In this document: piece after piece, positions 1 to 64,000 of the stretch | Numbering within the stretch: position 1 is the stretch's first letter | Layout: each line of letters opens with the position of its first letter | Source: Tubulanus polymorphus | Lineage: Eukaryota; Nemertea; Palaeonemertea; Tubulaniformes; Tubulanidae | Assembly (NCBI RefSeq): GCF_964204645.1 | Contig: NC_134033.1 | Span: forward strand, 10,202,231 to 10,266,230 | Length of the DNA stretch: 64,000 bases | Direction: 5' to 3' | Program-made: the position numbers and the translations under genes | The notes under the pieces: model-generated | Databases searched by the model: none | The model's input: only the letters and a program-made list of their open reading frames with translations | What the model was told of the DNA's origin: nothing

Positions 1-713
1 AATCCGATCCCACTGCGATGTCAAACATGACATTTCCCTCAAGAATACAAAAAGATACCCAAGATGCAGTCTGGAAAACATTTGATATTGTCGTTCAGAG
101 AATGATTGACCATGGATTCAACAATCAATTCGTATTTCTTGAAATGGTCATTATGGAGGATGGAAGCCAAAAAATTATAGAGGTGAATCATAGGATTGTC
201 ACTGAATGTATACCAATGTCAAGAGCATGTTTCACTGAAGGTGACTGCTTTGATGCGCTGTTGAAAGTCAGTCAAGGGATAGTACCAAACGCACCTACTC
301 CAAACGGTAGAAGTTTCATGGTAGGATATCTTACAACCTATGCCACAGACAGAGTTGACAATCTGATAGATTTCGAAGTGTTGAAAAGCCATCCAGAAAT
401 ACATCTTTGGTTAGATCCACAAGACCAAGTTGAATACCGAGGAGGATCGATTGGTAGTTTTCTTGGATTTGTTTACGTGTCAGCTCCAACTTACAAAGGT
501 TTGTTAACATAACAGATAGGTAAAAAAAACATATAATATAATCACTATTCTAAGAATCACCTACAAAACAATTCAATTTATAAACGTATTGATTAGAAGG
601 AGATGACATTACATCATTTCAATGATTTCATTTCAGAGCAATACGACAAGTTTTTGGCGATAGCGAAAGATGTTCTAAAACAGCCAGAATTTATGTGTAT
701 GGAAATGAATTAG
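1..713 (+). CDS. ATP-grasp-type ligase, 3' end only (partial, runs off left edge)
   Basis: Two exons can be read. The first is open from the window edge to 498 and ends at a GT donor after TYK. The second runs from 637, after a TTTCAG acceptor, to the stop at 711-713. Both junctions are phase 1, so the protein ends in SAPTYKEQYDKFLAIAKDVL and a short tail. The stretch FVFLEMVIMEDGSQKIIEVN is typical of the C-terminal ATP-grasp subdomain, in which the acidic and Asn residues of EVN bind metal and nucleotide. The family includes carbamoyl-phosphate synthase-like and carnosine synthase-like ligases that join a carboxylate to an amine using ATP; the substrate cannot be told here. The last-exon frame is supported by two decayed copies that keep the same xVLKQPE tail. 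The start lies outside the window. Confidence 0.65.
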
Positions 714-1286
714 CTCATCTTCCCTTTTAAATGAATCACTAAAATGTAGATTGAACGTTGAAAACATTCTACGAATAGAGCAATGAACTAGATAATAATG
801 CATAATGTTTATGATACGTTAGATTTTGTGTGAAAGCAGTTCATGAACCTTTGTTTGTTATCGATGGTCACTGCTCCGGTCAGTGACTAAGGTCGTCTAT
901 TGTTTCTACGTACGTAGTCTATCTAACTTCATGGAATAATAATGACCTCATAAGAACGCAGTGGTAATAAATAGATAATCAATGTATTCTACAAAATACA
1001 TGTTGTAACGTGGGAATCAGTATCGATTCCATCTGGACACATTACGTGTACATTTCTTACGCCGTAAAAGCACTAATTCAAACATGATGAAAACTATGAT
1101 CCGAAACGTCAGTGCATTAGACGTTTCATTGCGGGGGTTTAGTACCCACAGTTTGTGAACATTTCGAAAAGCCTACAGTAAAGTTTAACTGTATACAGTT
1201 ACTTATTGTATCGTTATTGCATGTCATCTGTAAAACATTCGTCAAGATATCTATAATCAACGTTTATTTTAAAGATGTATCTAATG
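714..1286. other. non-coding stretch
   Basis: AT-rich DNA downstream of the ATP-grasp stop. I see no coding exon, RNA gene or strong repeat; the first part is presumably 3' UTR. Confidence 0.4.
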
Positions 1287-1462
1287 CAGTGGAACCTCGA
1301 TATAACAAACTCGGATACAACGATTCATCAGATATAACAAATAAAGAATTTCGTCCTGAGAAAGAAAATTTGATTGATTTCATACTTGATTTCATACGAA
1401 CTAACGATTATAACGAACAGATTTTCCGGTCCCGCGAAGTTCGCTGTAACGAGGTTCCGCTG
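1287..1462. mobile_element. short inverted-repeat DNA transposon (MITE), 176 bp
   Basis: The left end CAGTGGAACCTCGATATAAC is an imperfect inverted match to the right end, which reads CAGCGGAACCTCGTTACAGC on the other strand. There is no room for a transposase. CAG ends with a GAACCTCGATATAACGAAC-like terminus suggest a Tc1/mariner (pogo/Tigger-like) derivative, but the expected TA duplication is clear only on the right side (TA after CTG), not on the left (TG). Confidence 0.7.
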
Positions 1463-1540
1463 TAGCAGCTATTGCTATATTACATTAAATTTAATGTATA
1501 ACAGCAAGCTGCTATTACACTCTTTCAATCGTTTCATTCA

Positions 1541-1600
1541 TGTTTTATGAAGATAGCGAGAAATATTCTAAAACAGCCAGAACATTCGATTTGGGAATGA
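1541..1600 (+). pseudogene. remnant of the last exon of the ATP-grasp gene
   Basis: The sequence ATGAAGATAGCGAGAAATAT and what follows reads MKIARNILKQPEHSIWE then stop. This matches the last exon of the gene at 637-713 and the tail of the pseudogene at 6639-6701. No other exon of the gene is found next to it, so it is an isolated duplication scar or what is left of a third copy. Confidence 0.55.
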
Positions 1601-2280
1601 ATTTTTAGTCTATCAAAGCAAGATCTCATTCTTAGGCTTTTTCTGCTGCTTCATACTTTGTTGCTGAAAAATAATTTCATATATTTCTCGAATTTTAGAA
1701 TCACATTTTTATACAATTTAAGAATCACATTTTTATCATTTGAATACAAAAAAATGTGTTTACGTACGTCTTAGTACTACTTTATGGAAAATGGATCATT
1801 TGTGCTTACTTTTCTTCACAAAAAGTGCCGAATGATGCTTTTTGTTTTAATTGCGATACATGTACTCGTGTAATGTTGATCAAATAATCAAAAGGTGAGC
1901 AGTTATTACTTCTTGGCAATTAATTTCCTAGCGCATGAGTTACATAAGTAAAATTTACAAGTTACGTGAGACCCGAGGTAATTGCTACACACCGCACTGT
2001 ATTAGTAAAATATTGATTATCATGATTTATCGTCTGAAAATCATAGGTAATAAAATCGAATTTAAATTTTTCCTTTTATTTTCTTTAAATTATTTGCTTT
2101 AAATTCTTCCTGTGAAACTTGATTCTGCGGCCCAAGTCCGATATACGACATTATAGTGCAACGTGTAGAGATACTTTTGGAGTAAATCGGGGAATTAATG
2201 CGCAAGCTGAAATATATAAAAGCGTAGTAATATGGAACTAAAAGAAGTTCCATGAAAATAGATCCTTGATTGGGGATCAT
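1601..2280. other. non-coding stretch
   Basis: AT-rich sequence with no supported gene, RNA or repeat structure. Confidence 0.4.
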
Positions 2281-2650
2281 ATTTTACAGCTGATGACACG
2301 CGGCACCTTACATACTAGGGTGATGACTCTAAATGACGGTTGACAGATGACACCCAACACACAAGTTAGGTGACGACTCCACAGGACGGTTGACAGCTGA
2401 CACCCTACATAACAGTTAGGTGATGACTGCACAGGACGGACGACAGGTAGACACCCTATACAACAGTAAGGTAATGACTGCACAGAACGGTTAACCGGTA
2501 GACACCCAATACAACAGTTAGGTGATGACTGCACAGGACGGTTGACAGGTAGACACCCTACACAACAGTTAGGTGATGATCGCACAGGATGGATGACAGG
2601 TAGACACCCTCAGTAAGGTGATAACTGTACCGGACGGTTAACGACAGGCC
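2281..2650. repeat. minisatellite, about 51-bp unit, about 7 copies
   Basis: Units share AGGTGATGACTGCACAGGAC followed by GGTTGACAGGTAGACACCC. Clear starts lie at about 2317, 2368, 2418, 2469, 2520 and 2571, giving spacings of 50-51 bp. Units at both ends are degenerate. An antisense reading stays open across it, but only because the repeat has no stops in that frame. Confidence 0.85.
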
Positions 2651-3066
2651 TCTCACCTAGATTCCGTGTGAACGCGTATACTAATCGTCTAGTCTTCTGT
2701 TTCGAGGACATCTTCCTAATTAATTATTCCCAAAAATCAATTGATATAATATTTTATATATCTTTTTAATTATATACTAGCAGGAAACTTGTCTTCGATA
2801 GGTTGGTTGATGTGCAGACATACACATCAGTGAAGACATACAGCAGCGTCACATGTCTATAATATTAAATGATATATTCATGTTCCTTAACAGAGAAACA
2901 GTCTCCCAACTGCCAATGGTATAGTTCACCGATTCCTGAATTGAAGCCTCATAGTAACCCTTAACTCTCGACACGAACACACCCCGAGGCATCAACGTCC
3001 CGTAGACCGCCTCACTACAACAACTCATACTTTTTTACAGGGATAACCCGCTGCCCGTGCACTAGT

Positions 3067-3137
3067 GGGGTCTCCAAACCTTCGGTTTGGTCCCCTAACC
3101 TCTATCTCTAAACCTAACCCGAACCCTAACCCTAATC
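3067..3137. repeat. hairpin plus short interstitial telomere-like tract
   Basis: Positions 3067-3095 form an inverted repeat (GGGG..CCAAACC, loop TTC, GGTTTGG.CCCC). Immediately after it, 3108-3136 is an imperfect CCCTAA array (AACCTAACCCGAACCCTAAC), the complement of the TTAGGG animal telomere motif. A shorter TTAGGG-like piece occurs near 14327. Confidence 0.6.
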
Positions 3138-3140
3138 ATT

Positions 3141-4334
3141 CACATTTTAAACTATGCTAAAAGCCTTCCCAAGGTTATTTAGGACCAACGATTTGTCAAA
3201 TCAACATAAAAAACCACCCTTCCACCAATTTTAATAGCTATCTAGATATATTATATTTGAATGTTATATATACATGCCTCTTTGTGTTTCGAAATGTCGA
3301 TATCATCCGAATCATCCGCAACTTCATAATACGCAATGGATTTATGAGAGACAATGGAAATTATGAAGACAAATAGCAATTAAAGGGGTGGAAAAACTGT
3401 TTTACTTCTGTCAGTGCTGGTTGACGGGTTGACAGGTTGCCACCTGTTCTCATAGTTTACTTTAGGTGTCGACTGTCAACGGTCAACTGCTGTGAACACT
3501 GACCGAATAACGCAGTGTAACTCTACGCACGCACTATAATGTCGTATACTGGACTAGCGCCGATTCTGCTGCTTTACCGGATGCCAATATTTCGCTAAGC
3601 AAATAGTTCTACTAAAGGTTGGCTTGAAAATAGATTTCAAAGGCGGACCGACCTGAGCATTTCTAAGCTTTTATGTTGATACATTTATTCATTTAAAACA
3701 AATCGTGTTGAATAAATAATGTATTGAATTTTACTTGGAAAAATGTCTGTATTCCTTTCATGCCACAAATTAATTTCGTCGAGCAAGGGACTGCAGAACT
3801 ATATGATATTCAATCTAAACTTATGTTTTAAAAATGAGCGCAAATTATCGCAACAATGGGGACCTCGAGGGACCGCCACAAAATGGCGCCGAGAAACTGG
3901 AAACTTCTTTATTATCAGATTTCGTGTATCACATATTACCACCGGAATAAAAGTTTCCTTATCACAGGAACAATACGGACCACTGTGGTGCCTAAACTAT
4001 GAGACACTGTATTACGGATCCGTCCTAAATTCTTCAGATGATATTTCTATATTTTTAGAACTATAATATCCTATGATATAGATAATAATCAATGTAGAAT
4101 ACCAACAGCAACCGGGTGGCCCTCTCACAACGTTAATAGAGACACCCCGACAATCTTCTCTTCTAAAACTAATCCCTTTATAGTAAAGTTACCAGTTAAA
4201 TATAGTTTCAGCTCTGTTTCATGAGTGTGGGAAACTTTCTATGTAAATCTGGCCGCTAATCGTTAAATAGTTCGCCCAGCGCGGTCGTTCAAAGAGTCTG
4301 GCGAGCGAGTATTATGTTAGCTCAGGCAGTCTTT
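3141..4334. other. non-coding stretch
   Basis: No supported gene. One 107-codon plus-strand reading (3743-4066) has no recognisable domain and no sign of splicing or repeat homology, so it is not called. Confidence 0.35.
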
Positions 4335-4681
4335 AGGCGTTTTTATTTAAGCAACTCGTATAAAATCGCTTTATTCCGTCGATTACTGTCACGTGGTACA
4401 AATCGAATCGCCTTAAATAAATGACCCTACTCTCCACAACCGGAACCTCAATTTTCTGCGATTGAAAAAGCCGCCATTTTGTTTTGATCTGTCACCGAAC
4501 GCTCCACTGTCGTAGCAAATCGAATCAAAGCGCTTCGATGAGCGATTTGGTCGCGTTGGGTACTCGCGTTGGCGATTTGGTTAGATAAATGGACGTTGTA
4601 GGCAAATCGTTGTAGGCGCGTTGCTTAAATAAATGGGCGATTCGATCCGTGTTGATTCGAGTTGCTTAAATAAAAACGCCT
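4335..4681. mobile_element. inverted-repeat element (MITE), 347 bp
   Basis: Perfect 24-bp terminal inverted repeats at 4335-4358 and 4658-4681, starting AGGCGTTTTTATTTAAGCAA on the left with its exact complement on the right. The interior carries several short motifs of the type AAATAAATG and CGATTCGAT and has no coding capacity. The superfamily is not clear; no convincing target duplication was seen. Confidence 0.75.
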
Positions 4682-5558
4682 TTTGACGTTATAACTCATG
4701 ACACACTTATCCGTTGCAACCCAAATAAAATAGCTTGATATCGGACGTCATCTAACAGAATCGCCGACGATACGTAATTCAATGTGAAATTTATTTCAAC
4801 ATCGAGAGCTTCACGTGTTTTTTTTTTCTCATAGAACCCGATTCGCAGAACCGTCTGACGCGGAGTGACAGTGTTCTTATTTAGACATGTGCTGTAAAAT
4901 TCGTAATTGTTGAGAATTATCTTAGGTCGATCTATCGTATTTCCAGAAATAAGTTAACGCTTAGGCCACATCGTGTTTTACCAGGCAAATGCGCTCTATA
5001 CCATAGTATAGATCCGTCTATGCACATTTACACTATATATACATTACGCATGTAATGTAATTATTGCGGCGAAAGAAGAAAAATTGACAGCAGCGATGTT
5101 CTTCTTGACTTGGTTTATTCTTTTTCACTAATGCTGGGTCGTCATATCATTACATTTTACACACATTTTACAGCGACTAGTTGAAGATGAATAGCTGATT
5201 GACTCAAAAAACAAAGTAATTAAACTAAGAAATAACCCAATAAACCTACACTACAGATTACAGATACTGTTAACTGAGGTAAACTGATGACATAGCCTGC
5301 TTACCGAAATATTCCCAGCTCCCGGCAATTTTACAGCGAAAAAACGGTGACTAAAAAATTGTATACGTGTCATTACAAAACTAAAACCTCGACATCCACA
5401 CACGCAGGGTAAGCGCCGTGATAAACAGATAATACTAAAATACTTATTACTTGTACTATACATAACAGTAATTACATATTTGCTATTGTTATCCTACACG
5501 AGAAAAAACCACTGCATACAACATGGATGAGAACCTTTAAGGTAAAAATTGGAGTGAT
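4682..5558. other. non-coding stretch
   Basis: No supported gene or RNA. Lies between the MITE and the ATP-grasp pseudogene. Confidence 0.35.
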
Positions 5559-6701
5559 TTGCTACAACTGAAAGATGTAAGAGCGTCTAAAATCTGCATC
5601 GATGGTTTAAGAGAGAATGCGAAGGAATGTCACGAGTTTATGAATATAATTCGTTCAGCAGATGAAGATATATTTGATTTCACAGAGAGATGTATCGATA
5701 TAGTGAAGAATGAACAAATAACTGGTTTGCTAGGACTACGTGATATATTGCGGCTATCATCGGTGCTGCAATCTGTGAAAGGTTACCTCAGATACCTGGA
5801 ACATCATTGAAATCAGTAGCGATCGCTTTACATAAATATTACACTCGTTTGTATTTCGATAAAGAACAAGGTGGAATTGATTATCGATTATTGAGGTATG
5901 ATGCTACCTGCCGAAATACACGATGTTCTCAACCGAGTAGGATTTCCGTGTTTCGTGAAGTCGTACTCGGGCACACAATCAACAGGTGCGATGGAAATCA
6001 AGAGCGTGAATCACTTGCTTGAGAATACCTATGAAGATACCTTGGATACCTATGAAGCTCTCGCGTTGAAAAGCAAATGGGAACGCTTAAATGAGGGTTT
6101 TCTATCTGAAGTAGGGGCTTTATGTCCGGAAGATGCTTTGATAGTAGAAAAATTGATAGACGTTGATGCAAGTGCGTTTGTTACTGTTGATGGGATCGTT
6201 GCTTTTGGTCATATTATTCACTGAGCTATAGTTGATATCAATATTTGGAAGGAGAACCCAGTTTCCCTCTCAAGTCTCTCAGCTGCCCTACTAACATAGC
6301 CGAGCATGCACAGAAGAATATATGGAAATCATTTGATATTGTCCTTCAGAGAATGATTGACCATGGATTCAATAATCAATGCGTCGTAAAAATGTTCATG
6401 TCGTATCGAACCCATAGAATGATAGATTTATTATCATAGAATGTTCAGTGAATCGATGCCACTCATTAAAACCTGCTCGAACGACGGTGACTTGTTTGAA
6501 GCCCTCCTGAACGTAAGTCAGGGAATCGTCCCGCGAACTCCGACTCTGAATGGTAAACGATTTTTGTTAGGAATACCTACGAACATTTACGACGGATAAA
6601 GTGAAAAATCGTATTGATTTTGAAGCAGTGAAGCGACACAAGTTTCTCGAGATAGAGCAAGAGATGTTTTAAAACAACCTGAGCATTCGTTTTGGGAATG
6701 A
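5559..6701 (+). pseudogene. frameshifted second copy of the ATP-grasp gene
   Basis: The reading switches frame several times: an opening block to the stop at 5808-5810, a block from 5807 in another frame (LKSVAIALHKYYTRLYFDKE), then a block from 5898 with GFPCFVKSYSGTQSTGAMEI, which resembles the nucleotide-binding Lys and glycine-rich strand of ATP-grasp proteins. After the stop at 6222-6224 the part homologous to the gene at the left edge resumes in a shifted frame (KSFDIVLQRMIDHGFNNQ, then VSQGIVPRTPTLNGKRF), and the tail RDVLKQPEHSFWE ends at 6701. The NGF-type core is clearly paralogous to 1-713, but the shifts and internal stops mean it cannot make a full protein. It still shows the N-terminal half that the left-edge gene has outside this window. 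Confidence 0.75.
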
Positions 6702-7066
6702 ATTCTATTGCACATCAACATAGGTACCATTATCTTACTGCAGTAACCTTGCACATGTCGTACCTTGTCCCAACTGACAACTAACAATACCTGGGAGATC
6801 ATCACTGGTTATCTGTAGATAAGTTGTAACTGGTATGAACCTTAGCAGAGATAAAATATCTCATACGTGTAAACATGGTGACTGTTAAAGGTTAAAACTG
6901 TTTTTGAAATTCTGTTTGGTTTTCATTCTTTTTGCAGTTGTATAGACGTAATTGATTTTTATAAAGATCAACGAAACAACGATAGATTTAAGTTAGAGAT
7001 AGAGTTATTGCCCCGGACCAAATATCCACAGCTTAAACGGCGCCAAAATTCTATGTACATCTAAGA
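6702..7066. other. non-coding stretch between pseudogene and GT31 gene 1
   Basis: No gene seen. It probably includes the upstream control region of the first galactosyltransferase-like gene, but no TATA box or initiator could be placed with confidence. Confidence 0.3.
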
Positions 7067-7190
7067 CATCTGCTGCAATTAAGATTAACGGGCTGTTGCC
7101 TCAGATAAATCAATTATTAAAATCAGCGTGGTGGATTGCACAGAGCGTTGTTGGAAAGACTATACACGCGTTCGACAATATGTGGCGATG
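7067..7190 (+). other. probable 5' non-coding exon of GT31 gene 1
   Basis: This segment ends at a good GTATGT donor (7191) and resembles 9628-9721, which also ends at GTATGT and lies upstream of the paralogous gene. Shared text includes ACATCTGCTGC and CGGGCTGTTGCCT. Paired with the acceptor TTCTACAG at 7546-7553 it would form a 363-bp 5' UTR intron. The upstream limit of the exon is unknown. Confidence 0.5.
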
Positions 7191-7566
7191 GTATGTAACA
7201 CTACTTTACTCACTCATATAGGCTAACAACGATGCATTATTATTCAAAAAATGAAGTCGATACCAACCGTTCGATGACACATTTATTTTCGGCACAAATT
7301 AAGCAATCTTCACATGGGTATGAATACTTTACCAATCTGTAGCTAAGATAGGGGCACCGCCAACCCCGGCTTATCCTCTGGTGTTAGTATGGCCCAACTT
7401 AACATTGTAGATTATGTTGAATTTCGCTGCAGGATAGATAGAAATACCAGACCTACGTTCTTTATAGTTTCTACAATGACTACAGGATAATCAATAGAGC
7501 TATTAAAGAATGATTTTAATTGAAATGTTTATTCTATATATTTTCTTCTACAGGAAGTCACCGCAC

Positions 7567-8670
7567 ATGTTGAAGATAGTCTTACTGTCGTTGTTAGTGG
7601 TGTTAATCCTTAACTGGTGCTGGCGATTGCCATCATCAGATGGATTAACAGCTGGAAATTCATTGACATATCAAGAGATGAAATCGGGACGAGTTCTTGC
7701 AACAGCACATGACGTGCGGCAGATGCCGTGGGATACCGTAAGCGACACTGTACATGTAGCTGCACCAGTTCAGGGTAATATCACGATTTGTAAACACTCA
7801 GGCGTCATTGATAATTTCTCGTATAAAAAACTCGATTTATCAATATTCACCATCAACTCAAACATCTGCAGCCAGTCACAACGAGGCTCCTCGAATATCA
7901 GTTTTATAATTATCGTCACGACGGCTGTAAATCGACAACCGGAAGTGAGGCAGGCGATTCGTGACACTTGGGGTTCGTGGACGAGAGACCCGCGCATGCG
8001 CGCAGCTGTAGTTTTTCTCGTGGGTTCACCGCACCCCGGACTCGATCCAAGGTTACTCGAGGCGTTGACGAACGAATCACGCCAGTACGGTGACGTCATA
8101 ATGACCGAATTTGTCGATGATTACAGGAATATGACATTGAAATCGATGGCAATGCTACACTGGGTTCAGAAGTTTTGTCCTAACGCACGCTACGTCATCA
8201 AATGTGACGATGACGTATTTGTGAATGTACCCGTTCTAGTGCGCGATTTTCCACCGATGGAAAGCGCCCAAACCGGCATGACGATGCACGGAGTTGTAAT
8301 GTACTCGGAAAAACCGTTCAGAATCGCAGATGACAAATGGTGCGTCTCTGAGCGCAACTTCCCCCAAACAAAATACCCGTATTATTGTCTTGGTCCACTG
8401 TATGCGTTTTCCAGTCGACTGGTGGCGCCACTACTGCGAGCGGCGTATTCGGTAACTTTAATCCCGGTTGAGGATGCGTTTATTTGCGGAATAGTGGCCG
8501 AAAAAGCCGGAATCGAACGTAAAAGTCACAACGAATTCCCTATCGACGTTCACTATTCAATCGCTAGCGATTTTTGTAAGTTTAAAGATAAACAATTCGG
8601 CAGATTGGTTGAAAACGCCGCATGGAAACATGAATATTGGGAAAAATTAAACAGTGACATCGGATGTTAA
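7567..8670 (+). CDS. beta-1,3-galactosyltransferase-like protein (GT31), copy 1
   Basis: A 367-residue type II Golgi membrane enzyme predicted to add a beta-1,3-linked sugar (galactose or N-acetylglucosamine) from a UDP-sugar to glycoprotein or glycolipid glycans. Visible features are: a signal anchor right at the N terminus (MLKIVLLSLLVVLILNWCW), a short stem, then the GT31 blocks IRDTWGSW, VVFLVG, YGDVIMTEFVDDYRNMTLKS, the metal-binding DDD at residues 214-216 inside KCDDDVFVN, KWCVSERNFP, GPLYAFS and the EDAFICGI block. NxS/T sites include NIT, NFS, NIS, NES and NMT. ATG 7567 was chosen because an acceptor (CAG at 7551-7553) lies just upstream and the anchor begins there. The whole coding part is one exon, usual for this family. 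Exact sugar specificity is not readable. Confidence 0.88.
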   Translation: MLKIVLLSLLVVLILNWCWRLPSSDGLTAGNSLTYQEMKSGRVLATAHDVRQMPWDTVSDTVHVAAPVQGNITICKHSGVIDNFSYKKLDLSIFTINSNICSQSQRGSSNISFIIIVTTAVNRQPEVRQAIRDTWGSWTRDPRMRAAVVFLVGSPHPGLDPRLLEALTNESRQYGDVIMTEFVDDYRNMTLKSMAMLHWVQKFCPNARYVIKCDDDVFVNVPVLVRDFPPMESAQTGMTMHGVVMYSEKPFRIADDKWCVSERNFPQTKYPYYCLGPLYAFSSRLVAPLLRAAYSVTLIPVEDAFICGIVAEKAGIERKSHNEFPIDVHYSIASDFCKFKDKQFGRLVENAAWKHEYWEKLNSDIGC

Positions 8671-8929
8671 CGCGATATACTGTCGTGTTATTGCTTCACC
8701 TTATTGTGGTAGAGGTCGTTTGGATATGCAAATATTGTCAATGATTCCCTCTCGTGACACTGTACCTGCAGGTTCACCGCCTGGTGGCACCACCGAAAGC
8801 GGTTCTTGTCGCAATGTTAAAATATGGCAACATCAATCCTGGCAACAAGACAGGCGATAAAAGTTTGCGGCATAGTCGTAATTATGTTATATTCGTTTGT
8901 ATTCGTTAATTGTTACTATATTCGAGCAA

Positions 8930-9245
8930 GCGGTGCGTCGGGCGAGTGGTGAGAGCGTTCGACTCCGGGAAGCCAGTTCGTATGTTCGAATCCCGTACAT
9001 TATCGTATTGTCCCCGAGCATGATTCTTATCCTCATCGCCTCTCTCCACTCATGAATAAATGGGTACCTGTGGCCTGTTATAGATGACGACTCCGTGGCA
9101 CTTATTAGCTGCACCGATGTTACATCTCCCAATCCCAGGGAGAGATGAATGATAAATGGTTATAGAGTTATAGTGGAAGGTTAGGGCTCTGAGCAGCTTC
9201 GCTAGATTAAGCGCTATACATTATATAATATAATAATATATTATA
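8930..9245 (+). mobile_element. tRNA-derived SINE
   Basis: A tRNA-like head with an A-box-like stretch (GCGAGTGGTGAGAGCG, about 8942) and a good B box (GTTCGAATCCC, 8984-8994) is followed by a roughly 200-bp body and an AT-rich tail ending in repeated ATAATATA. It contains AATAAA near 9054, which could serve as a poly(A) signal for GT31 gene 1. Confidence 0.65.
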
Positions 9246-9627
9246 TCTTATTAACATAATATGCTTCGTCGTCGTTTATTCAGGAGGTTGTTGCTTGTCG
9301 GAGTACAATATCCGTCGTACCTGGCTTGGGGTAATAAATGAGGAGACCTCGGATCCACTACGGTTACGACATTATGAAATAGATTTCCACGCTATAAGAA
9401 AACGTTTCCGAAATGTTTCATTGAACAAGTACTGTCAAAGTCCACTATTCCGCTGCCAACTCGTTCGATGCTAAGTGTTCACTCATAACATCAATATTTT
9501 TCAGTGAACAAATCAAATTCAATGGAAATACGCCATCTACAACACTTCATAAAAAATCTATATGTATATGTATGTAGGCCCACATGCGAAATCTTTGGAC
9601 TGAAAGATTTTGTCCTTTGTATCAGAA
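9246..9627. other. non-coding stretch
   Basis: No gene or RNA seen. Presumed upstream region of GT31 gene 2. Confidence 0.3.
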
Positions 9628-9721
9628 ACATCTGCTGCTATAAGACAGGCGGGCTGTTGCCTGAGATTCAATAGCCAGCGAAATCATCGCAGACTGAAGG
9701 AATACTGCTCAAAATTTGGTG
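9628..9721 (+). other. probable 5' non-coding exon of GT31 gene 2
   Basis: Resembles the segment upstream of gene 1 (7067-7190), including ACATCTGCTGC and CGGGCTGTTGCCT, and ends at a GTATGT donor at 9722. The matching acceptor would be TTTGCGCAG just before 11679, leaving an intron of about 1.96 kb that contains the foldback element. Confidence 0.5.
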
Positions 9722-9938
9722 GTATGTATGCAGTCATAGATTGATTCAATGCAGACGTAGATATTTAACTATTTCGATATGTATGCCAAGTACAAGTGTT
9801 AACAGACGGGTTTGCTAAAACTGTTCTCTCCATTCCGTCCCCTCCTCATCCGACGGACGTTGTGACGCCGCTGTAAACAATACTTTCCTCTTTGTTCTCA
9901 TAAACCCAACCCCTCGAAGAAATAGTATGCGCATTATA

Positions 9939-11571
9939 GCTGCGTTCACACTAGGAGTTCAGTACAGTACTAAGCGTTAACACTTGGAAATTATTCGAGG
10001 TCTATTCGCGGCTAATTCAGTTCCGTACTGAAATACGCGGCTTAATAAGCGCAGTATGTGATTCCGCACCGAAAACTATGGTGGCTGATAAGGGCCATCA
10101 AAATATTTCCAGACAAAAAATAATTTTGTCATGAAAAATAATTTTCCACCGAAAAATATTTTGTGGGTGAAAAATATTTCGTGAGTGAAAAATATTTCGT
10201 GAGTGAAAATAATTTTCCATCGAAAAATATTTCGTGAGTTAAAATAATTTCGTCATGAAAAATAAATTTCCATCGAAAAATATTCGCGAATGAAAATAAT
10301 TTCGGTGTGAAAAATAAATCGCCTTCAAAATATTTTTTGTGAGTAAAAATATTTCCATCAGAAATATTTTCCTATGTCTCAAAATATCTTTGCTGTAAAA
10401 ATAATTTCGGGTTTTCCCGTTTTCACGCAGCAGTGTTTGTACCGTCAAGTACGTAGTGTGTATGTAGTGTGTTGAACGGGACATCAAGTAAAAGATGTCT
10501 TAGTTTTCGATCCTACGGCTACAGCAACTTGTATCCGTTATTTTTGCCCTTTTGTTGATATGAGGAGTCCATTACATTGACAAAATGGTTATTTCTAGAT
10601 GGACCGGAGGAATCAAAATCAAGAGCCCTAATTTAATTTGATTTTGACTGTACAAATTTTTGGCCCTAATTTGTGTTCACATGGACTCGATGACGGCACC
10701 ACCATCCCATCCTTCCTAACGTTAGGTCACAAGGATTCGTCACGACATTTTCGGATCAAAACCAATGCTCTACCCAAGTACTCTGATTTTACATGAGAGC
10801 TGTGCGGTATACCCTGTGTAGTTCATGCACGCAGTGATACTATACTTGGGGCTAGTAGCGTGGATGAAATAAGTTCAAGTGAGACAGTTCAATCGACAAG
10901 CGCGCGCGCACACGCGTGAAGTAGCGGAAAAACCCACAATTATTTCTTACACAGCAAAAATATTTTAGTATCGGAATATATTTTGAAGGACGGCGATTTA
11001 TTTTTCATAGCAGAACTATTTTTGCTCAGCATATATTTTGAAGGCGATTATTTTCATGAGAAAATTATTTTCGCTTACGAATATATTTTGATGGAAATTT
11101 ATTTTGCATAGCGGAATTATTTTCACTCACGAAATATTTTTCGATAGAAATTTATTTTTCATGAAATTATTTTCATTCACGAATATTTTTCGATGGAAAA
11201 TAATTTTTATGACGAAATTATTTTCACTCACGAAATATTTTTCGATGGAAATTTATTTTTCATGACGAAATTATTCTTATGTCAGAATATATTTTCATGG
11301 CCCTTATCAGCCACCATAGAAAACCCGAGCACAGTACGGAATTGAACTGGCCGCGTATTTGCCGTTGTGTGAACGCAGATTCGGCGCTTAGCTAGCCGCG
11401 TATTTACACTCCCCTCTATCGGAACACCAGGTGACTACTATAGTGGGCTTAGTAAGTGCAGAATTGCCGACTTGCCGTGTGACGTTTGGCTGTGTAAGCG
11501 CCGTATTTTGGTGAATTTGGCACCAAAGAAGTACGGAACTTCATTAGCGCCGCATCTAGTGTGAACGCGGC
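9939..11571. mobile_element. foldback DNA transposon, 1,633 bp, with 5-bp target duplication
   Basis: The ends are imperfect inverted repeats (left GCTGCGTTCACACTAG; right end complementary, CTAGTGTGAACGCGGC). They are flanked by the direct repeat TTATA at 9934-9938 and 11572-11576. Inside, GTGGCTGATAAGGGCCAT (10080) and its complement ATGGCCCTTATCAGCCAC (11297) bound two AT-rich arms built from tandem AAATATTT/AATAATTT motifs with CGTGAGTG or its complement. The two arms run in opposite directions, so the element could fold into a long hairpin. No transposase is visible. It sits in the 5' UTR intron of GT31 gene 2. Confidence 0.85.
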
Positions 11572-11682
11572 TTATATATCACATATTGGAAATTGGTCAA
11601 TAAAACCGGCATTTCCTAATTTTCTTCCGCAACCATTAGATCACTAAAACAAGTAACTTATTCTGTATTTTTGCGCAGGAAC

Positions 11683-11892
11683 ATGAAGAGCGCGAGGAAC
11701 ACGCGTGGCGAAATTCTACGTGGATATCGATCAATATTCTTAAGGAAATTCTTACCGTGTGTAGTGTTAGTGATAATTTTCTGTTGTGGTATTTGGTCGT
11801 CGCAATTATTTGAAACTTCATCATTGTTTCGAAAACTTTTACGTGTCGAACCCGAGTTAACAGCACAGCAGCAGCAGCAGCAGCAACAGCTG

Positions 11893-11960
<68 letters not shown>

Positions 11961-13146
11961 ACAACAGTTGTGGTGGGATGCCGTTAACAACAAAATGCAT
12001 AAAGCTGCACATGAGGTGAAGCAGCTCCAGCCGGATACAGTCAACAACACAGAACATATAGCTGCACCAGATGTGAAGCAGCTCCAGCCGGATACAGTCA
12101 ACAACACAGAATATGTAGCTGCACCAGATGTGAAGCAGCTCCAGCCTGATACAGTCAGTAACACAGTACATGTAGCTGCGCCAGATGTGCGGCAGCTGCC
12201 GTGGGATACCGTGAACAACACAGCACATGCAGCTGCACCAGTTCAGGGTAATATCACAGTTTGTAAACACTCAGGCGTCATTGATAATTTCTCTTATAAA
12301 CAACTCGATCTATCAATATTCACCATCAACTCAAACATCTGCAGCCAGTCACAACGAGGCTCCTCGAATATCAGTTTTATAATTATCGTCACGACGGCTG
12401 TAAATCGAAAACCGGAAGTGAGGCAGGCGATACGTGACACGTGGGGCTCGTGGACGAAAGACCCGCGCATGCGCGCAGCTGTAGTTTTTCTCGTGGGTTC
12501 ACCGCGCCCCGGACTCGATCCAAGGTTACTCGAGGCGTTGACGAACGAATCGCGCCAGTACGGTGACGTCATAATGACCGAATTTGTCGATGATTACAGG
12601 AATATGACGTTGAAATCGATGGCAATGCTACACTGGGTTCAGAAGTTTTGTCCTAACGCTCGCTACGTCATCAAATGTGACGATGACGTATTTGTAAATG
12701 TACCCGTTCTAGTGCGCGATTTTCCAGCGATGGATAGCGCCCAAATCGGCATGACGATGCACGGATATCTGATTGACTGGGGTACGCCGTATAGAGTCCC
12801 ATACCATAAATGGTGCGTCTCCGAACGCAACTTCCCCCATAAATACTTCCCGAAATATTGCAACGGTCCATTGTATGCCTTTTCCAGTCGACTGGTGGCG
12901 CCACTGCTGCGAGCGGCGTATTTGGTAACTCTCATTCCAATAGAGGACGTTTTTATTTGCGGAATCGTGGCCGAAAAAGCCGGAATCGAACGTAAACATC
13001 ACAGTGAATTCGAAGTATTTTGGTACTACTCTCTTAATAACAATTTTTGTAAGTTTCAAAACAAAACAATAGGTAGATTGGTTCAAAGTCCCGCATTGAA
13101 ACGTCAATACTGGGGAAAAATAAACAGCAACATTAAATGTAAATGA
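11683..13146 (+). CDS. beta-1,3-galactosyltransferase-like protein (GT31), copy 2 with expanded stem
   Basis: A 487-residue type II Golgi enzyme, the tandem paralogue of the gene at 7567. It has a basic cytoplasmic tail of about 24 residues, a membrane anchor (FLPCVVLVIIFCCGIW), a 34-residue Gln-rich tract, five 19-residue stem repeats, and then a catalytic domain nearly identical to copy 1: IRDTWGSW, VVFLVG, DDD at residues 333-335, KWCVSERNFP, GPLYAFS and EDVFICGI. The enzyme should transfer a sugar in beta-1,3 linkage in the Golgi. Start ATG 11683 follows an acceptor (CAG ending at 11678). Divergence from copy 1 is concentrated in about 15 residues after MHG and in the last 45 residues. 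The coding part is one exon. A possible poly(A) signal AATAAA lies at 13900. Confidence 0.88.
11866..11967 (+). repeat. CAG/CAA repeat encoding poly-Q
   Basis: 34 codons, nearly all CAG or CAA, interrupted by one CTG (Leu) and one CAT (His). It encodes the poly-Gln stem of GT31 copy 2 and is absent from copy 1. Such tracts are usually length-variable. Confidence 0.95.
11986..12240 (+). repeat. 57-bp coding tandem repeat in the GT31 copy 2 stem
   Basis: Five units of 19 residues of the type NNTEHIAAPDVKQLQPDTV. Three units carry NxT glycosylation sites. Copy 1 has only about one and a third units (HDVRQMPWDTV then SDTVHVAAP). The last unit of copy 2 (VRQLPWDTV) is the one closest to copy 1, so the expansion probably grew upstream of it. 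Confidence 0.9.
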
Positions 13147-13400
13147 ACACAACACTACAACAAATAATCAGTATATAATCCAAAATAGTACAACATGCTA
13201 CACCACAACATAATTCACCGTACCACAACATAATTTACATTGCAACACACCATAATACACCGTCACCACAACAAAATACATAGTATCACAACATGATACA
13301 CCACAACACAAAATAATATACCCACAAACATAATGCACACTGTCAGTAACATAACATAATGCGCGGTGCCCCTACATGATAAAACATACCACACCTAATG
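13147..13400 (+). repeat. degenerate A/C-rich repeat after GT31 gene 2
   Basis: Loose reiteration of ACCACAACATAATACACCGT-like text, with no fixed period over the whole stretch. It likely lies in the 3' UTR or just beyond it. Confidence 0.5.
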
Positions 13401-14049
13401 TGACACAGCAATGAAAATTGTAGGGTAATTTTAGCATCACCAATATTAACAGACGTTATTTTTTAATCTTCACGTGGAATTCTCATATTAGCTACACAAC
13501 ATAGGAAGGAAACTTCGGTTAAAATATGACTATAAACGCGTAGATAGGTCTTCTAAAAGTTCATACGGACGTTGTTGATGAAAACGTCGTGATTAATGAA
13601 ATGTCGCGTTTTGTGGACATTGAGAGCTCATTTGTTTCGATGTCGTCACAAAATTAATGAACCAAGAGAAAACTTTTTTGACCCGATTAATTCTACCCAC
13701 GACCGACCGATTAATTCTACCCTCGACTGACATGATTATTTTCATTCATAATTTATTCATACGAATGAAAGCAATCCATGAAATGAATTCATCTATAAAT
13801 CAACAAAATCACCCTCGAGCTTACAAATGCTTCTTTTTGATATCCATTTCAATTTGTCAAGTTTAGATGCTTTTTTATAGGTTGTTTCTAGGCTTTTAGA
13901 ATAAAAGGGTTAGAGACAATAGGGTCTGATTAGATATTAACTAATAACGTATAACATCCCACAAGCAGCAAAAGTCAGAAAGTTCTAGGGTAAATGAGAA
14001 TATATTTCGAGCAATGTGTTAACGGCTATTGAATGATAGCCGTCATCAG
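13401..14049. other. non-coding stretch
   Basis: AT-rich, no supported gene. It contains the AATAAA at 13900 that might end the GT31 copy 2 transcript and a short duplicated GATTAATTCTACCC near 13684 and 13710. Confidence 0.3.
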
Positions 14050-14153
14050 GGCCCGGTCTTAAAGACTGGTATTACCTTTAACACGGGGGATTCATTATAA
14101 ATTGAGTTAGCCCCACGCCCCCGGTTAAAGGTACCAGTCTATAAAATCGGCGC
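14050..14153. mobile_element. small palindromic MITE, about 104 bp
   Basis: The two ends are inverted copies: left GACTGGTATTACCTTTAAC then CGGGGG, right CCCCCGGTTAAAGGTACCAG then TCTATAAAATC. A rearranged relative lies at 19511-19600 (ATAGACTGGTATTAACTTTA then CCGGGGGCTAACTCAA), so it is a dispersed family. Confidence 0.65.
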
Positions 14154-16333
14154 CAGGAGTACACAATAAATACAACTGTTGTAACAACTGTCTGATTAGA
14201 TACTAACAGTGTGAATCACTGGTTACCGATCATCACACTGACCAGACTAACTTACAAAGTACGGCAATCACTACTTATCAGTCTTGTAGTTGGCACGCCC
14301 GCCTGGCACGTTGGAGTCAGAGCTAGGGTTAGGGTTATACGCGGGCCAGCTACGGAGGGGGTTAGGCGCTATTTTTGGCCAATGAGGTCTAATTGTCGGT
14401 TGAACAGTCTTCCTGTATATTTCTTTTATGGTGGAAAATAAACGTTTTGAAGTAAAGAATTAACGTCGTTTAATTTCTCTCTATTCGCATATGCTCAAAT
14501 CTTACACCACATCGATAAAGTAAACGGGTCAAATTCATTGACCGAACTAATAATTCATGACACTGCATTCAGGTTTAGGGGGAGCTCTTTTTAGAAAATC
14601 TATTATGAGAATTGTCGAAATGGTACATGAAAAATTGAGACATACCGGTACTAATATCACTATTTTATTCAAGAAAAAAACCGGTCGTTACATTTTTCAG
14701 CAGCTTCAAACGAGGCGTCAACGGCGCATTATTTGCACAGTTGCCACATATCTCTATGACTACCCAATCAACATTGCATTAACACATAACTTTCAACTGG
14801 TGGCTGCTACAAGATGTTAATTAGAATAACATTCGCCGCTACGGCTTGCGTCATGCTGATAATTTTCGCTCCTTTAAAGTCCAGTCGTCAATGTGATGGA
14901 TTAGAAAAAATGGCCGGGTAACTGCTTGACCTGACAAACACACCTGCGTAGAATGAGAACCCGGTTCAAAATACAAGAGTTTTTGCTCGTTATGATCAAT
15001 TGTGTTTTGAGCATTGGAATTTGAGGCGCCGCTGTAAAAGATGTGACTCTACCAGCGCTAATAATACTGTTTCCGTGTTGTTTACGATTTCATACGAAAA
15101 CGACAGTTTTTTTCAAAAGGAATATATTCAAGAAAAAAATATCGAAATAAAGTGAATGTGTGTCAATTCACGGAATCTAATGAATCGAAAGAAGCGCTTT
15201 AGGTCAGGGCTTCGAGGATTGAATATTATTTCAAGGAATAACAGGGAATCAGTTATAGTGAATCTTAACTAGACGTTTTCAATGAAAATAAGACGGCGCG
15301 ATTCGAAACATCGTAAGTGCAAAACTAAAACTGTTCATTCACTGATTACGATCTATTGAATTTACTGTAACTGGCGCGTGGAGTGTTAAAGTAAAAAAGA
15401 AAAAAAAACAACAACATCGCCTTCAGTAAATCAGGTATCGTCGGGATTGCTGAAAATATATCGCCCAGTTTCACGGATACCCAGTTTCACGGATACCCAG
15501 AGTCCATCGGATACCGAGTTGAGAATCGGAAACTAAGTACATTTCTCAAGAAGATCAATTCTAGTAGAATTCACCAGTGAATTGACCGGATGCCGGTGTA
15601 CGCAGGGGTCTACTGTCAAAAGTCAGCGCAATTCTAACTCGCGCACAATAAGAAAAAGCATTCACGAACGCGACGTTTCAGTTGTCAAGTGAAGATACGA
15701 AGTAAACAAACCCCCCTAACGATATATTCGTACATAGAAATACGTGCCATAGAACGAGGTACTTAAATTAATAATTCATCAATCGTTCAAACGACCCGTT
15801 TCACCGGTTTCTAATGGATTTCTCATTTTATTCGCCATTCGCTTCGTTTTCTCAATACCCCGTGTAGTGATTTATCGGCCGTAACGTTATTAAAAATCGG
15901 AAATACGAATATGAATTTTCTTTTGTTTCGATTTTCATAAATCGCCGATAGAAATATTCACGATCACCGAATGGTTCGATTTGTAATCGATTCCAGCCGG
16001 GGAACGGCGGGTGACGTGAAATTGTGATCGAAATATTTTACAAACGAGGGACGTTATCAAATGTGTCCCCAACAACTACGAATTTGTTTAGAACAGGTCG
16101 TGATTGTCCGAATGGCGGTATTTGACATAACGCGCTGAAAAGTGTGACAAACGCGCGGCATGAATCCATCCTAGACTGACTGTGTTGGGTAATATACAAC
16201 ACCTCGCCTGAACGGGCAGCGAATACAGGTGGTTGAACCGTTATTAGACTGGCCACCCATCATCGTAATGCAACATAGCGCGAGGTTCACGAAAAAAACA
16301 CGAAATAACGTCTCGTTAAACTTTGGAAACAAG
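14154..16333. other. non-coding stretch upstream of candidate mucin first exon
   Basis: No supported gene. A TTAGGG-like piece lies near 14327, and CCCAGTTTCACGGATAC is duplicated at about 15465 and 15480. An 87-codon reading at 14557-14820 has no recognisable domain. If 16334-16619 is an exon of the mucin gene, its promoter is probably here. Confidence 0.3.
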
Positions 16334-16619
16334 ATGGGGATTAAAGATTTTATTTCTACTGGATCAACAAGGATTGGATCCATAATACGCGACAAACTCT
16401 TAATTCTCGTGTTGAATTATGCGAGTTTTTTCGACTACACGAAAATAACTCGTCGTCGAACGTCATCCGGTTCGTGTCAATTTATGGATGGACGAAATTG
16501 TAAAAAACGCCGGCGCCGCGACGTGAGCTGCAGCAGCAGCGGCAGCGACAGCAGCACGATAGGAAACAACGTTAGACCGACAAATCGAATAACCCATACA
16601 ATTTCCGTCGCATTATCGG
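16334..16619 (+). CDS. candidate first coding exon of the giant mucin
   Basis: An ATG in good context (ACAAGATGG) opens a 95-codon reading that ends at the strong donor G|GTAAGTGA in phase 1. The big mucin exon starts at 23176 after TTTCAG, also in phase 1. Joined, the junction gives HTISVALS, then V, then [15 protein letters not shown], producing a hydrophobic stretch of about 15 residues just before the Thr/Ser repeats, as expected for a secretory signal. Against it: a 95-residue basic, Ser-rich lead (with KKRRRRDVSC) before the hydrophobic part is unusual for a signal peptide, and the intron would be 6.6 kb. The true start may lie elsewhere. Confidence 0.4.
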
Positions 16620-17175
16620 GTAAGTGAGAATAACAGTGATATCTCGTGACGTTAAATCCCCCACAGGATCGAATACATTTTTACGACAACGGCACGTTAC
16701 ATATTCAATCTGACACATATTCAATCGCACCGTCCACCCGGCCAACCCGTCCACCCATCCACCGGTTCACCTATCCACCAATTGATAATGAGCAAGAAGA
16801 TATAACTTAATATGAACTTAATATTGACTGTAATATGAATTCCCACTCGAAGGATAAAGAGTGCGAAAAGGTGATTTCAGCGAATGATTCGACCATATCG
16901 TTACAGCCATCTTCCGGAATACTGCATTGCTTTTCCTTTGAGATTTTAGAGCGTTGTTACAACACGGACTCACCGTGTTTGATTACTGGTCGAGAGTGTA
17001 TCAAGTATTATGATATTATGAGATCCAAACTAGGGGTAACATACAGCATAAAAACAGTTACAAAGTATACACATTTATAACATAGCAAACACTTAATAAA
17101 CACTTAATAATCAGTCTCTTCGTTTTGGACTGTACATATATATTTAAAGTAGATAAAATTTTGTTACAACATTTG

Positions 17176-17380
17176 TATTCCTGAAGATGACGATTAGGAT
17201 ATAGTGGAAATGTCGAATGAATAGCTCAAGGAATAAGTATTCCTGAATTAGACTACGGGGATATAGTCGAAACATCGAATAAACTACCAGCTCAAGGAAT
17301 GCAGTATTCCTGAAGATGATTATTAGAATTAAGTCGAAACGTTAAACATATTACTAGCTGAACGAATACGGTGGACTGGA
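17176..17380 (+). repeat. tandem repeat, 62-67-bp unit, about 3 copies
   Basis: Units begin TATTCCTGAAGATGA at 17176, 17238 and 17305 and share ATAGTCGAAACATCGAAT and AGCTCAAGGAAT. Degenerate at the 3' end. Confidence 0.7.
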
Positions 17381-17739
17381 AACGTTGAATGGATATTAGC
17401 TGAAGTAAACATTTCGGACTTTTAGCGAGCTTTTGCAGTCATCGACTTGGTGACGTCATCAACCGTATGCCTAAGCATTAACTTAGCGTCTCTCCAGACA
17501 AACATTCATGAATACCGTAAGCGAACAAGTATTTGACGGGCGAATGACCAATGCTTTTATGACTTCCAATGACCCGGCACAACTGGAAAAGTTATTACTA
17601 TATTTATGAATTATAGTGAAAAGCAAGTGGTAAAAACTCTGGTAACTTTAATCATGGACATTCGCTACAATCCCTACTTTGCCATCCTCCGTCCAATCGT
17701 AGCGATTCTTAATGTCTTTAGGCAACGCAAAAATACCCT

Positions 17740-17830
17740 GATTTTCATCAGTCTTAATGACAAGCGCGGCAGGTTTTCATTTTTACATCCGTTTAAAAAA
17801 AAGATAGAAATAAAAAGCCTAATTCTTAAT
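17740..17830. repeat. dispersed repeat copy, related to 22465-22530
   Basis: Shares ACAAG.GCGGGCAG, a run of T and A, and GTAGAAATAAAAAG-like text with 22465-22530. Origin unknown. Confidence 0.45.
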
Positions 17831-18154
17831 TTTACAATAAAAATATACCATCGTTAAACTATCAAAAACAGTCAGTCGATAAACTTGACTCCGTCACTAA
17901 CCGGTCTGGTTTAATTTCTACAGCCCTTTGATTCTCAGATTTCAGATTCATCAGAATGATTCCGATTCCGATGAACTTCTTGATTGTTTCGTTACTGTCC
18001 GGTATGATTAATGAACAAGAAAACTAACTTTACAAGTTTATTGACGCCTTGAAAAATACACATATGTACTTCTATATTATCGACAATGAATACTATAATA
18101 TAAATCATGTAATAGCAAGGATCAGTGAAGTTATTTTGGTTTTGAATATACATC

Positions 18155-18245
18155 TTCACCCGTCAAGGGATTCGAACCCACTACGCTAAAGCTGTTCCCC
18201 GAACCCTTTGACCTCACGAGTCGTTGGAGTCGTTACTAGCCGACC
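18155..18245 (-). mobile_element. tRNA-derived SINE remnant
   Basis: On the minus strand a perfect B box (GGTTCGAATCCC, at 18167-18178) follows an A-box-like TGGTCGGCTAGTAACG about 80 bp upstream. The middle does not fold as a proper tRNA that I can see, so this is a SINE head rather than a tRNA gene. Confidence 0.5.
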
Positions 18246-19510
18246 AGAATCCGGCCGTACCAATCACAGCGCTTGTAACAAACCGCCAGTAGACTTCTGT
18301 TGGGTTTCCCGTTAAATTGACCAATCAGCGAACGTTTTACCGAACAAGGAAGTATTTCGCAAATCGATATATGACGTCACGCGCAACAGCTCCAGTAATG
18401 AAATCACGCTTCGTGAGGCCAGGGGGCTGGTGGAAGCGAGTTCGGGAGTGATACCGGACCCCTGGCAAGCGAGGATCTGAATATATCGATAACTGAATTG
18501 AATCGACCGACCGGCAACCAGTCTAGCCCGGATATATTGATGACGTAGTGCACGTCCTCTCAAGGAATAATTTTCTAAAGTTATGAAAAATAAAATTAGA
18601 ATTATGGAATTTATTCAATTTCAAAATAAACACCAAAATTCATATTTGTAACTGTTATTTTGAAACGCCAATATTGATGACGTAGTGCACATCGACTCAC
18701 ACATAACTCCTCATATAACGCATACTTGGTACTTCAATGCATATAAACATTATCGTAACGGTTTTTACGGCGTCAAAAAACCCGATGAGACCATCAGGCT
18801 CTCAGTAAATTTGGCTCAGTGCCGGACCGGACGTAAACCGAGTTGTCGCGAATCGCAATCCGTTTCAGCTAGTTTTGAGTTATTTTGTCTTTTTTTCTCT
18901 CCGGATCCGTCAAACATTTGTTGTCTCCTTTAATCAATCTTTCGAAGATATATGGTTCCAGAACCATCCTTCCGATAAAAGACAGTTTCTTAGATATTGA
19001 TACTGACCAAAATCGAATCCATTTTGATTAATTTTGTTATAGTTCCACAATTCAAGACGCTAGCTAATTCTACACGCTACGATGCACATAGTGCGCCTGG
19101 ACAATAGGCCACGCGTGTATTTTAACTAAAACACTGTGGCACTGAATGCTGATATCGGATAACGTAAAATTACAGATAACCCATCAATCATATGTTAGCA
19201 CAAGCGAGCTACAGGATTGATGGTCGTTCATTATTATTCCTCTTGACAACACGGGCTTAGCTCATTTCATGAATGGTCGAGAGCTTTACCAGACGAAATA
19301 TCAGGGGTTTGTACCAGGCGGGTTGTCGGGGCTTTGCACCAGGTGGAGTACCGAGACCGGCGTTTCGAAGTAGAAAAAGTTTCTTTCAAGTATAACTAAT
19401 ATTGAGATAATTATTATGATTCATGAAACTTTGATTCATAATTTGAGGAAATCCTCCTTGCCCCAGTTTTATTATGTTACCGTATGATGATTCTTGGTAT
19501 CGCCAAGTAT

Positions 19511-19600
19511 GGTTTTATAGACTGGTATTAACTTTAAACCGGGGGCTAACTCAACGTCGTTTCTCAGTGCAGGACCGGGCCGATTAAAGGGGGTTTAGGG
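19511..19600. mobile_element. rearranged relative of the 14050 MITE
   Basis: ATAGACTGGTATTAACTTTA and CCGGGGGCTAACTCAA match the inverted arms of the element at 14050-14153. The second arm is only partly preserved (CCGATTAAAGGGGG). Confidence 0.45.
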
Positions 19601-19908
19601 ACAGTGCCCCTCAAAAGCCAGAGTGTCCAAAAATTCGGGCCATGATTTTTTTGAAATTTGGATACAATTTACATTTTTTGGAATATGAAAACTCATCCAT
19701 TCTAAAATAATCTATGGAGGTGTTCTTTTTAAATCTCCCTTTAAAAATTAGAATTTTAAAATTAAACTGAAATTAAACTTGAAATGAAGAACCTACTGAA
19801 ATGTGTATATGTATCATATGTATTCGACTTTCCTGGATGTGCTACGTGAGACATAGATTACCTATTAGGCGATTACTTCTGTTATCATTTCTTGAAATCA
19901 TTAGACCA

Positions 19909-19950
19909 TGGACGTATAAACTAGAATTTAATATCTAGTTTATACGTCCA
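19909..19950. repeat. perfect short palindrome
   Basis: A 17-bp stem (TGGACGTATAAACTAGA and its exact complement) surrounds an 8-base AT loop. No other copy was noticed in the window. Confidence 0.8.
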
Positions 19951-21967
19951 TATCTATGCCAATAATATCAGTTAACAATCCAATCATCCACAGTGCAGGT
20001 ACTATTGGCTTCCACTCCAAATGAATAGTCAAACTGCACTCACTTTGTTCTCTCTAAATTTTCACAAGAAACCCTCGCTAATTAGTTGTTTTTTTGCGTC
20101 GATCAGAGTAAGCTGGCATTGATGATAATACCAGAGATATGCAATGCAGTTTGGCCTGAGAATCGTTCACAGGCATTCAACCTCAGTAAACTCCTTTCAT
20201 GTGAAAAAAATCCACTAAAAACCGACCTATCTGATCTCACCATTTTTGATTTGTTCTATTGGTTACATTCACGTGTCTCAGCTCAATCCTTATAGTTGGG
20301 CATTTCTAGAGGTTAAATGCAGCCCGAGGTATGAAACGTGGGCGGCCTCACATAACGGAATCCCGCTTCGTGCTTCGTTTTATTTTGTTTTCCTAATAAA
20401 TCCTATCTTATTCGACAGGCTTTCTCTATTTTCTTATGTTCTCACCGAAGCTCTAAAAGCTCGGCATGGGCCTGTAGCCCTGGAATTCAGTCGAATCGAA
20501 TTGAAATGTATTTAGACACAAAAGAACAGCACAGAAGTGAATACAAATACACAGATATGGATCAAAATAAAGGTCCAATGGCCCTGTGGCTCACCATCAA
20601 ATCATTGAGTGCATATAATATATATTAATATAAGTAATAATATCATTGTCAAAAATATAATACTAAATATAAATTAATTTGGATTGAAGATGTATGAGGC
20701 TGACAATATACGCCTGCGCATGTGTGAAAGTCCTGTGTATACTATCATCACCGAGTCACTGTGTGCTATATATAGAGGTCTCGCGCGTGACGTCACGCTG
20801 TTCGAACCGGCTTTTGCCAACCAACATGGCCGACCAACAAGATGTCACGTGATATGATGACGTCAATGCAGATTTATGTTCCAATTTCCGGTTTTGACCA
20901 GCGCCACCAAACGAGTAAATCCAGAACTTGAATTTGTCGATATCCCGTATTGCGTCTTTGAAGTTTATTTTCAAAATTTCGGCACTCACTACTCGTGGAT
21001 ATAGTGCCTCTTTTTAATAATCATTGCTTTTTTCATCGGGTGCTGCCCCTCAATATAAGCTCTGGGTTCGCCCCTGATAAGCAGTTGTTATATTAACCGA
21101 CGCTAAATTTTTGACAATATACGTTGACGAGCGTATTTAGCTCACATCAATAGCTACATTTGAGTTGTAAGACAAAATTCGCAATTCAAACTACCAATCG
21201 GAAGGCAGGAGAGAGGGTCAATGATGGTTTTTTAATATATAGCCCACGATAGCATGGAAACGCCATCTTGAAATCACTTCCAATATCGGCATTACTAAAA
21301 AGCGGGCCTGCTAAGCGTCGAATTACGTGTGAACCCAACACACTCTGCACTCTGAGGAGTATGTGCCAAGCCATGTGCTTTTTTGTAATAAGTTTGATAT
21401 TCTATTTCAGACAAGGTTTCGTACATCAAAACGTTTCATGTCTCCCAAAAGTATACAATCGCTTGGTATTGACTGAGCAGTTAGGGACGTCTAGAGTTGA
21501 GCGATATTCAAACAGCGATAACGTTTCTAGAACAATAACATGATTTTTTTAGTGCCCCAATCTGATCCGAATAACCACAGAAAATTAATAAATATAGTTC
21601 ACCATGTGTTGAAATAATAATGCTGGCAACTCTTCTTAGATACTATTCACTGTTCATAAGTACATATTGTAAGGTCTTTGTAGTAACAAAAGACAGCATC
21701 GTATAAACTTGCTAGAAAGGTTATTTCTTTCGAGAAACAAATTTCTTGTTCGATTTTTAATTACGTGGGGTGGGTTACGGCACTGGATTAAGAAAATGAC
21801 GAGTTGAATTCAATCGGCATTCAGTTTTACACTTCAAACGATTGGATAGAGCATCAAATGAAGATAATTGAACGTAACTTTACATATTAATATGGTAAAC
21901 AACGATGCCGTTGACTAGCATTATAATGTTTACACGAACGAAATTCTACACAAATGAAATTAGAATG

Positions 21968-22060
21968 AAATGGGGGTACCCGCAGTGCTACTGTGGCAAT
22001 CGAGGATTAAACTTAAGGCGGGTCAGGATCCGGATTGCTAGTAGATAGTTGGTCGTTCGA
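21968..22060 (+). repeat. dispersed repeat, copy A
   Basis: GGGGGTACCCGCAGTGCTAC, then CAATCGAGGATTAAACTTAA and TTGCTAGTAGATAGTTGGTC. The minus strand of 42600-42715 carries the same order of motifs at roughly 80% similarity, so this is one dispersed family with at least two copies here. Confidence 0.6.
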
Positions 22061-22464
22061 TTTCTTCTAATTCACATTTCAATTAAATCTAGATGAACTT
22101 TTTCTTAAATGAATCAATGGAAACAATACCGATATCCGAGAAGAAAAATTAAAGTATTGTATATCTGATGGGTGTTGTGATTATACATGGATTGAGGAGT
22201 CTAAAAATCCAGTTCAAAGTTAATTGAACATGAACTAATTTTGACAACGGACGATTTACTGCTTGTCATGCCATCTGGCAGGATAGCTGGTTATCATTAT
22301 TATATCAGCATTTGTTGTAGGTTCGGGAGAGTTGGCACAGTCAGTGTATGCGTGTAGGCATGTCCAAGATTAATGATACATTGGTGCAGAGGGTTCAAAG
22401 ATGATTTACTAGAATATAAAAGGCCAAAAAAGATGCCTTGTTTCTCATCACACTTTTGTTTTTT

Positions 22465-23025
22465 ACCATAACAAGGGCGGGCAGTTTTTATTTGTATGTA
22501 CATTTTTAAAAAAAGTAGAAATAAAAAGAACTGTTTGAATATTTTTTTGGAGATGCGGGAGGTGTCTTTTTATTTTTATCGTAACAATAAAAACATCCCT
22601 CTGACACACCATTCCTCTTCAAATGCGGGAGGTAGTTTTTTAATTCTTAGCACCACATTTGCACGAAAAATAAAAAAGAAATCGGTTCGAAATGAGAATC
22701 ACGCCAGAAAACAAACCTGGAAATAGCTCCAGCGACCTTGGCATTTGATATAGGCCTACGGTAACCGACTCCGGCGTTGATATATATGGGTTCGAGTCAC
22801 CAGTGGTGCCGATGATATTTATACGATCGACTTTTCTCGATACGTTCATACAGAAATAAAATGATAAAAAGAAAACGATATGCTTATTATATCAATGTGG
22901 GCGTGCGAATTTTGATTTTTTATTAAAAAAACACATTTATTTTCGAGCTATGATGCGGGAGGGCGGACTTTATTTTCATCGCTAATTCGCCGATGATTTT
23001 TTCCGATGCGGGCGGGATTTCAAAA
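22465..23025. repeat. cluster of GCGGGAGG-type motifs
   Basis: ATGCGGGAGG or close variants recur near 22552, 22623, 22951 and 23006, each followed by T-rich text such as TTTTTATTTTTATCG. It looks like pieces of one degenerate repeat family just upstream of the large mucin exon. Confidence 0.45.
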
Positions 23026-23175
23026 TCACGAGAAACAGGGCATCTTTTTGTGGCCAAAAGAAGCTTTTATAAATTGGCAACAGTTTAAGTGATCTTGGAA
23101 ACTGTCAATAAAGATAAACATGATATCAATCAAAAGAGAGGGACCAAAGGTCAATTTTGGATAATTTCATTTCAG

Positions 23176-26100
23176 TAACGATGCTGCTGATGATAATGAT
23201 AGAAACAGTCCAATCAAGTGGAAGTACAACAACTAGCTCTACAACTGTGATAACAGCCAGTCCAACTACAACTGAAACGAGAACGAGTCCAAACATTACT
23301 GAGACTACAGCCAACCCAAGTACAACTGAGACTACATCCAGTCCAACTACAACCGAGTCTACAACCAATCCAACTACAACTGAGTCCATAACGAGTTCAA
23401 CTACAACTGAGACTACAATCAGTCCAACTACAACAGAATCTACAACCAATCCAACTACAAAGGAGTCTACAAACAGTCCAACTACAACTGAGACTACAAC
23501 CAGTCCAACTTCAACTGAGTCAACAACCAGTCCAACTACAACTGAGACTGCAACCAGTCCAACTACAACTGAGACTATAAACAGTCCAACTATAACTGAA
23601 TCAACAACCAGTCCAACTACAACTGAGTCAACAACCAGTCCAACTACAACTGAGGCTACAACCAGTCCAACTACAACTGTGACTACTACCAGTCCAACTA
23701 CAACTGAGTCAACAACCAGTTCAACTTCAAGTGAGTCAGCAAACAGTCCAACTACATCTGTGACTACTGCCAGTCCAACTACATCTGAGTCGACAACCAG
23801 TTCAACTTCAACTGAGTCATCAACCAGCCCAACAACAACTGAGACTACTACCATTCCAACTACAACTGAGTCAACAACCAGTCCAACAACAACTGAGACC
23901 ACAACAAGTCCTACCACAACTGAGAGTACAACCAGTCCAACTACGACTGTGACTTCTACTAGTCCAACTACATCTGAGTCGACAACCAGTTCAACTTCAA
24001 CTGAGTCATTAACCAGCCCAACAACAACTGAGACTACTACTAGTCCAACTACAACTGTGACTTCTACCAGTCCAACTACAACTGAGTCAACAACCAATCC
24101 AACAACAACTGAGACCACAACAAGTCCTACCACAACTGAGAGTACAACCAGTCAAACAACAACTGAGACTACAACCAGTCCAACTACAACTGAGTCGACA
24201 ACCAGTTCACCTTCAACTGAGGCTACAACCAGTCCAACCACAACTGAATCCACAACAATTCCTACCACGACTGAGAGTACAAACAGTCCAACTACAACTG
24301 TGACTTCTACTAGTCCAACTACATCTGAGTCGACAACCAGTTCAATTTCAACTGAGTCATTAACCAGCCCAACAACAACTGAGAGTACAACCAGTCCAAC
24401 TACAACTGATACTACAACCAGTCCAACTACAACTGAGTCAACAACCAGTCCAACAACAACTAAGACTACAACCAGCCAGACTACAACTCAGACTAAAACC
24501 AGTCCTACTACAACTGAGAGTACAACCAGTCCAACTAAAACTGAGACTACAACGAGTCCAACTACAACTGAGAGTACAACCAATCCAACAACAACTGAGA
24601 CCACAACAAGTCCTACCACAACTGAGAGTACAACCAGTCCAACAACAACTGAGACTACAACCAGTCCAACCACAGCTGAGAGTACAACCAGTCCAACTAC
24701 AATTGTGACTACTACCAGTCCAAGTACAACTGAGTCGACAACCAGTTCAACTTCAACTGAGGCTACAACCAGTCCAACCACAACTGAATCCACAACAAGC
24801 CCTACAACGAATGAGAGTAAAACCAGTCCAATTACAACTCTGACTTCTACTACTCCAACTACATCTGAGTCGACAACCAGTTCACCTTCAACTGAGTCAT
24901 TAACCAGCCCAACAACAACTGAGACTACTACCATTCCAACTTCAACTGAGTCAACAACCAGTCCAACAACAACTGAGACCACAACAAGTTCTTCCACAAC
25001 TGAGAGTACAACCAGTCCAACTACGGCTGTGACTTCTACTAGTCCAACTACATCTGAGTCGACAACCAGTTCAACTTCAACTGAGTCATTAACCAGCCCA
25101 ACAACAACTGAGACTACTACTAGTCAAACTACAACTGTGACTTCTACTAGTCCAACTACATCTGAGACGACAACCAGTTCAACTTCAACTGAGGCTACAA
25201 CCAGTCCAATTACAACTGAGTCCAAAACGAGTCCTACCATAACTGAGAGTACAACCAGTCCAACTACAACTGAGGCTACAACCAGTCCAAATAAAACTGT
25301 GTCGACAACCAGTTCAACTACAAGTGAGAGTACAACAAGTCCAACTACAACTGAGAGTACAACCAGTCCAACTACAACTGAGTCAACAACCAGTCCAACT
25401 ACAACTGAGAGTACAACCAGTCCAACTACAACTGTGACTACTACCAGTCCAACTACATCTGAGTCGACAACCAGTTCAACTTCAACTGAGGCTACAACCA
25501 GTCCAACCACAGCTGAGTCCACAACGAGTCCGACTACAACTGAGAGTACAACCAGTCCAACTACAACTGAGGCTACAACCAGTCCAACTACAACTGAGTC
25601 GACAACCAGTTCAACTACAAGTGAGAGTACAACCAGTCCTACTACAACTGAGAGTACAACCAGTCCAACTACAACTGAGTCAACAACCAGTCCAACTACA
25701 ACTGAGAGTACAACCAGTCCAACTACAACTGTGACTACTACCAGTCCAACTACAACTGAGTCGACAATCAGTTCAACTTCAACTGAGGCTACAACCAGTC
25801 CAACCACAACTGAGTCCACAACAAGTCATACCACAACTGAGAGTACAACCAGTCCAACTACAACTGTCGCTTCTACTATTCCAACTACATCTGAGTCACT
25901 AACCAGCCTAACAACAACTGAGACTACTACCAGTCCAACTACAACTGAGTCGACAACCAGTTCAATCTCAACTGAGTCATTAACAAGCCCAACAACAACT
26001 GAGAGTACAACCAGTCCAACTACAAATGAGACTACAACCAGTCCAACTACAACTAAGTCGACAACCAGTTCAATTTCAACTGAGTCATTAACCAGCCCAA

Positions 26101-29100
26101 CAACAACTGATAGTACAACCAGTCCAACTACAACTGTGACTACTACCAGTCCAACGACAACTGAGTCGCCAACCAGTTCAACTTCAACTGAGGCTACAAC
26201 CAGTCCAACCACAACTGAGTCCACAACAAGTCCTACCAAAACTGAGAGTACAACCAGTCCAATTACAACTGTGACTTCTACTACTCCAACTACATCTGAG
26301 TCAACAACCAGTTCACCTTCAACTGAGTCAACAACCAGTCCAACAACAACTGAGACCACAATAAGTCCTACCACAACTGAGAGTACAACCAGTCCAACTA
26401 CGACTGTGACTTCTACTAGTCCAACTACATCTGAGTCGACAACCAGTTCAACTTCAACTGAGTCATTAACCAGCCCAACAACAACTGAGACTACTAGTAG
26501 TCCAACTACAACTGAGACTACAACCAGTCCAACTACATCTGAGTCGACAACCAGTTCAATTTCAACTAAGTCATTAACCAGCCCAATAACAACTGAGAGT
26601 ACAGCCAGTCCAACTACAACTCAGACTACAACCAGTCCAACTACAACTGAGTCAAAAACCAGTCCAACAACAACTGAGACTACAACCAGTTCAACTACAA
26701 CTAAGTCAACAACCAGTCCAACAACAACTGAGACTACAACCAGTCCAACTATAACTGTGACTACTACCAGTCCAACTACAACTGAGTCGACAACCAGTTC
26801 AACTTCAACTGAGGCTATAACCAGTCCAACCACAACTGAGTCCACAACAAGTCCAACTACGACTGTGACTTCTACTAGTCCAACTACATCCGAGTCGACA
26901 ACCAGTTCAACTTCAACTGAGTCATTAACAAGCACAACATCAACTGAGACTACTACCAGTTCAACTACAACTGAGACTACAACTAGTCCAACTACAACTG
27001 TGACTTCTACCAGTCCAACTACAACTGAGTCAACTTCCAGTCCAACTACAACTGTGACTACTCCGAGTCCAACTACATCTGAGTCGACAACCAGTTCAAC
27101 TTTATCTGAGGCTACAACCAGTCCAACCACAGCTGAGTCCACAACAATTCCTACTACAACTGAGAGTACAACCAGTCCAACTACAACTGACGCTACAACC
27201 AGTCCAACTACAACTGAGTCGACAACCAGTTCAACTACAAGTGAGAGTACAACCAGTCCAACTACAACTGAGTCAACAACCAGTCCAACTACAACTGAGT
27301 CGACAACCAGCCCAACAACGACTGAGAGTACAACCAGTCCAACTACAATTGTGACTACTACCAGTCCAACTACAACTGAGTCGACTACCAGTTCAACTTC
27401 AGCTGAGGCTACAACCAGTCCAACCACAACTGAGTCCACAACAAGTCCTACCACAACTGAGAGTACAACCAGTCCAACTACAACTGTGACTACTACTAGT
27501 CCAACAACATCTGACTCGACAACCAGTTCAACTTCAACTGAGTCAACAACCAGTCCAACTACAACTATGACTTCCACCAGTCCAACTACAACTGTGACTA
27601 CTACTAGTCCAACAACATCTGACTCGACAACCAGTTCAACTTCAACTGAGTCAACAACCAGTCCAACTACAACTATGACTTCCACCAGTTCAACTACAAC
27701 TGAGACTACATCTAGTCCAACTACAACTGTGACTAATATAAGTCCAACTACATCTGAGTCGACAACCAGTTCAACTTCAACTGAGGCTACAACCAGTCCA
27801 ACCACAGCTGAGTCCACGACAGGTCCTACAACAACTGAGAGTACAACCAGTCCAACTACAACTGAGGCTACAACCAGTTCAACTACAAGTGAGAGTACAA
27901 CCAGTCCTACTACAACTGAGAGTACAACCTCTCCAACTACAACTGAGTCAACAACCAGTCCAACTACAACTGAGGCTACAAACAGTCCAACCACAACTGA
28001 GTCCACAACAAGTCCTACCAAAACTGAGAATACAACCAGTCCAATTACAACTCTGACTTCTACTACTCCAACTACATCTGAGTCGACAACCAGTTCACCT
28101 TCAACTGAGTCATTAACCAGCCCAACAACAACTGAGACTACTACCATTCCAACTACAACTGAGTCAACAACCAGTCCAACAACAACTGAGACCACAACAA
28201 GTCCTTCCACAACTGAGAGTACAACCAGTCCAACTACGACTGTGACTTCTACTAGTCCAACTACATCTGAGTCGACAACCAGTTCAACTTCAACTGAGTC
28301 ATTAACCAGCCCAACAACAACTGAGACTACTACTAGTCAAACTACAACTGTGACTTCTATCAGTCTAACTAAAGCTGAGTCAACAACCAATCCAACAACA
28401 ACTGAGACCACAACAAGTCCTACCAAAACTGAGAGAACAACCAGTCCAACAACAACTGAGACTACAACCAGTCCAACTACAACTGAGTCGACAACCAGTT
28501 CAACTTCAACTGAGGCTACAACCAGTCCAACCACAACTGAATCCAAAATGAGCCCTACCACAACTGAGAGTACAACCAGTCCAACAACAACTGAGACTAC
28601 AACCAGTCCAACTACAACTGAGTCGACAACCAGTTCAACTTTAACTGAGGCTACAACCAGTCCAACCACAGCTGAGTCCACGACAGGTCCTACAACAACC
28701 GAGAGTACAACCAGTCCAACTACAACTGAGGCTACAACCAGTTCAACTACAAGTGAGAGTACAACTGAGACTACTACCAGTCCAATTACAACTGAGTCGA
28801 CAACCAGTTTAATCTCAACTGAGTCATTAACAAGCCCAACAACAACTGAGAGTACAACCAGTCCAACTACAACTGAGACTACAACCAGTCCAACTACAAC
28901 TAAGTCGACAACCAGTTCAATTTCAACTGAGTCATTAACAAGCCCAACAACAACTGATAGTACAACCAGTCCAACTACAACTGTGACTACTACCAGTCCA
29001 ACTACAACTGAGTCGACAACCATTTCAACTTCAACTGAGGCTATAACCAGTCCAACCACAACTGAGTCCACAACAAGTCCTACCACAACTGAGAGTACAA

Positions 29101-32100
29101 CCAGTCCAACTACAACTGTGACTACTACTAGTCCAACTACATCTGAGTCGACAACCAGTTCAACTTCAACTGAGTCAACAACCAGTCCAACTACAACTAT
29201 GACTTCCACCAGTTCAACTACAACTGAGACTACAACTAGTCCAACTACAGCTGTGACTACTATCAGTCCAACTACATCTGAGTCGACAACCAGTTCAACT
29301 TCAACTGAGGCTACAACCAGTCCAACCACAGCTGAGTCCACGACAGGTCCTACAACAACTGAGAGTACAACGGGTCCAACTACAACTGAGGCTACAACCA
29401 GTTCAACTACAAGTGAGAGTACAACCAGTCCTACAACAACTGAGAGTACAACCTATCCAACTACAACTGAGTCAACAACCAGTCCAACTACAACTGAGAG
29501 TACAACCAGTCCAACTACAACTGTGACTACTACCAGTCCAACTACAACTGAGTCGACAACCAGTTCAACTTCAGCTGAGTCTACATCCAGTCCAACCACA
29601 GCTGAGTCCACAACAAGTCCTACTACAACTAAGAGAACAACCAGTCCAACTACAACTGAGTTCACAACCCGTCCAACTACAACTGAGACTACAACCAGTT
29701 CAAATACAACTGAGACTACAACCAGTCCAACTACAACTGTGACTACTACCAGTCCAACGACAACTGAGTCGCCAACCAGTTCAACTTCAACTGAGGCTAC
29801 AACCAGTCCAACCACAACTGAGTTCACAACCCGTCCAACTACAACTGAGACTACAACCAGTTCAAATACAACTGAGACTACAACCAGTCCAATTACAACT
29901 GAGTCGCCAACCAGTTCAACTTCAACTGAGAGTACAACCAGTCCAACTACGACTGTGACTTCTACTAGTCCAACTACATCTGAGTCGACAACCAGTCCAA
30001 CTACAACTGACGCTACACCCAGTCCAACTACAACTGAGTCGACAACCAGTTCAACTACAAGTGAGAGTACAACCAGTCCAACTACAACTGAGTCAACAAT
30101 CAGTCCAACTACAACTGAGTCGACAACCAGTTCAATTTTAACTGAGTCATTAACCAGCCCAACAACAACTGAGAGTACAACCAGTCCAACTACAACTATG
30201 ACTTCCACCAGTTCAACTACAACTGAGACTACAACTAGTCCAACTACAACTGTGACTACTATCAGTCCAACTACATCTGAGTCGACAACCAGTTCAACTT
30301 CAGCTGAGGCTACAACCAGTCCAACCACAGCTGAGTCCACGACAGGTCCTACAACAACTGAGAGTACAACGGGTCCAACTACAACTGAGGCTACAACCAG
30401 TTCAACTACAAGTGAGAGTACAACCAGTCCTACAACAACTGAGAGTACAACCTATCCAACTACAACTGAGTCAACAACCAGTCCAACTACAACTGAGAGT
30501 ACAACCAGTCCAACTACAACTGTGACTACTACCAGTCCAACTACAACTGAGTCGACAACCAGTTCAACTTCAACTGAGTCTACATCCAGTCCAACCACAG
30601 CTGAGTCCACAACAAGTCCTACTACAACTAAGAGAACAACCAGTCCAACTACAACTGAGTTCACAACCCGTCCAACTACAACTGAGACTACAACCAGTTC
30701 AAATACAACTGAGACTACAACCAGTCCAACTACAACTGTGACTACTACCAGTCCAACGACAACTGAGTCGCCAACCAGTTCAACTTCAACTGAGGCTACA
30801 ACCAGTCCAACCACAACTGAGTCCACAACAAGTCCTACCACAACTGAGAGTACAACCAGTCATATTACAACTGCGACTTCTACTACTCCAACTACATCTG
30901 AGTCGACAACCAGTTCACCTTCAACTGAGTCAACAACCAGTCCAACAACAACTGAGACCACAACAAGTCCTACCACAACTGAGAGTACAACCAGTCCAAC
31001 TACGACTGTGACTTCTACTAGTCCAACTACATCTGAGTCGACAACCAGTTCAACTTCAACTGAGTCATTAATCAGCCCAACAACAACTGAGACTACTACT
31101 AGTCCAACTACAACTGAGTCGACAACCAGTTCAGTTTCAAATGAGTCATTAACCAGCCCAATAACAACTGAGAGTACAGCCAGTCCGACTACAACTGAGA
31201 CTACAACCAGTCCAACTACAACTGAGTCAACAACCAGTCCAACAACAACTGAGACTACAACCAGTTCAACTACAACTGAGTCAACAACCAGTCCAACAAC
31301 AACTGAGACTGCAACCAGTCAGACTACAACTGAGAGTACAACCAGTCCAACAGCAACTGAGACTACAACCAGTCCTACTACAACTGAGAGTACAACCAGC
31401 CAAACTACAACTCAGTCAACAACCAGTCCAACTACAACTGAGAGTACAAGCAGTCCAACTACAACTGAGTCAACAACCAGTCCAACTACAACTGAGTCAA
31501 CAACCAGTCCAACTGCAACTGAGACTGCAACCAGTTCAACTACAACTGAGTCCACAACAAGTCCTACTACAACTGAGAGTACAAACAGTCCCACTACAAC
31601 TGAGTCGACAACCAGTCAAACTACAACTGAGAGTACAACCAGTCCAACAACAACTGAGACTACAACCAGTTCAACTACAACTGAGTCAACAACCAGTCCA
31701 ACAACAACTGAGACTGCAACCAGTCAGACTACAACTGAGAGTACAACCAGTCCAACAGCAACTGAGACTACAACCAGTCCTACTACAACTGAGAGTACAA
31801 CCAGTCCAACCACAACTGAGTTCACAACCCGTCCAACTACAACTGAGACTACAACCAGTTCAAATACAACTGAGACTACAACCAGTCCAACTACAACTGA
31901 GTCGCCAACCAGTTCAACTTCAACTGAGAGTACAACCAGTCCAACTACGACTGTGACTTCTACTAGTCCAACTACATCTGAGTCGACAACCAGTCCAACT
32001 ACAACTGACGCTACAACCAGTCCAACTACAACTGAGTCGACAACCAGTTCAACTACAAGTGAGAGTACAACCAGTCCAACTACAACTGAGTCAACAATCA

Positions 32101-35100
32101 GTCCAACTACAACTGAGTCGACAACCAGTTCAATTTTAACTGAGTCATTAACCAGCCCAACAACAACTGAGAGTACAACCAGTCCAACTACAACTATGAC
32201 TTCCACCAGTTCAACTACAACTGAGACTACAACTAGTCCAACTACAACTGTGACTACTATCAGTCCAACTACATCTGAGTCGACAACCAGTTCAACTTCA
32301 GCTGAGGCTACAACCAGTCCAACCACAGCTGAGTCCACGACAGGTCCTACAACAACTGAGAGTACAACGGGTCCAACTACAACTGAGGCTACAACCAGTT
32401 CAACTACAAGTGAGAGTACAACCAGTCCTACAACAACTGAGAGTACAACCTATCCAACTACAACTGAGTCAACAACCAGTCCAACTACAACTGAGAGTAC
32501 AACCAGTCCAACTACAACTGTGACTACTACCAGTCCAACTACAACTGAGTCGACAACCAGTTCAACTTCAACTGAGTCTACATCCAGTCCAACCACAGCT
32601 GAGTCCACAACAAGTCCTACTACAACTAAGAGAACAACCAGTCCAACTACAACTGAGTTCACAACCCGTCCAACTACAACTGAGACTACAACCAGTTCAA
32701 ATACAACTGAGACTACAACCAGTCCAACTACAACTGTGACTACTACCAGTCCAACGACAACTGAGTCGCCAACCAGTTCAACTTCAACTGAGGCTACAAC
32801 CAGTCCAACCACAACTGAGTCCACAACAAGTCCTACCACAACTGAGAGTACAACCAGTCATATTACAACTGCGACTTCTACTACTCCAACTACATCTGAG
32901 TCGACAACCAGTTCACCTTCAACTGAGTCAACAACCAGTCCAACAACAACTGAGACCACAACAAGTCCTACCACAACTGAGAGTACAACCAGTCCAACTA
33001 CGACTGTGACTTCTACTAGTCCAACTACATCTGAGTCGACAACCAGTTCAACTTCAACTGAGTCATTAATCAGCCCAACAACAACTGAGACTACTACTAG
33101 TTCAACTACAACTGAGTCGACAACCAGTTCAGTTTCAACTGAGTCATTAACCAGCCCAATAACAACTGAGAGTACAGCCAGTCCGACTACAACTGAGACT
33201 ACAACCAGTCCAACTACAACTGAGTCAACAACCAGTCCAACAACAACTGAGACTACAACCAGTTCAACTACAACTGAGTCAACAACCAGTCCAACAACAA
33301 CTGAGACTGCAACCAGTCAGACTACAACTGAGAGTACAACCAGCCAAACTACAACTCAGTCAACAACCAGTCCAACTACAACTGAGAGTACAAGCAGTCC
33401 AACTACAACTGAGTCAACAACCAGTCCAACTACAACTGAGTCAACAACCAGTCCAACTGCAACTGAGACTGCAACCAGTTCAACTAAAACTGAGTCCACA
33501 ACAAGTCCTACTACAACTGAGAGTACAAACAGTCCCACTACAACTGAGTCGACAACCAGTCCAACTACAACTGAGAGTACAACCAGTCCAACAACAACTG
33601 AGACTACAACCAGTCCAACTACAACTGTGACTACCACCAGTCCAACTACAACTGAGTCGACAACCAGTTCAACTTCAACTGAGGCTATAACCAGTCCAAC
33701 CACAACTGAGTCCACAACAAGTCCTACCACAACTGAGAGTACAACCAGTCCAACTACGACTGTGACTTCTTCTAGTCCAACTACATCTGAGGCGACAACC
33801 AGTTCAACTTCAACTGAGTCATTAACAAGCCCAACAACAACTGAGACTACTACCAGGTTAACTACAACTGAGACTACAACTAGTCCAACTACAACTGTGA
33901 CTTCTACCAGTCCAACTACAACTGAGTCAACTTCCAGTCCAACTACAACTGTGACTACTACGAGTCCATTTACATCTGAGTCGACAACCAGTTCAACTTC
34001 AACTGAGGCTACAACCAGTCCAACCACAGCTCAGTCCACAACAAGTCCTACTACAACTGAGAGTACAACCAGTCCAACTTCAACTGACGCTACAACCAGT
34101 CCAACTACAACTGAGTCGACAACCAGTTCAACTACAAGTGAGAGTACAACCAGTCCAACTACAACTGAGTCAACAACCAGTTCAACTACAACTGAGTCGA
34201 CAACCAGTTCAATTTCAACTGAGTCATTAACCACAATTCCTACCACAACTGAGAGTACAACCAGTCCAACTACAACTTTGACTACTACTAGTCCAACTAC
34301 ATCTGAGTCGACAACCAGTTCAACTTCAACTGAGTCAACAACCAGTCCAACTACAACTATGACTTCCACCAGTCCAACTACAACTGTGACTACTATCAGT
34401 CCAACTACATCTGAGTCGACAACCAGTTCAACTTCAACTGAGGCTACAACCAGTCCAACCACAGCTGAGTCCACGACAGGTCCTACAACAACTGAGAGTA
34501 CAACCAGTCCAACTACAACTGAGGCTACAATCAGTTCAACTACAAGTGAGAGTACAACCAGTCCTACTACAACTGAGAGTACAACCTCTCCAACTACAAC
34601 TGACGCTACAACCAGTCCAACTACAACTGAGTCGACAACCAGTTCAACTACAAGTGAGAGTACAACCAGTCCAACTACAACTGAGTCAACAACCAGTCCA
34701 ACTACAACTGAGTCAACAACCAGTTCAATTTTAACTGAGTCATTAACCAGCCCAACAACAACTGAGAGTACAACCAGTCCAACTACAATTGTGACTACTA
34801 CCAGTCCAACTACAACTGAGTCGACAACCAGTTCAACTTCAGCTGAGGCTACAACTAGTCCAACCACAACTGAGTCCACAACAAGTCCTACCACAACTGA
34901 GAGTACAACCAGTCCAACTACAACTGTGACTACTACTAGTCCAACTACATCTGAGTCGACAACCAGTTCAACTTCAACTGAGTCAACAACCAGTCCAACT
35001 ACAACTATGACTTCCAACAGTTCAACTACAACTGAGACTACAACTAGTCCAACTACAGCTGTGACTACTATCAGTCCAACTACATCTGAGTCGACAACCA

Positions 35101-38100
35101 GTTCAACTTCTACTGAGGCTACAACCAGTCCAACCACAGCTGAGTCCACGACAGGTCCTACAACAACTGAGAGTACAACGGGTCCAACTACAACTGAGGC
35201 TACAACCAGTTCAACTACAAGTGAGAGTACAACCAGTCCTACAACAACTGAGAGTACAACCTATCCAACTACAACTGAGTCAACAACCAGTCCAACTACA
35301 ACTGAGAGTACAACCAGTCCAACTACAACTGTGACTACTACCAGTCCAACTACAACTGAGTCGACAACCAGTTCAACTTCAGCTGAGTCTACATCCAGTC
35401 CAACCACAGCTGAGTCCACAACAAGTCCTACTACAACTAAGAGAACAACCAGTCCAACTACAACTGAGTTCACAACCCGTCCAACTACAACTGAGACTAC
35501 AACCAGTTCAAATACAACTGAGACTACAACCAGTCCAACTACAACTGTGACTACTACCAGTCCAACGACAACTGAGTCGCCAACCAGTTCAACTTCAACT
35601 GAGGCTACAACCAGTCCAACCACAACTGAGTTCACAACCCGTCCAACTACAACTGAGACTACAACCAGTTCAAATACAACTGAGACTACAACCAGTCCAA
35701 TTACAACTGAGTCGCCAACCAGTTCAACTTCAACTGAGAGTACAACCAGTCCAACTACGACTGTGACTTCTACTAGTCCAACTACATCCGAGTCGACAAC
35801 CAGTTCAACTTCAACTGAGTCATTAACAAGCACAACATCAACTGAGACTACTACCAGTTCAACTACAACTGAGACTACAACTAGTCCAACTACAACTGTG
35901 ACTTCTACCAGTCCAACTACAACTGAGTCAACTTCCAGTCCAACTACAACTGTGACTACTACGAGTCCAACTACATCTGAGTCGACAACCAGTTCAACTT
36001 TATCTGAGGCTACAACCAGTCCAACCACAGCTGAGTCCACAACAATTCCTACTACAACTGAGAGTACAACCAGTCCAACTACAACTGACGCTACAACCAG
36101 TCCAACTACAACTGAGTCGACAACCAGTTCAACTACAAGTGAGAGTACAACCAGTCCAACTACAACTGAGTCAACAACCAGTCCAACTACAACTGAGTCG
36201 ACAACCAGCCCAACAACGACTGAGAGTACAACCAGTCCAACTACAATTGTGACTACTACCAGTCCAACTACAACTGAGTCGACTACCAGTTCAACTTCAG
36301 CTGAGGCTACAACCAGTCCAACCACAACTGAGTCCACAACAAGTCCTACCACAACTGAGAGTACAACCAGTCCAACTACAACTGTGACTACTACTAGTCC
36401 AACAACATCTGACTCGACAACCAGTTCAACTTCAACTGAGTCAACAACCAGTCCAACTACAACTATGACTTCCACCAGTCCAACTACAACTGTGACTACT
36501 ACTAGTCCAACAACATCTGACTCGACAACCAGTTCAACTTCAACTGAGTCAACAACCAGTCCAACTACAACTATGACTTCCACCAGTTCAACTACAACTG
36601 AGACTACATCTAGTCCAACTACAACTGTGACTAATATAAGTCCAACTACATCTGAGTCGACAACCAGTTCAACTTCAACTGAGGCTACAACCAGTCCAAC
36701 CACAGCTGAGTCCACGACAGGTCCTACAACAACTGAGAGTACAACCAGTCATATTACAACTGCGACTTCTACTACTCCAACTACATCTGAGTCGACAACC
36801 AGTTCACCTTCAACTGAGTCAACAACCAGTCCAACAACAACTGAGACCACAACAAGTCCTACCACAACTGAGAGTACAACCAGTCCAACTACGACTGTGA
36901 CTTCTACTAGTCCAACTACATCTGAGTCGACAACCAGTTCAACTTCAACTGAGTCATTAATCAGCCCAACAACAACTGAGACTACTACTAGTCCAACTAC
37001 AACTGAGTCGACAACCAGTTCAGTTTCAAATGAGTCATTAACCAGCCCAATAACAACTGAGAGTACAGCCAGTCCGACTACAACTGAGACTACAACCAGT
37101 CCAACTACAACTGAGTCAACAACCAGTCCAACAACAACTGAGACTACAACCAGTTCAACTACAACTGAGTCAACAACCAGTCCAACAACAACTGAGACTG
37201 CAACCAGTCAGACTACAACTGAGAGTACAACCAGTCCAACAGCAACTGAGACTACAACCAGTCCTACTACAACTGAGAGTACAACCAGCCAAACTACAAC
37301 TCAGTCAACAACCAGTCCAACTACAACTGAGAGTACAAGCAGTCCAACTACAACTGAGTCAACAACCAGTCCAACTACAACTGAGTCAACAACCAGTCCA
37401 ACTGCAACTGAGACTGCAACCAGTTCAACTACAACTGAGTCCACAACAAGTCCTACTACAACTGAGAGTACAAACAGTCCCACTACAACTGAGTCGACAA
37501 CCAGTCAAACTACAACTGAGAGTACAACCAGTCCAACAACAACTGAGACTACAACCAGTCCAACTACAACTGAGGCTACAACCAGTTCAACTACAAGTGA
37601 GAGTACAACCAGTCCTACTACAACTGAGAGTACAACCTCTCCAACTACAACTGAGTCAACAACCAGTCCAACTACAACTGAGGCTACAAACAGTCCAACC
37701 ACAACTGAGTCCACAACAAGTCCTACCAAAACTGAGAATACAACCAGTCCAATTACAACTCTGACTTCTACTACTCCAACTACATCTGAGTCGACAACCA
37801 GTTCACCTTCAACTGAGTCATTAACCAGCCCAACAACAACTGAGACTACTACCATTCCAACTACAACTGAGTCAACAACCAGTCCAACAACAACTGAGAC
37901 CACAACAAGTCCTTCCACAACTGAGAGTACAACCAGTCCAACTACGACTGTGACTTCTACTAGTCCAACTACATCTGAGTCGACAACCAGTTCAACTTCA
38001 ACTGAGTCATTAACCAGCCCAACAACAACTGAGACTACTACTAGTCAAACTACAACTGTGACTTCTATCAGTCTAACTAAAGCTGAGTCAACAACCAATC

Positions 38101-41100
38101 CAACAACAACTGAGACCACAACAAGTCCTACCAAAACTGAGAGAACAACCAGTCCAACAACAACTGAGACTACAACCAGTCCAACTACAACTGAGTCGAC
38201 AACCAGTTCAACTTCAACTGAGGCTACAACCAGTCCAACCACAACTGAATCCAAAATGAGCCCTACCACAACTGAGAGTACAACCAGTCCAACAACAACT
38301 GAGACTACAACCAGTCCAACTACAACTGAGTCGACAACCAGTTCAACTTTAACTGAGGCTACAACCAGTCCAACCACAGCTGAGTCCACGACAGGTCCTA
38401 CAACAACCGAGAGTACAACCAGTCCAACTACAACTGAGGCTACAACCAGTTCAACTACAAGTGAGAGTACAACTGAGACTACTACCAGTCCAATTACAAC
38501 TGAGTCGACAACCAGTTTAATCTCAACTGAGTCATTAACAAGCCCAACAACAACTGAGAGTACAACCAGTCCAACTACAACTGAGACTACAACCAGTCCA
38601 ACTACAACTAAGTCGACAACCAGTTCAATTTCAACTGAGTCATTAACAAGCCCAACAACAACTGATAGTACAACCAGTCCAACTACAACTGTGACTACTA
38701 CCAGTCCAACTACAACTGAGTCGACAACAAGTCCTACCACAACTGAGAGTACAACCAGTCCAACTACGACTGTGACTTCTACTAGTCCAACTACATCTGA
38801 GTCGACAACCAGTTCAACTTCAACTGAGTCATTAACAAGCCCAACGACAACTGAGACTACTACCAGTTCAACTACAACTGAGACTACAACTAGTCCAACT
38901 ACAACTGTGACTTCTACCAGTCCAACTAAAACTGAGTCAACTTCCAGTCCAACTACAACTGTGACTACTACGAGTCCAACTACATCTGAGTCGACAACCA
39001 GTTCAACTTCAACTGAGGCTACAACCAGTCCAACCACAGCTGAGTCCACAACAAGTCCTACTACAACTGAGAGTACAACCAGTCCAACTACAACTGACGC
39101 TACAACCAGTCCAACTACAACTGAGTCGACAACCAGTTCAACTACAAGTGAGAGTACAACCAGTCCAACTACAACTGAGTCAACAACCAGTCCAACTACA
39201 ACTGAGTCGACAACCAGTTCAATTTTAACTGAGTCATTAACCAGCCCAACAACAACTGAGAGTACAACCAGTCCAACTACAATTGTGACTACTACCAGTC
39301 CAACTACAACTGAGTCGACAACCAGTTCAACTTCAGCTGAGGCTACAACTAGTCCAACCACAACTGAGTCCACAACAAGTCCTACCACAACTGAGAGTAC
39401 AACCAGTCCAACTACAACTGTGACTACTACTAGTCCAACTACATCTGAGTCGACAACCAGTTCAACTTCAACTGAGTCAACAACCAGTCCAACTACAACT
39501 ATGACTTCCACCAGTTCAACTACAACTGAGACTACAACTAGTCCAACTACAGCTGTGACTACTATCAGTCCAACTACATCTGAGTCGACAACCAGTTCAA
39601 CTTCAACTGAGGCTACAACCAGTCCAACCACAGCTGAGTCCACGACAGGTCCTACAACAACTGAGAGTACAACGGGTCCAACTACAACTGAGGCTACAAC
39701 CAGTTCAACTACAAGTGAGAGTACAACCAGTCCTACAACAACTGAGAGTACAACCTATCCAACTACAACTGAGTCAACAACCAGTCCAACTACAACTGAG
39801 AGTACAACCAGTCCAACTACAACTGTGACTACTACCAGTCCAACTACAACTGAGTCGACAACCAGTTCAACTTCAGCTGAGTCTACATCCAGTCCAACCA
39901 CAGCTGAGTCCACAACAAGTCCTACTACAACTAAGAGAACAACCAGTCCAACTACAACTGAGTTCACAACCCGTCCAACTACAACTGAGACTACAACCAG
40001 TTCAAATACAACTGAGACTACAACCAGTCCAACTACAACTGTGACTACTACCAGTCCAACGACAACTGAGTCGCCAACCAGTTCAACTTCAACTGAGGCT
40101 ACAACCAGTCCAACCACAACTGAGTTCACAACCCGTCCAACTACAACTGAGACTACAACCAGTTCAAATACAACTGAGACTACAACCAGTCCAACTACAA
40201 CTGAGTCGCCAACCAGTTCAACTTCAACTGAGAGTACAACCAGTCCAACTACGACTGTGACTTCTACTAGTCCAACTACATCTGAGTCGACAACCAGTCC
40301 AACTACAACTGACGCTACAACCAGTCCAACTACAACTGAGTCGACAACCAGTTCAACTACAAGTGAGAGTACAACCAGTCCAACTACAACTGAGTCAACA
40401 ATCAGTCCAACTACAACTGAGTCGACAACCAGTTCAATTTTAACTGAGTCATTAACCAGCCCAACAACAACTGAGAGTACAACCAGTCCAACTACAACTA
40501 TGACTTCCACCAGTTCAACTACAACTGAGACTACAACTAGTCCAACTACAACTGTGACTACTATCAGTCCAACTACATCTGAGTCGACAACCAGTTCAAC
40601 TTCAGCTGAGGCTACAACCAGTCCAACCACAGCTGAGTCCACGACAGGTCCTACAACAACTGAGAGTACAACGGGTCCAACTACAACTGAGGCTACAACC
40701 AGTTCAACTACAAGTGAGAGTACAACCAGTCCTACAACAACTGAGAGTACAACCTATCCAACTACAACTGAGTCAACAACCAGTCCAACTACAACTGAGA
40801 GTACAACCAGTCCAACTACAACTGTGACTACTACCAGTCCAACTACAACTGAGTCGACAACCAGTTCAACTTCAACTGAGTCTACATCCAGTCCAACCAC
40901 AGCTGAGTCCACAACAAGTCCTACTACAACTAAGAGAACAACCAGTCCAACTACAACTGAGTTCACAACCCGTCCAACTACAACTGAGACTACAACCAGT
41001 TCAAATACAACTGAGACTACAACCAGTCCAACTACAACTGTGACTACTACCAGTCCAACGACAACTGAGTCGACAACCAGTTCAACTTCAACTGAGTCTA

Positions 41101-44100
41101 CAACCAGTCCAACCACAGCTGAGTCCACAACAATTCATACTACAACTAAGAGTACAACCAGTCCAACTACAACTGAGTTCACAACCAGTCCAACTACAAC
41201 TGAGACTACAACCAGTTCAAATACAACTGAGACTACAACCGGTCCAACTACAACTGTGACTACTACCAGTCTGAGTCCAACTGTCAGCTCATCCGCGGTA
41301 GAAACATCAACCTCCGCAACCACCGAGACGAGCCCACAAACGGATTCATCCACGTCTCCGACTGCCAGCTCCTTGACCACTGACACACCAACAACTACAA
41401 CTGAGGCTAATACAACTGCATCTTCTGTGATAAATACAATTTTGCCCCTCTTCCCGTACAGTCATTTGAACAATTTCTGCACTTTTCATAATCTCGACGA
41501 CGGAGTTAGTAATGTGAAACGGGTTCCTGGAGGTATATCTATTGGAAGCTTGAAATATCACTGGTTGAGAGTAAGTTACAATTTTTCAGTTGTTTTTCAT
41601 GAATTCTTAAAATTCACATTTTTGCGTGTTTGATGTTGGATTATGTTTGTTTAGGTATCAACAAACGGGTATGTGACACTTGGTAGAGAAATATTCAACT
41701 CTTCGTCTGCACAAGTGTTTCCGACCAGTTATTTGAGCGCGATCATAGCCCCATTCTGGACTGATTTAGACCCTTCGCCCGGAAGTGTTACTTGTGAAAT
41801 GAGCACACGAAATGACAACGACTTCGAAAAGATAAAGAATCTCACTCTTACTGCGATTCATACGTCATATCCGACGTCTTCATCGTTCGAGCCGTACTCA
41901 ATAACTGTGATAAGCTTCATAAACATACCTCAATATCCGAACTACGATTACAAAGGCAAAAAGGTATTTGGTTTAATCGAGTTTCAATCATTTCGTCGTA
42001 TCTCGTTTCTAAACACATTTGTTCTGAATCGATTAAATCCTGTTATTTTTTTCATCGTTATTGCTATTATCAGGAAGCGACCTTCCAATGCGTTCTGGTG
42101 ACGGATGGCGTTAACACGTACGGTATATTTAACTACGGTTCGATTACGATGCAGACTACGGGCGAGAGACGTAACGTTTCTATCGGATATTCGGCCGGGA
42201 AGAACGATCTCTATTTCAACCACCCGTATTCATTCACCGATAACGCTCTACGTATTGATAACACGTATGGTAATACCGGTACGTCACAAAAACTGTGAAT
42301 ATAGTTGAGAATAGTAATGACGAATATCATTGAGAGAAACCCACAGTATCATTTCACAAAACTGTTATTGTTTTTTTTTCTTACGTGTCTTGTGGAAAAT
42401 TTACCAGCTATGTTCAGAATTATCTTAATCAATGGGGTACCGACAAACCCGCCTATCCCACCAGATGGCGTGACGAGCAGTAGGTCACAGGACTCACTAA
42501 ATATACTTCGTAATTCCATTCTTCTACTCGGATATTGGTATAGTTTTCATAAATAATTGGTTCATTCAAGAGAAAAAATCATTCAGATTTAATTGAAATG
42601 TAGAAGAAATTGAACGCGGGCGACCAACCATCTACTAGCAAACCTTGCGGATCCTCGCCTGCTATACGTGGAATCATCGATTGCTACAGTAGCACCGCGG
42701 GTACCCCATTGATACTGTGGGTGTCTCTCAATGTGTTCTATCTTTTGATGAATGAAATAATCCAGGACCCATTTCTACAGTTCAGTCGGTGACGTTTGGC
42801 TCTAGAGTTAAAACGCAGCTCTAAGACTGGAGAACTTTAAACGAGAACTGTGAATCAATTTCCAGATGATATGTAGACAAATTGATACGGTTGTTAACTG
42901 TTAATGAATGAAACGAAACCGAAGAAATGCTAATTTCCTGTCTGTTTTTTTAGGTGAACTCGGTCGATTCGTTTATAAACTATCTTTCGACCGAGTAAAT
43001 CAACCCTCGGTAAATAACTACGACGCTGTATGTAATGATTGGTACGTGTCACGTGACTCAGCCGCTCCGGTCACCGCTTCCGATACGTGTCCGTGCAGCC
43101 TACAACAAGCCAAACGCGACTTTCGATTCAATGAGAGTCGCTTAAATTCCGGAACATCGAATACTTGTTACGAGGAACGTTTTGGTACCGCTGCGCAAGA
43201 TGGAACTCGAATTAAACAACTTTGCTGCTATCACAAACTATCCGACGGTACAGCGTTCCTCGCTAATACATATCCTAATGCCGGATATGTATTCAAAAAT
43301 CTACCGGACGATGTAGCCGGACATCAAGCGTGTTGTGTAAATAGTAACAACTGCGATACGTTCTATACTCTGAGACCAATCGCTACTTGTTCCAACTATA
43401 AAAACCCTTCCGTTGGTGAGTATCTCTTTAAAAAAAACTTACATAAGCAAATCATTATATTACATCTTTTGAATCGTTCCCGGAAAATATGAAGACCTTC
43501 ATAATTGCAAATGTATATACATTCAATGTTTATAGGGACAGCCATCTTCGAATTGTTTGTCAAATGACATTACCAAACTCACTGGTACCTGTTTAATTCA
43601 GTCGTTTACTCCTATATGATGTATTACAGGTACCATGATCGGCGATCCACACATTACAACCCTCGATGGTAGCCGTTACACGTTCAACGCTATTGGAGAT
43701 TTTGATCTTCTTCAAGGAATGAGCACTAGAAACCTCTCGGTACAGGCTCGACTGACACGAGTACCCGGTTCTTCATCGGCTACTGTGTTCTCAGCGTATG
43801 CCGCACAGACCGATAATTCCAGCTTAGTCGAGGTATGTGCAACAACGATCTCTAAAACACAAGATTCAAGATGACAGACATCAAATAGGCTGCGTTGTGT
43901 CGGTAGACATCTCAATAAGGTTCAATTTGAAGAATCGGACGTTAGACGGTTTCATAGAGGCAGTCATCTAAAAAGTGTCAATTCGATTGCGTCATGGATG
44001 ATTCTATCGAGGCAGTCATTTAAAGTCATTGTAAATGAAATGGATTTTCAGTTGTTCTCTTATTCAATGCTGTTGGTTTCTCCAGGTTTTGTTGAAGAAC

Positions 44101-47100
44101 GAATCTAAGATGGTTGTTTTAGTTGATCGGGTACAACAATTTGCGAGCGATGAATTTGATTCAACTGGTAAAGAATTCGGTAACGTTGCGATATTGTCGA
44201 ATACAAACGGGTCGGTGGTAATAGTCTTCAGCAACGGCTTCGTTTTAGCGGTAAGTGGCAAACGAGAGAATTGAGATATCTAGACGGATATAGTCATATA
44301 CCAAATGGAAAAAAAGATATAGACTGAGTTGAATTACAAGGACAGGAGGATTATGAAAGTTGTATGCATGGAAATACGTATGAAATACATGTATGCCACT
44401 TTATTATTAGACTCAGTTCATCATGAACATCGCTACATTTGCCCTTTGCCTAATCCAGTTTACACTCCTAAATTAGATCAATAGATTTATTGTTTTGAAA
44501 TTTCAAAATGATAACTTGGTAAAGTGTATATGATTGGATGTATGGCTGAAGTATTACTCAATATTTACGATGATTTAGCTACAATTTACGACTGTTTTAA
44601 GCCAGGGAGATGTATAGGCCCTAAGACAATACATTTTGTAGACCAATACATTTCAAGTAAAATATGTGGACGAGATAAACTATAAGTCGCACAGTTCGTC
44701 TTGAATATATTTCTAGGTGTCTTTGGGCTATAAACAACTAATCGGCAACGTTAAACTGCCGTCGGAATACGTCGGTTCAACTCGAGGACTTCTTGGACTG
44801 GTCAACGGCATCAAAGCGGACGATTATCAACTTCGTGATCGGACGTCACTTCCGGACGATAGCTCCGAATCACAACTTTATCAATTCGGACTCTCTTGTA
44901 AGTGGAGTCCACCCACCGAGGCGGCCACCTTTGACCACGTGTAATTCGATGACATCACACGATATTTAATTGCAATATCATCAGTCACTTGGCAAATTTT
45001 CGAGCTGCAATAGATATTTACCCTTTTCCTCTGCCTGTTTTAACACCTTGGTATCATCTCAATTCAGACAATTCTAATAGTTAAACCATTCTCAAAGATC
45101 TTAAGATCTTGTATCAATTACAGTGATCTTAGAATTATCACTGACTGCATTTAGATTTTTGAATTAACGGACCCCCGAGAAACGATAGTTTGTATAGTGC
45201 AGATCTCCTCCAAGGTATGACTGGATTTTTCATCGGACCGTCAGCGTCAGTATGAACATGTGATTGTATTTTTCTCCAGGGCGAGTGAAAACCGGGTCGT
45301 CATTGTTTACGGATACAACGTTCAACGACACAGATCAATCGTCATTCGTTCCTATTTTCTTGGACGATTATCGCGGCAATCTTCCAGCTCTGTTTAATAA
45401 TAACGAAACAAGATATAATTCAGCCAGCGCGGTAAGCGTTCATACGCCCCTCTCTCGTGTCTTGCAATGCTTGATAAGGTTTTCTTTAACCGGATGTTTT
45501 TTTATTAACTACCGCGTATATTAACTGTATTTTTTAAGTAAAAAACTGCCAACATACAACATAGGTCAAAGAAAGAAAAACTTCATCGAACTTTTCAATT
45601 AGAAATTTGCATACGTGTGTCCATATGACTATTTGTTAAATATATCATATTGCAGGTTTGTTTCAACTCTGAGGTATTCATGCAGTGTATGTACGACTCT
45701 GCTCAGATGGGCACCGAGGAGGCTGGAAGATCGACTGTAACAGCGTACGAGTTAGCCAGCAGTGAAATCAAGTATCTCAGTAAGTGGCGAAAACGTACAA
45801 CAAGACAGTGGAGTAAGGGAACATCTCAACGTTTCAATAGTTCCGTCAATTAGAATAACTGTCTAGTAATTGGTTTAAATGAATGAACTCAAATTTTACT
45901 GAATCTGCGCAACGCGACCAGAGACATCATCTTAGCTTTTAAACGGAATTGAAATTCAAACATTTTGTGATTTTTGTGGCGTCTAGAATCAACATTGATA
46001 AATGTCGTGGGCCGGGCCAATAATTTTGCCGATGATATTTCTAAACGCATTTGTGATCGACTATGAAACAGCTGCGTCCATTATCATCGGTTACATTCAT
46101 AAACATGGTGACTCAATCAACCAGGACTCAGTTCCACAGTTCTGAGTTAAATTTGACTCTAGAGTTAAAACATTGAAAATGAAGTAACTTTAACTCAGAG
46201 TTCACTCCAACTCACAACTGTGGAACCGGGCCCAGTTCCACAGTTTTGAGTTGGAGTTAACTCTGAGTTAAAGTTAGTTAATTTTTAATGACTTAACTCA
46301 GAGTTAAATCTTAACTCGGAACTGTGGAACTGGACCCTGAATCATGAATCAGCGCTTTCGAAATGCAACCATTAAACAAATTTCCCGGGAAGACCCCGAA
46401 CCCCTTGAAAATAGTCGCGAATTTTCCCACGGTTACTGCCTCGTGGGGTCGGATATGAGTCGGGCCGACGTCAACTTGCCTCCGCCGCCCCGGAAAAGAA
46501 TCAATCATGTTTGTGTCATTCGTTCGTGCGTCATCGGTCAATCACGCTACCCTACACTTTGACGGGTGATCATGCTACCCTATTCTCACACGGACGATTA
46601 CTACGTGCGATAACCTTGTGTTTTAGCTTTGATTTCGAAGTAAACATTTTTATCCTGTCCTTGGTAACTAGGAAATAGTACGCACCTTACGATAATAGCA
46701 ACGTACAATGAGTACATATAAATCATGTATCCGACTCTAAGGCCAGGGTCACGGCGGTCTCTACTTATACGGCGCTCATACCTGAACGCATAATTAAGTA
46801 TTCATCATTTCCCCCTCAGAAAAAAAACTTCCGACTTAATTAAACATGAATCAATCGTGTGATTTCTCTATGAGGAATCAACGCACTAATGAGTGCGCGC
46901 GCAGTCAACACCAACTACGGCAGTGACGTCTATTGCTCTTGACAAATATGATAACAATTGTTTCATTGCACTCAGGATACGTTAAATTATTGTATACACG
47001 TCTCACTTTCTGTTGGTTTGAATGGTAAACTGCCTTATTCGCAGTCCTATCGCTGTGGAGACATTGAACCCCTCACAACTCGGTGAAAAAGCATACATTA

Positions 47101-50100
47101 GTTTATACGGTATTAGTAGTACGGTAACAACGAACCCGCCCATTAAATTAATATTATCTTACAAGTTTATTTCTTTACTTAAGAAGAGATACAATACATA
47201 CAGTCATCACTATTACATAAAAGAAAAAGTTACGGAAAGTATTTCTACACTGTAAAGTGTAGTAAAGAAAAATGACAAAATGGGGACATAGATAATCTTA
47301 ACAAAAAGCTATGAACAATATAAATGCCGAATTAACATCAAGTGAGGGTGCAGTCACAGAGAAGTTGTAGCTATAATTTCAATATTATATGCCTTTTCAA
47401 ATTCTGCATGAACATATCAATGTTAGACGCTTGCTGAAGTTCAGTCGGGAGAGCATTCCAAACTCTATGGAGCGGCTGTGGTAGAAGGGCATGGGTACCA
47501 AGAACTCTCAAATATTTATTCAAAAATTATATATTAAGTGATATTTCACGATCATGAGATCTTATGTACGTACTATAGTGGATATTGTTAATTCTATGAC
47601 GTTCGTTCCGAAAAAGTTCCGTACACGCAACGCAGAGGTTTTAATCCCACCGGGAGCTTGAGCGTTATCGATTGTGTAAGCGAATTATAGCGTGCAATAG
47701 TGAATGAATATTGAATTATTTGTGTACGTTCGTTTTTTGTATCCAATTGTAGGAAATTTTCCGCCTGTTTTTAATCTGAAGCCGATAATCAACGTTGAAA
47801 TCAACGTCGCTACGCAAATCTACGTCAACGTCACGGATCCGAACGTCAATCAGACGTTCACGCTATCTCTGATCGCTTATCTGCGATCATCCGGGTCGAC
47901 CGTGACGCTTACCAATCAGAACGTCTTAACCATCCACGTCATCGACACGCAGCCAATCAGCATCGAACTCATAGCTCGCGACGTTATGCAAGCGTCGTCT
48001 GCCTATCAACCGGAAGTGAGGCTGTGTCACTGTCTGAACGGAGGAGTTTGTTCGTTCGGACATCTTGAATCGATTCTTCGTGAAACAAATACAAGTGAGT
48101 TCAACCCGATTAACCATTGCGTCACTGGCTCCATCAATACACTACCAATGACCCCACTATTCCACACCGCTAACTTTCACTCCAAAAATCGCAGTTGTTT
48201 AAGAACCTGAACTCAGTTCTTATTGTTATAATTGACAGTAAAACTAAAATTAGTTCATATTCATCGCTGCAGACTTCTAACCCTTTTCATGTCGCTCTGT
48301 AAACAACCTAGGGATTATGATAACTGACACAGTTTTATTTTACAGATCGGTTTTATTTGGCGCAATGCGACTGTCCAGCCGGATGGGCGGGCGCCCGGTG
48401 TGAGACGAGCCCCTGTAAACGTACCCCTTCACCCTGTTACGATCCCAGTTCATGTGTCGAATTCAATGTAACGAATTTCCGATGTGGCCCATGTCCACCT
48501 GGGATGAACGGCAATGGTAGTAAATGTCTAGGTATGCTATCGAATACGTCACGGCGATCTTTTTCTATACTTTCCTTGAAATTGATTAATTCGCGAATTC
48601 TATGACTCCTCGACGAAGCTAAATACATGTAGCATTAGAAGTAAAATACCTTTGTATTTGTATCACTGTGAAATGGATAAAAAAGGTATAAAACGAATAA
48701 AATGAATGTTTTACTTCAGATATAGACGAGTGTTTGGTGAATAATGGATACTGCGAGGACGGATGTACCAATACGTTCGGCTCTTTCAGGTGTGATTGCA
48801 CAACCAAAACTGGTTTCTCAATCTCGCCAACTAACTCCAGCAGATGCGAAGGTAAAAACTTTCGTTTCAGTGACAATATTACATTGAACATCCTCGAACA
48901 TCATCTAGACTCGCCAAGACACGAAACCCTGCCACACTAGTCCGAGTGCGCAGCTAGTATATCCGCAGCTTGGATGATGTCATTATTAACCAATCAGATA
49001 ACTGTTATAGCCCGGGTTTCTCCATTTAAAAAGTTAATCCATGAAATTCCGCGCGTAATAAAAGCCACCGTAGGTCTGACACGTTACACTGGCTTTGAAT
49101 CCTAGTGTGATTTAATGATGCATCCAAGACCACACATTACAAGAAAGACTTCTTTGTCATGAGATCTAAATAAAGTTCGAGTGTTTGGTAGATGAGGAAT
49201 TTGCAATTTGAATCGCGTGGTTTTATTGTATTTCAGATGTAGATGAATGCGCCTATGAAATCTATAATTGTTCGGGAACTCACGAAGTTTGCAATAATGT
49301 AGTAGGCTCGTATGAATGCAACTGTAAATCGGGTTTTACTCGCAACAACCTCGGAGTCTGCTCAGGTAAGAACCTTATTAAACTGCACCACAGGCACTCG
49401 CCGACCCACTGATATATTATCTATAAACCCGAGAACTGTATCCCAAGCCCGTCGGCGAGTGTTTGTTACCGTATCAAGATTCTACGTTTCTGATTAAGCC
49501 CATCCTTTCAAAGTGAATGCCTATCGACTGGCTGATTTTAATTCGGAAGACATTTTTGACGTGTGTTCGTTTCAGATATCGACGAATGTTTGAATCAAAA
49601 CGTTTGCGACAATAACGCCATCTGTAGCAACAATGCAGGCTCATTCTCGTGTCGTTGTAACAGTGGATATTACGGCGACGGTTATAGTTGTCAAGGTAAC
49701 CGACAGTTGTTTATTTCATCCGAAGAATCTCTTCAAATTAATTATTTTTCTACTTGAATCTCATTTACAAATAAAAACCCACAGTAGATATATAGAAAAT
49801 TGTATTTTCTAACAGTTTCGGGGTTACTTCTAAAGCCAAACGCACACGGCGCCGAAAAAACGTTTTTTTCCTCGTGAACGTGTTTTCTGTTTCGGCGAAA
49901 CAAATTTTTTGCCATGGGCTTAAACCCAATCATCAGAGAAACTAAAATCAACCCCGAAACTGTAAGACTCAAAATTCTATATATCTACTGCGGGTTAATA
50001 TTTGTTAACTCTACGCTAAAGATTAATATCAGCTCACTATAGTCTTAAATCCCATTGTTTTTCTCTGTAGATATAAATGAATGTGATCTGCCGTCTTTGA

Positions 50101-53100
50101 ACCAATGCCAGCAGTTATGCGTCAACACAATCGGTGGTCACTACTGTGATTGTTATCCAGGGTATGCGCTAAAAACTGGTAGTAACTTCGAATGTCAAGG
50201 TAAAGCTACAAATGCTTATCCGTCATTTCCCTTCTAAGCATTTACTGTCTCCTATTGTATATTCATATCAAATCGTGACTCTTATATTTTGTACATACCT
50301 CAGCAAGAATCATGACCCCAAAATACTCGGACTTGAACCAAAAAGAAGCGGGTCTCTTCATGAATCGATGAAATATTTATTTAAGTAGGCATATGTAGAC
50401 ATGTTAACGACGGACGCACTTTATTTTGCAGTAACTGCGGACAACGTTTGTAATAACGGATCAGTGTGTGCTCATAGTTGTATGAGAAATGCTGGTCAAG
50501 ACCTTTGTCATTGTAATCGCGGTTATACACTTGCTTCAGATGGATTCAATTGCCTAGGTAGGTAGACTTGACCACATCCCGGAGGACCGAACAATGGCGG
50601 TTCGAATCCCGAAATGAGTTGTAATGGTGGGTTTGAATCCCGAGTTGTAATGGTGGTACATAACGAAGATCCTTATCTTTTAATTTAAGATGAAAACGAG
50701 TGTGAAAATTTAAACCCGTGCAGCGACTTGTGTATCAACACGATCGGAAGTTTCCAGTGCGCATGTCAAGACGGTTTTAGTTTGGAGAATGACCAGAAAA
50801 CATGTTCGAGTAAGAACCCTAAGTGATATCTATTTTTTCGAAATGTTATTTAATTCAAGTGATAATGCGTGTATGTTTGATATTTGTTTCCATCTCGTGT
50901 AGATATTGACGAATGTTTGTTGTCACCGTGTGGATTGAATGCGCTCTGTACAGATCTCAATGGTACATACACATGCGACTGTATGTCCGGATTCAGCGGT
51001 AGCGGTTCCTGTGAAGGTATGTTACGGGTTATCAAGGGTATGCTACGGGGTTATGCTACAGGATGGTGCCCTAGGGGTTATACTAGGTGCACTATGGGGT
51101 ACGATACGGGGAATCGTAGAGGGTATGCTAAGGGTATCCTACGGGATAATTTACGAGTTGTCCTAGGGGTGCGCTATGGGGTATGATACGCGGAACCCTA
51201 GAGGGTATGCTAAGGGGTATCCTACGGGATACTTTACGGGGTATCCTGGGGGTGCGCTACGGGGTATGATACGGGGAATCGTAGAGGGTATGCTAGTATT
51301 CTACGGGATACGTTACGGGATATCCCAGGGGACGCGCAACGGGGTAACCTAGGAGGTGCACGCTACGGGGTACTTACTATACGTAGTATCATAGGAGTTG
51401 TGCTACGGGGAACGAGACGGGATACGCTAGATGATATGCTAGCGGGTGCACGCAGCACATAATCGAAACAAGTCACAAATGAATCTTCAGTATACGTATG
51501 TATATATGATAACCGGTGTCGCCATTTCGTTTTTAGATGTAGATGAATGTAATGAGAATCCGTGCGGAGTGAATGCGGCGTGTTTGAATTTACCCGGTAT
51601 CTACACGTGTTTGTGCGATGAGGGTTACTACGGAAATCCGGATGTCTCTTGTTCAAAAGGTACGTTGTGAAAATAACGATTGCGAAATATTCTACAGCGA
51701 AGCTTTGCGTCTTACCCCTATACACATCATCTCGTGTTACCACCAGACTTCAGTTGGTCATATTGTATCGTAGCTTATTAAAAGAATCGCGTCATCTTTC
51801 TTTCGTTATAGCTGATATGATCTACGCCGGAGAATTACGACTGAAACAACAATTCAATGCCGATTTATTGAATAGAAGTTCGATCGCTTTTCATATTTTG
51901 TCTAAGAAAATAGAACAACGGGTAAGGCGAAGAAACCGCTATTAGAGATATTCATCCGTTGAATTGTATAAATATCTGAATTACTATGTGCTCGTTTATA
52001 TTTACAGCTGAACGATGTGTTTTCAAACCAATACCAGAATTTCAAATCTGCCACGATCAATAGCTTTAGGTATGTTACCATCAAATTGAGACTAGAAATT
52101 AAGAATACTTTTAATACCCAGTCAAATACCTTCAGGTTTAAGTCTGACGCGCGAGAAATATCCAATGAAGCCGAATTTGACGCATTCATTTTTGGATCTA
52201 ATGCACCTTTGATATGTGTACAATGTATGCTTAACAGTAAATTGCCTTTATCACGATTGCCACCTTTGATCACTTGTGGCTCAGGCAAAATATCTTTTTC
52301 CAACGCCGCTTATTGTGATGACGGCCCATCTTCACTCCGACTAAACCGGAATACACTTGCTGTCTCGCGTGGAACTTTATATCTGTCTCCATGCGATCCG
52401 GCGCAAGTGTGCGCACAGTTCACATAATTCTCTAGAAACTAAGACTGAAATCTGAATTGTTTTCTTTTTGTTTGTTTTTCTAGTGAAGGAAGCACTATCG
52501 CAACTTTCTCGCTGGGTTTCAGCTCGGGTGCGAACACGCCCACGTACAGCCAGCTACAAGACACATTGAGCAGTTCAGTTAATGAGTTACCATCCGGTGT
52601 CTGCATCATCGTCGGTGTTGGAAGTGCTTATTGCACCGGGTCTGCGGTGTCTGGTAAGCCTAAGCCTTTAAATCTTACAACCTTCTCAGTTCTTCGTCAA
52701 ATCTACTCCAAGACCCAGTTACCGGTACATCAAAAAGTTCAAGTCTAAAACGGCTAAGTTTGAATTTTGTCCTCTTTGAAAACATAAGGTAACCACCAGC
52801 AGTCAAACAGAAGATTTAAATTTAACTTTTCTGTGAAAGTTGACGCTATAGTTAAATTTAGTATTTGAGTTCATCTTCAATCAGCGACTTTGAGTTTACC
52901 CTTAATCTAATGAGTGAATATAGCTCTCCTTCTGGGTCCTTTGATATATGTTCTCGATTCCCCTCTCTTCAGATTTTGATGAATGCAGCAACAAAAAATT
53001 TCACTCATGCCCTCAAACAACTGAGTGTAGAAACACGTTTGGCTCATTCGAGTGTTACTGCGCCAGTGGATATATACAGACCGGTAAATCTACTACTAAT

Positions 53101-53935
53101 TCTGCTGTCGTCATTCCGGTCTGTACAGGTACGTGCAACACACGACACTACAGTGGCAAGCGAGGGTTCCTCTGACAAACTAAACTTTTTTTTCTAAATT
53201 TTTTTTTTAGATGTGAACGAGTGTTTGACCGTATGTAAATCTGCGAGTACTGATTGTGTAAACACTGCTGGAGGTTATACGTGTACTTGCAAAACCGGTT
53301 ACGTCACGAATGGAGCCGTGAATATATCCGCTTCCGGTTGTTCAGGTACGAGTAATGACACCATGCGAATACGTCATTTTGGCCGTAAACTTGGTATTTA
53401 AACCTCGGTCGCCGCTAACACATGACTGCCAAAATGACGCACCGCGACTTTAGATAAATAACCCATACAGCGGTTGTTGAAAGAGTGTCACGCGTATTGT
53501 CGGTCATAATTTCGGGCTGTGACTTGTCGTGACTTCAGTGAATCTTTTTCTTAAATGACCCGATTTTTGTATAATTTTAACATCCCGTTTCTATATTCAG
53601 TGATTTGTGTTATTATCGATTTTGTAGTAAGTGAAGTAAGTGGTGATTACTCGAATAGGACATTAGGTATTCTACTCGGGGGTCTACTAGGCGGTACCGT
53701 TGTTATACTGCTGATTGTACTGATCGTACTGAAATTGGTGGTGCCGTCGTCGGAGCGTTCCGTTACTCAAACACCAGTGAGAAGATTCAAACCTCCGTCC
53801 CCGACACGAGGAGCTGATGACGACCAGGCGGAAACTCGTCTTCCCTGGTGGAAACGTGTGCTGACACCTATAACTCGACCGACCAACAGAATCCAAGTCC
53901 AGCCTGCATCCGAACCCGGTACATCAATGGCGTGA
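23176..53935 (+). CDS. giant transmembrane mucin (repeat domain, NIDO, AMOP, VWD, EGF, SEA, TM)
   Basis: A cell-surface mucin of about 7,560 residues from ATG 23181. Exons: 23176-41570, 41655-41963, 42074-42278, 42954-43415, 43630-43832, 44086-44250, 44717-44897, 45280-45431, 45656-45779, 47753-48094, 48346-48531, 48720-48851, 49237-49365, 49576-49695, 50071-50199, 50432-50557, 50690-50809, 50903-51016, 51537-51659, 51812-51921, 52008-52069, 52484-52653, 52973-53128, 53211-53345, 53601-53935. Every junction is GT-AG and keeps frame. Domain order: Thr/Ser/Pro/Glu repeats, NIDO, AMOP, VWD with GDPH, an NFPP linker, EGFs, SEA, two EGFs, membrane helix, tail of about 75 residues. NIDO-AMOP-VWD is the MUC4 core; EGF-SEA-EGF-TM is the stalk of MUC3/13/17-type mucins. 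Expected role: a heavily O-glycosylated barrier or matrix anchor on epithelium. The start is uncertain (see 16334). Confidence 0.88.
23214..41265 (+). repeat. 27-bp coding tandem array, about 670 units, encoding mucin repeats
   Basis: The unit is 9 residues of the type TTTESTTSP, with common variants [18 protein letters not shown] and TSTEATTSP. The array runs for about 18 kb without a stop. Length changes seen are multiples of 3: one extra codon near 34232 (SLTTIP) and a 15-bp loss near 28755 and 38468 ([11 protein letters not shown]). Every unit offers many O-glycosylation sites and one Glu. Above the unit there is a higher order of about 999 bp (37 units) and kilobase block duplications. 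Unique Ser/Thr-rich sequence follows from about 41270. Confidence 0.95.
41655..42278 (+). CDS. mucin exons encoding the NIDO domain
   Basis: Exons 41655-41963 (phase 0 to 0) and 42074-42278 (phase 0 to 1). The domain starts at the end of the repeat exon (PLFPYS then NLDDGVS) and continues with [24 protein letters not shown], and then [20 protein letters not shown] and IGYSAG. These match the NIDO consensus found in nidogen, MUC4 and alpha-tectorin. Its biochemical role in these proteins is not firmly known; it is an extracellular beta-rich module. Confidence 0.88.
42600..42720 (-). repeat. dispersed repeat, copy B, inside mucin intron
   Basis: The minus strand repeats the motif order of 21968-22060: GGGGTACCCGCGGTGCTAC, CAATCGATGATTCCACG, then TTTGCTAGTAGATGGTTGGT. 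A 12-bp piece, CAATGGGGTACC, also occurs at 42431 in the opposite orientation, so the insert may extend over about 42431-42720 with inverted ends. Confidence 0.6.
42954..43415 (+). CDS. mucin exon encoding the AMOP domain
   Basis: One phase 1-1 exon. After a short link ([18 protein letters not shown]) comes the Cys-rich module: [42 protein letters not shown], then [19 protein letters not shown]. The CPCSLQQA..D and QxCCYxxxDG patterns are diagnostic of AMOP, a domain of MUC4, SUSD2 and related adhesion proteins. Confidence 0.88.
43630..45779 (+). CDS. mucin exons encoding the VWD domain and its C-terminal partner region
   Basis: Five exons: 43630-43832, 44086-44250, 44717-44897, 45280-45431 and 45656-45779. 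The first opens with [20 protein letters not shown] (GDPH codons at 43641-43652), the classic VWD start. The third has the closing block [20 protein letters not shown]. The fourth has the linker typical after VWD in MUC4-type proteins ([12 protein letters not shown]). The fifth carries the conserved CxxNxxxxxxCMYD-like pair ([20 protein letters not shown]). GDPH is the motif at which several mucins cut themselves between Asp and Pro. Confidence 0.88.
46129..46227. mobile_element. MITE, first of an adjacent pair
   Basis: Ends CAGTTCCACAGTT and AACTGTGGAACC are inverted copies; the inner arms (GAGTTAAA, ACTTTAACTCAGAG) also pair. It lies in the long intron between exons 45656-45779 and 47753-48094. 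Confidence 0.7.
46231..46333. mobile_element. MITE, second of an adjacent pair
   Basis: Same family as 46129-46227, starting three bases after it. Arms CAGTTCCACAGTTTTGAGTT and, in reverse, AACTCGGAACTGTGGAACTG; the inner TTAACTCTGAGTTAAAG pairs with CTTAACTCAGAGTTAA. A weakly related piece may lie at about 42775-42860. Confidence 0.7.
47145..47640 (-). mobile_element. 3' end of a non-LTR retrotransposon (LINE), decayed
   Basis: The minus strand reads [20 protein letters not shown], then, after an in-frame stop at 47527-47529, [40 protein letters not shown] and RHIILKL, ending at 47371. The VWNALPxELQ..xxIDxFxxxLKxHI pattern is the usual C-terminal tail of LINE reverse transcriptase proteins. 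A 3' UTR-like segment ending in AATAAA follows to about 47145. It lies antisense in a mucin intron. Confidence 0.7.
47753..48094 (+). CDS. mucin exon: NFPP linker module and start of first EGF
   Basis: A phase 1-1 exon beginning [20 protein letters not shown], with [11 protein letters not shown] and a beta-rich run ending in ARDVMQASS. An NxPP opening followed by such a beta-rich domain sits after the VWD region in MUC4-type proteins. The end ([17 protein letters not shown]) begins the first EGF-like module. Confidence 0.75.
48346..51659 (+). CDS. mucin exons: membrane-distal EGF-like series
   Basis: Nine exons, all phase 1-1: 48346-48531 (end of the first EGF plus a second, [13 protein letters not shown]), 48720-48851, 49237-49365, 49576-49695, 50071-50199, 50432-50557, 50690-50809, 50903-51016 and 51537-51659. 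Most begin with DIDEC, DVDEC, DINEC or DENEC, the calcium-binding EGF start; the one at 50432 ([10 protein letters not shown]) lacks that consensus. Identical exon phases explain how such modules multiply by exon shuffling. They should form a stiff calcium-bound stalk between VWD and SEA. Confidence 0.85.
49776..49996. mobile_element. MITE in mucin intron, about 220 bp
   Basis: Long inverted repeats: left ACCCACAGTAGATATATAGA, right TCTATATATCTACTGCGGGT. A second paired block, ACAGTTTCGGGGTT, lies inside left with AACCCCGAAACTGT inside right. No coding capacity. Confidence 0.75.
50595..50665 (+). repeat. two-copy repeat carrying a B-box-like motif
   Basis: ATGGCGGTTCGAATCCCGAA and ATGGTGGGTTTGAATCCCGA lie about 30 bp apart, each followed by GAGTTGTA. 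Probably a duplicated scrap of a tRNA-derived SINE inside a mucin intron. Confidence 0.4.
51017..51440 (+). repeat. intronic minisatellite, 82-83-bp unit made of short GGGGTATnCTAC motifs
   Basis: Variants of CTACGGGGTATGATACGGGG fill most of the intron between exons 50903-51016 and 51537-51659. The phrase GAGGGTATGCTA recurs at about 51119, 51201 and 51284, giving the 82-83-bp higher unit. It begins directly at the splice donor. Confidence 0.85.
51812..52653 (+). CDS. mucin exons encoding the SEA domain
   Basis: Three exons, 51812-51921 (phase 1 to 0), 52008-52069 (0 to 2) and 52484-52653 (2 to 1), together a 1-1 cassette. The product has [20 protein letters not shown] and [11 protein letters not shown], then [20 protein letters not shown], then [16 protein letters not shown] and the closing [13 protein letters not shown]. 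The order and spacing fit SEA. The G-S pair (codons 52488-52493) sits where MUC1-type SEA domains, with GSVVV, break their own chain; here it reads GSTIA. Confidence 0.82.
52973..53345 (+). CDS. mucin exons: membrane-proximal EGF-like pair
   Basis: Exons 52973-53128 ([20 protein letters not shown], then [13 protein letters not shown]) and 53211-53345 ([18 protein letters not shown], then [13 protein letters not shown]), both phase 1-1. They lie after SEA and before the membrane segment, the EGF-SEA-EGF order seen in vertebrate membrane mucins. Confidence 0.82.
53601..53935 (+). CDS. mucin last exon: membrane segment and cytoplasmic tail
   Basis: Acceptor TATATTCAG, phase 1. After a short link with an NRT glycosylation site comes the hydrophobic helix [20 protein letters not shown] and LIVLKLVV (about 53660-53745), then a tail of about 75 residues with [20 protein letters not shown] and a WWKR patch. 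The stop is TGA at 53933-53935. The stop overlaps GTGAGT, which could act as an alternative donor. Confidence 0.85.
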
Positions 53936-54610
53936 GTCCGGTCCCGTGTCCGATTAAGACTATATAATCTCCAACCCCATCCTGGTTCTTTGATTTACGC
54001 GCTTTCATTTTACCCTCAATACCCAGTTTAACTATCCTCAGCTATGACGTAGAACTTTATTAGCGTAGATTAGATGATGCATATCGTATGGGCGATGATT
54101 GGGTCGGAGCCAGTGTTTTATCGAGGACTTCAGAATGTGATAAAATTGTGTGATATTTCTATTTATTTTGTGATCGCCACAGATATAAAATACACTGGTT
54201 TTTAAAGGTGTTTATGTTTACTTATAATCATCTTTTCTAAACAGCTTTCAAAGAATCTATTGCAATTATATTATGATAGAAATGATAATCAAATATCAGA
54301 TAATAATAAAAAACCATAAAAATGATAATATCTTCCATTTATTGTCATGTAGCTATAATTTGTAGAAATATGAATGATTTATGATATAATATGTAAGACT
54401 TTCACCGTCCACAAATAGCAGATGAAATGATCCGGTTTTATCTATGCAAAGTTTTTCTATCGAAATTTATGATATTGATAATAATCATGATGATGATGAT
54501 GTAAATTTTAATGAGTTTCGATTGTTAATAAATTAATGATGTTGATATTGATGTTTTATGATGTTACGAATGTTTATTTTCTGGTATAAATAAAGAACAA
54601 AACATTATTT
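53936..54610 (+). terminator. mucin 3' UTR with poly(A) signal
   Basis: AATAAA at 54589-54594 is the first clear poly(A) signal downstream of the stop. The UTR includes a short GATGAT microsatellite near 54490. Confidence 0.55.
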
Positions 54611-54960
54611 AATGCTACTTACTGCATCGTCGTGCTTTCTTCTGTGGTTATTAATACATGTCCTTATAATATCAATGATGAAATATGCTTTTATATTGCA
54701 TATTTATACAACTCACAGAATAAAAACACTGCAAAAACAGATTCTCAGAATTAAAGGCAGTTTCATATATGCTTGAACAAATAGAACCCAGGATTTAGTC
54801 ATGCAAACGAGATTTTGATCTTGAAATAGGGATTGTCCCTGTTATTTATTTGGCTGGTAAATTTCGTTTGATTTTTCGATTGAGTGTCCCTTACAGACCC
54901 ACCACACCTGCCGAGAGCGAAACAGGGGGTTTGATCACGCTAATGAGATTAACAATTTAG

Positions 54961-55480
54961 ACTACCGCGCGACTGACACTGTTCGAGATTAGGTAGTTCT
55001 CTAGGCGTCGACCATTCTCGACATTTAAATCGGATGTTGAAAATAGGCGCCTATGTAACGATTATGAGAAGAGACGGCGAAATTACTCGCACTCACCCGG
55101 GTCTTGTACGTAGAAAGTAAGCGCGCTAACCAGTGGACCAATAGAACTAGTCCACTTGGCTAGTGGTTATACAGCTTGTCGCATATGCGTAACACCTAAA
55201 CCTCGCATAAATCATATTTGGAAAAGTCTATGTTTGTAGTACGTTCATCTACCTTCATCATATCTGAAACATCAGACTGTATTAGGCACTGTTTGTGAAA
55301 AGTGGTCTGCATACCCATTCTTACAAAGGAAACTTTCAAACACTGTCCTAACCAATGTGCAACTGTCTAATGAGTATATGCTGGTTTGTAACACAGGATC
55401 GAGTCCCATGAGGGCTACGGTTACGGCCGAGCAAGATGAAGCCGGATAATTTGCATCTGACAGCCCGTGCATAACAAATC
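54961..55480 (-). pseudogene. decayed partial copy of the ROCO gene 3' region
   Basis: Plus-strand text CGCGACTGACACTGTTCGAGAT, GTAGTTCTCTAGGCGTCGAC, CATTCTCGA and GTTGAAAATAGGCGCCTA matches, in order, the third exon of the ROCO gene and the intron beside it (about 56897-57020), with a deletion of about 30 bp where the CPRC codons should be. Similarity continues into the intron: TGTAGTACGTTCATCTAC, then GGCACTGTTTGTGAAAAG and ACACAGGATCGAG match pieces up to about 57270. It cannot code. Confidence 0.65.
55098..55142 (-). repeat. tRNA-like scrap, probable SINE fragment
   Basis: The minus strand contains TGGTCCACTGGTTAGCGCGC, a strong A-box-type text. No intact B box or acceptor stem is found, so no tRNA gene is called. 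Confidence 0.4.
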
Positions 55481-55489
55481 AATCAGTCC

Positions 55490-56030
55490 AACAGACCTCA
55501 AATTACTTGTAACAATCAAATACAGCATGTCCGGGACCAGATCCTCTAAACCGTATCTTTAATGAATCAGCTCAATAGACCTCAGACTCTCTACAAATAT
55601 ATACATGTATTAGAATCAGCATCTTCAAGGCCATAAATACTATTATTCTATTAGTCGAGTAGAGAGATCAAAATTATCTGGTTGCATATTGACCTGAATA
55701 TGATGCTGAGTTAATTATTATAGCTAGTCTGAAGTGTATTAAACTGATTTTATATAAAATCATTTAAATTCAAAATTTCTGCCTATGTATGGCGCAGCAG
55801 ATGCTGTGTTATTTTTGAAAGCTATTGTGTGAAGTATGTTGAACTGGTCTAAAATACACCACTCGTTATCGGTGTCGTTTATCATTATATGTAATTTGTC
55901 ATTATCTACATTATCTGTCATTATCGATGGCATTTGTCATCTGCGATCTGAAGTGAGGAATTAGGAACAGAAATTGTACTAATTCTTCAAAGGAATATCT
56001 GAGATAAATAGGTTTATATGTAAACTATTG
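55490..56030. other. non-coding stretch between the convergent genes
   Basis: AT-rich DNA between the mucin and ROCO transcripts, which run toward each other. No gene or RNA seen. Confidence 0.4.
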
Positions 56031-56036
56031 TATACT

Positions 56037-56042
56037 TTTATT
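56037..56042 (-). terminator. probable poly(A) signal of the ROCO gene
   Basis: AATAAA on the minus strand, about 235 bases after the stop at 56277. The UTR between carries three short ACTGTGGAACT-like pieces (56195-56260 on plus) resembling ends of the MITE family at 46129. Confidence 0.5.
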
Positions 56043-56276
56043 CTATCTAAAATTCTTAATATTTGAATAAAATTATCACAGTAAGTTTGACATTCATTTA
56101 TACCGTATATACAATGTACGTGTATACAATCTATTTTCGAACGTAGAGTTTAAGTGAAATTGAACCGATTCAAGTTTGCGTTAGCCGAGTACGATGGAAC
56201 TGGATCCAGAACACTGTGGAACTGGTGTCCAGAGCTGTGGAACTTGGTACCGAAGTTCTCTTTTGTACGTAATGTC

Positions 56277-59200
56277 CTAATCGTCTCTACAGCGAACTCG
56301 AGCTCCTGGAGATTTCTTCACAGATCGTCGTGAACTATTTCTGCTTCTATTCTGTGCGTTATGAGTTGAGGTTTCAGCAACCGGCTCATTCACCGTGGCC
56401 TCTGATCCAGTTTGAACATTGCTATTATTTATCTGTTGGTTTTCTGGAACAGTTTCAGAATTCTTAACAGTATCGGCACCTTCAGTGCCAGCGCCAGTAT
56501 CATTGTGTCCAGCAACATCAGTAGCATTCTCCTGTTCGGTGTATTGACCTCTGTCTAAATCAGCGACCCCACTGTCCGGTTTATTCTGGTTATCACTCCG
56601 GTTTTCAACGACATCATTGTTGTTGTTGTTATTATTAGCCTCGTCTGCGCTTGCTGTCGTCTGTTTCTGGCCGCCTTGCTCATCTGATTCCATTCTGTGC
56701 AATGAACGTTCCCTCTTTATCTTTAAGATTTCCTCTGCAAGAAGAATTAATTCATTTCAAATTTTACCGATAACTGTGGAACTGAATTCGGTTCTTTGAT
56801 CATCTGGTATCGTTAAGTCTTTATAGAAGTGACTTCTAGACTTACTTCCTCGTTTTTCCTTCGGTGGTACCAGATACAGGGTGTTGACCTCTTCACCGCA
56901 CGACTGACATGGTTTAGTATCGAGATTCTGTAGTTCTTTAGGCGTCAACCATTCTCCGATAAAACTTGCTTCCTTACATCGAGGACATTCCATCAGACGT
57001 TGAAAATAGGCGCCTAAAACGAGCCAAACCTTTGTTTGAATTATATACGAAATAAATCTAGATAAAAATGTCTGTAGTACATTCCTCTACTGAATTATCT
57101 TAACCCCCTTCTGATTATATTGGGCATTGTTAGTGAATAGAGTGGTCACCATACCTAACTGGTACCAACACAGAGCGCTCGAAAATTTTGAACTCCAACT
57201 TCACCGGTCTAATATGTGGTTTGCATGCCTGTTTGGTATGCATGGGGTCACAGGTTCGAGCGCTGCCAGGTATAGGGATACGGCATGGGCTTATCTTTTT
57301 TTCTGCGCACTAATTTTGCCTTAAATATTCCTCTTAGCCCATTAGTAACAAGATCAAGGCCCAAGAAATCTGTTAGATTTTGATGTAAAAATTTCACATT
57401 TTTGCGTTGTCCGTTTTCTAATTATGCCCTAATATGTATGTTCATGGTCCCACCAGATACAAAACTGCCTTTGAAATGCTTTATTTTAGTGAACTGACTG
57501 CAGCTAACTGATGACTATGCCTGTATTTGTGTTAGGCTGACTAGTGATTACCTGGAAACTGTTCTAAAAGTCGTTCAATATTAGCGAGAACTTGTAGCAT
57601 TATAATCCACAATATTTCTGTCTCTTTGCGTTCCGTGTCTTCATCTTTAACCTCATAACCGAGATGTCTTAAATCAACCCGAATTACTGAACTACCGTCA
57701 TCATTGCCTTCATTAGACACGCGTAGAGCAGCCTGATACTGAGCGTGTTTAGCCATCATTCCCAGCTTCCAGTGAGCTAGATACTGTAACTGATAACGCG
57801 GATGATGCAACCGAACTGTTATGCGTTGGAATAGTCCGGGCGGGATATAACGAGGGAACCGGTATAAGATACATACACCAGGATTAACCGATACGTAATT
57901 CCAGTCAGATCGAACATTCTCCGGTTCGTCCGTGTGACGTAACCAAGCCAATAATGTACGACTGACGTCTTTATCCGAAGCTTCTTCGGTTGCTTCTGCC
58001 GACAGGGTATTCCCCGATGAAGTGGCGTCTTTATCGTGACCCTGATTGACCTTCTCGGCGCTACGAGACTGCCGCTCGGAGGCACTGCCATTAATCCCCT
58101 GTTTCGATCTTGACCGTTTTACTTTCACCTTTTTGTCGACGTTTAGTTCAGTATCTTTCTTATAGTCGTGAGGAGTGAGGATATACCCGCCATTCTTCAG
58201 CCGTTTACCGAGCGGATATCCGACCTCGAAGTATTTGTTAAGATGCTCCATCGCGTCGTAGAACGAACCTTCGAAAGGAATCGCATTCGAAGCCATCGCT
58301 TTCAACATATCTTTCTCCAACACCGATTCTTTCACGTATTGTTCTTTATATTGTATGAATTTTTTCACGCCGAGACCTGCGGCCTTGAAGCAATCCTCCT
58401 GCGCGTAGTCGAGAACGTCCGTGACGTCATGACGCATCAACGCGTGCATCACTTCCGGTATGAATGAACTGCGCAGTACAACGTTATCCCTAAAAGCCGG
58501 GTGATTAGAATCGTAGAATATTTTACCCGAGTTATGGAGGAACTCGACGATGTTCGTCATTAAGTGTCGCATGCCGCATTTCGCTGAAGCCATATCAACA
58601 AATTCGGACCATTTCATGATGGGAACAGGCATCAGATTTCCGTGCTCCTCGGTGAGGTTCTCTACTTCGAGCCACAGTGACGGGATAACCCTCATCACCT
58701 GAGGAAATAGAGTCTTATTCATCGCCATTGTTTTAATAGCGGTTACTAGTTCATCCATACCGCGCATCGTAGCCGAACTGAACGCTATCACATCCGGGTA
58801 TATATCCTGCTGTAGTTTTAACAGATTCATATATAGTTTGTATTGTTCGGTGAGAGCTGGTGAAATCTGAGTGCGTTGTTTTATCTCCTGCACATCTCGC
58901 TCTATCGTCTTCAAATGTTCGTCTATATAACGGCTGATACTCTCTTTAACCTCGGCACATACCTGCAACGCCTGGGCATCCGGAACTAGATCAGCGTGAG
59001 TTCCCACTACGATCACGATTAGATGTTTTAACTTGGCAAGCAGCCAATCGATCCAAATTCCCAATTTCTCGTAGAAGTTGCGACTGTTGTATTCGGCCAC
59101 GTTGAAACAGAGTATTATCAAACATGGCGGCTCTAAGAAGAAATACTGTTCGCACTGGTAGAACGTGTTACCTGACAGATCCCATATTGATAGATTCAAC

Positions 59201-62200
59201 GGTTTACTTTCAACAACCTCCTCCCTCTCTTCACCACTGTTGTTATCTACCTCTTCGAGTTTAATGTCGGTAGCAGCAGCTCCCGCTGGTCTCGGGGTCG
59301 TCTGGTTCGTAAGATCAGCCGTCTCCAGGGCCACGTCGAATATGTCCAGCCCGACTGTTCGGTCTTGTTCGTTCTCTAATCTTGGTAGTTCGTCCAGTAA
59401 AGTCTGTATCATACTAGTTTTACCGGACATGAAAGCACCGACCGTGAACACTTTAATCCCTTGATAAGTTTTACGCCCGGTGTTCAACTCCTGGAAATAC
59501 TGAACCATAGCTCGCAGACCGCACTCGCATATATCTAACGGAGGGTTTATCAGCGGATTGCCTTCAACGTTTACCCGCTTATCAGTATCGTAGCTCAACT
59601 TCTTTATCAGATTTCCGTTTATCGATTTGATGACGTTGTTGCTCAAATCGAGATCTTTCGACATCAGAATCAAGTGTTCGGGAAAGCGCACTATTTTATT
59701 ATCGGACAGATCGATGGCGGCTATTCGGCGTTTCGGCGGGCGACGCACATTTATCGTCGGTAATCGATCTATTTTATTCAAACTCGCGTTCAAATAGTCC
59801 AGTCGCGGAAGCGTAAATATCTCCGGCGGTAAGTAGGTCAGCCGGTTTCTAGAGATATCGATCTCTTTTAGGTACCGTAGATTTTTAACATCGGGCGGAA
59901 CATCCCGGATTACATTCCCAGCCAGATAACACAGTTCCAGTCTCCGTAGCGGTTTTATATCGCCGAAAACGCTAGCGAGTTTATTGTTCTCTAGGACTAA
60001 CGAGGTGACTTTCTTTAGCTTTTCGATACCCTTCACGTTCTGTAGCCGGTTATTAGAGGCGCTCAGTCGCGTGATATTCTTCAGACGCCGCAGTACGGTC
60101 GGTAGTCTTGAGATGTTATTGTAATCGACTCGAATCTCTTTCAGTTCGTCCAGGAATTTCATCGCCTCCGGAAAACTTTCGTCGTCCAGTTTATTATGCG
60201 CTACGTCAAGTTTTTGTAAACTGCTCAAACCTTCGATCAGATCTTTAGTAATGGCGGTCAATCCGAGTTTATTTAACTCTAGTCGTTTCAACTGTTGAGA
60301 CATGATGCGTAAATTTTCCAGACTGTTCAGCGATTTGTCCATCAGTCTCAGACCGACAGCGAGTTGTTTACGAGGTGACGGAAGACGGTCCGGCTCGTAA
60401 TGGCGGCTACCGCGGAATCCGAGTTGAGCCAATGGTAGTAGACCATTCTGCAGATACCCGGATGATATCTTATTCACGTCCGAGCATTTTTTACCGTCTG
60501 CTATCGGAGTTTCATCGACCGACGAGACCGAACCGGCGCTACAAGTAAAAAAGAAACATAATAAAGCTTTACGACGATTGACTCACAACATCCTAAGATC
60601 TGACCCACAATATTCAAGGCAATTGAAGCAGAGATTATTGACCCACAACATTCAGAGATTATTGATCTAAAATATCCAGAGACCCACAATATCCTAAGAT
60701 CTGCCCTACAATATTCAAGAGAATTGACCCACAATGTTTAAGAGAATTCAAAAAGAAGTAGAAGTTTCAAAGGTATTCGAATCAGCGTAGAGTTGAGACC
60801 TCACGTCGAGTCGAGTTTAACAAGACTCGATTCATTAAAATTCGCAATAAACAATTATTTGAATTTTGATGAGAAGTAAATATTCATACAAACTTTAAAC
60901 ATCCAAAAACTGGTATATTTGATCACGAAAAGTTCGTGATTTTATATGCGAGTCCTCGTAATTCACAATTCATACGATGTTTATTTCTGTCAAAATTGAC
61001 GCTTCGACCACAAACATTATTTGTATAGATAGTTTACTTACTGTAAGTGACCGTTACCCTGTGTAAGTACGAGTAAGTACGAGCTTCTATGCACTAATGT
61101 GATATGTAAGACTCGTTTAAGCTATTTCAAGTATCATTAATAACAAATCGCGTTTGATTGCGACGGATTAAAATCATTTCCAATAAAAAGAATCCGTGTT
61201 GTAATAAATCATAGTTTGACGGCTGTTCTGTGTTTTCAAAGTTATACGGAACAGGTTCTCCAAAGAATTATCAATACGCAGGTGCCTTCCTTATACACAC
61301 CTATCATCATTCATTACTCTTGCTTGATTTTTAAATCTTTGATAGTTTGTAGCGAAATCTGTTTAAATGTATTATATAACATACCGCGCAGGTAAATTGG
61401 ACGACGTCATACGTAGTTACATTTAGTCTAAACCTGAAAGACTTTGTAAGGCAGAAGGTAAGAGATGGTTTGGTAAATCTACTGTCGATAAAAATGTTTT
61501 AATTTGTGATTTTCTAATTCGAATGGAATTTCCTTTCAATTTCAATTTTCGTAGAGATCGTAGTCAGCAACCTCATTCACATCTCAATTCTTAGCACGAC
61601 ACTAGGGGTTTGTAAATTCAAGAGAACCTTAAAACGCAAAACCGTATCGACTGCATATTCTAAACCAACAACCGTTAGTAAACACTCAATCATTTACTCC
61701 TTACGCATTTAGTCCCAACAGTAAATACAACGAGATGGATAGTACTTTACAGGTTAACTATAATTAATTAGACAAACGAGCTTCCGCTACTAATTTAGTA
61801 CAGCTTCATCGGGTGAATGGGGGAATTTCAGTCCCAGTGGTGTTGTTGGCAAACCAAAGTTGACACTAAAACTATTTTCCTAATTTTTCTACCAAATACT
61901 CCCGATACACGCTATCACATACCTGGAACTGGCCCTCGACGAGGCAGCCGATGAAACTCTCTGGTGATGATGCCTAGGTGAAGGTCGTTCCGTCACTGTT
62001 CGCAATGTTTTAGGTTCAGTTACAGTAACTTTCGGAGGAGGAGTTACGAAAGTGACGCTGTTCGTCGATGCAGATGTGTTGCCAGTTTTACTCGAGGAGT
62101 TGTGTTGTTGATTACGAGTAGATTTACTGGCGATTAAAGACGACACCCCCGACGAAGTTTGGCTAAGCGTATCAGCACCGTCCCTGGACGAGGCCGCCCG

Positions 62201-62224
62201 CCGCGATATAGCTTTTGTCGACAT
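56277..62224 (-). CDS. LRR-ROC-COR protein, MFHAS1/ROCO-like
   Basis: Four exons on the minus strand: 62224-61923, 60538-57552, 57013-56768 and 56734-56277, with phases 2, 1 and 1 in agreement, giving 1,330 residues. The N-terminal 100 residues are Ser/Thr-rich. Then come about 11 leucine-rich repeats (about 165-425), a Ras-like ROC GTPase domain with P-loop GAFMSGKTS (468-476), DLSG (554-557) and THAD (614-617), and a COR region (about 690-1000). Exon 3 adds a possible zinc ribbon with Cys 1106, 1109, 1132 and 1135. Exon 4 is polar low-complexity sequence rich in Asn, Gln and Ser. ROCO proteins are GTP-controlled cytoplasmic scaffolds; vertebrate MFHAS1 acts in innate immune signalling. No kinase domain is present, unlike LRRK. 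The role here is inferred only. Without splicing the second exon would end in GNH-stop at 57541. Confidence 0.88.
57120..57300 (+). repeat. dispersed repeat with B-box-like motif in ROCO intron
   Basis: GTCACAGGTTCGAGCGCTGC has a B-box-like core, and the region from GGCATTGTTAGTGAATAG on resembles 55285-55440. It is probably a SINE-derived scrap that was carried along when the gene end was duplicated. Confidence 0.4.
60575..60745. repeat. short imperfect tandem repeat in ROCO first intron
   Basis: ACCCACAATATTCAAG, ACCCACAACATTCAGAGAT and ACCCACAATATCCTAAGATC recur over about 170 bp with irregular spacing. It starts about 35 bases inside the intron from the acceptor of the large exon. Confidence 0.55.
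60746..61922. other. rest of ROCO first intron
   Basis: AT-rich intron sequence with no repeat or exon that I can support. Confidence 0.5.
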
Positions 62225-62834
62225 CGCGGTCGTTTTCTAAGGTCGTATTGTTTACACGTCAATCTAAAGCAGCCATCTGTAAAACAGCAAACAAATTCCA
62301 AAATAAGACGAATACAAACGTTCTAAATACTTATTAAAGTTTATATCATGCATTAAATGACGTTTCCATTTCTATAATGGTTTAATTTGGGTTTCGGTCA
62401 ATAATGATTTATTAGTTTGAATACAATATGAATCGTGATATATTAAAACTATAAACGCGTGTTTGAATTCCTTCCGTGAGTGAGCGTTTTAATTTCCTCT
62501 TCACTGAGTTCTTCTTCCTTAATTAAAATCTACGTGCTGTTTTCGATTGGTCAGCGGAGTTGGCACAGACTACTGTCCGCCATGCGCACATGACCTCGTT
62601 GGAAAAGAATATATATTACTATTAAGCGACGACTCAACTGTATCTATTCAAATGTCAAGTCGTTTATAAGTGCAATCATTCCTTTATTCATAATTGCTCT
62701 AAAAAGTTAAGTGTGGTTTATTGAAACCTGGTATATCTAAAATCATCTCTTTAAAATATATGTGTGAAAAAAAACCACAATTTTAGATGAATCTATGAAC
62801 CTGGGGCAGGTTTCATAGTCCGAAAGCGGATTTA
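62225..62834. other. upstream region of the ROCO gene
   Basis: Minus-strand 5' UTR and promoter region. On the minus strand GTTTTACAG ends at 62276, so a 5' UTR intron acceptor is possible there, about 50 bases before the start codon. No TATA box or start site can be fixed. Confidence 0.35.
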
Positions 62835-63125
62835 AACAGACTGGTCTTGTGTTGTAAGATTGTATATAGAAGCAAAATGAACTTAGATTTGGTCTTAAGT
62901 TGGTCACATCGGAAACAGAACCAAAATGAGCTCAAACTGGTCTTAAAATGTTATAGATTGCTTACAGAACCAAAGTGAGCTTTGACTGGTCTCAAGTTGT
63001 TAGATTAGCTATAGAACCAAAATGAACTTGGACTGGTCTCAAGTTGTTAGATTGGTTACAGAGCTTTTATAACTGATCTTAAGTTGTTTATTCAGATTGG
63101 CTAAAGAATGAAGATGTTCTAAGAC
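62835..63125. repeat. tandem repeat, 47-49-bp unit, about 6 copies
   Basis: Units share ACTGGTCTCAAGTTGTTAGA and ACAGAACCAAAATGAGCT. Clear starts at about 62889, 62936, 62985 and 63032. The ends are degenerate. Confidence 0.8.
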
Positions 63126-64000
63126 TAGTCTTATTTCCTGTTATATTTACTGGTTATCTATATTTCCCTTTAAACCAGTTCCATATTTGTGAGTAATTAA
63201 TTGATTAATAGCAAATGTACTAATTTAATCTTCCTATTGTCGTTATGCAAATCCTGTTGAAAAACTTTGGAACACCGGTCTAATTTACGTATACGTCATA
63301 TTCTCTTATTCCCAGATCGATAAAGTTACGCAAATGTTCAAATACGATCTAACAGGAGAATGGTGGTTGAAATGAGAAATACATGTATGTGTTCGTGTTT
63401 TCGCAGCTGGATAGGTCGCTCTATGAGTGTCGCATAGTGTTAAACTCTAGCCCATAGTTTAAGATCTATATCTCCTCAGTAAAAGCCTATATAACATACA
63501 TACACGAGGACAGTCACGAATACAGGGTTCGGATTCCTTTAACAAAAATCATTCGAGCGAATTGAAAATGAAATAGAAAGCTTCGAACAATCGAAAGGAG
63601 GGCTAAACCGGTTTTTACGACCCGGAGAACTCTTATCAGATCTCAAGCCGTAGCGACTTATGAAATAGCAAGACAAAACAACTCCGCACCAGAATTCAGT
63701 GGGTTTATATTTCGTACATAGAAATCTAATAAAATAGCGTTCGTGTTTTCTGTGTCGTGACGACAAATAGCTAATGAACTGATGTCACATCGAGAATGGA
63801 AAGAATTCATGTAAACGGTCTAAGATTCGATTCCTACTGAAAGAGTTGATTGACACAATACACAACGAGTGAATTACAGCGGAAAAAAAACTTCCGAATT
63901 GAACATTTGAATGCACTCTTAACACTTAATCTAGCCTGAAGGCAGTCATAGAATTCCCCCATATTTAATTGGATCAGGCTACAAATCAACCAAGGTAGAA
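63126..64000. other. non-coding stretch to right edge
   Basis: No supported gene, RNA or repeat. A 75-codon minus-strand reading at 63539-63766 has no recognisable domain and is not called. Confidence 0.35.

Follow-up and report, generated by a model that had tools for sequence, protein, structure and literature searches.

A predicted membrane mucin gene that combines a MUC4-type core with an EGF-SEA-EGF stalk

Gene model and domain order

The window analysed here is a stretch of DNA of 64,000 nucleotides. On its plus strand, 25 exons with GT-AG splice sites between positions 23176 and 53935 join in phase to encode a protein of 7,550 amino acids, counted from the first in-frame ATG, with a single stop codon at the very end. 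This protein begins with repeats rich in threonine, serine and proline (PTS, about 6,090 residues), followed by a NIDO domain, an AMOP-like domain, a VWD domain, a C8-3-like domain, a further domain of MUC4 type and ten EGF domains. The EGFs lead into a SEA domain, two more EGFs, a membrane helix and a tail. Both EGF counts, ten before and two after SEA, were obtained by reading the exons. The features are as follows.

23176 to 41570, plus strand: exon 1, PTS repeats (23239-41271), with the first in-frame ATG at 23181; the 3' end enters the NIDO domain.
41655 to 42278, plus strand: exons 2-3 (41655-41963, 42074-42278), NIDO domain; Pfam NIDO 83.7 bits (cut-off 25); exon-end phases 0 and 1.
42954 to 43415, plus strand: exon 4, end of NIDO and AMOP-like domain, by alignment to an approximate human MUC4 sequence and a paralogue on contig C4.
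43630 to 45431, plus strand: exons 5-8 (43630-43832, 44086-44250, 44717-44897, 45280-45431), VWD domain with GDPH; Pfam VWD 45.2 bits (cut-off 22.9).
45656 to 45779, plus strand: exon 9, C8-3-like domain of MUC4; Pfam C8-3_MUC4 15.8 bits, below the cut-off of 25.
47753 to 48531, plus strand: exons 10-11 (47753-48094, 48346-48531), domain that follows C8-3 in MUC4 and EGFs 1-2, by collinearity with the approximate human MUC4 sequence.
48720 to 51659, plus strand: exons 12-19, eight EGF exons, all of phase 1-1; Pfam EGF_CA and phases.
51812 to 52653, plus strand: exons 20-22 (51812-51921, 52008-52069, 52484-52653), SEA domain with EGSTIA; Pfam SEA 36.9-42.2 bits; outer phases 1-1, inner phases 0 and 2.
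52973 to 53345, plus strand: exons 23-24 (52973-53128, 53211-53345), two EGFs after SEA, by exon reading; phases 1-1.
53628 to 53935, plus strand: exon 25, membrane helix (19-residue hydropathy maximum 2.95), cytoplasmic tail and stop codon.

Exon 1 is read in one frame that stays free of stops across 23176-41600, with 168 and 631 stops in the other two. The region ahead of NIDO comprises 6,089 residues, 82.2% of which are proline, threonine or serine (50.9% threonine), and contains no cysteine. The repeat is of the type SPTTTESTT, and the arrays reported by TRF are multiples of 27 bp. Since exon 1 is preceded by a splice acceptor and the signal-like stretch at ATG 23181 is very short, an additional coding exon further upstream is possible. 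A search for such an exon found none, and the start of the protein is uncertain. At the other end of the gene, an alternative in-frame acceptor about 30 bp upstream of exon 25 is also possible.

A first-pass annotation of this DNA had proposed a single chain of 25 exons running from the repeats through the tail, and this chain is borne out by the in-phase GT-AG join and by the matching domain order of two paralogues (below). The same annotation raised a fusion by phase 1-1 exon cassettes as one possibility. Junctions of phase 1-1 are found at the exons for EGFs and on either side of SEA, but not in the NIDO and VWD exons or the interior of SEA, where phases 0 and 2 occur. An additional exon at 42408-42479 with good splice signals and phase was dropped from the model because the direct join matches TGNTGVIGQWLYKV of the C4 paralogue; the core and post-repeat queries used for Pfam and for the paralogue search still contained 24 spurious residues from this rejected exon. 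The intron ahead of the last EGF exon before SEA contains an 83-bp tandem repeat (51086-51346). In the intron between exons 9 and 10, a repeated motif like TTAACTCAGAGTTAA occurs with relatives at 46120-46340, possibly as the remains of a small mobile element. Searches within the window found no RNA families above threshold and no tRNAs.

The domains were scored by running Pfam on the post-repeat part of the protein. In this run SEA scored 36.9 bits against a cut-off of 26.4; when the SEA domain was queried alone the score rose to 42.2 bits, and a shorter piece scored 41.3 bits. EGF_CA reached 186.8 bits (cut-off 27), with nine stretches across the whole window protein. The VWD domain contains GDPH at residue 6459 (zero-based), and the SEA motif EGSTIA has G-S at the right place, with T-I-A after it. 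For the C8-3 domain, the score in the list compares with 48.4 bits for C8-3 of the approximate human MUC4 sequence. For AMOP, two Pfam runs with the window mucin gave no match, and a third gave 11.4 bits, short of the cut-off of 25. In the whole genome, the AMOP profile found four places (6 rows, with a top score of 92.2 bits), all of them outside the window gene and the genes on C4. The approximate human MUC4 was likewise without a Pfam match to AMOP, although this control is imperfect because the human fragment begins within the domain or at its boundary. Exon 4 encodes a CPCSLQQ stretch and cysteines that align with the approximate human MUC4 and with the C4 paralogue. Since this domain stays below the Pfam cut-off and, outside this genome, is aligned only to the approximate human MUC4, we name it AMOP-like. 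Among the domains that the first-pass annotation had named, NIDO, VWD, EGF and SEA score above their Pfam cut-offs and AMOP falls below, and the identification of SEA, on which the proposed architecture depends, holds. A search of the PDB returned weak matches to the EGF region for the core, and weak matches of SEA to ADGRF1 and TMPRSS6.

Paralogues and other family members in the genome

Searches of the same genome with the core and with the SEA-to-tail part of the window mucin identified two paralogues on contig C4, at about 1.498-1.507 Mb and at 0.585-0.594 Mb, and 46,000 surrounding bases were read. Both have the domain order of the window gene. By reading, the first paralogue encodes NIDO, an AMOP-like domain, VWD, a C8-3-like domain, the further domain, ten EGFs, SEA, two EGFs and a membrane helix. 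Its product is identical to the window protein at 533 of 1,425 aligned residues (37.4%), and both GDPH and G-S are present as in the window mucin. Of the 24 window introns, 21 have a counterpart of equal phase in the first paralogue, at most three alignment columns away. The three unmatched introns are located within VWD, at the end of VWD and before the membrane exon; the mismatch at the end of VWD coincides with a doubtful 30-bp intron of the C4 model that is not credible as modelled. This model also contains a phase-2 intron in NIDO that is absent from the window gene. All introns of the first paralogue from VWD to the membrane helix measure 485 bp or less. Exons 9 and 10 of the window gene are separated by an intron of 1,973 bp (45780-47752); at this junction the first paralogue has an intron of 76 bp in the same phase. 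The second paralogue is a near-copy of the first, with 97.1% identity in exon DNA, all 27 of 27 exons mapped and no internal stop. Both the exon chain and the two paralogues on C4 therefore speak for a MUC4-type core and an EGF-SEA-EGF stalk in one gene.

The SEA near the membrane in the first paralogue reaches 17.7 bits where Pfam requires 26.4, yet it aligns with the window SEA by position and intron phase. A survey by Pfam cut-offs alone would therefore miss this domain. Both C4 genes contain two EGF exons upstream of NIDO. Reading of the first paralogue suggests two more, putative SEA domains upstream of NIDO at about 1.5075-1.5140 Mb (L003, L004), one with the motif G-S-V-I-V and the other with S-S-V-L-V, and T/S-rich repeats on both sides of the farther one. 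For the second paralogue (0.594-0.596 Mb; L006), the stretch read ends before the farther SEA and shows the nearer one together with T/S-rich repeats.

A genome-wide NIDO profile lists the window and one other place, C1:21901819-21902612 on the minus strand (best 61.7 bits), and does not list the C4 genes. The corresponding SEA profile gave 8 rows, all outside C4 and the window gene; the window SEA that it missed is split over three exons. Since the genome searches for NIDO, SEA and AMOP miss known members, other members of the family may have been missed as well. Five other SEA places were read (L007-L011; on C8, C2 and C9, the last at 2.53 Mb), and three of them (L007, L010, L011) enter T/S-rich repeats. 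The genome may hold many more SEA mucin-like genes. An intron layout with phase 1 outside and phases 0 and 2 inside fits the window SEA and, by reading, all three SEAs of the first C4 paralogue. We set this layout aside as a proof of common descent, because at least one unrelated SEA gene, L009, seems to be similar.

The genome also contains a bantam microRNA hairpin that scores 62.9 bits against a cut-off of 61 (1.9 bits over), with the whole hairpin covered and the seed present. Bantam is not known outside protostomes, and the host animal is therefore a probable protostome. A genome search for COX1, whose mitochondrial code might have placed the animal, yielded no match.

Relation to vertebrate and cnidarian mucins

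Of the features of MUC4-type mucins, NIDO, VWD with GDPH, PTS repeats in one large exon, EGFs and a membrane helix are present in the window mucin, while AMOP and C8-3 stay below their Pfam cut-offs. By BLASTP, the window protein and the approximate human MUC4 share one collinear match of 582 columns (28.5% identity, E 3e-53), which begins in AMOP and extends into the second EGF. As far as the human sequence used can be trusted, this match exceeds a mere sharing of domain names: the AMOP-like domain, VWD, the C8-3-like domain, the following domain and EGF are collinear in the two proteins, and vertebrate MUC4 also has GDPH in VWD and a membrane anchor. In contrast, three EGF-like domains are reported for MUC4beta (PMC5039420) where the window mucin has ten plus two. 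Vertebrate MUC4 is also described in that source as lacking the SEA domain that the window mucin contains. The presence of SEA therefore makes the window mucin a MUC4-type homologue and not a vertebrate-style MUC4.

Mucins of the MUC3/MUC12/MUC17 type have the order EGF-SEA-EGF-TM. This order after a PTS region, a feature of SEA-type membrane mucins (MUC3, 12, 13 and 17), is present in the window mucin. In both, a large PTS exon, which is exon 2 in MUC3 (PMC9578598), precedes a SEA close to the membrane. The MUC3/12/13/17-type mucins are not known to contain the NIDO-AMOP-VWD core, whereas the window mucin has NIDO and VWD. The SEA of MUC1 carries the motif GSVVV (PMC9564314) and that of the window mucin GSTIA.

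A related combination has been published for sea anemones, and this limits the novelty of the window gene (PMC9080433). According to this source, anemone mucin4-like proteins contain NIDO, AMOP, VWD, PTS regions and a membrane helix, as does the window mucin with its AMOP-like domain, and some of them have a SEA near the C-terminus. SEA-bearing examples are given for A. tenebrosa (Actinia tenebrosa), N. annamensis, C. polypus and A. elegantissima, and mucin4-like was not found in N. vectensis and Hydra. The same source attributes to Zaretsky & Wreschner 2013 the idea of a SEA-bearing ancestor from which MUC4 arose with loss of SEA. The anemone proteins come from a different phylum than the window mucin, and the passages of PMC9080433 on them give no exon structure. 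Its main text mentions EGF a single time, in the introduction, and so does not describe EGFs for these proteins. Mucin4-like skeletal proteins of corals contain NIDO, AMOP, VWD and EGF, as does the window mucin with its AMOP-like domain; they also contain TSP1 repeats, and the passages of PMC4890752 on them make no mention of SEA. Among the matches listed from the open-access literature, no protostome report of NIDO-AMOP-VWD with SEA was found. To this the window gene adds a probable protostome case, an account of the exon structure and two sites at which the protein may cleave itself, GDPH and the G-S of SEA.

Origin and possible function of the combined architecture

We conclude that the window very probably contains one gene for a MUC4-type, type I membrane mucin with the EGF-SEA-EGF-EGF stalk of SEA-type mucins. 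Since SEA is found at the same place in all three genes of this genome, the combination most likely predates their split. The architecture is probably older than this split, with a vertebrate MUC4 that has no recognisable SEA, and common ancestry with the anemone form is somewhat favoured over independent fusion. The first-pass annotation had considered both an ancestral full architecture from which the vertebrate types lost parts and a lineage-specific fusion. The former is plausible but, given the work on anemones (PMC9080433), not new.

A fusion, in which a MUC4-type gene of this lineage gained SEA as a phase 1-1 cassette independently of the anemone cases, is in our view a possible but less likely alternative. 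The phase-1 introns that flank SEA and the other SEA matches in the genome make an independent gain possible; the genes that enter T/S-rich repeats and the two extra upstream SEAs that were read in one C4 paralogue point the same way. Moreover, PMC9080433 reports SEA in just a part of the anemone mucin4-like proteins and did not find the gene in N. vectensis and Hydra. On the other hand, the three genes of this genome all carry SEA between EGFs beside the membrane, and its C-terminal position recurs in the anemones (PMC9080433).

The ancestral reading can be extended to a proposal that we regard as quite unlikely and offer only tentatively. Here, PTS-NIDO-AMOP-VWD(GDPH)-EGFs-SEA(G-S)-EGFs-TM would be the original animal membrane mucin that existed before the split of cnidarians and bilaterians, and MUC4 and the MUC3/12/13/17-type mucins would be reduced descendants, each keeping one self-cleaving joint. 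The SEA of MUC1 has been described as derived from perlecan (PMC9564314), which disfavours one origin for every membrane mucin, and MUC1 need not belong to this group.

It is improbable that vertebrate MUC4 keeps a diverged and unrecognised SEA between its EGFs, in which case the architecture described here would simply be that of MUC4. The position between EGFs would suit such a domain, and the SEA of the C4 paralogue likewise scores under the Pfam cut-off. Nevertheless, the inter-EGF region of the approximate human MUC4 gave no Pfam match. Comparison with a profile built from four SEAs of the window family gave 10.1, whereas 12 shuffles scored 8.9-12.6 and seven other pieces of the same MUC4 sequence 7.8-13.9, although a single approximate human sequence makes this a weak test. 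By these comparisons, SEA of vertebrate MUC4 appears to be either lost or beyond the reach of the Pfam and profile tests.

Finally, it is very unlikely, almost to the point of exclusion, that the NIDO-VWD and EGF-SEA-TM parts are two neighbouring genes wrongly joined in the model: the long intron between exons 9 and 10 would be a natural place for a gene border, but the first C4 paralogue keeps the domain order, shares introns with the window gene and has only short introns between the halves (76 bp in the same phase at this very junction), the second C4 near-copy maps exon by exon, and the approximate human MUC4 is collinear across the junction.

As the product of one gene, the window mucin could act as a tethered glycan brush with two weak points. 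The repeat region of about 6,000 residues would be heavily O-glycosylated and form an extended brush above the epithelial surface, which suggests a barrier role, and the NIDO-AMOP-VWD core together with the ten EGFs would hold this brush off the membrane. The SEA near the membrane may fold, cleave itself at G-S and keep the two halves together as a breakaway joint. Self-cleavage between G and S is known from the SEA of MUC1 (PMC9564314); because GSTIA differs from GSVVV, we treat G-S of the window SEA as a candidate site. The second weak point would be GDPH in VWD, where the Asp-Pro bond may be cut, as it is in other proteins with VWD. Such cleavage after translation is described in PMC10880436, and for MUC4 it is called putative in PMC8660890. 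The window mucin thus offers two candidate self-cleavage sites that could be studied jointly in one protein.

With three genes that carry both halves in a probable protostome and the published anemone cases, the loss of SEA in the MUC4 line becomes testable by a tree that covers multiple phyla. The same distribution calls into question the statement of a vertebrate origin.

Two stop-to-stop open reading frames of the galactosyltransferase family are located upstream of the mucin gene on the plus strand, at 7507-8667 and 11620-13143 (Pfam Galactosyl_T, 157.5 and 160.4 bits). In the latter, the catalytic domain is preceded by a run of CAG (poly-Q) and by a minisatellite of 57 bp. Enzymes of the galactosyltransferase type can build mucin glycans, so that the clustering of these reading frames with a mucin gene may deserve a look. 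On the minus strand, a stop-to-stop open reading frame of 1,013 amino acids (57544-60582) encodes leucine-rich repeats and a Roc GTPase domain, with matches to COR below the cut-off.
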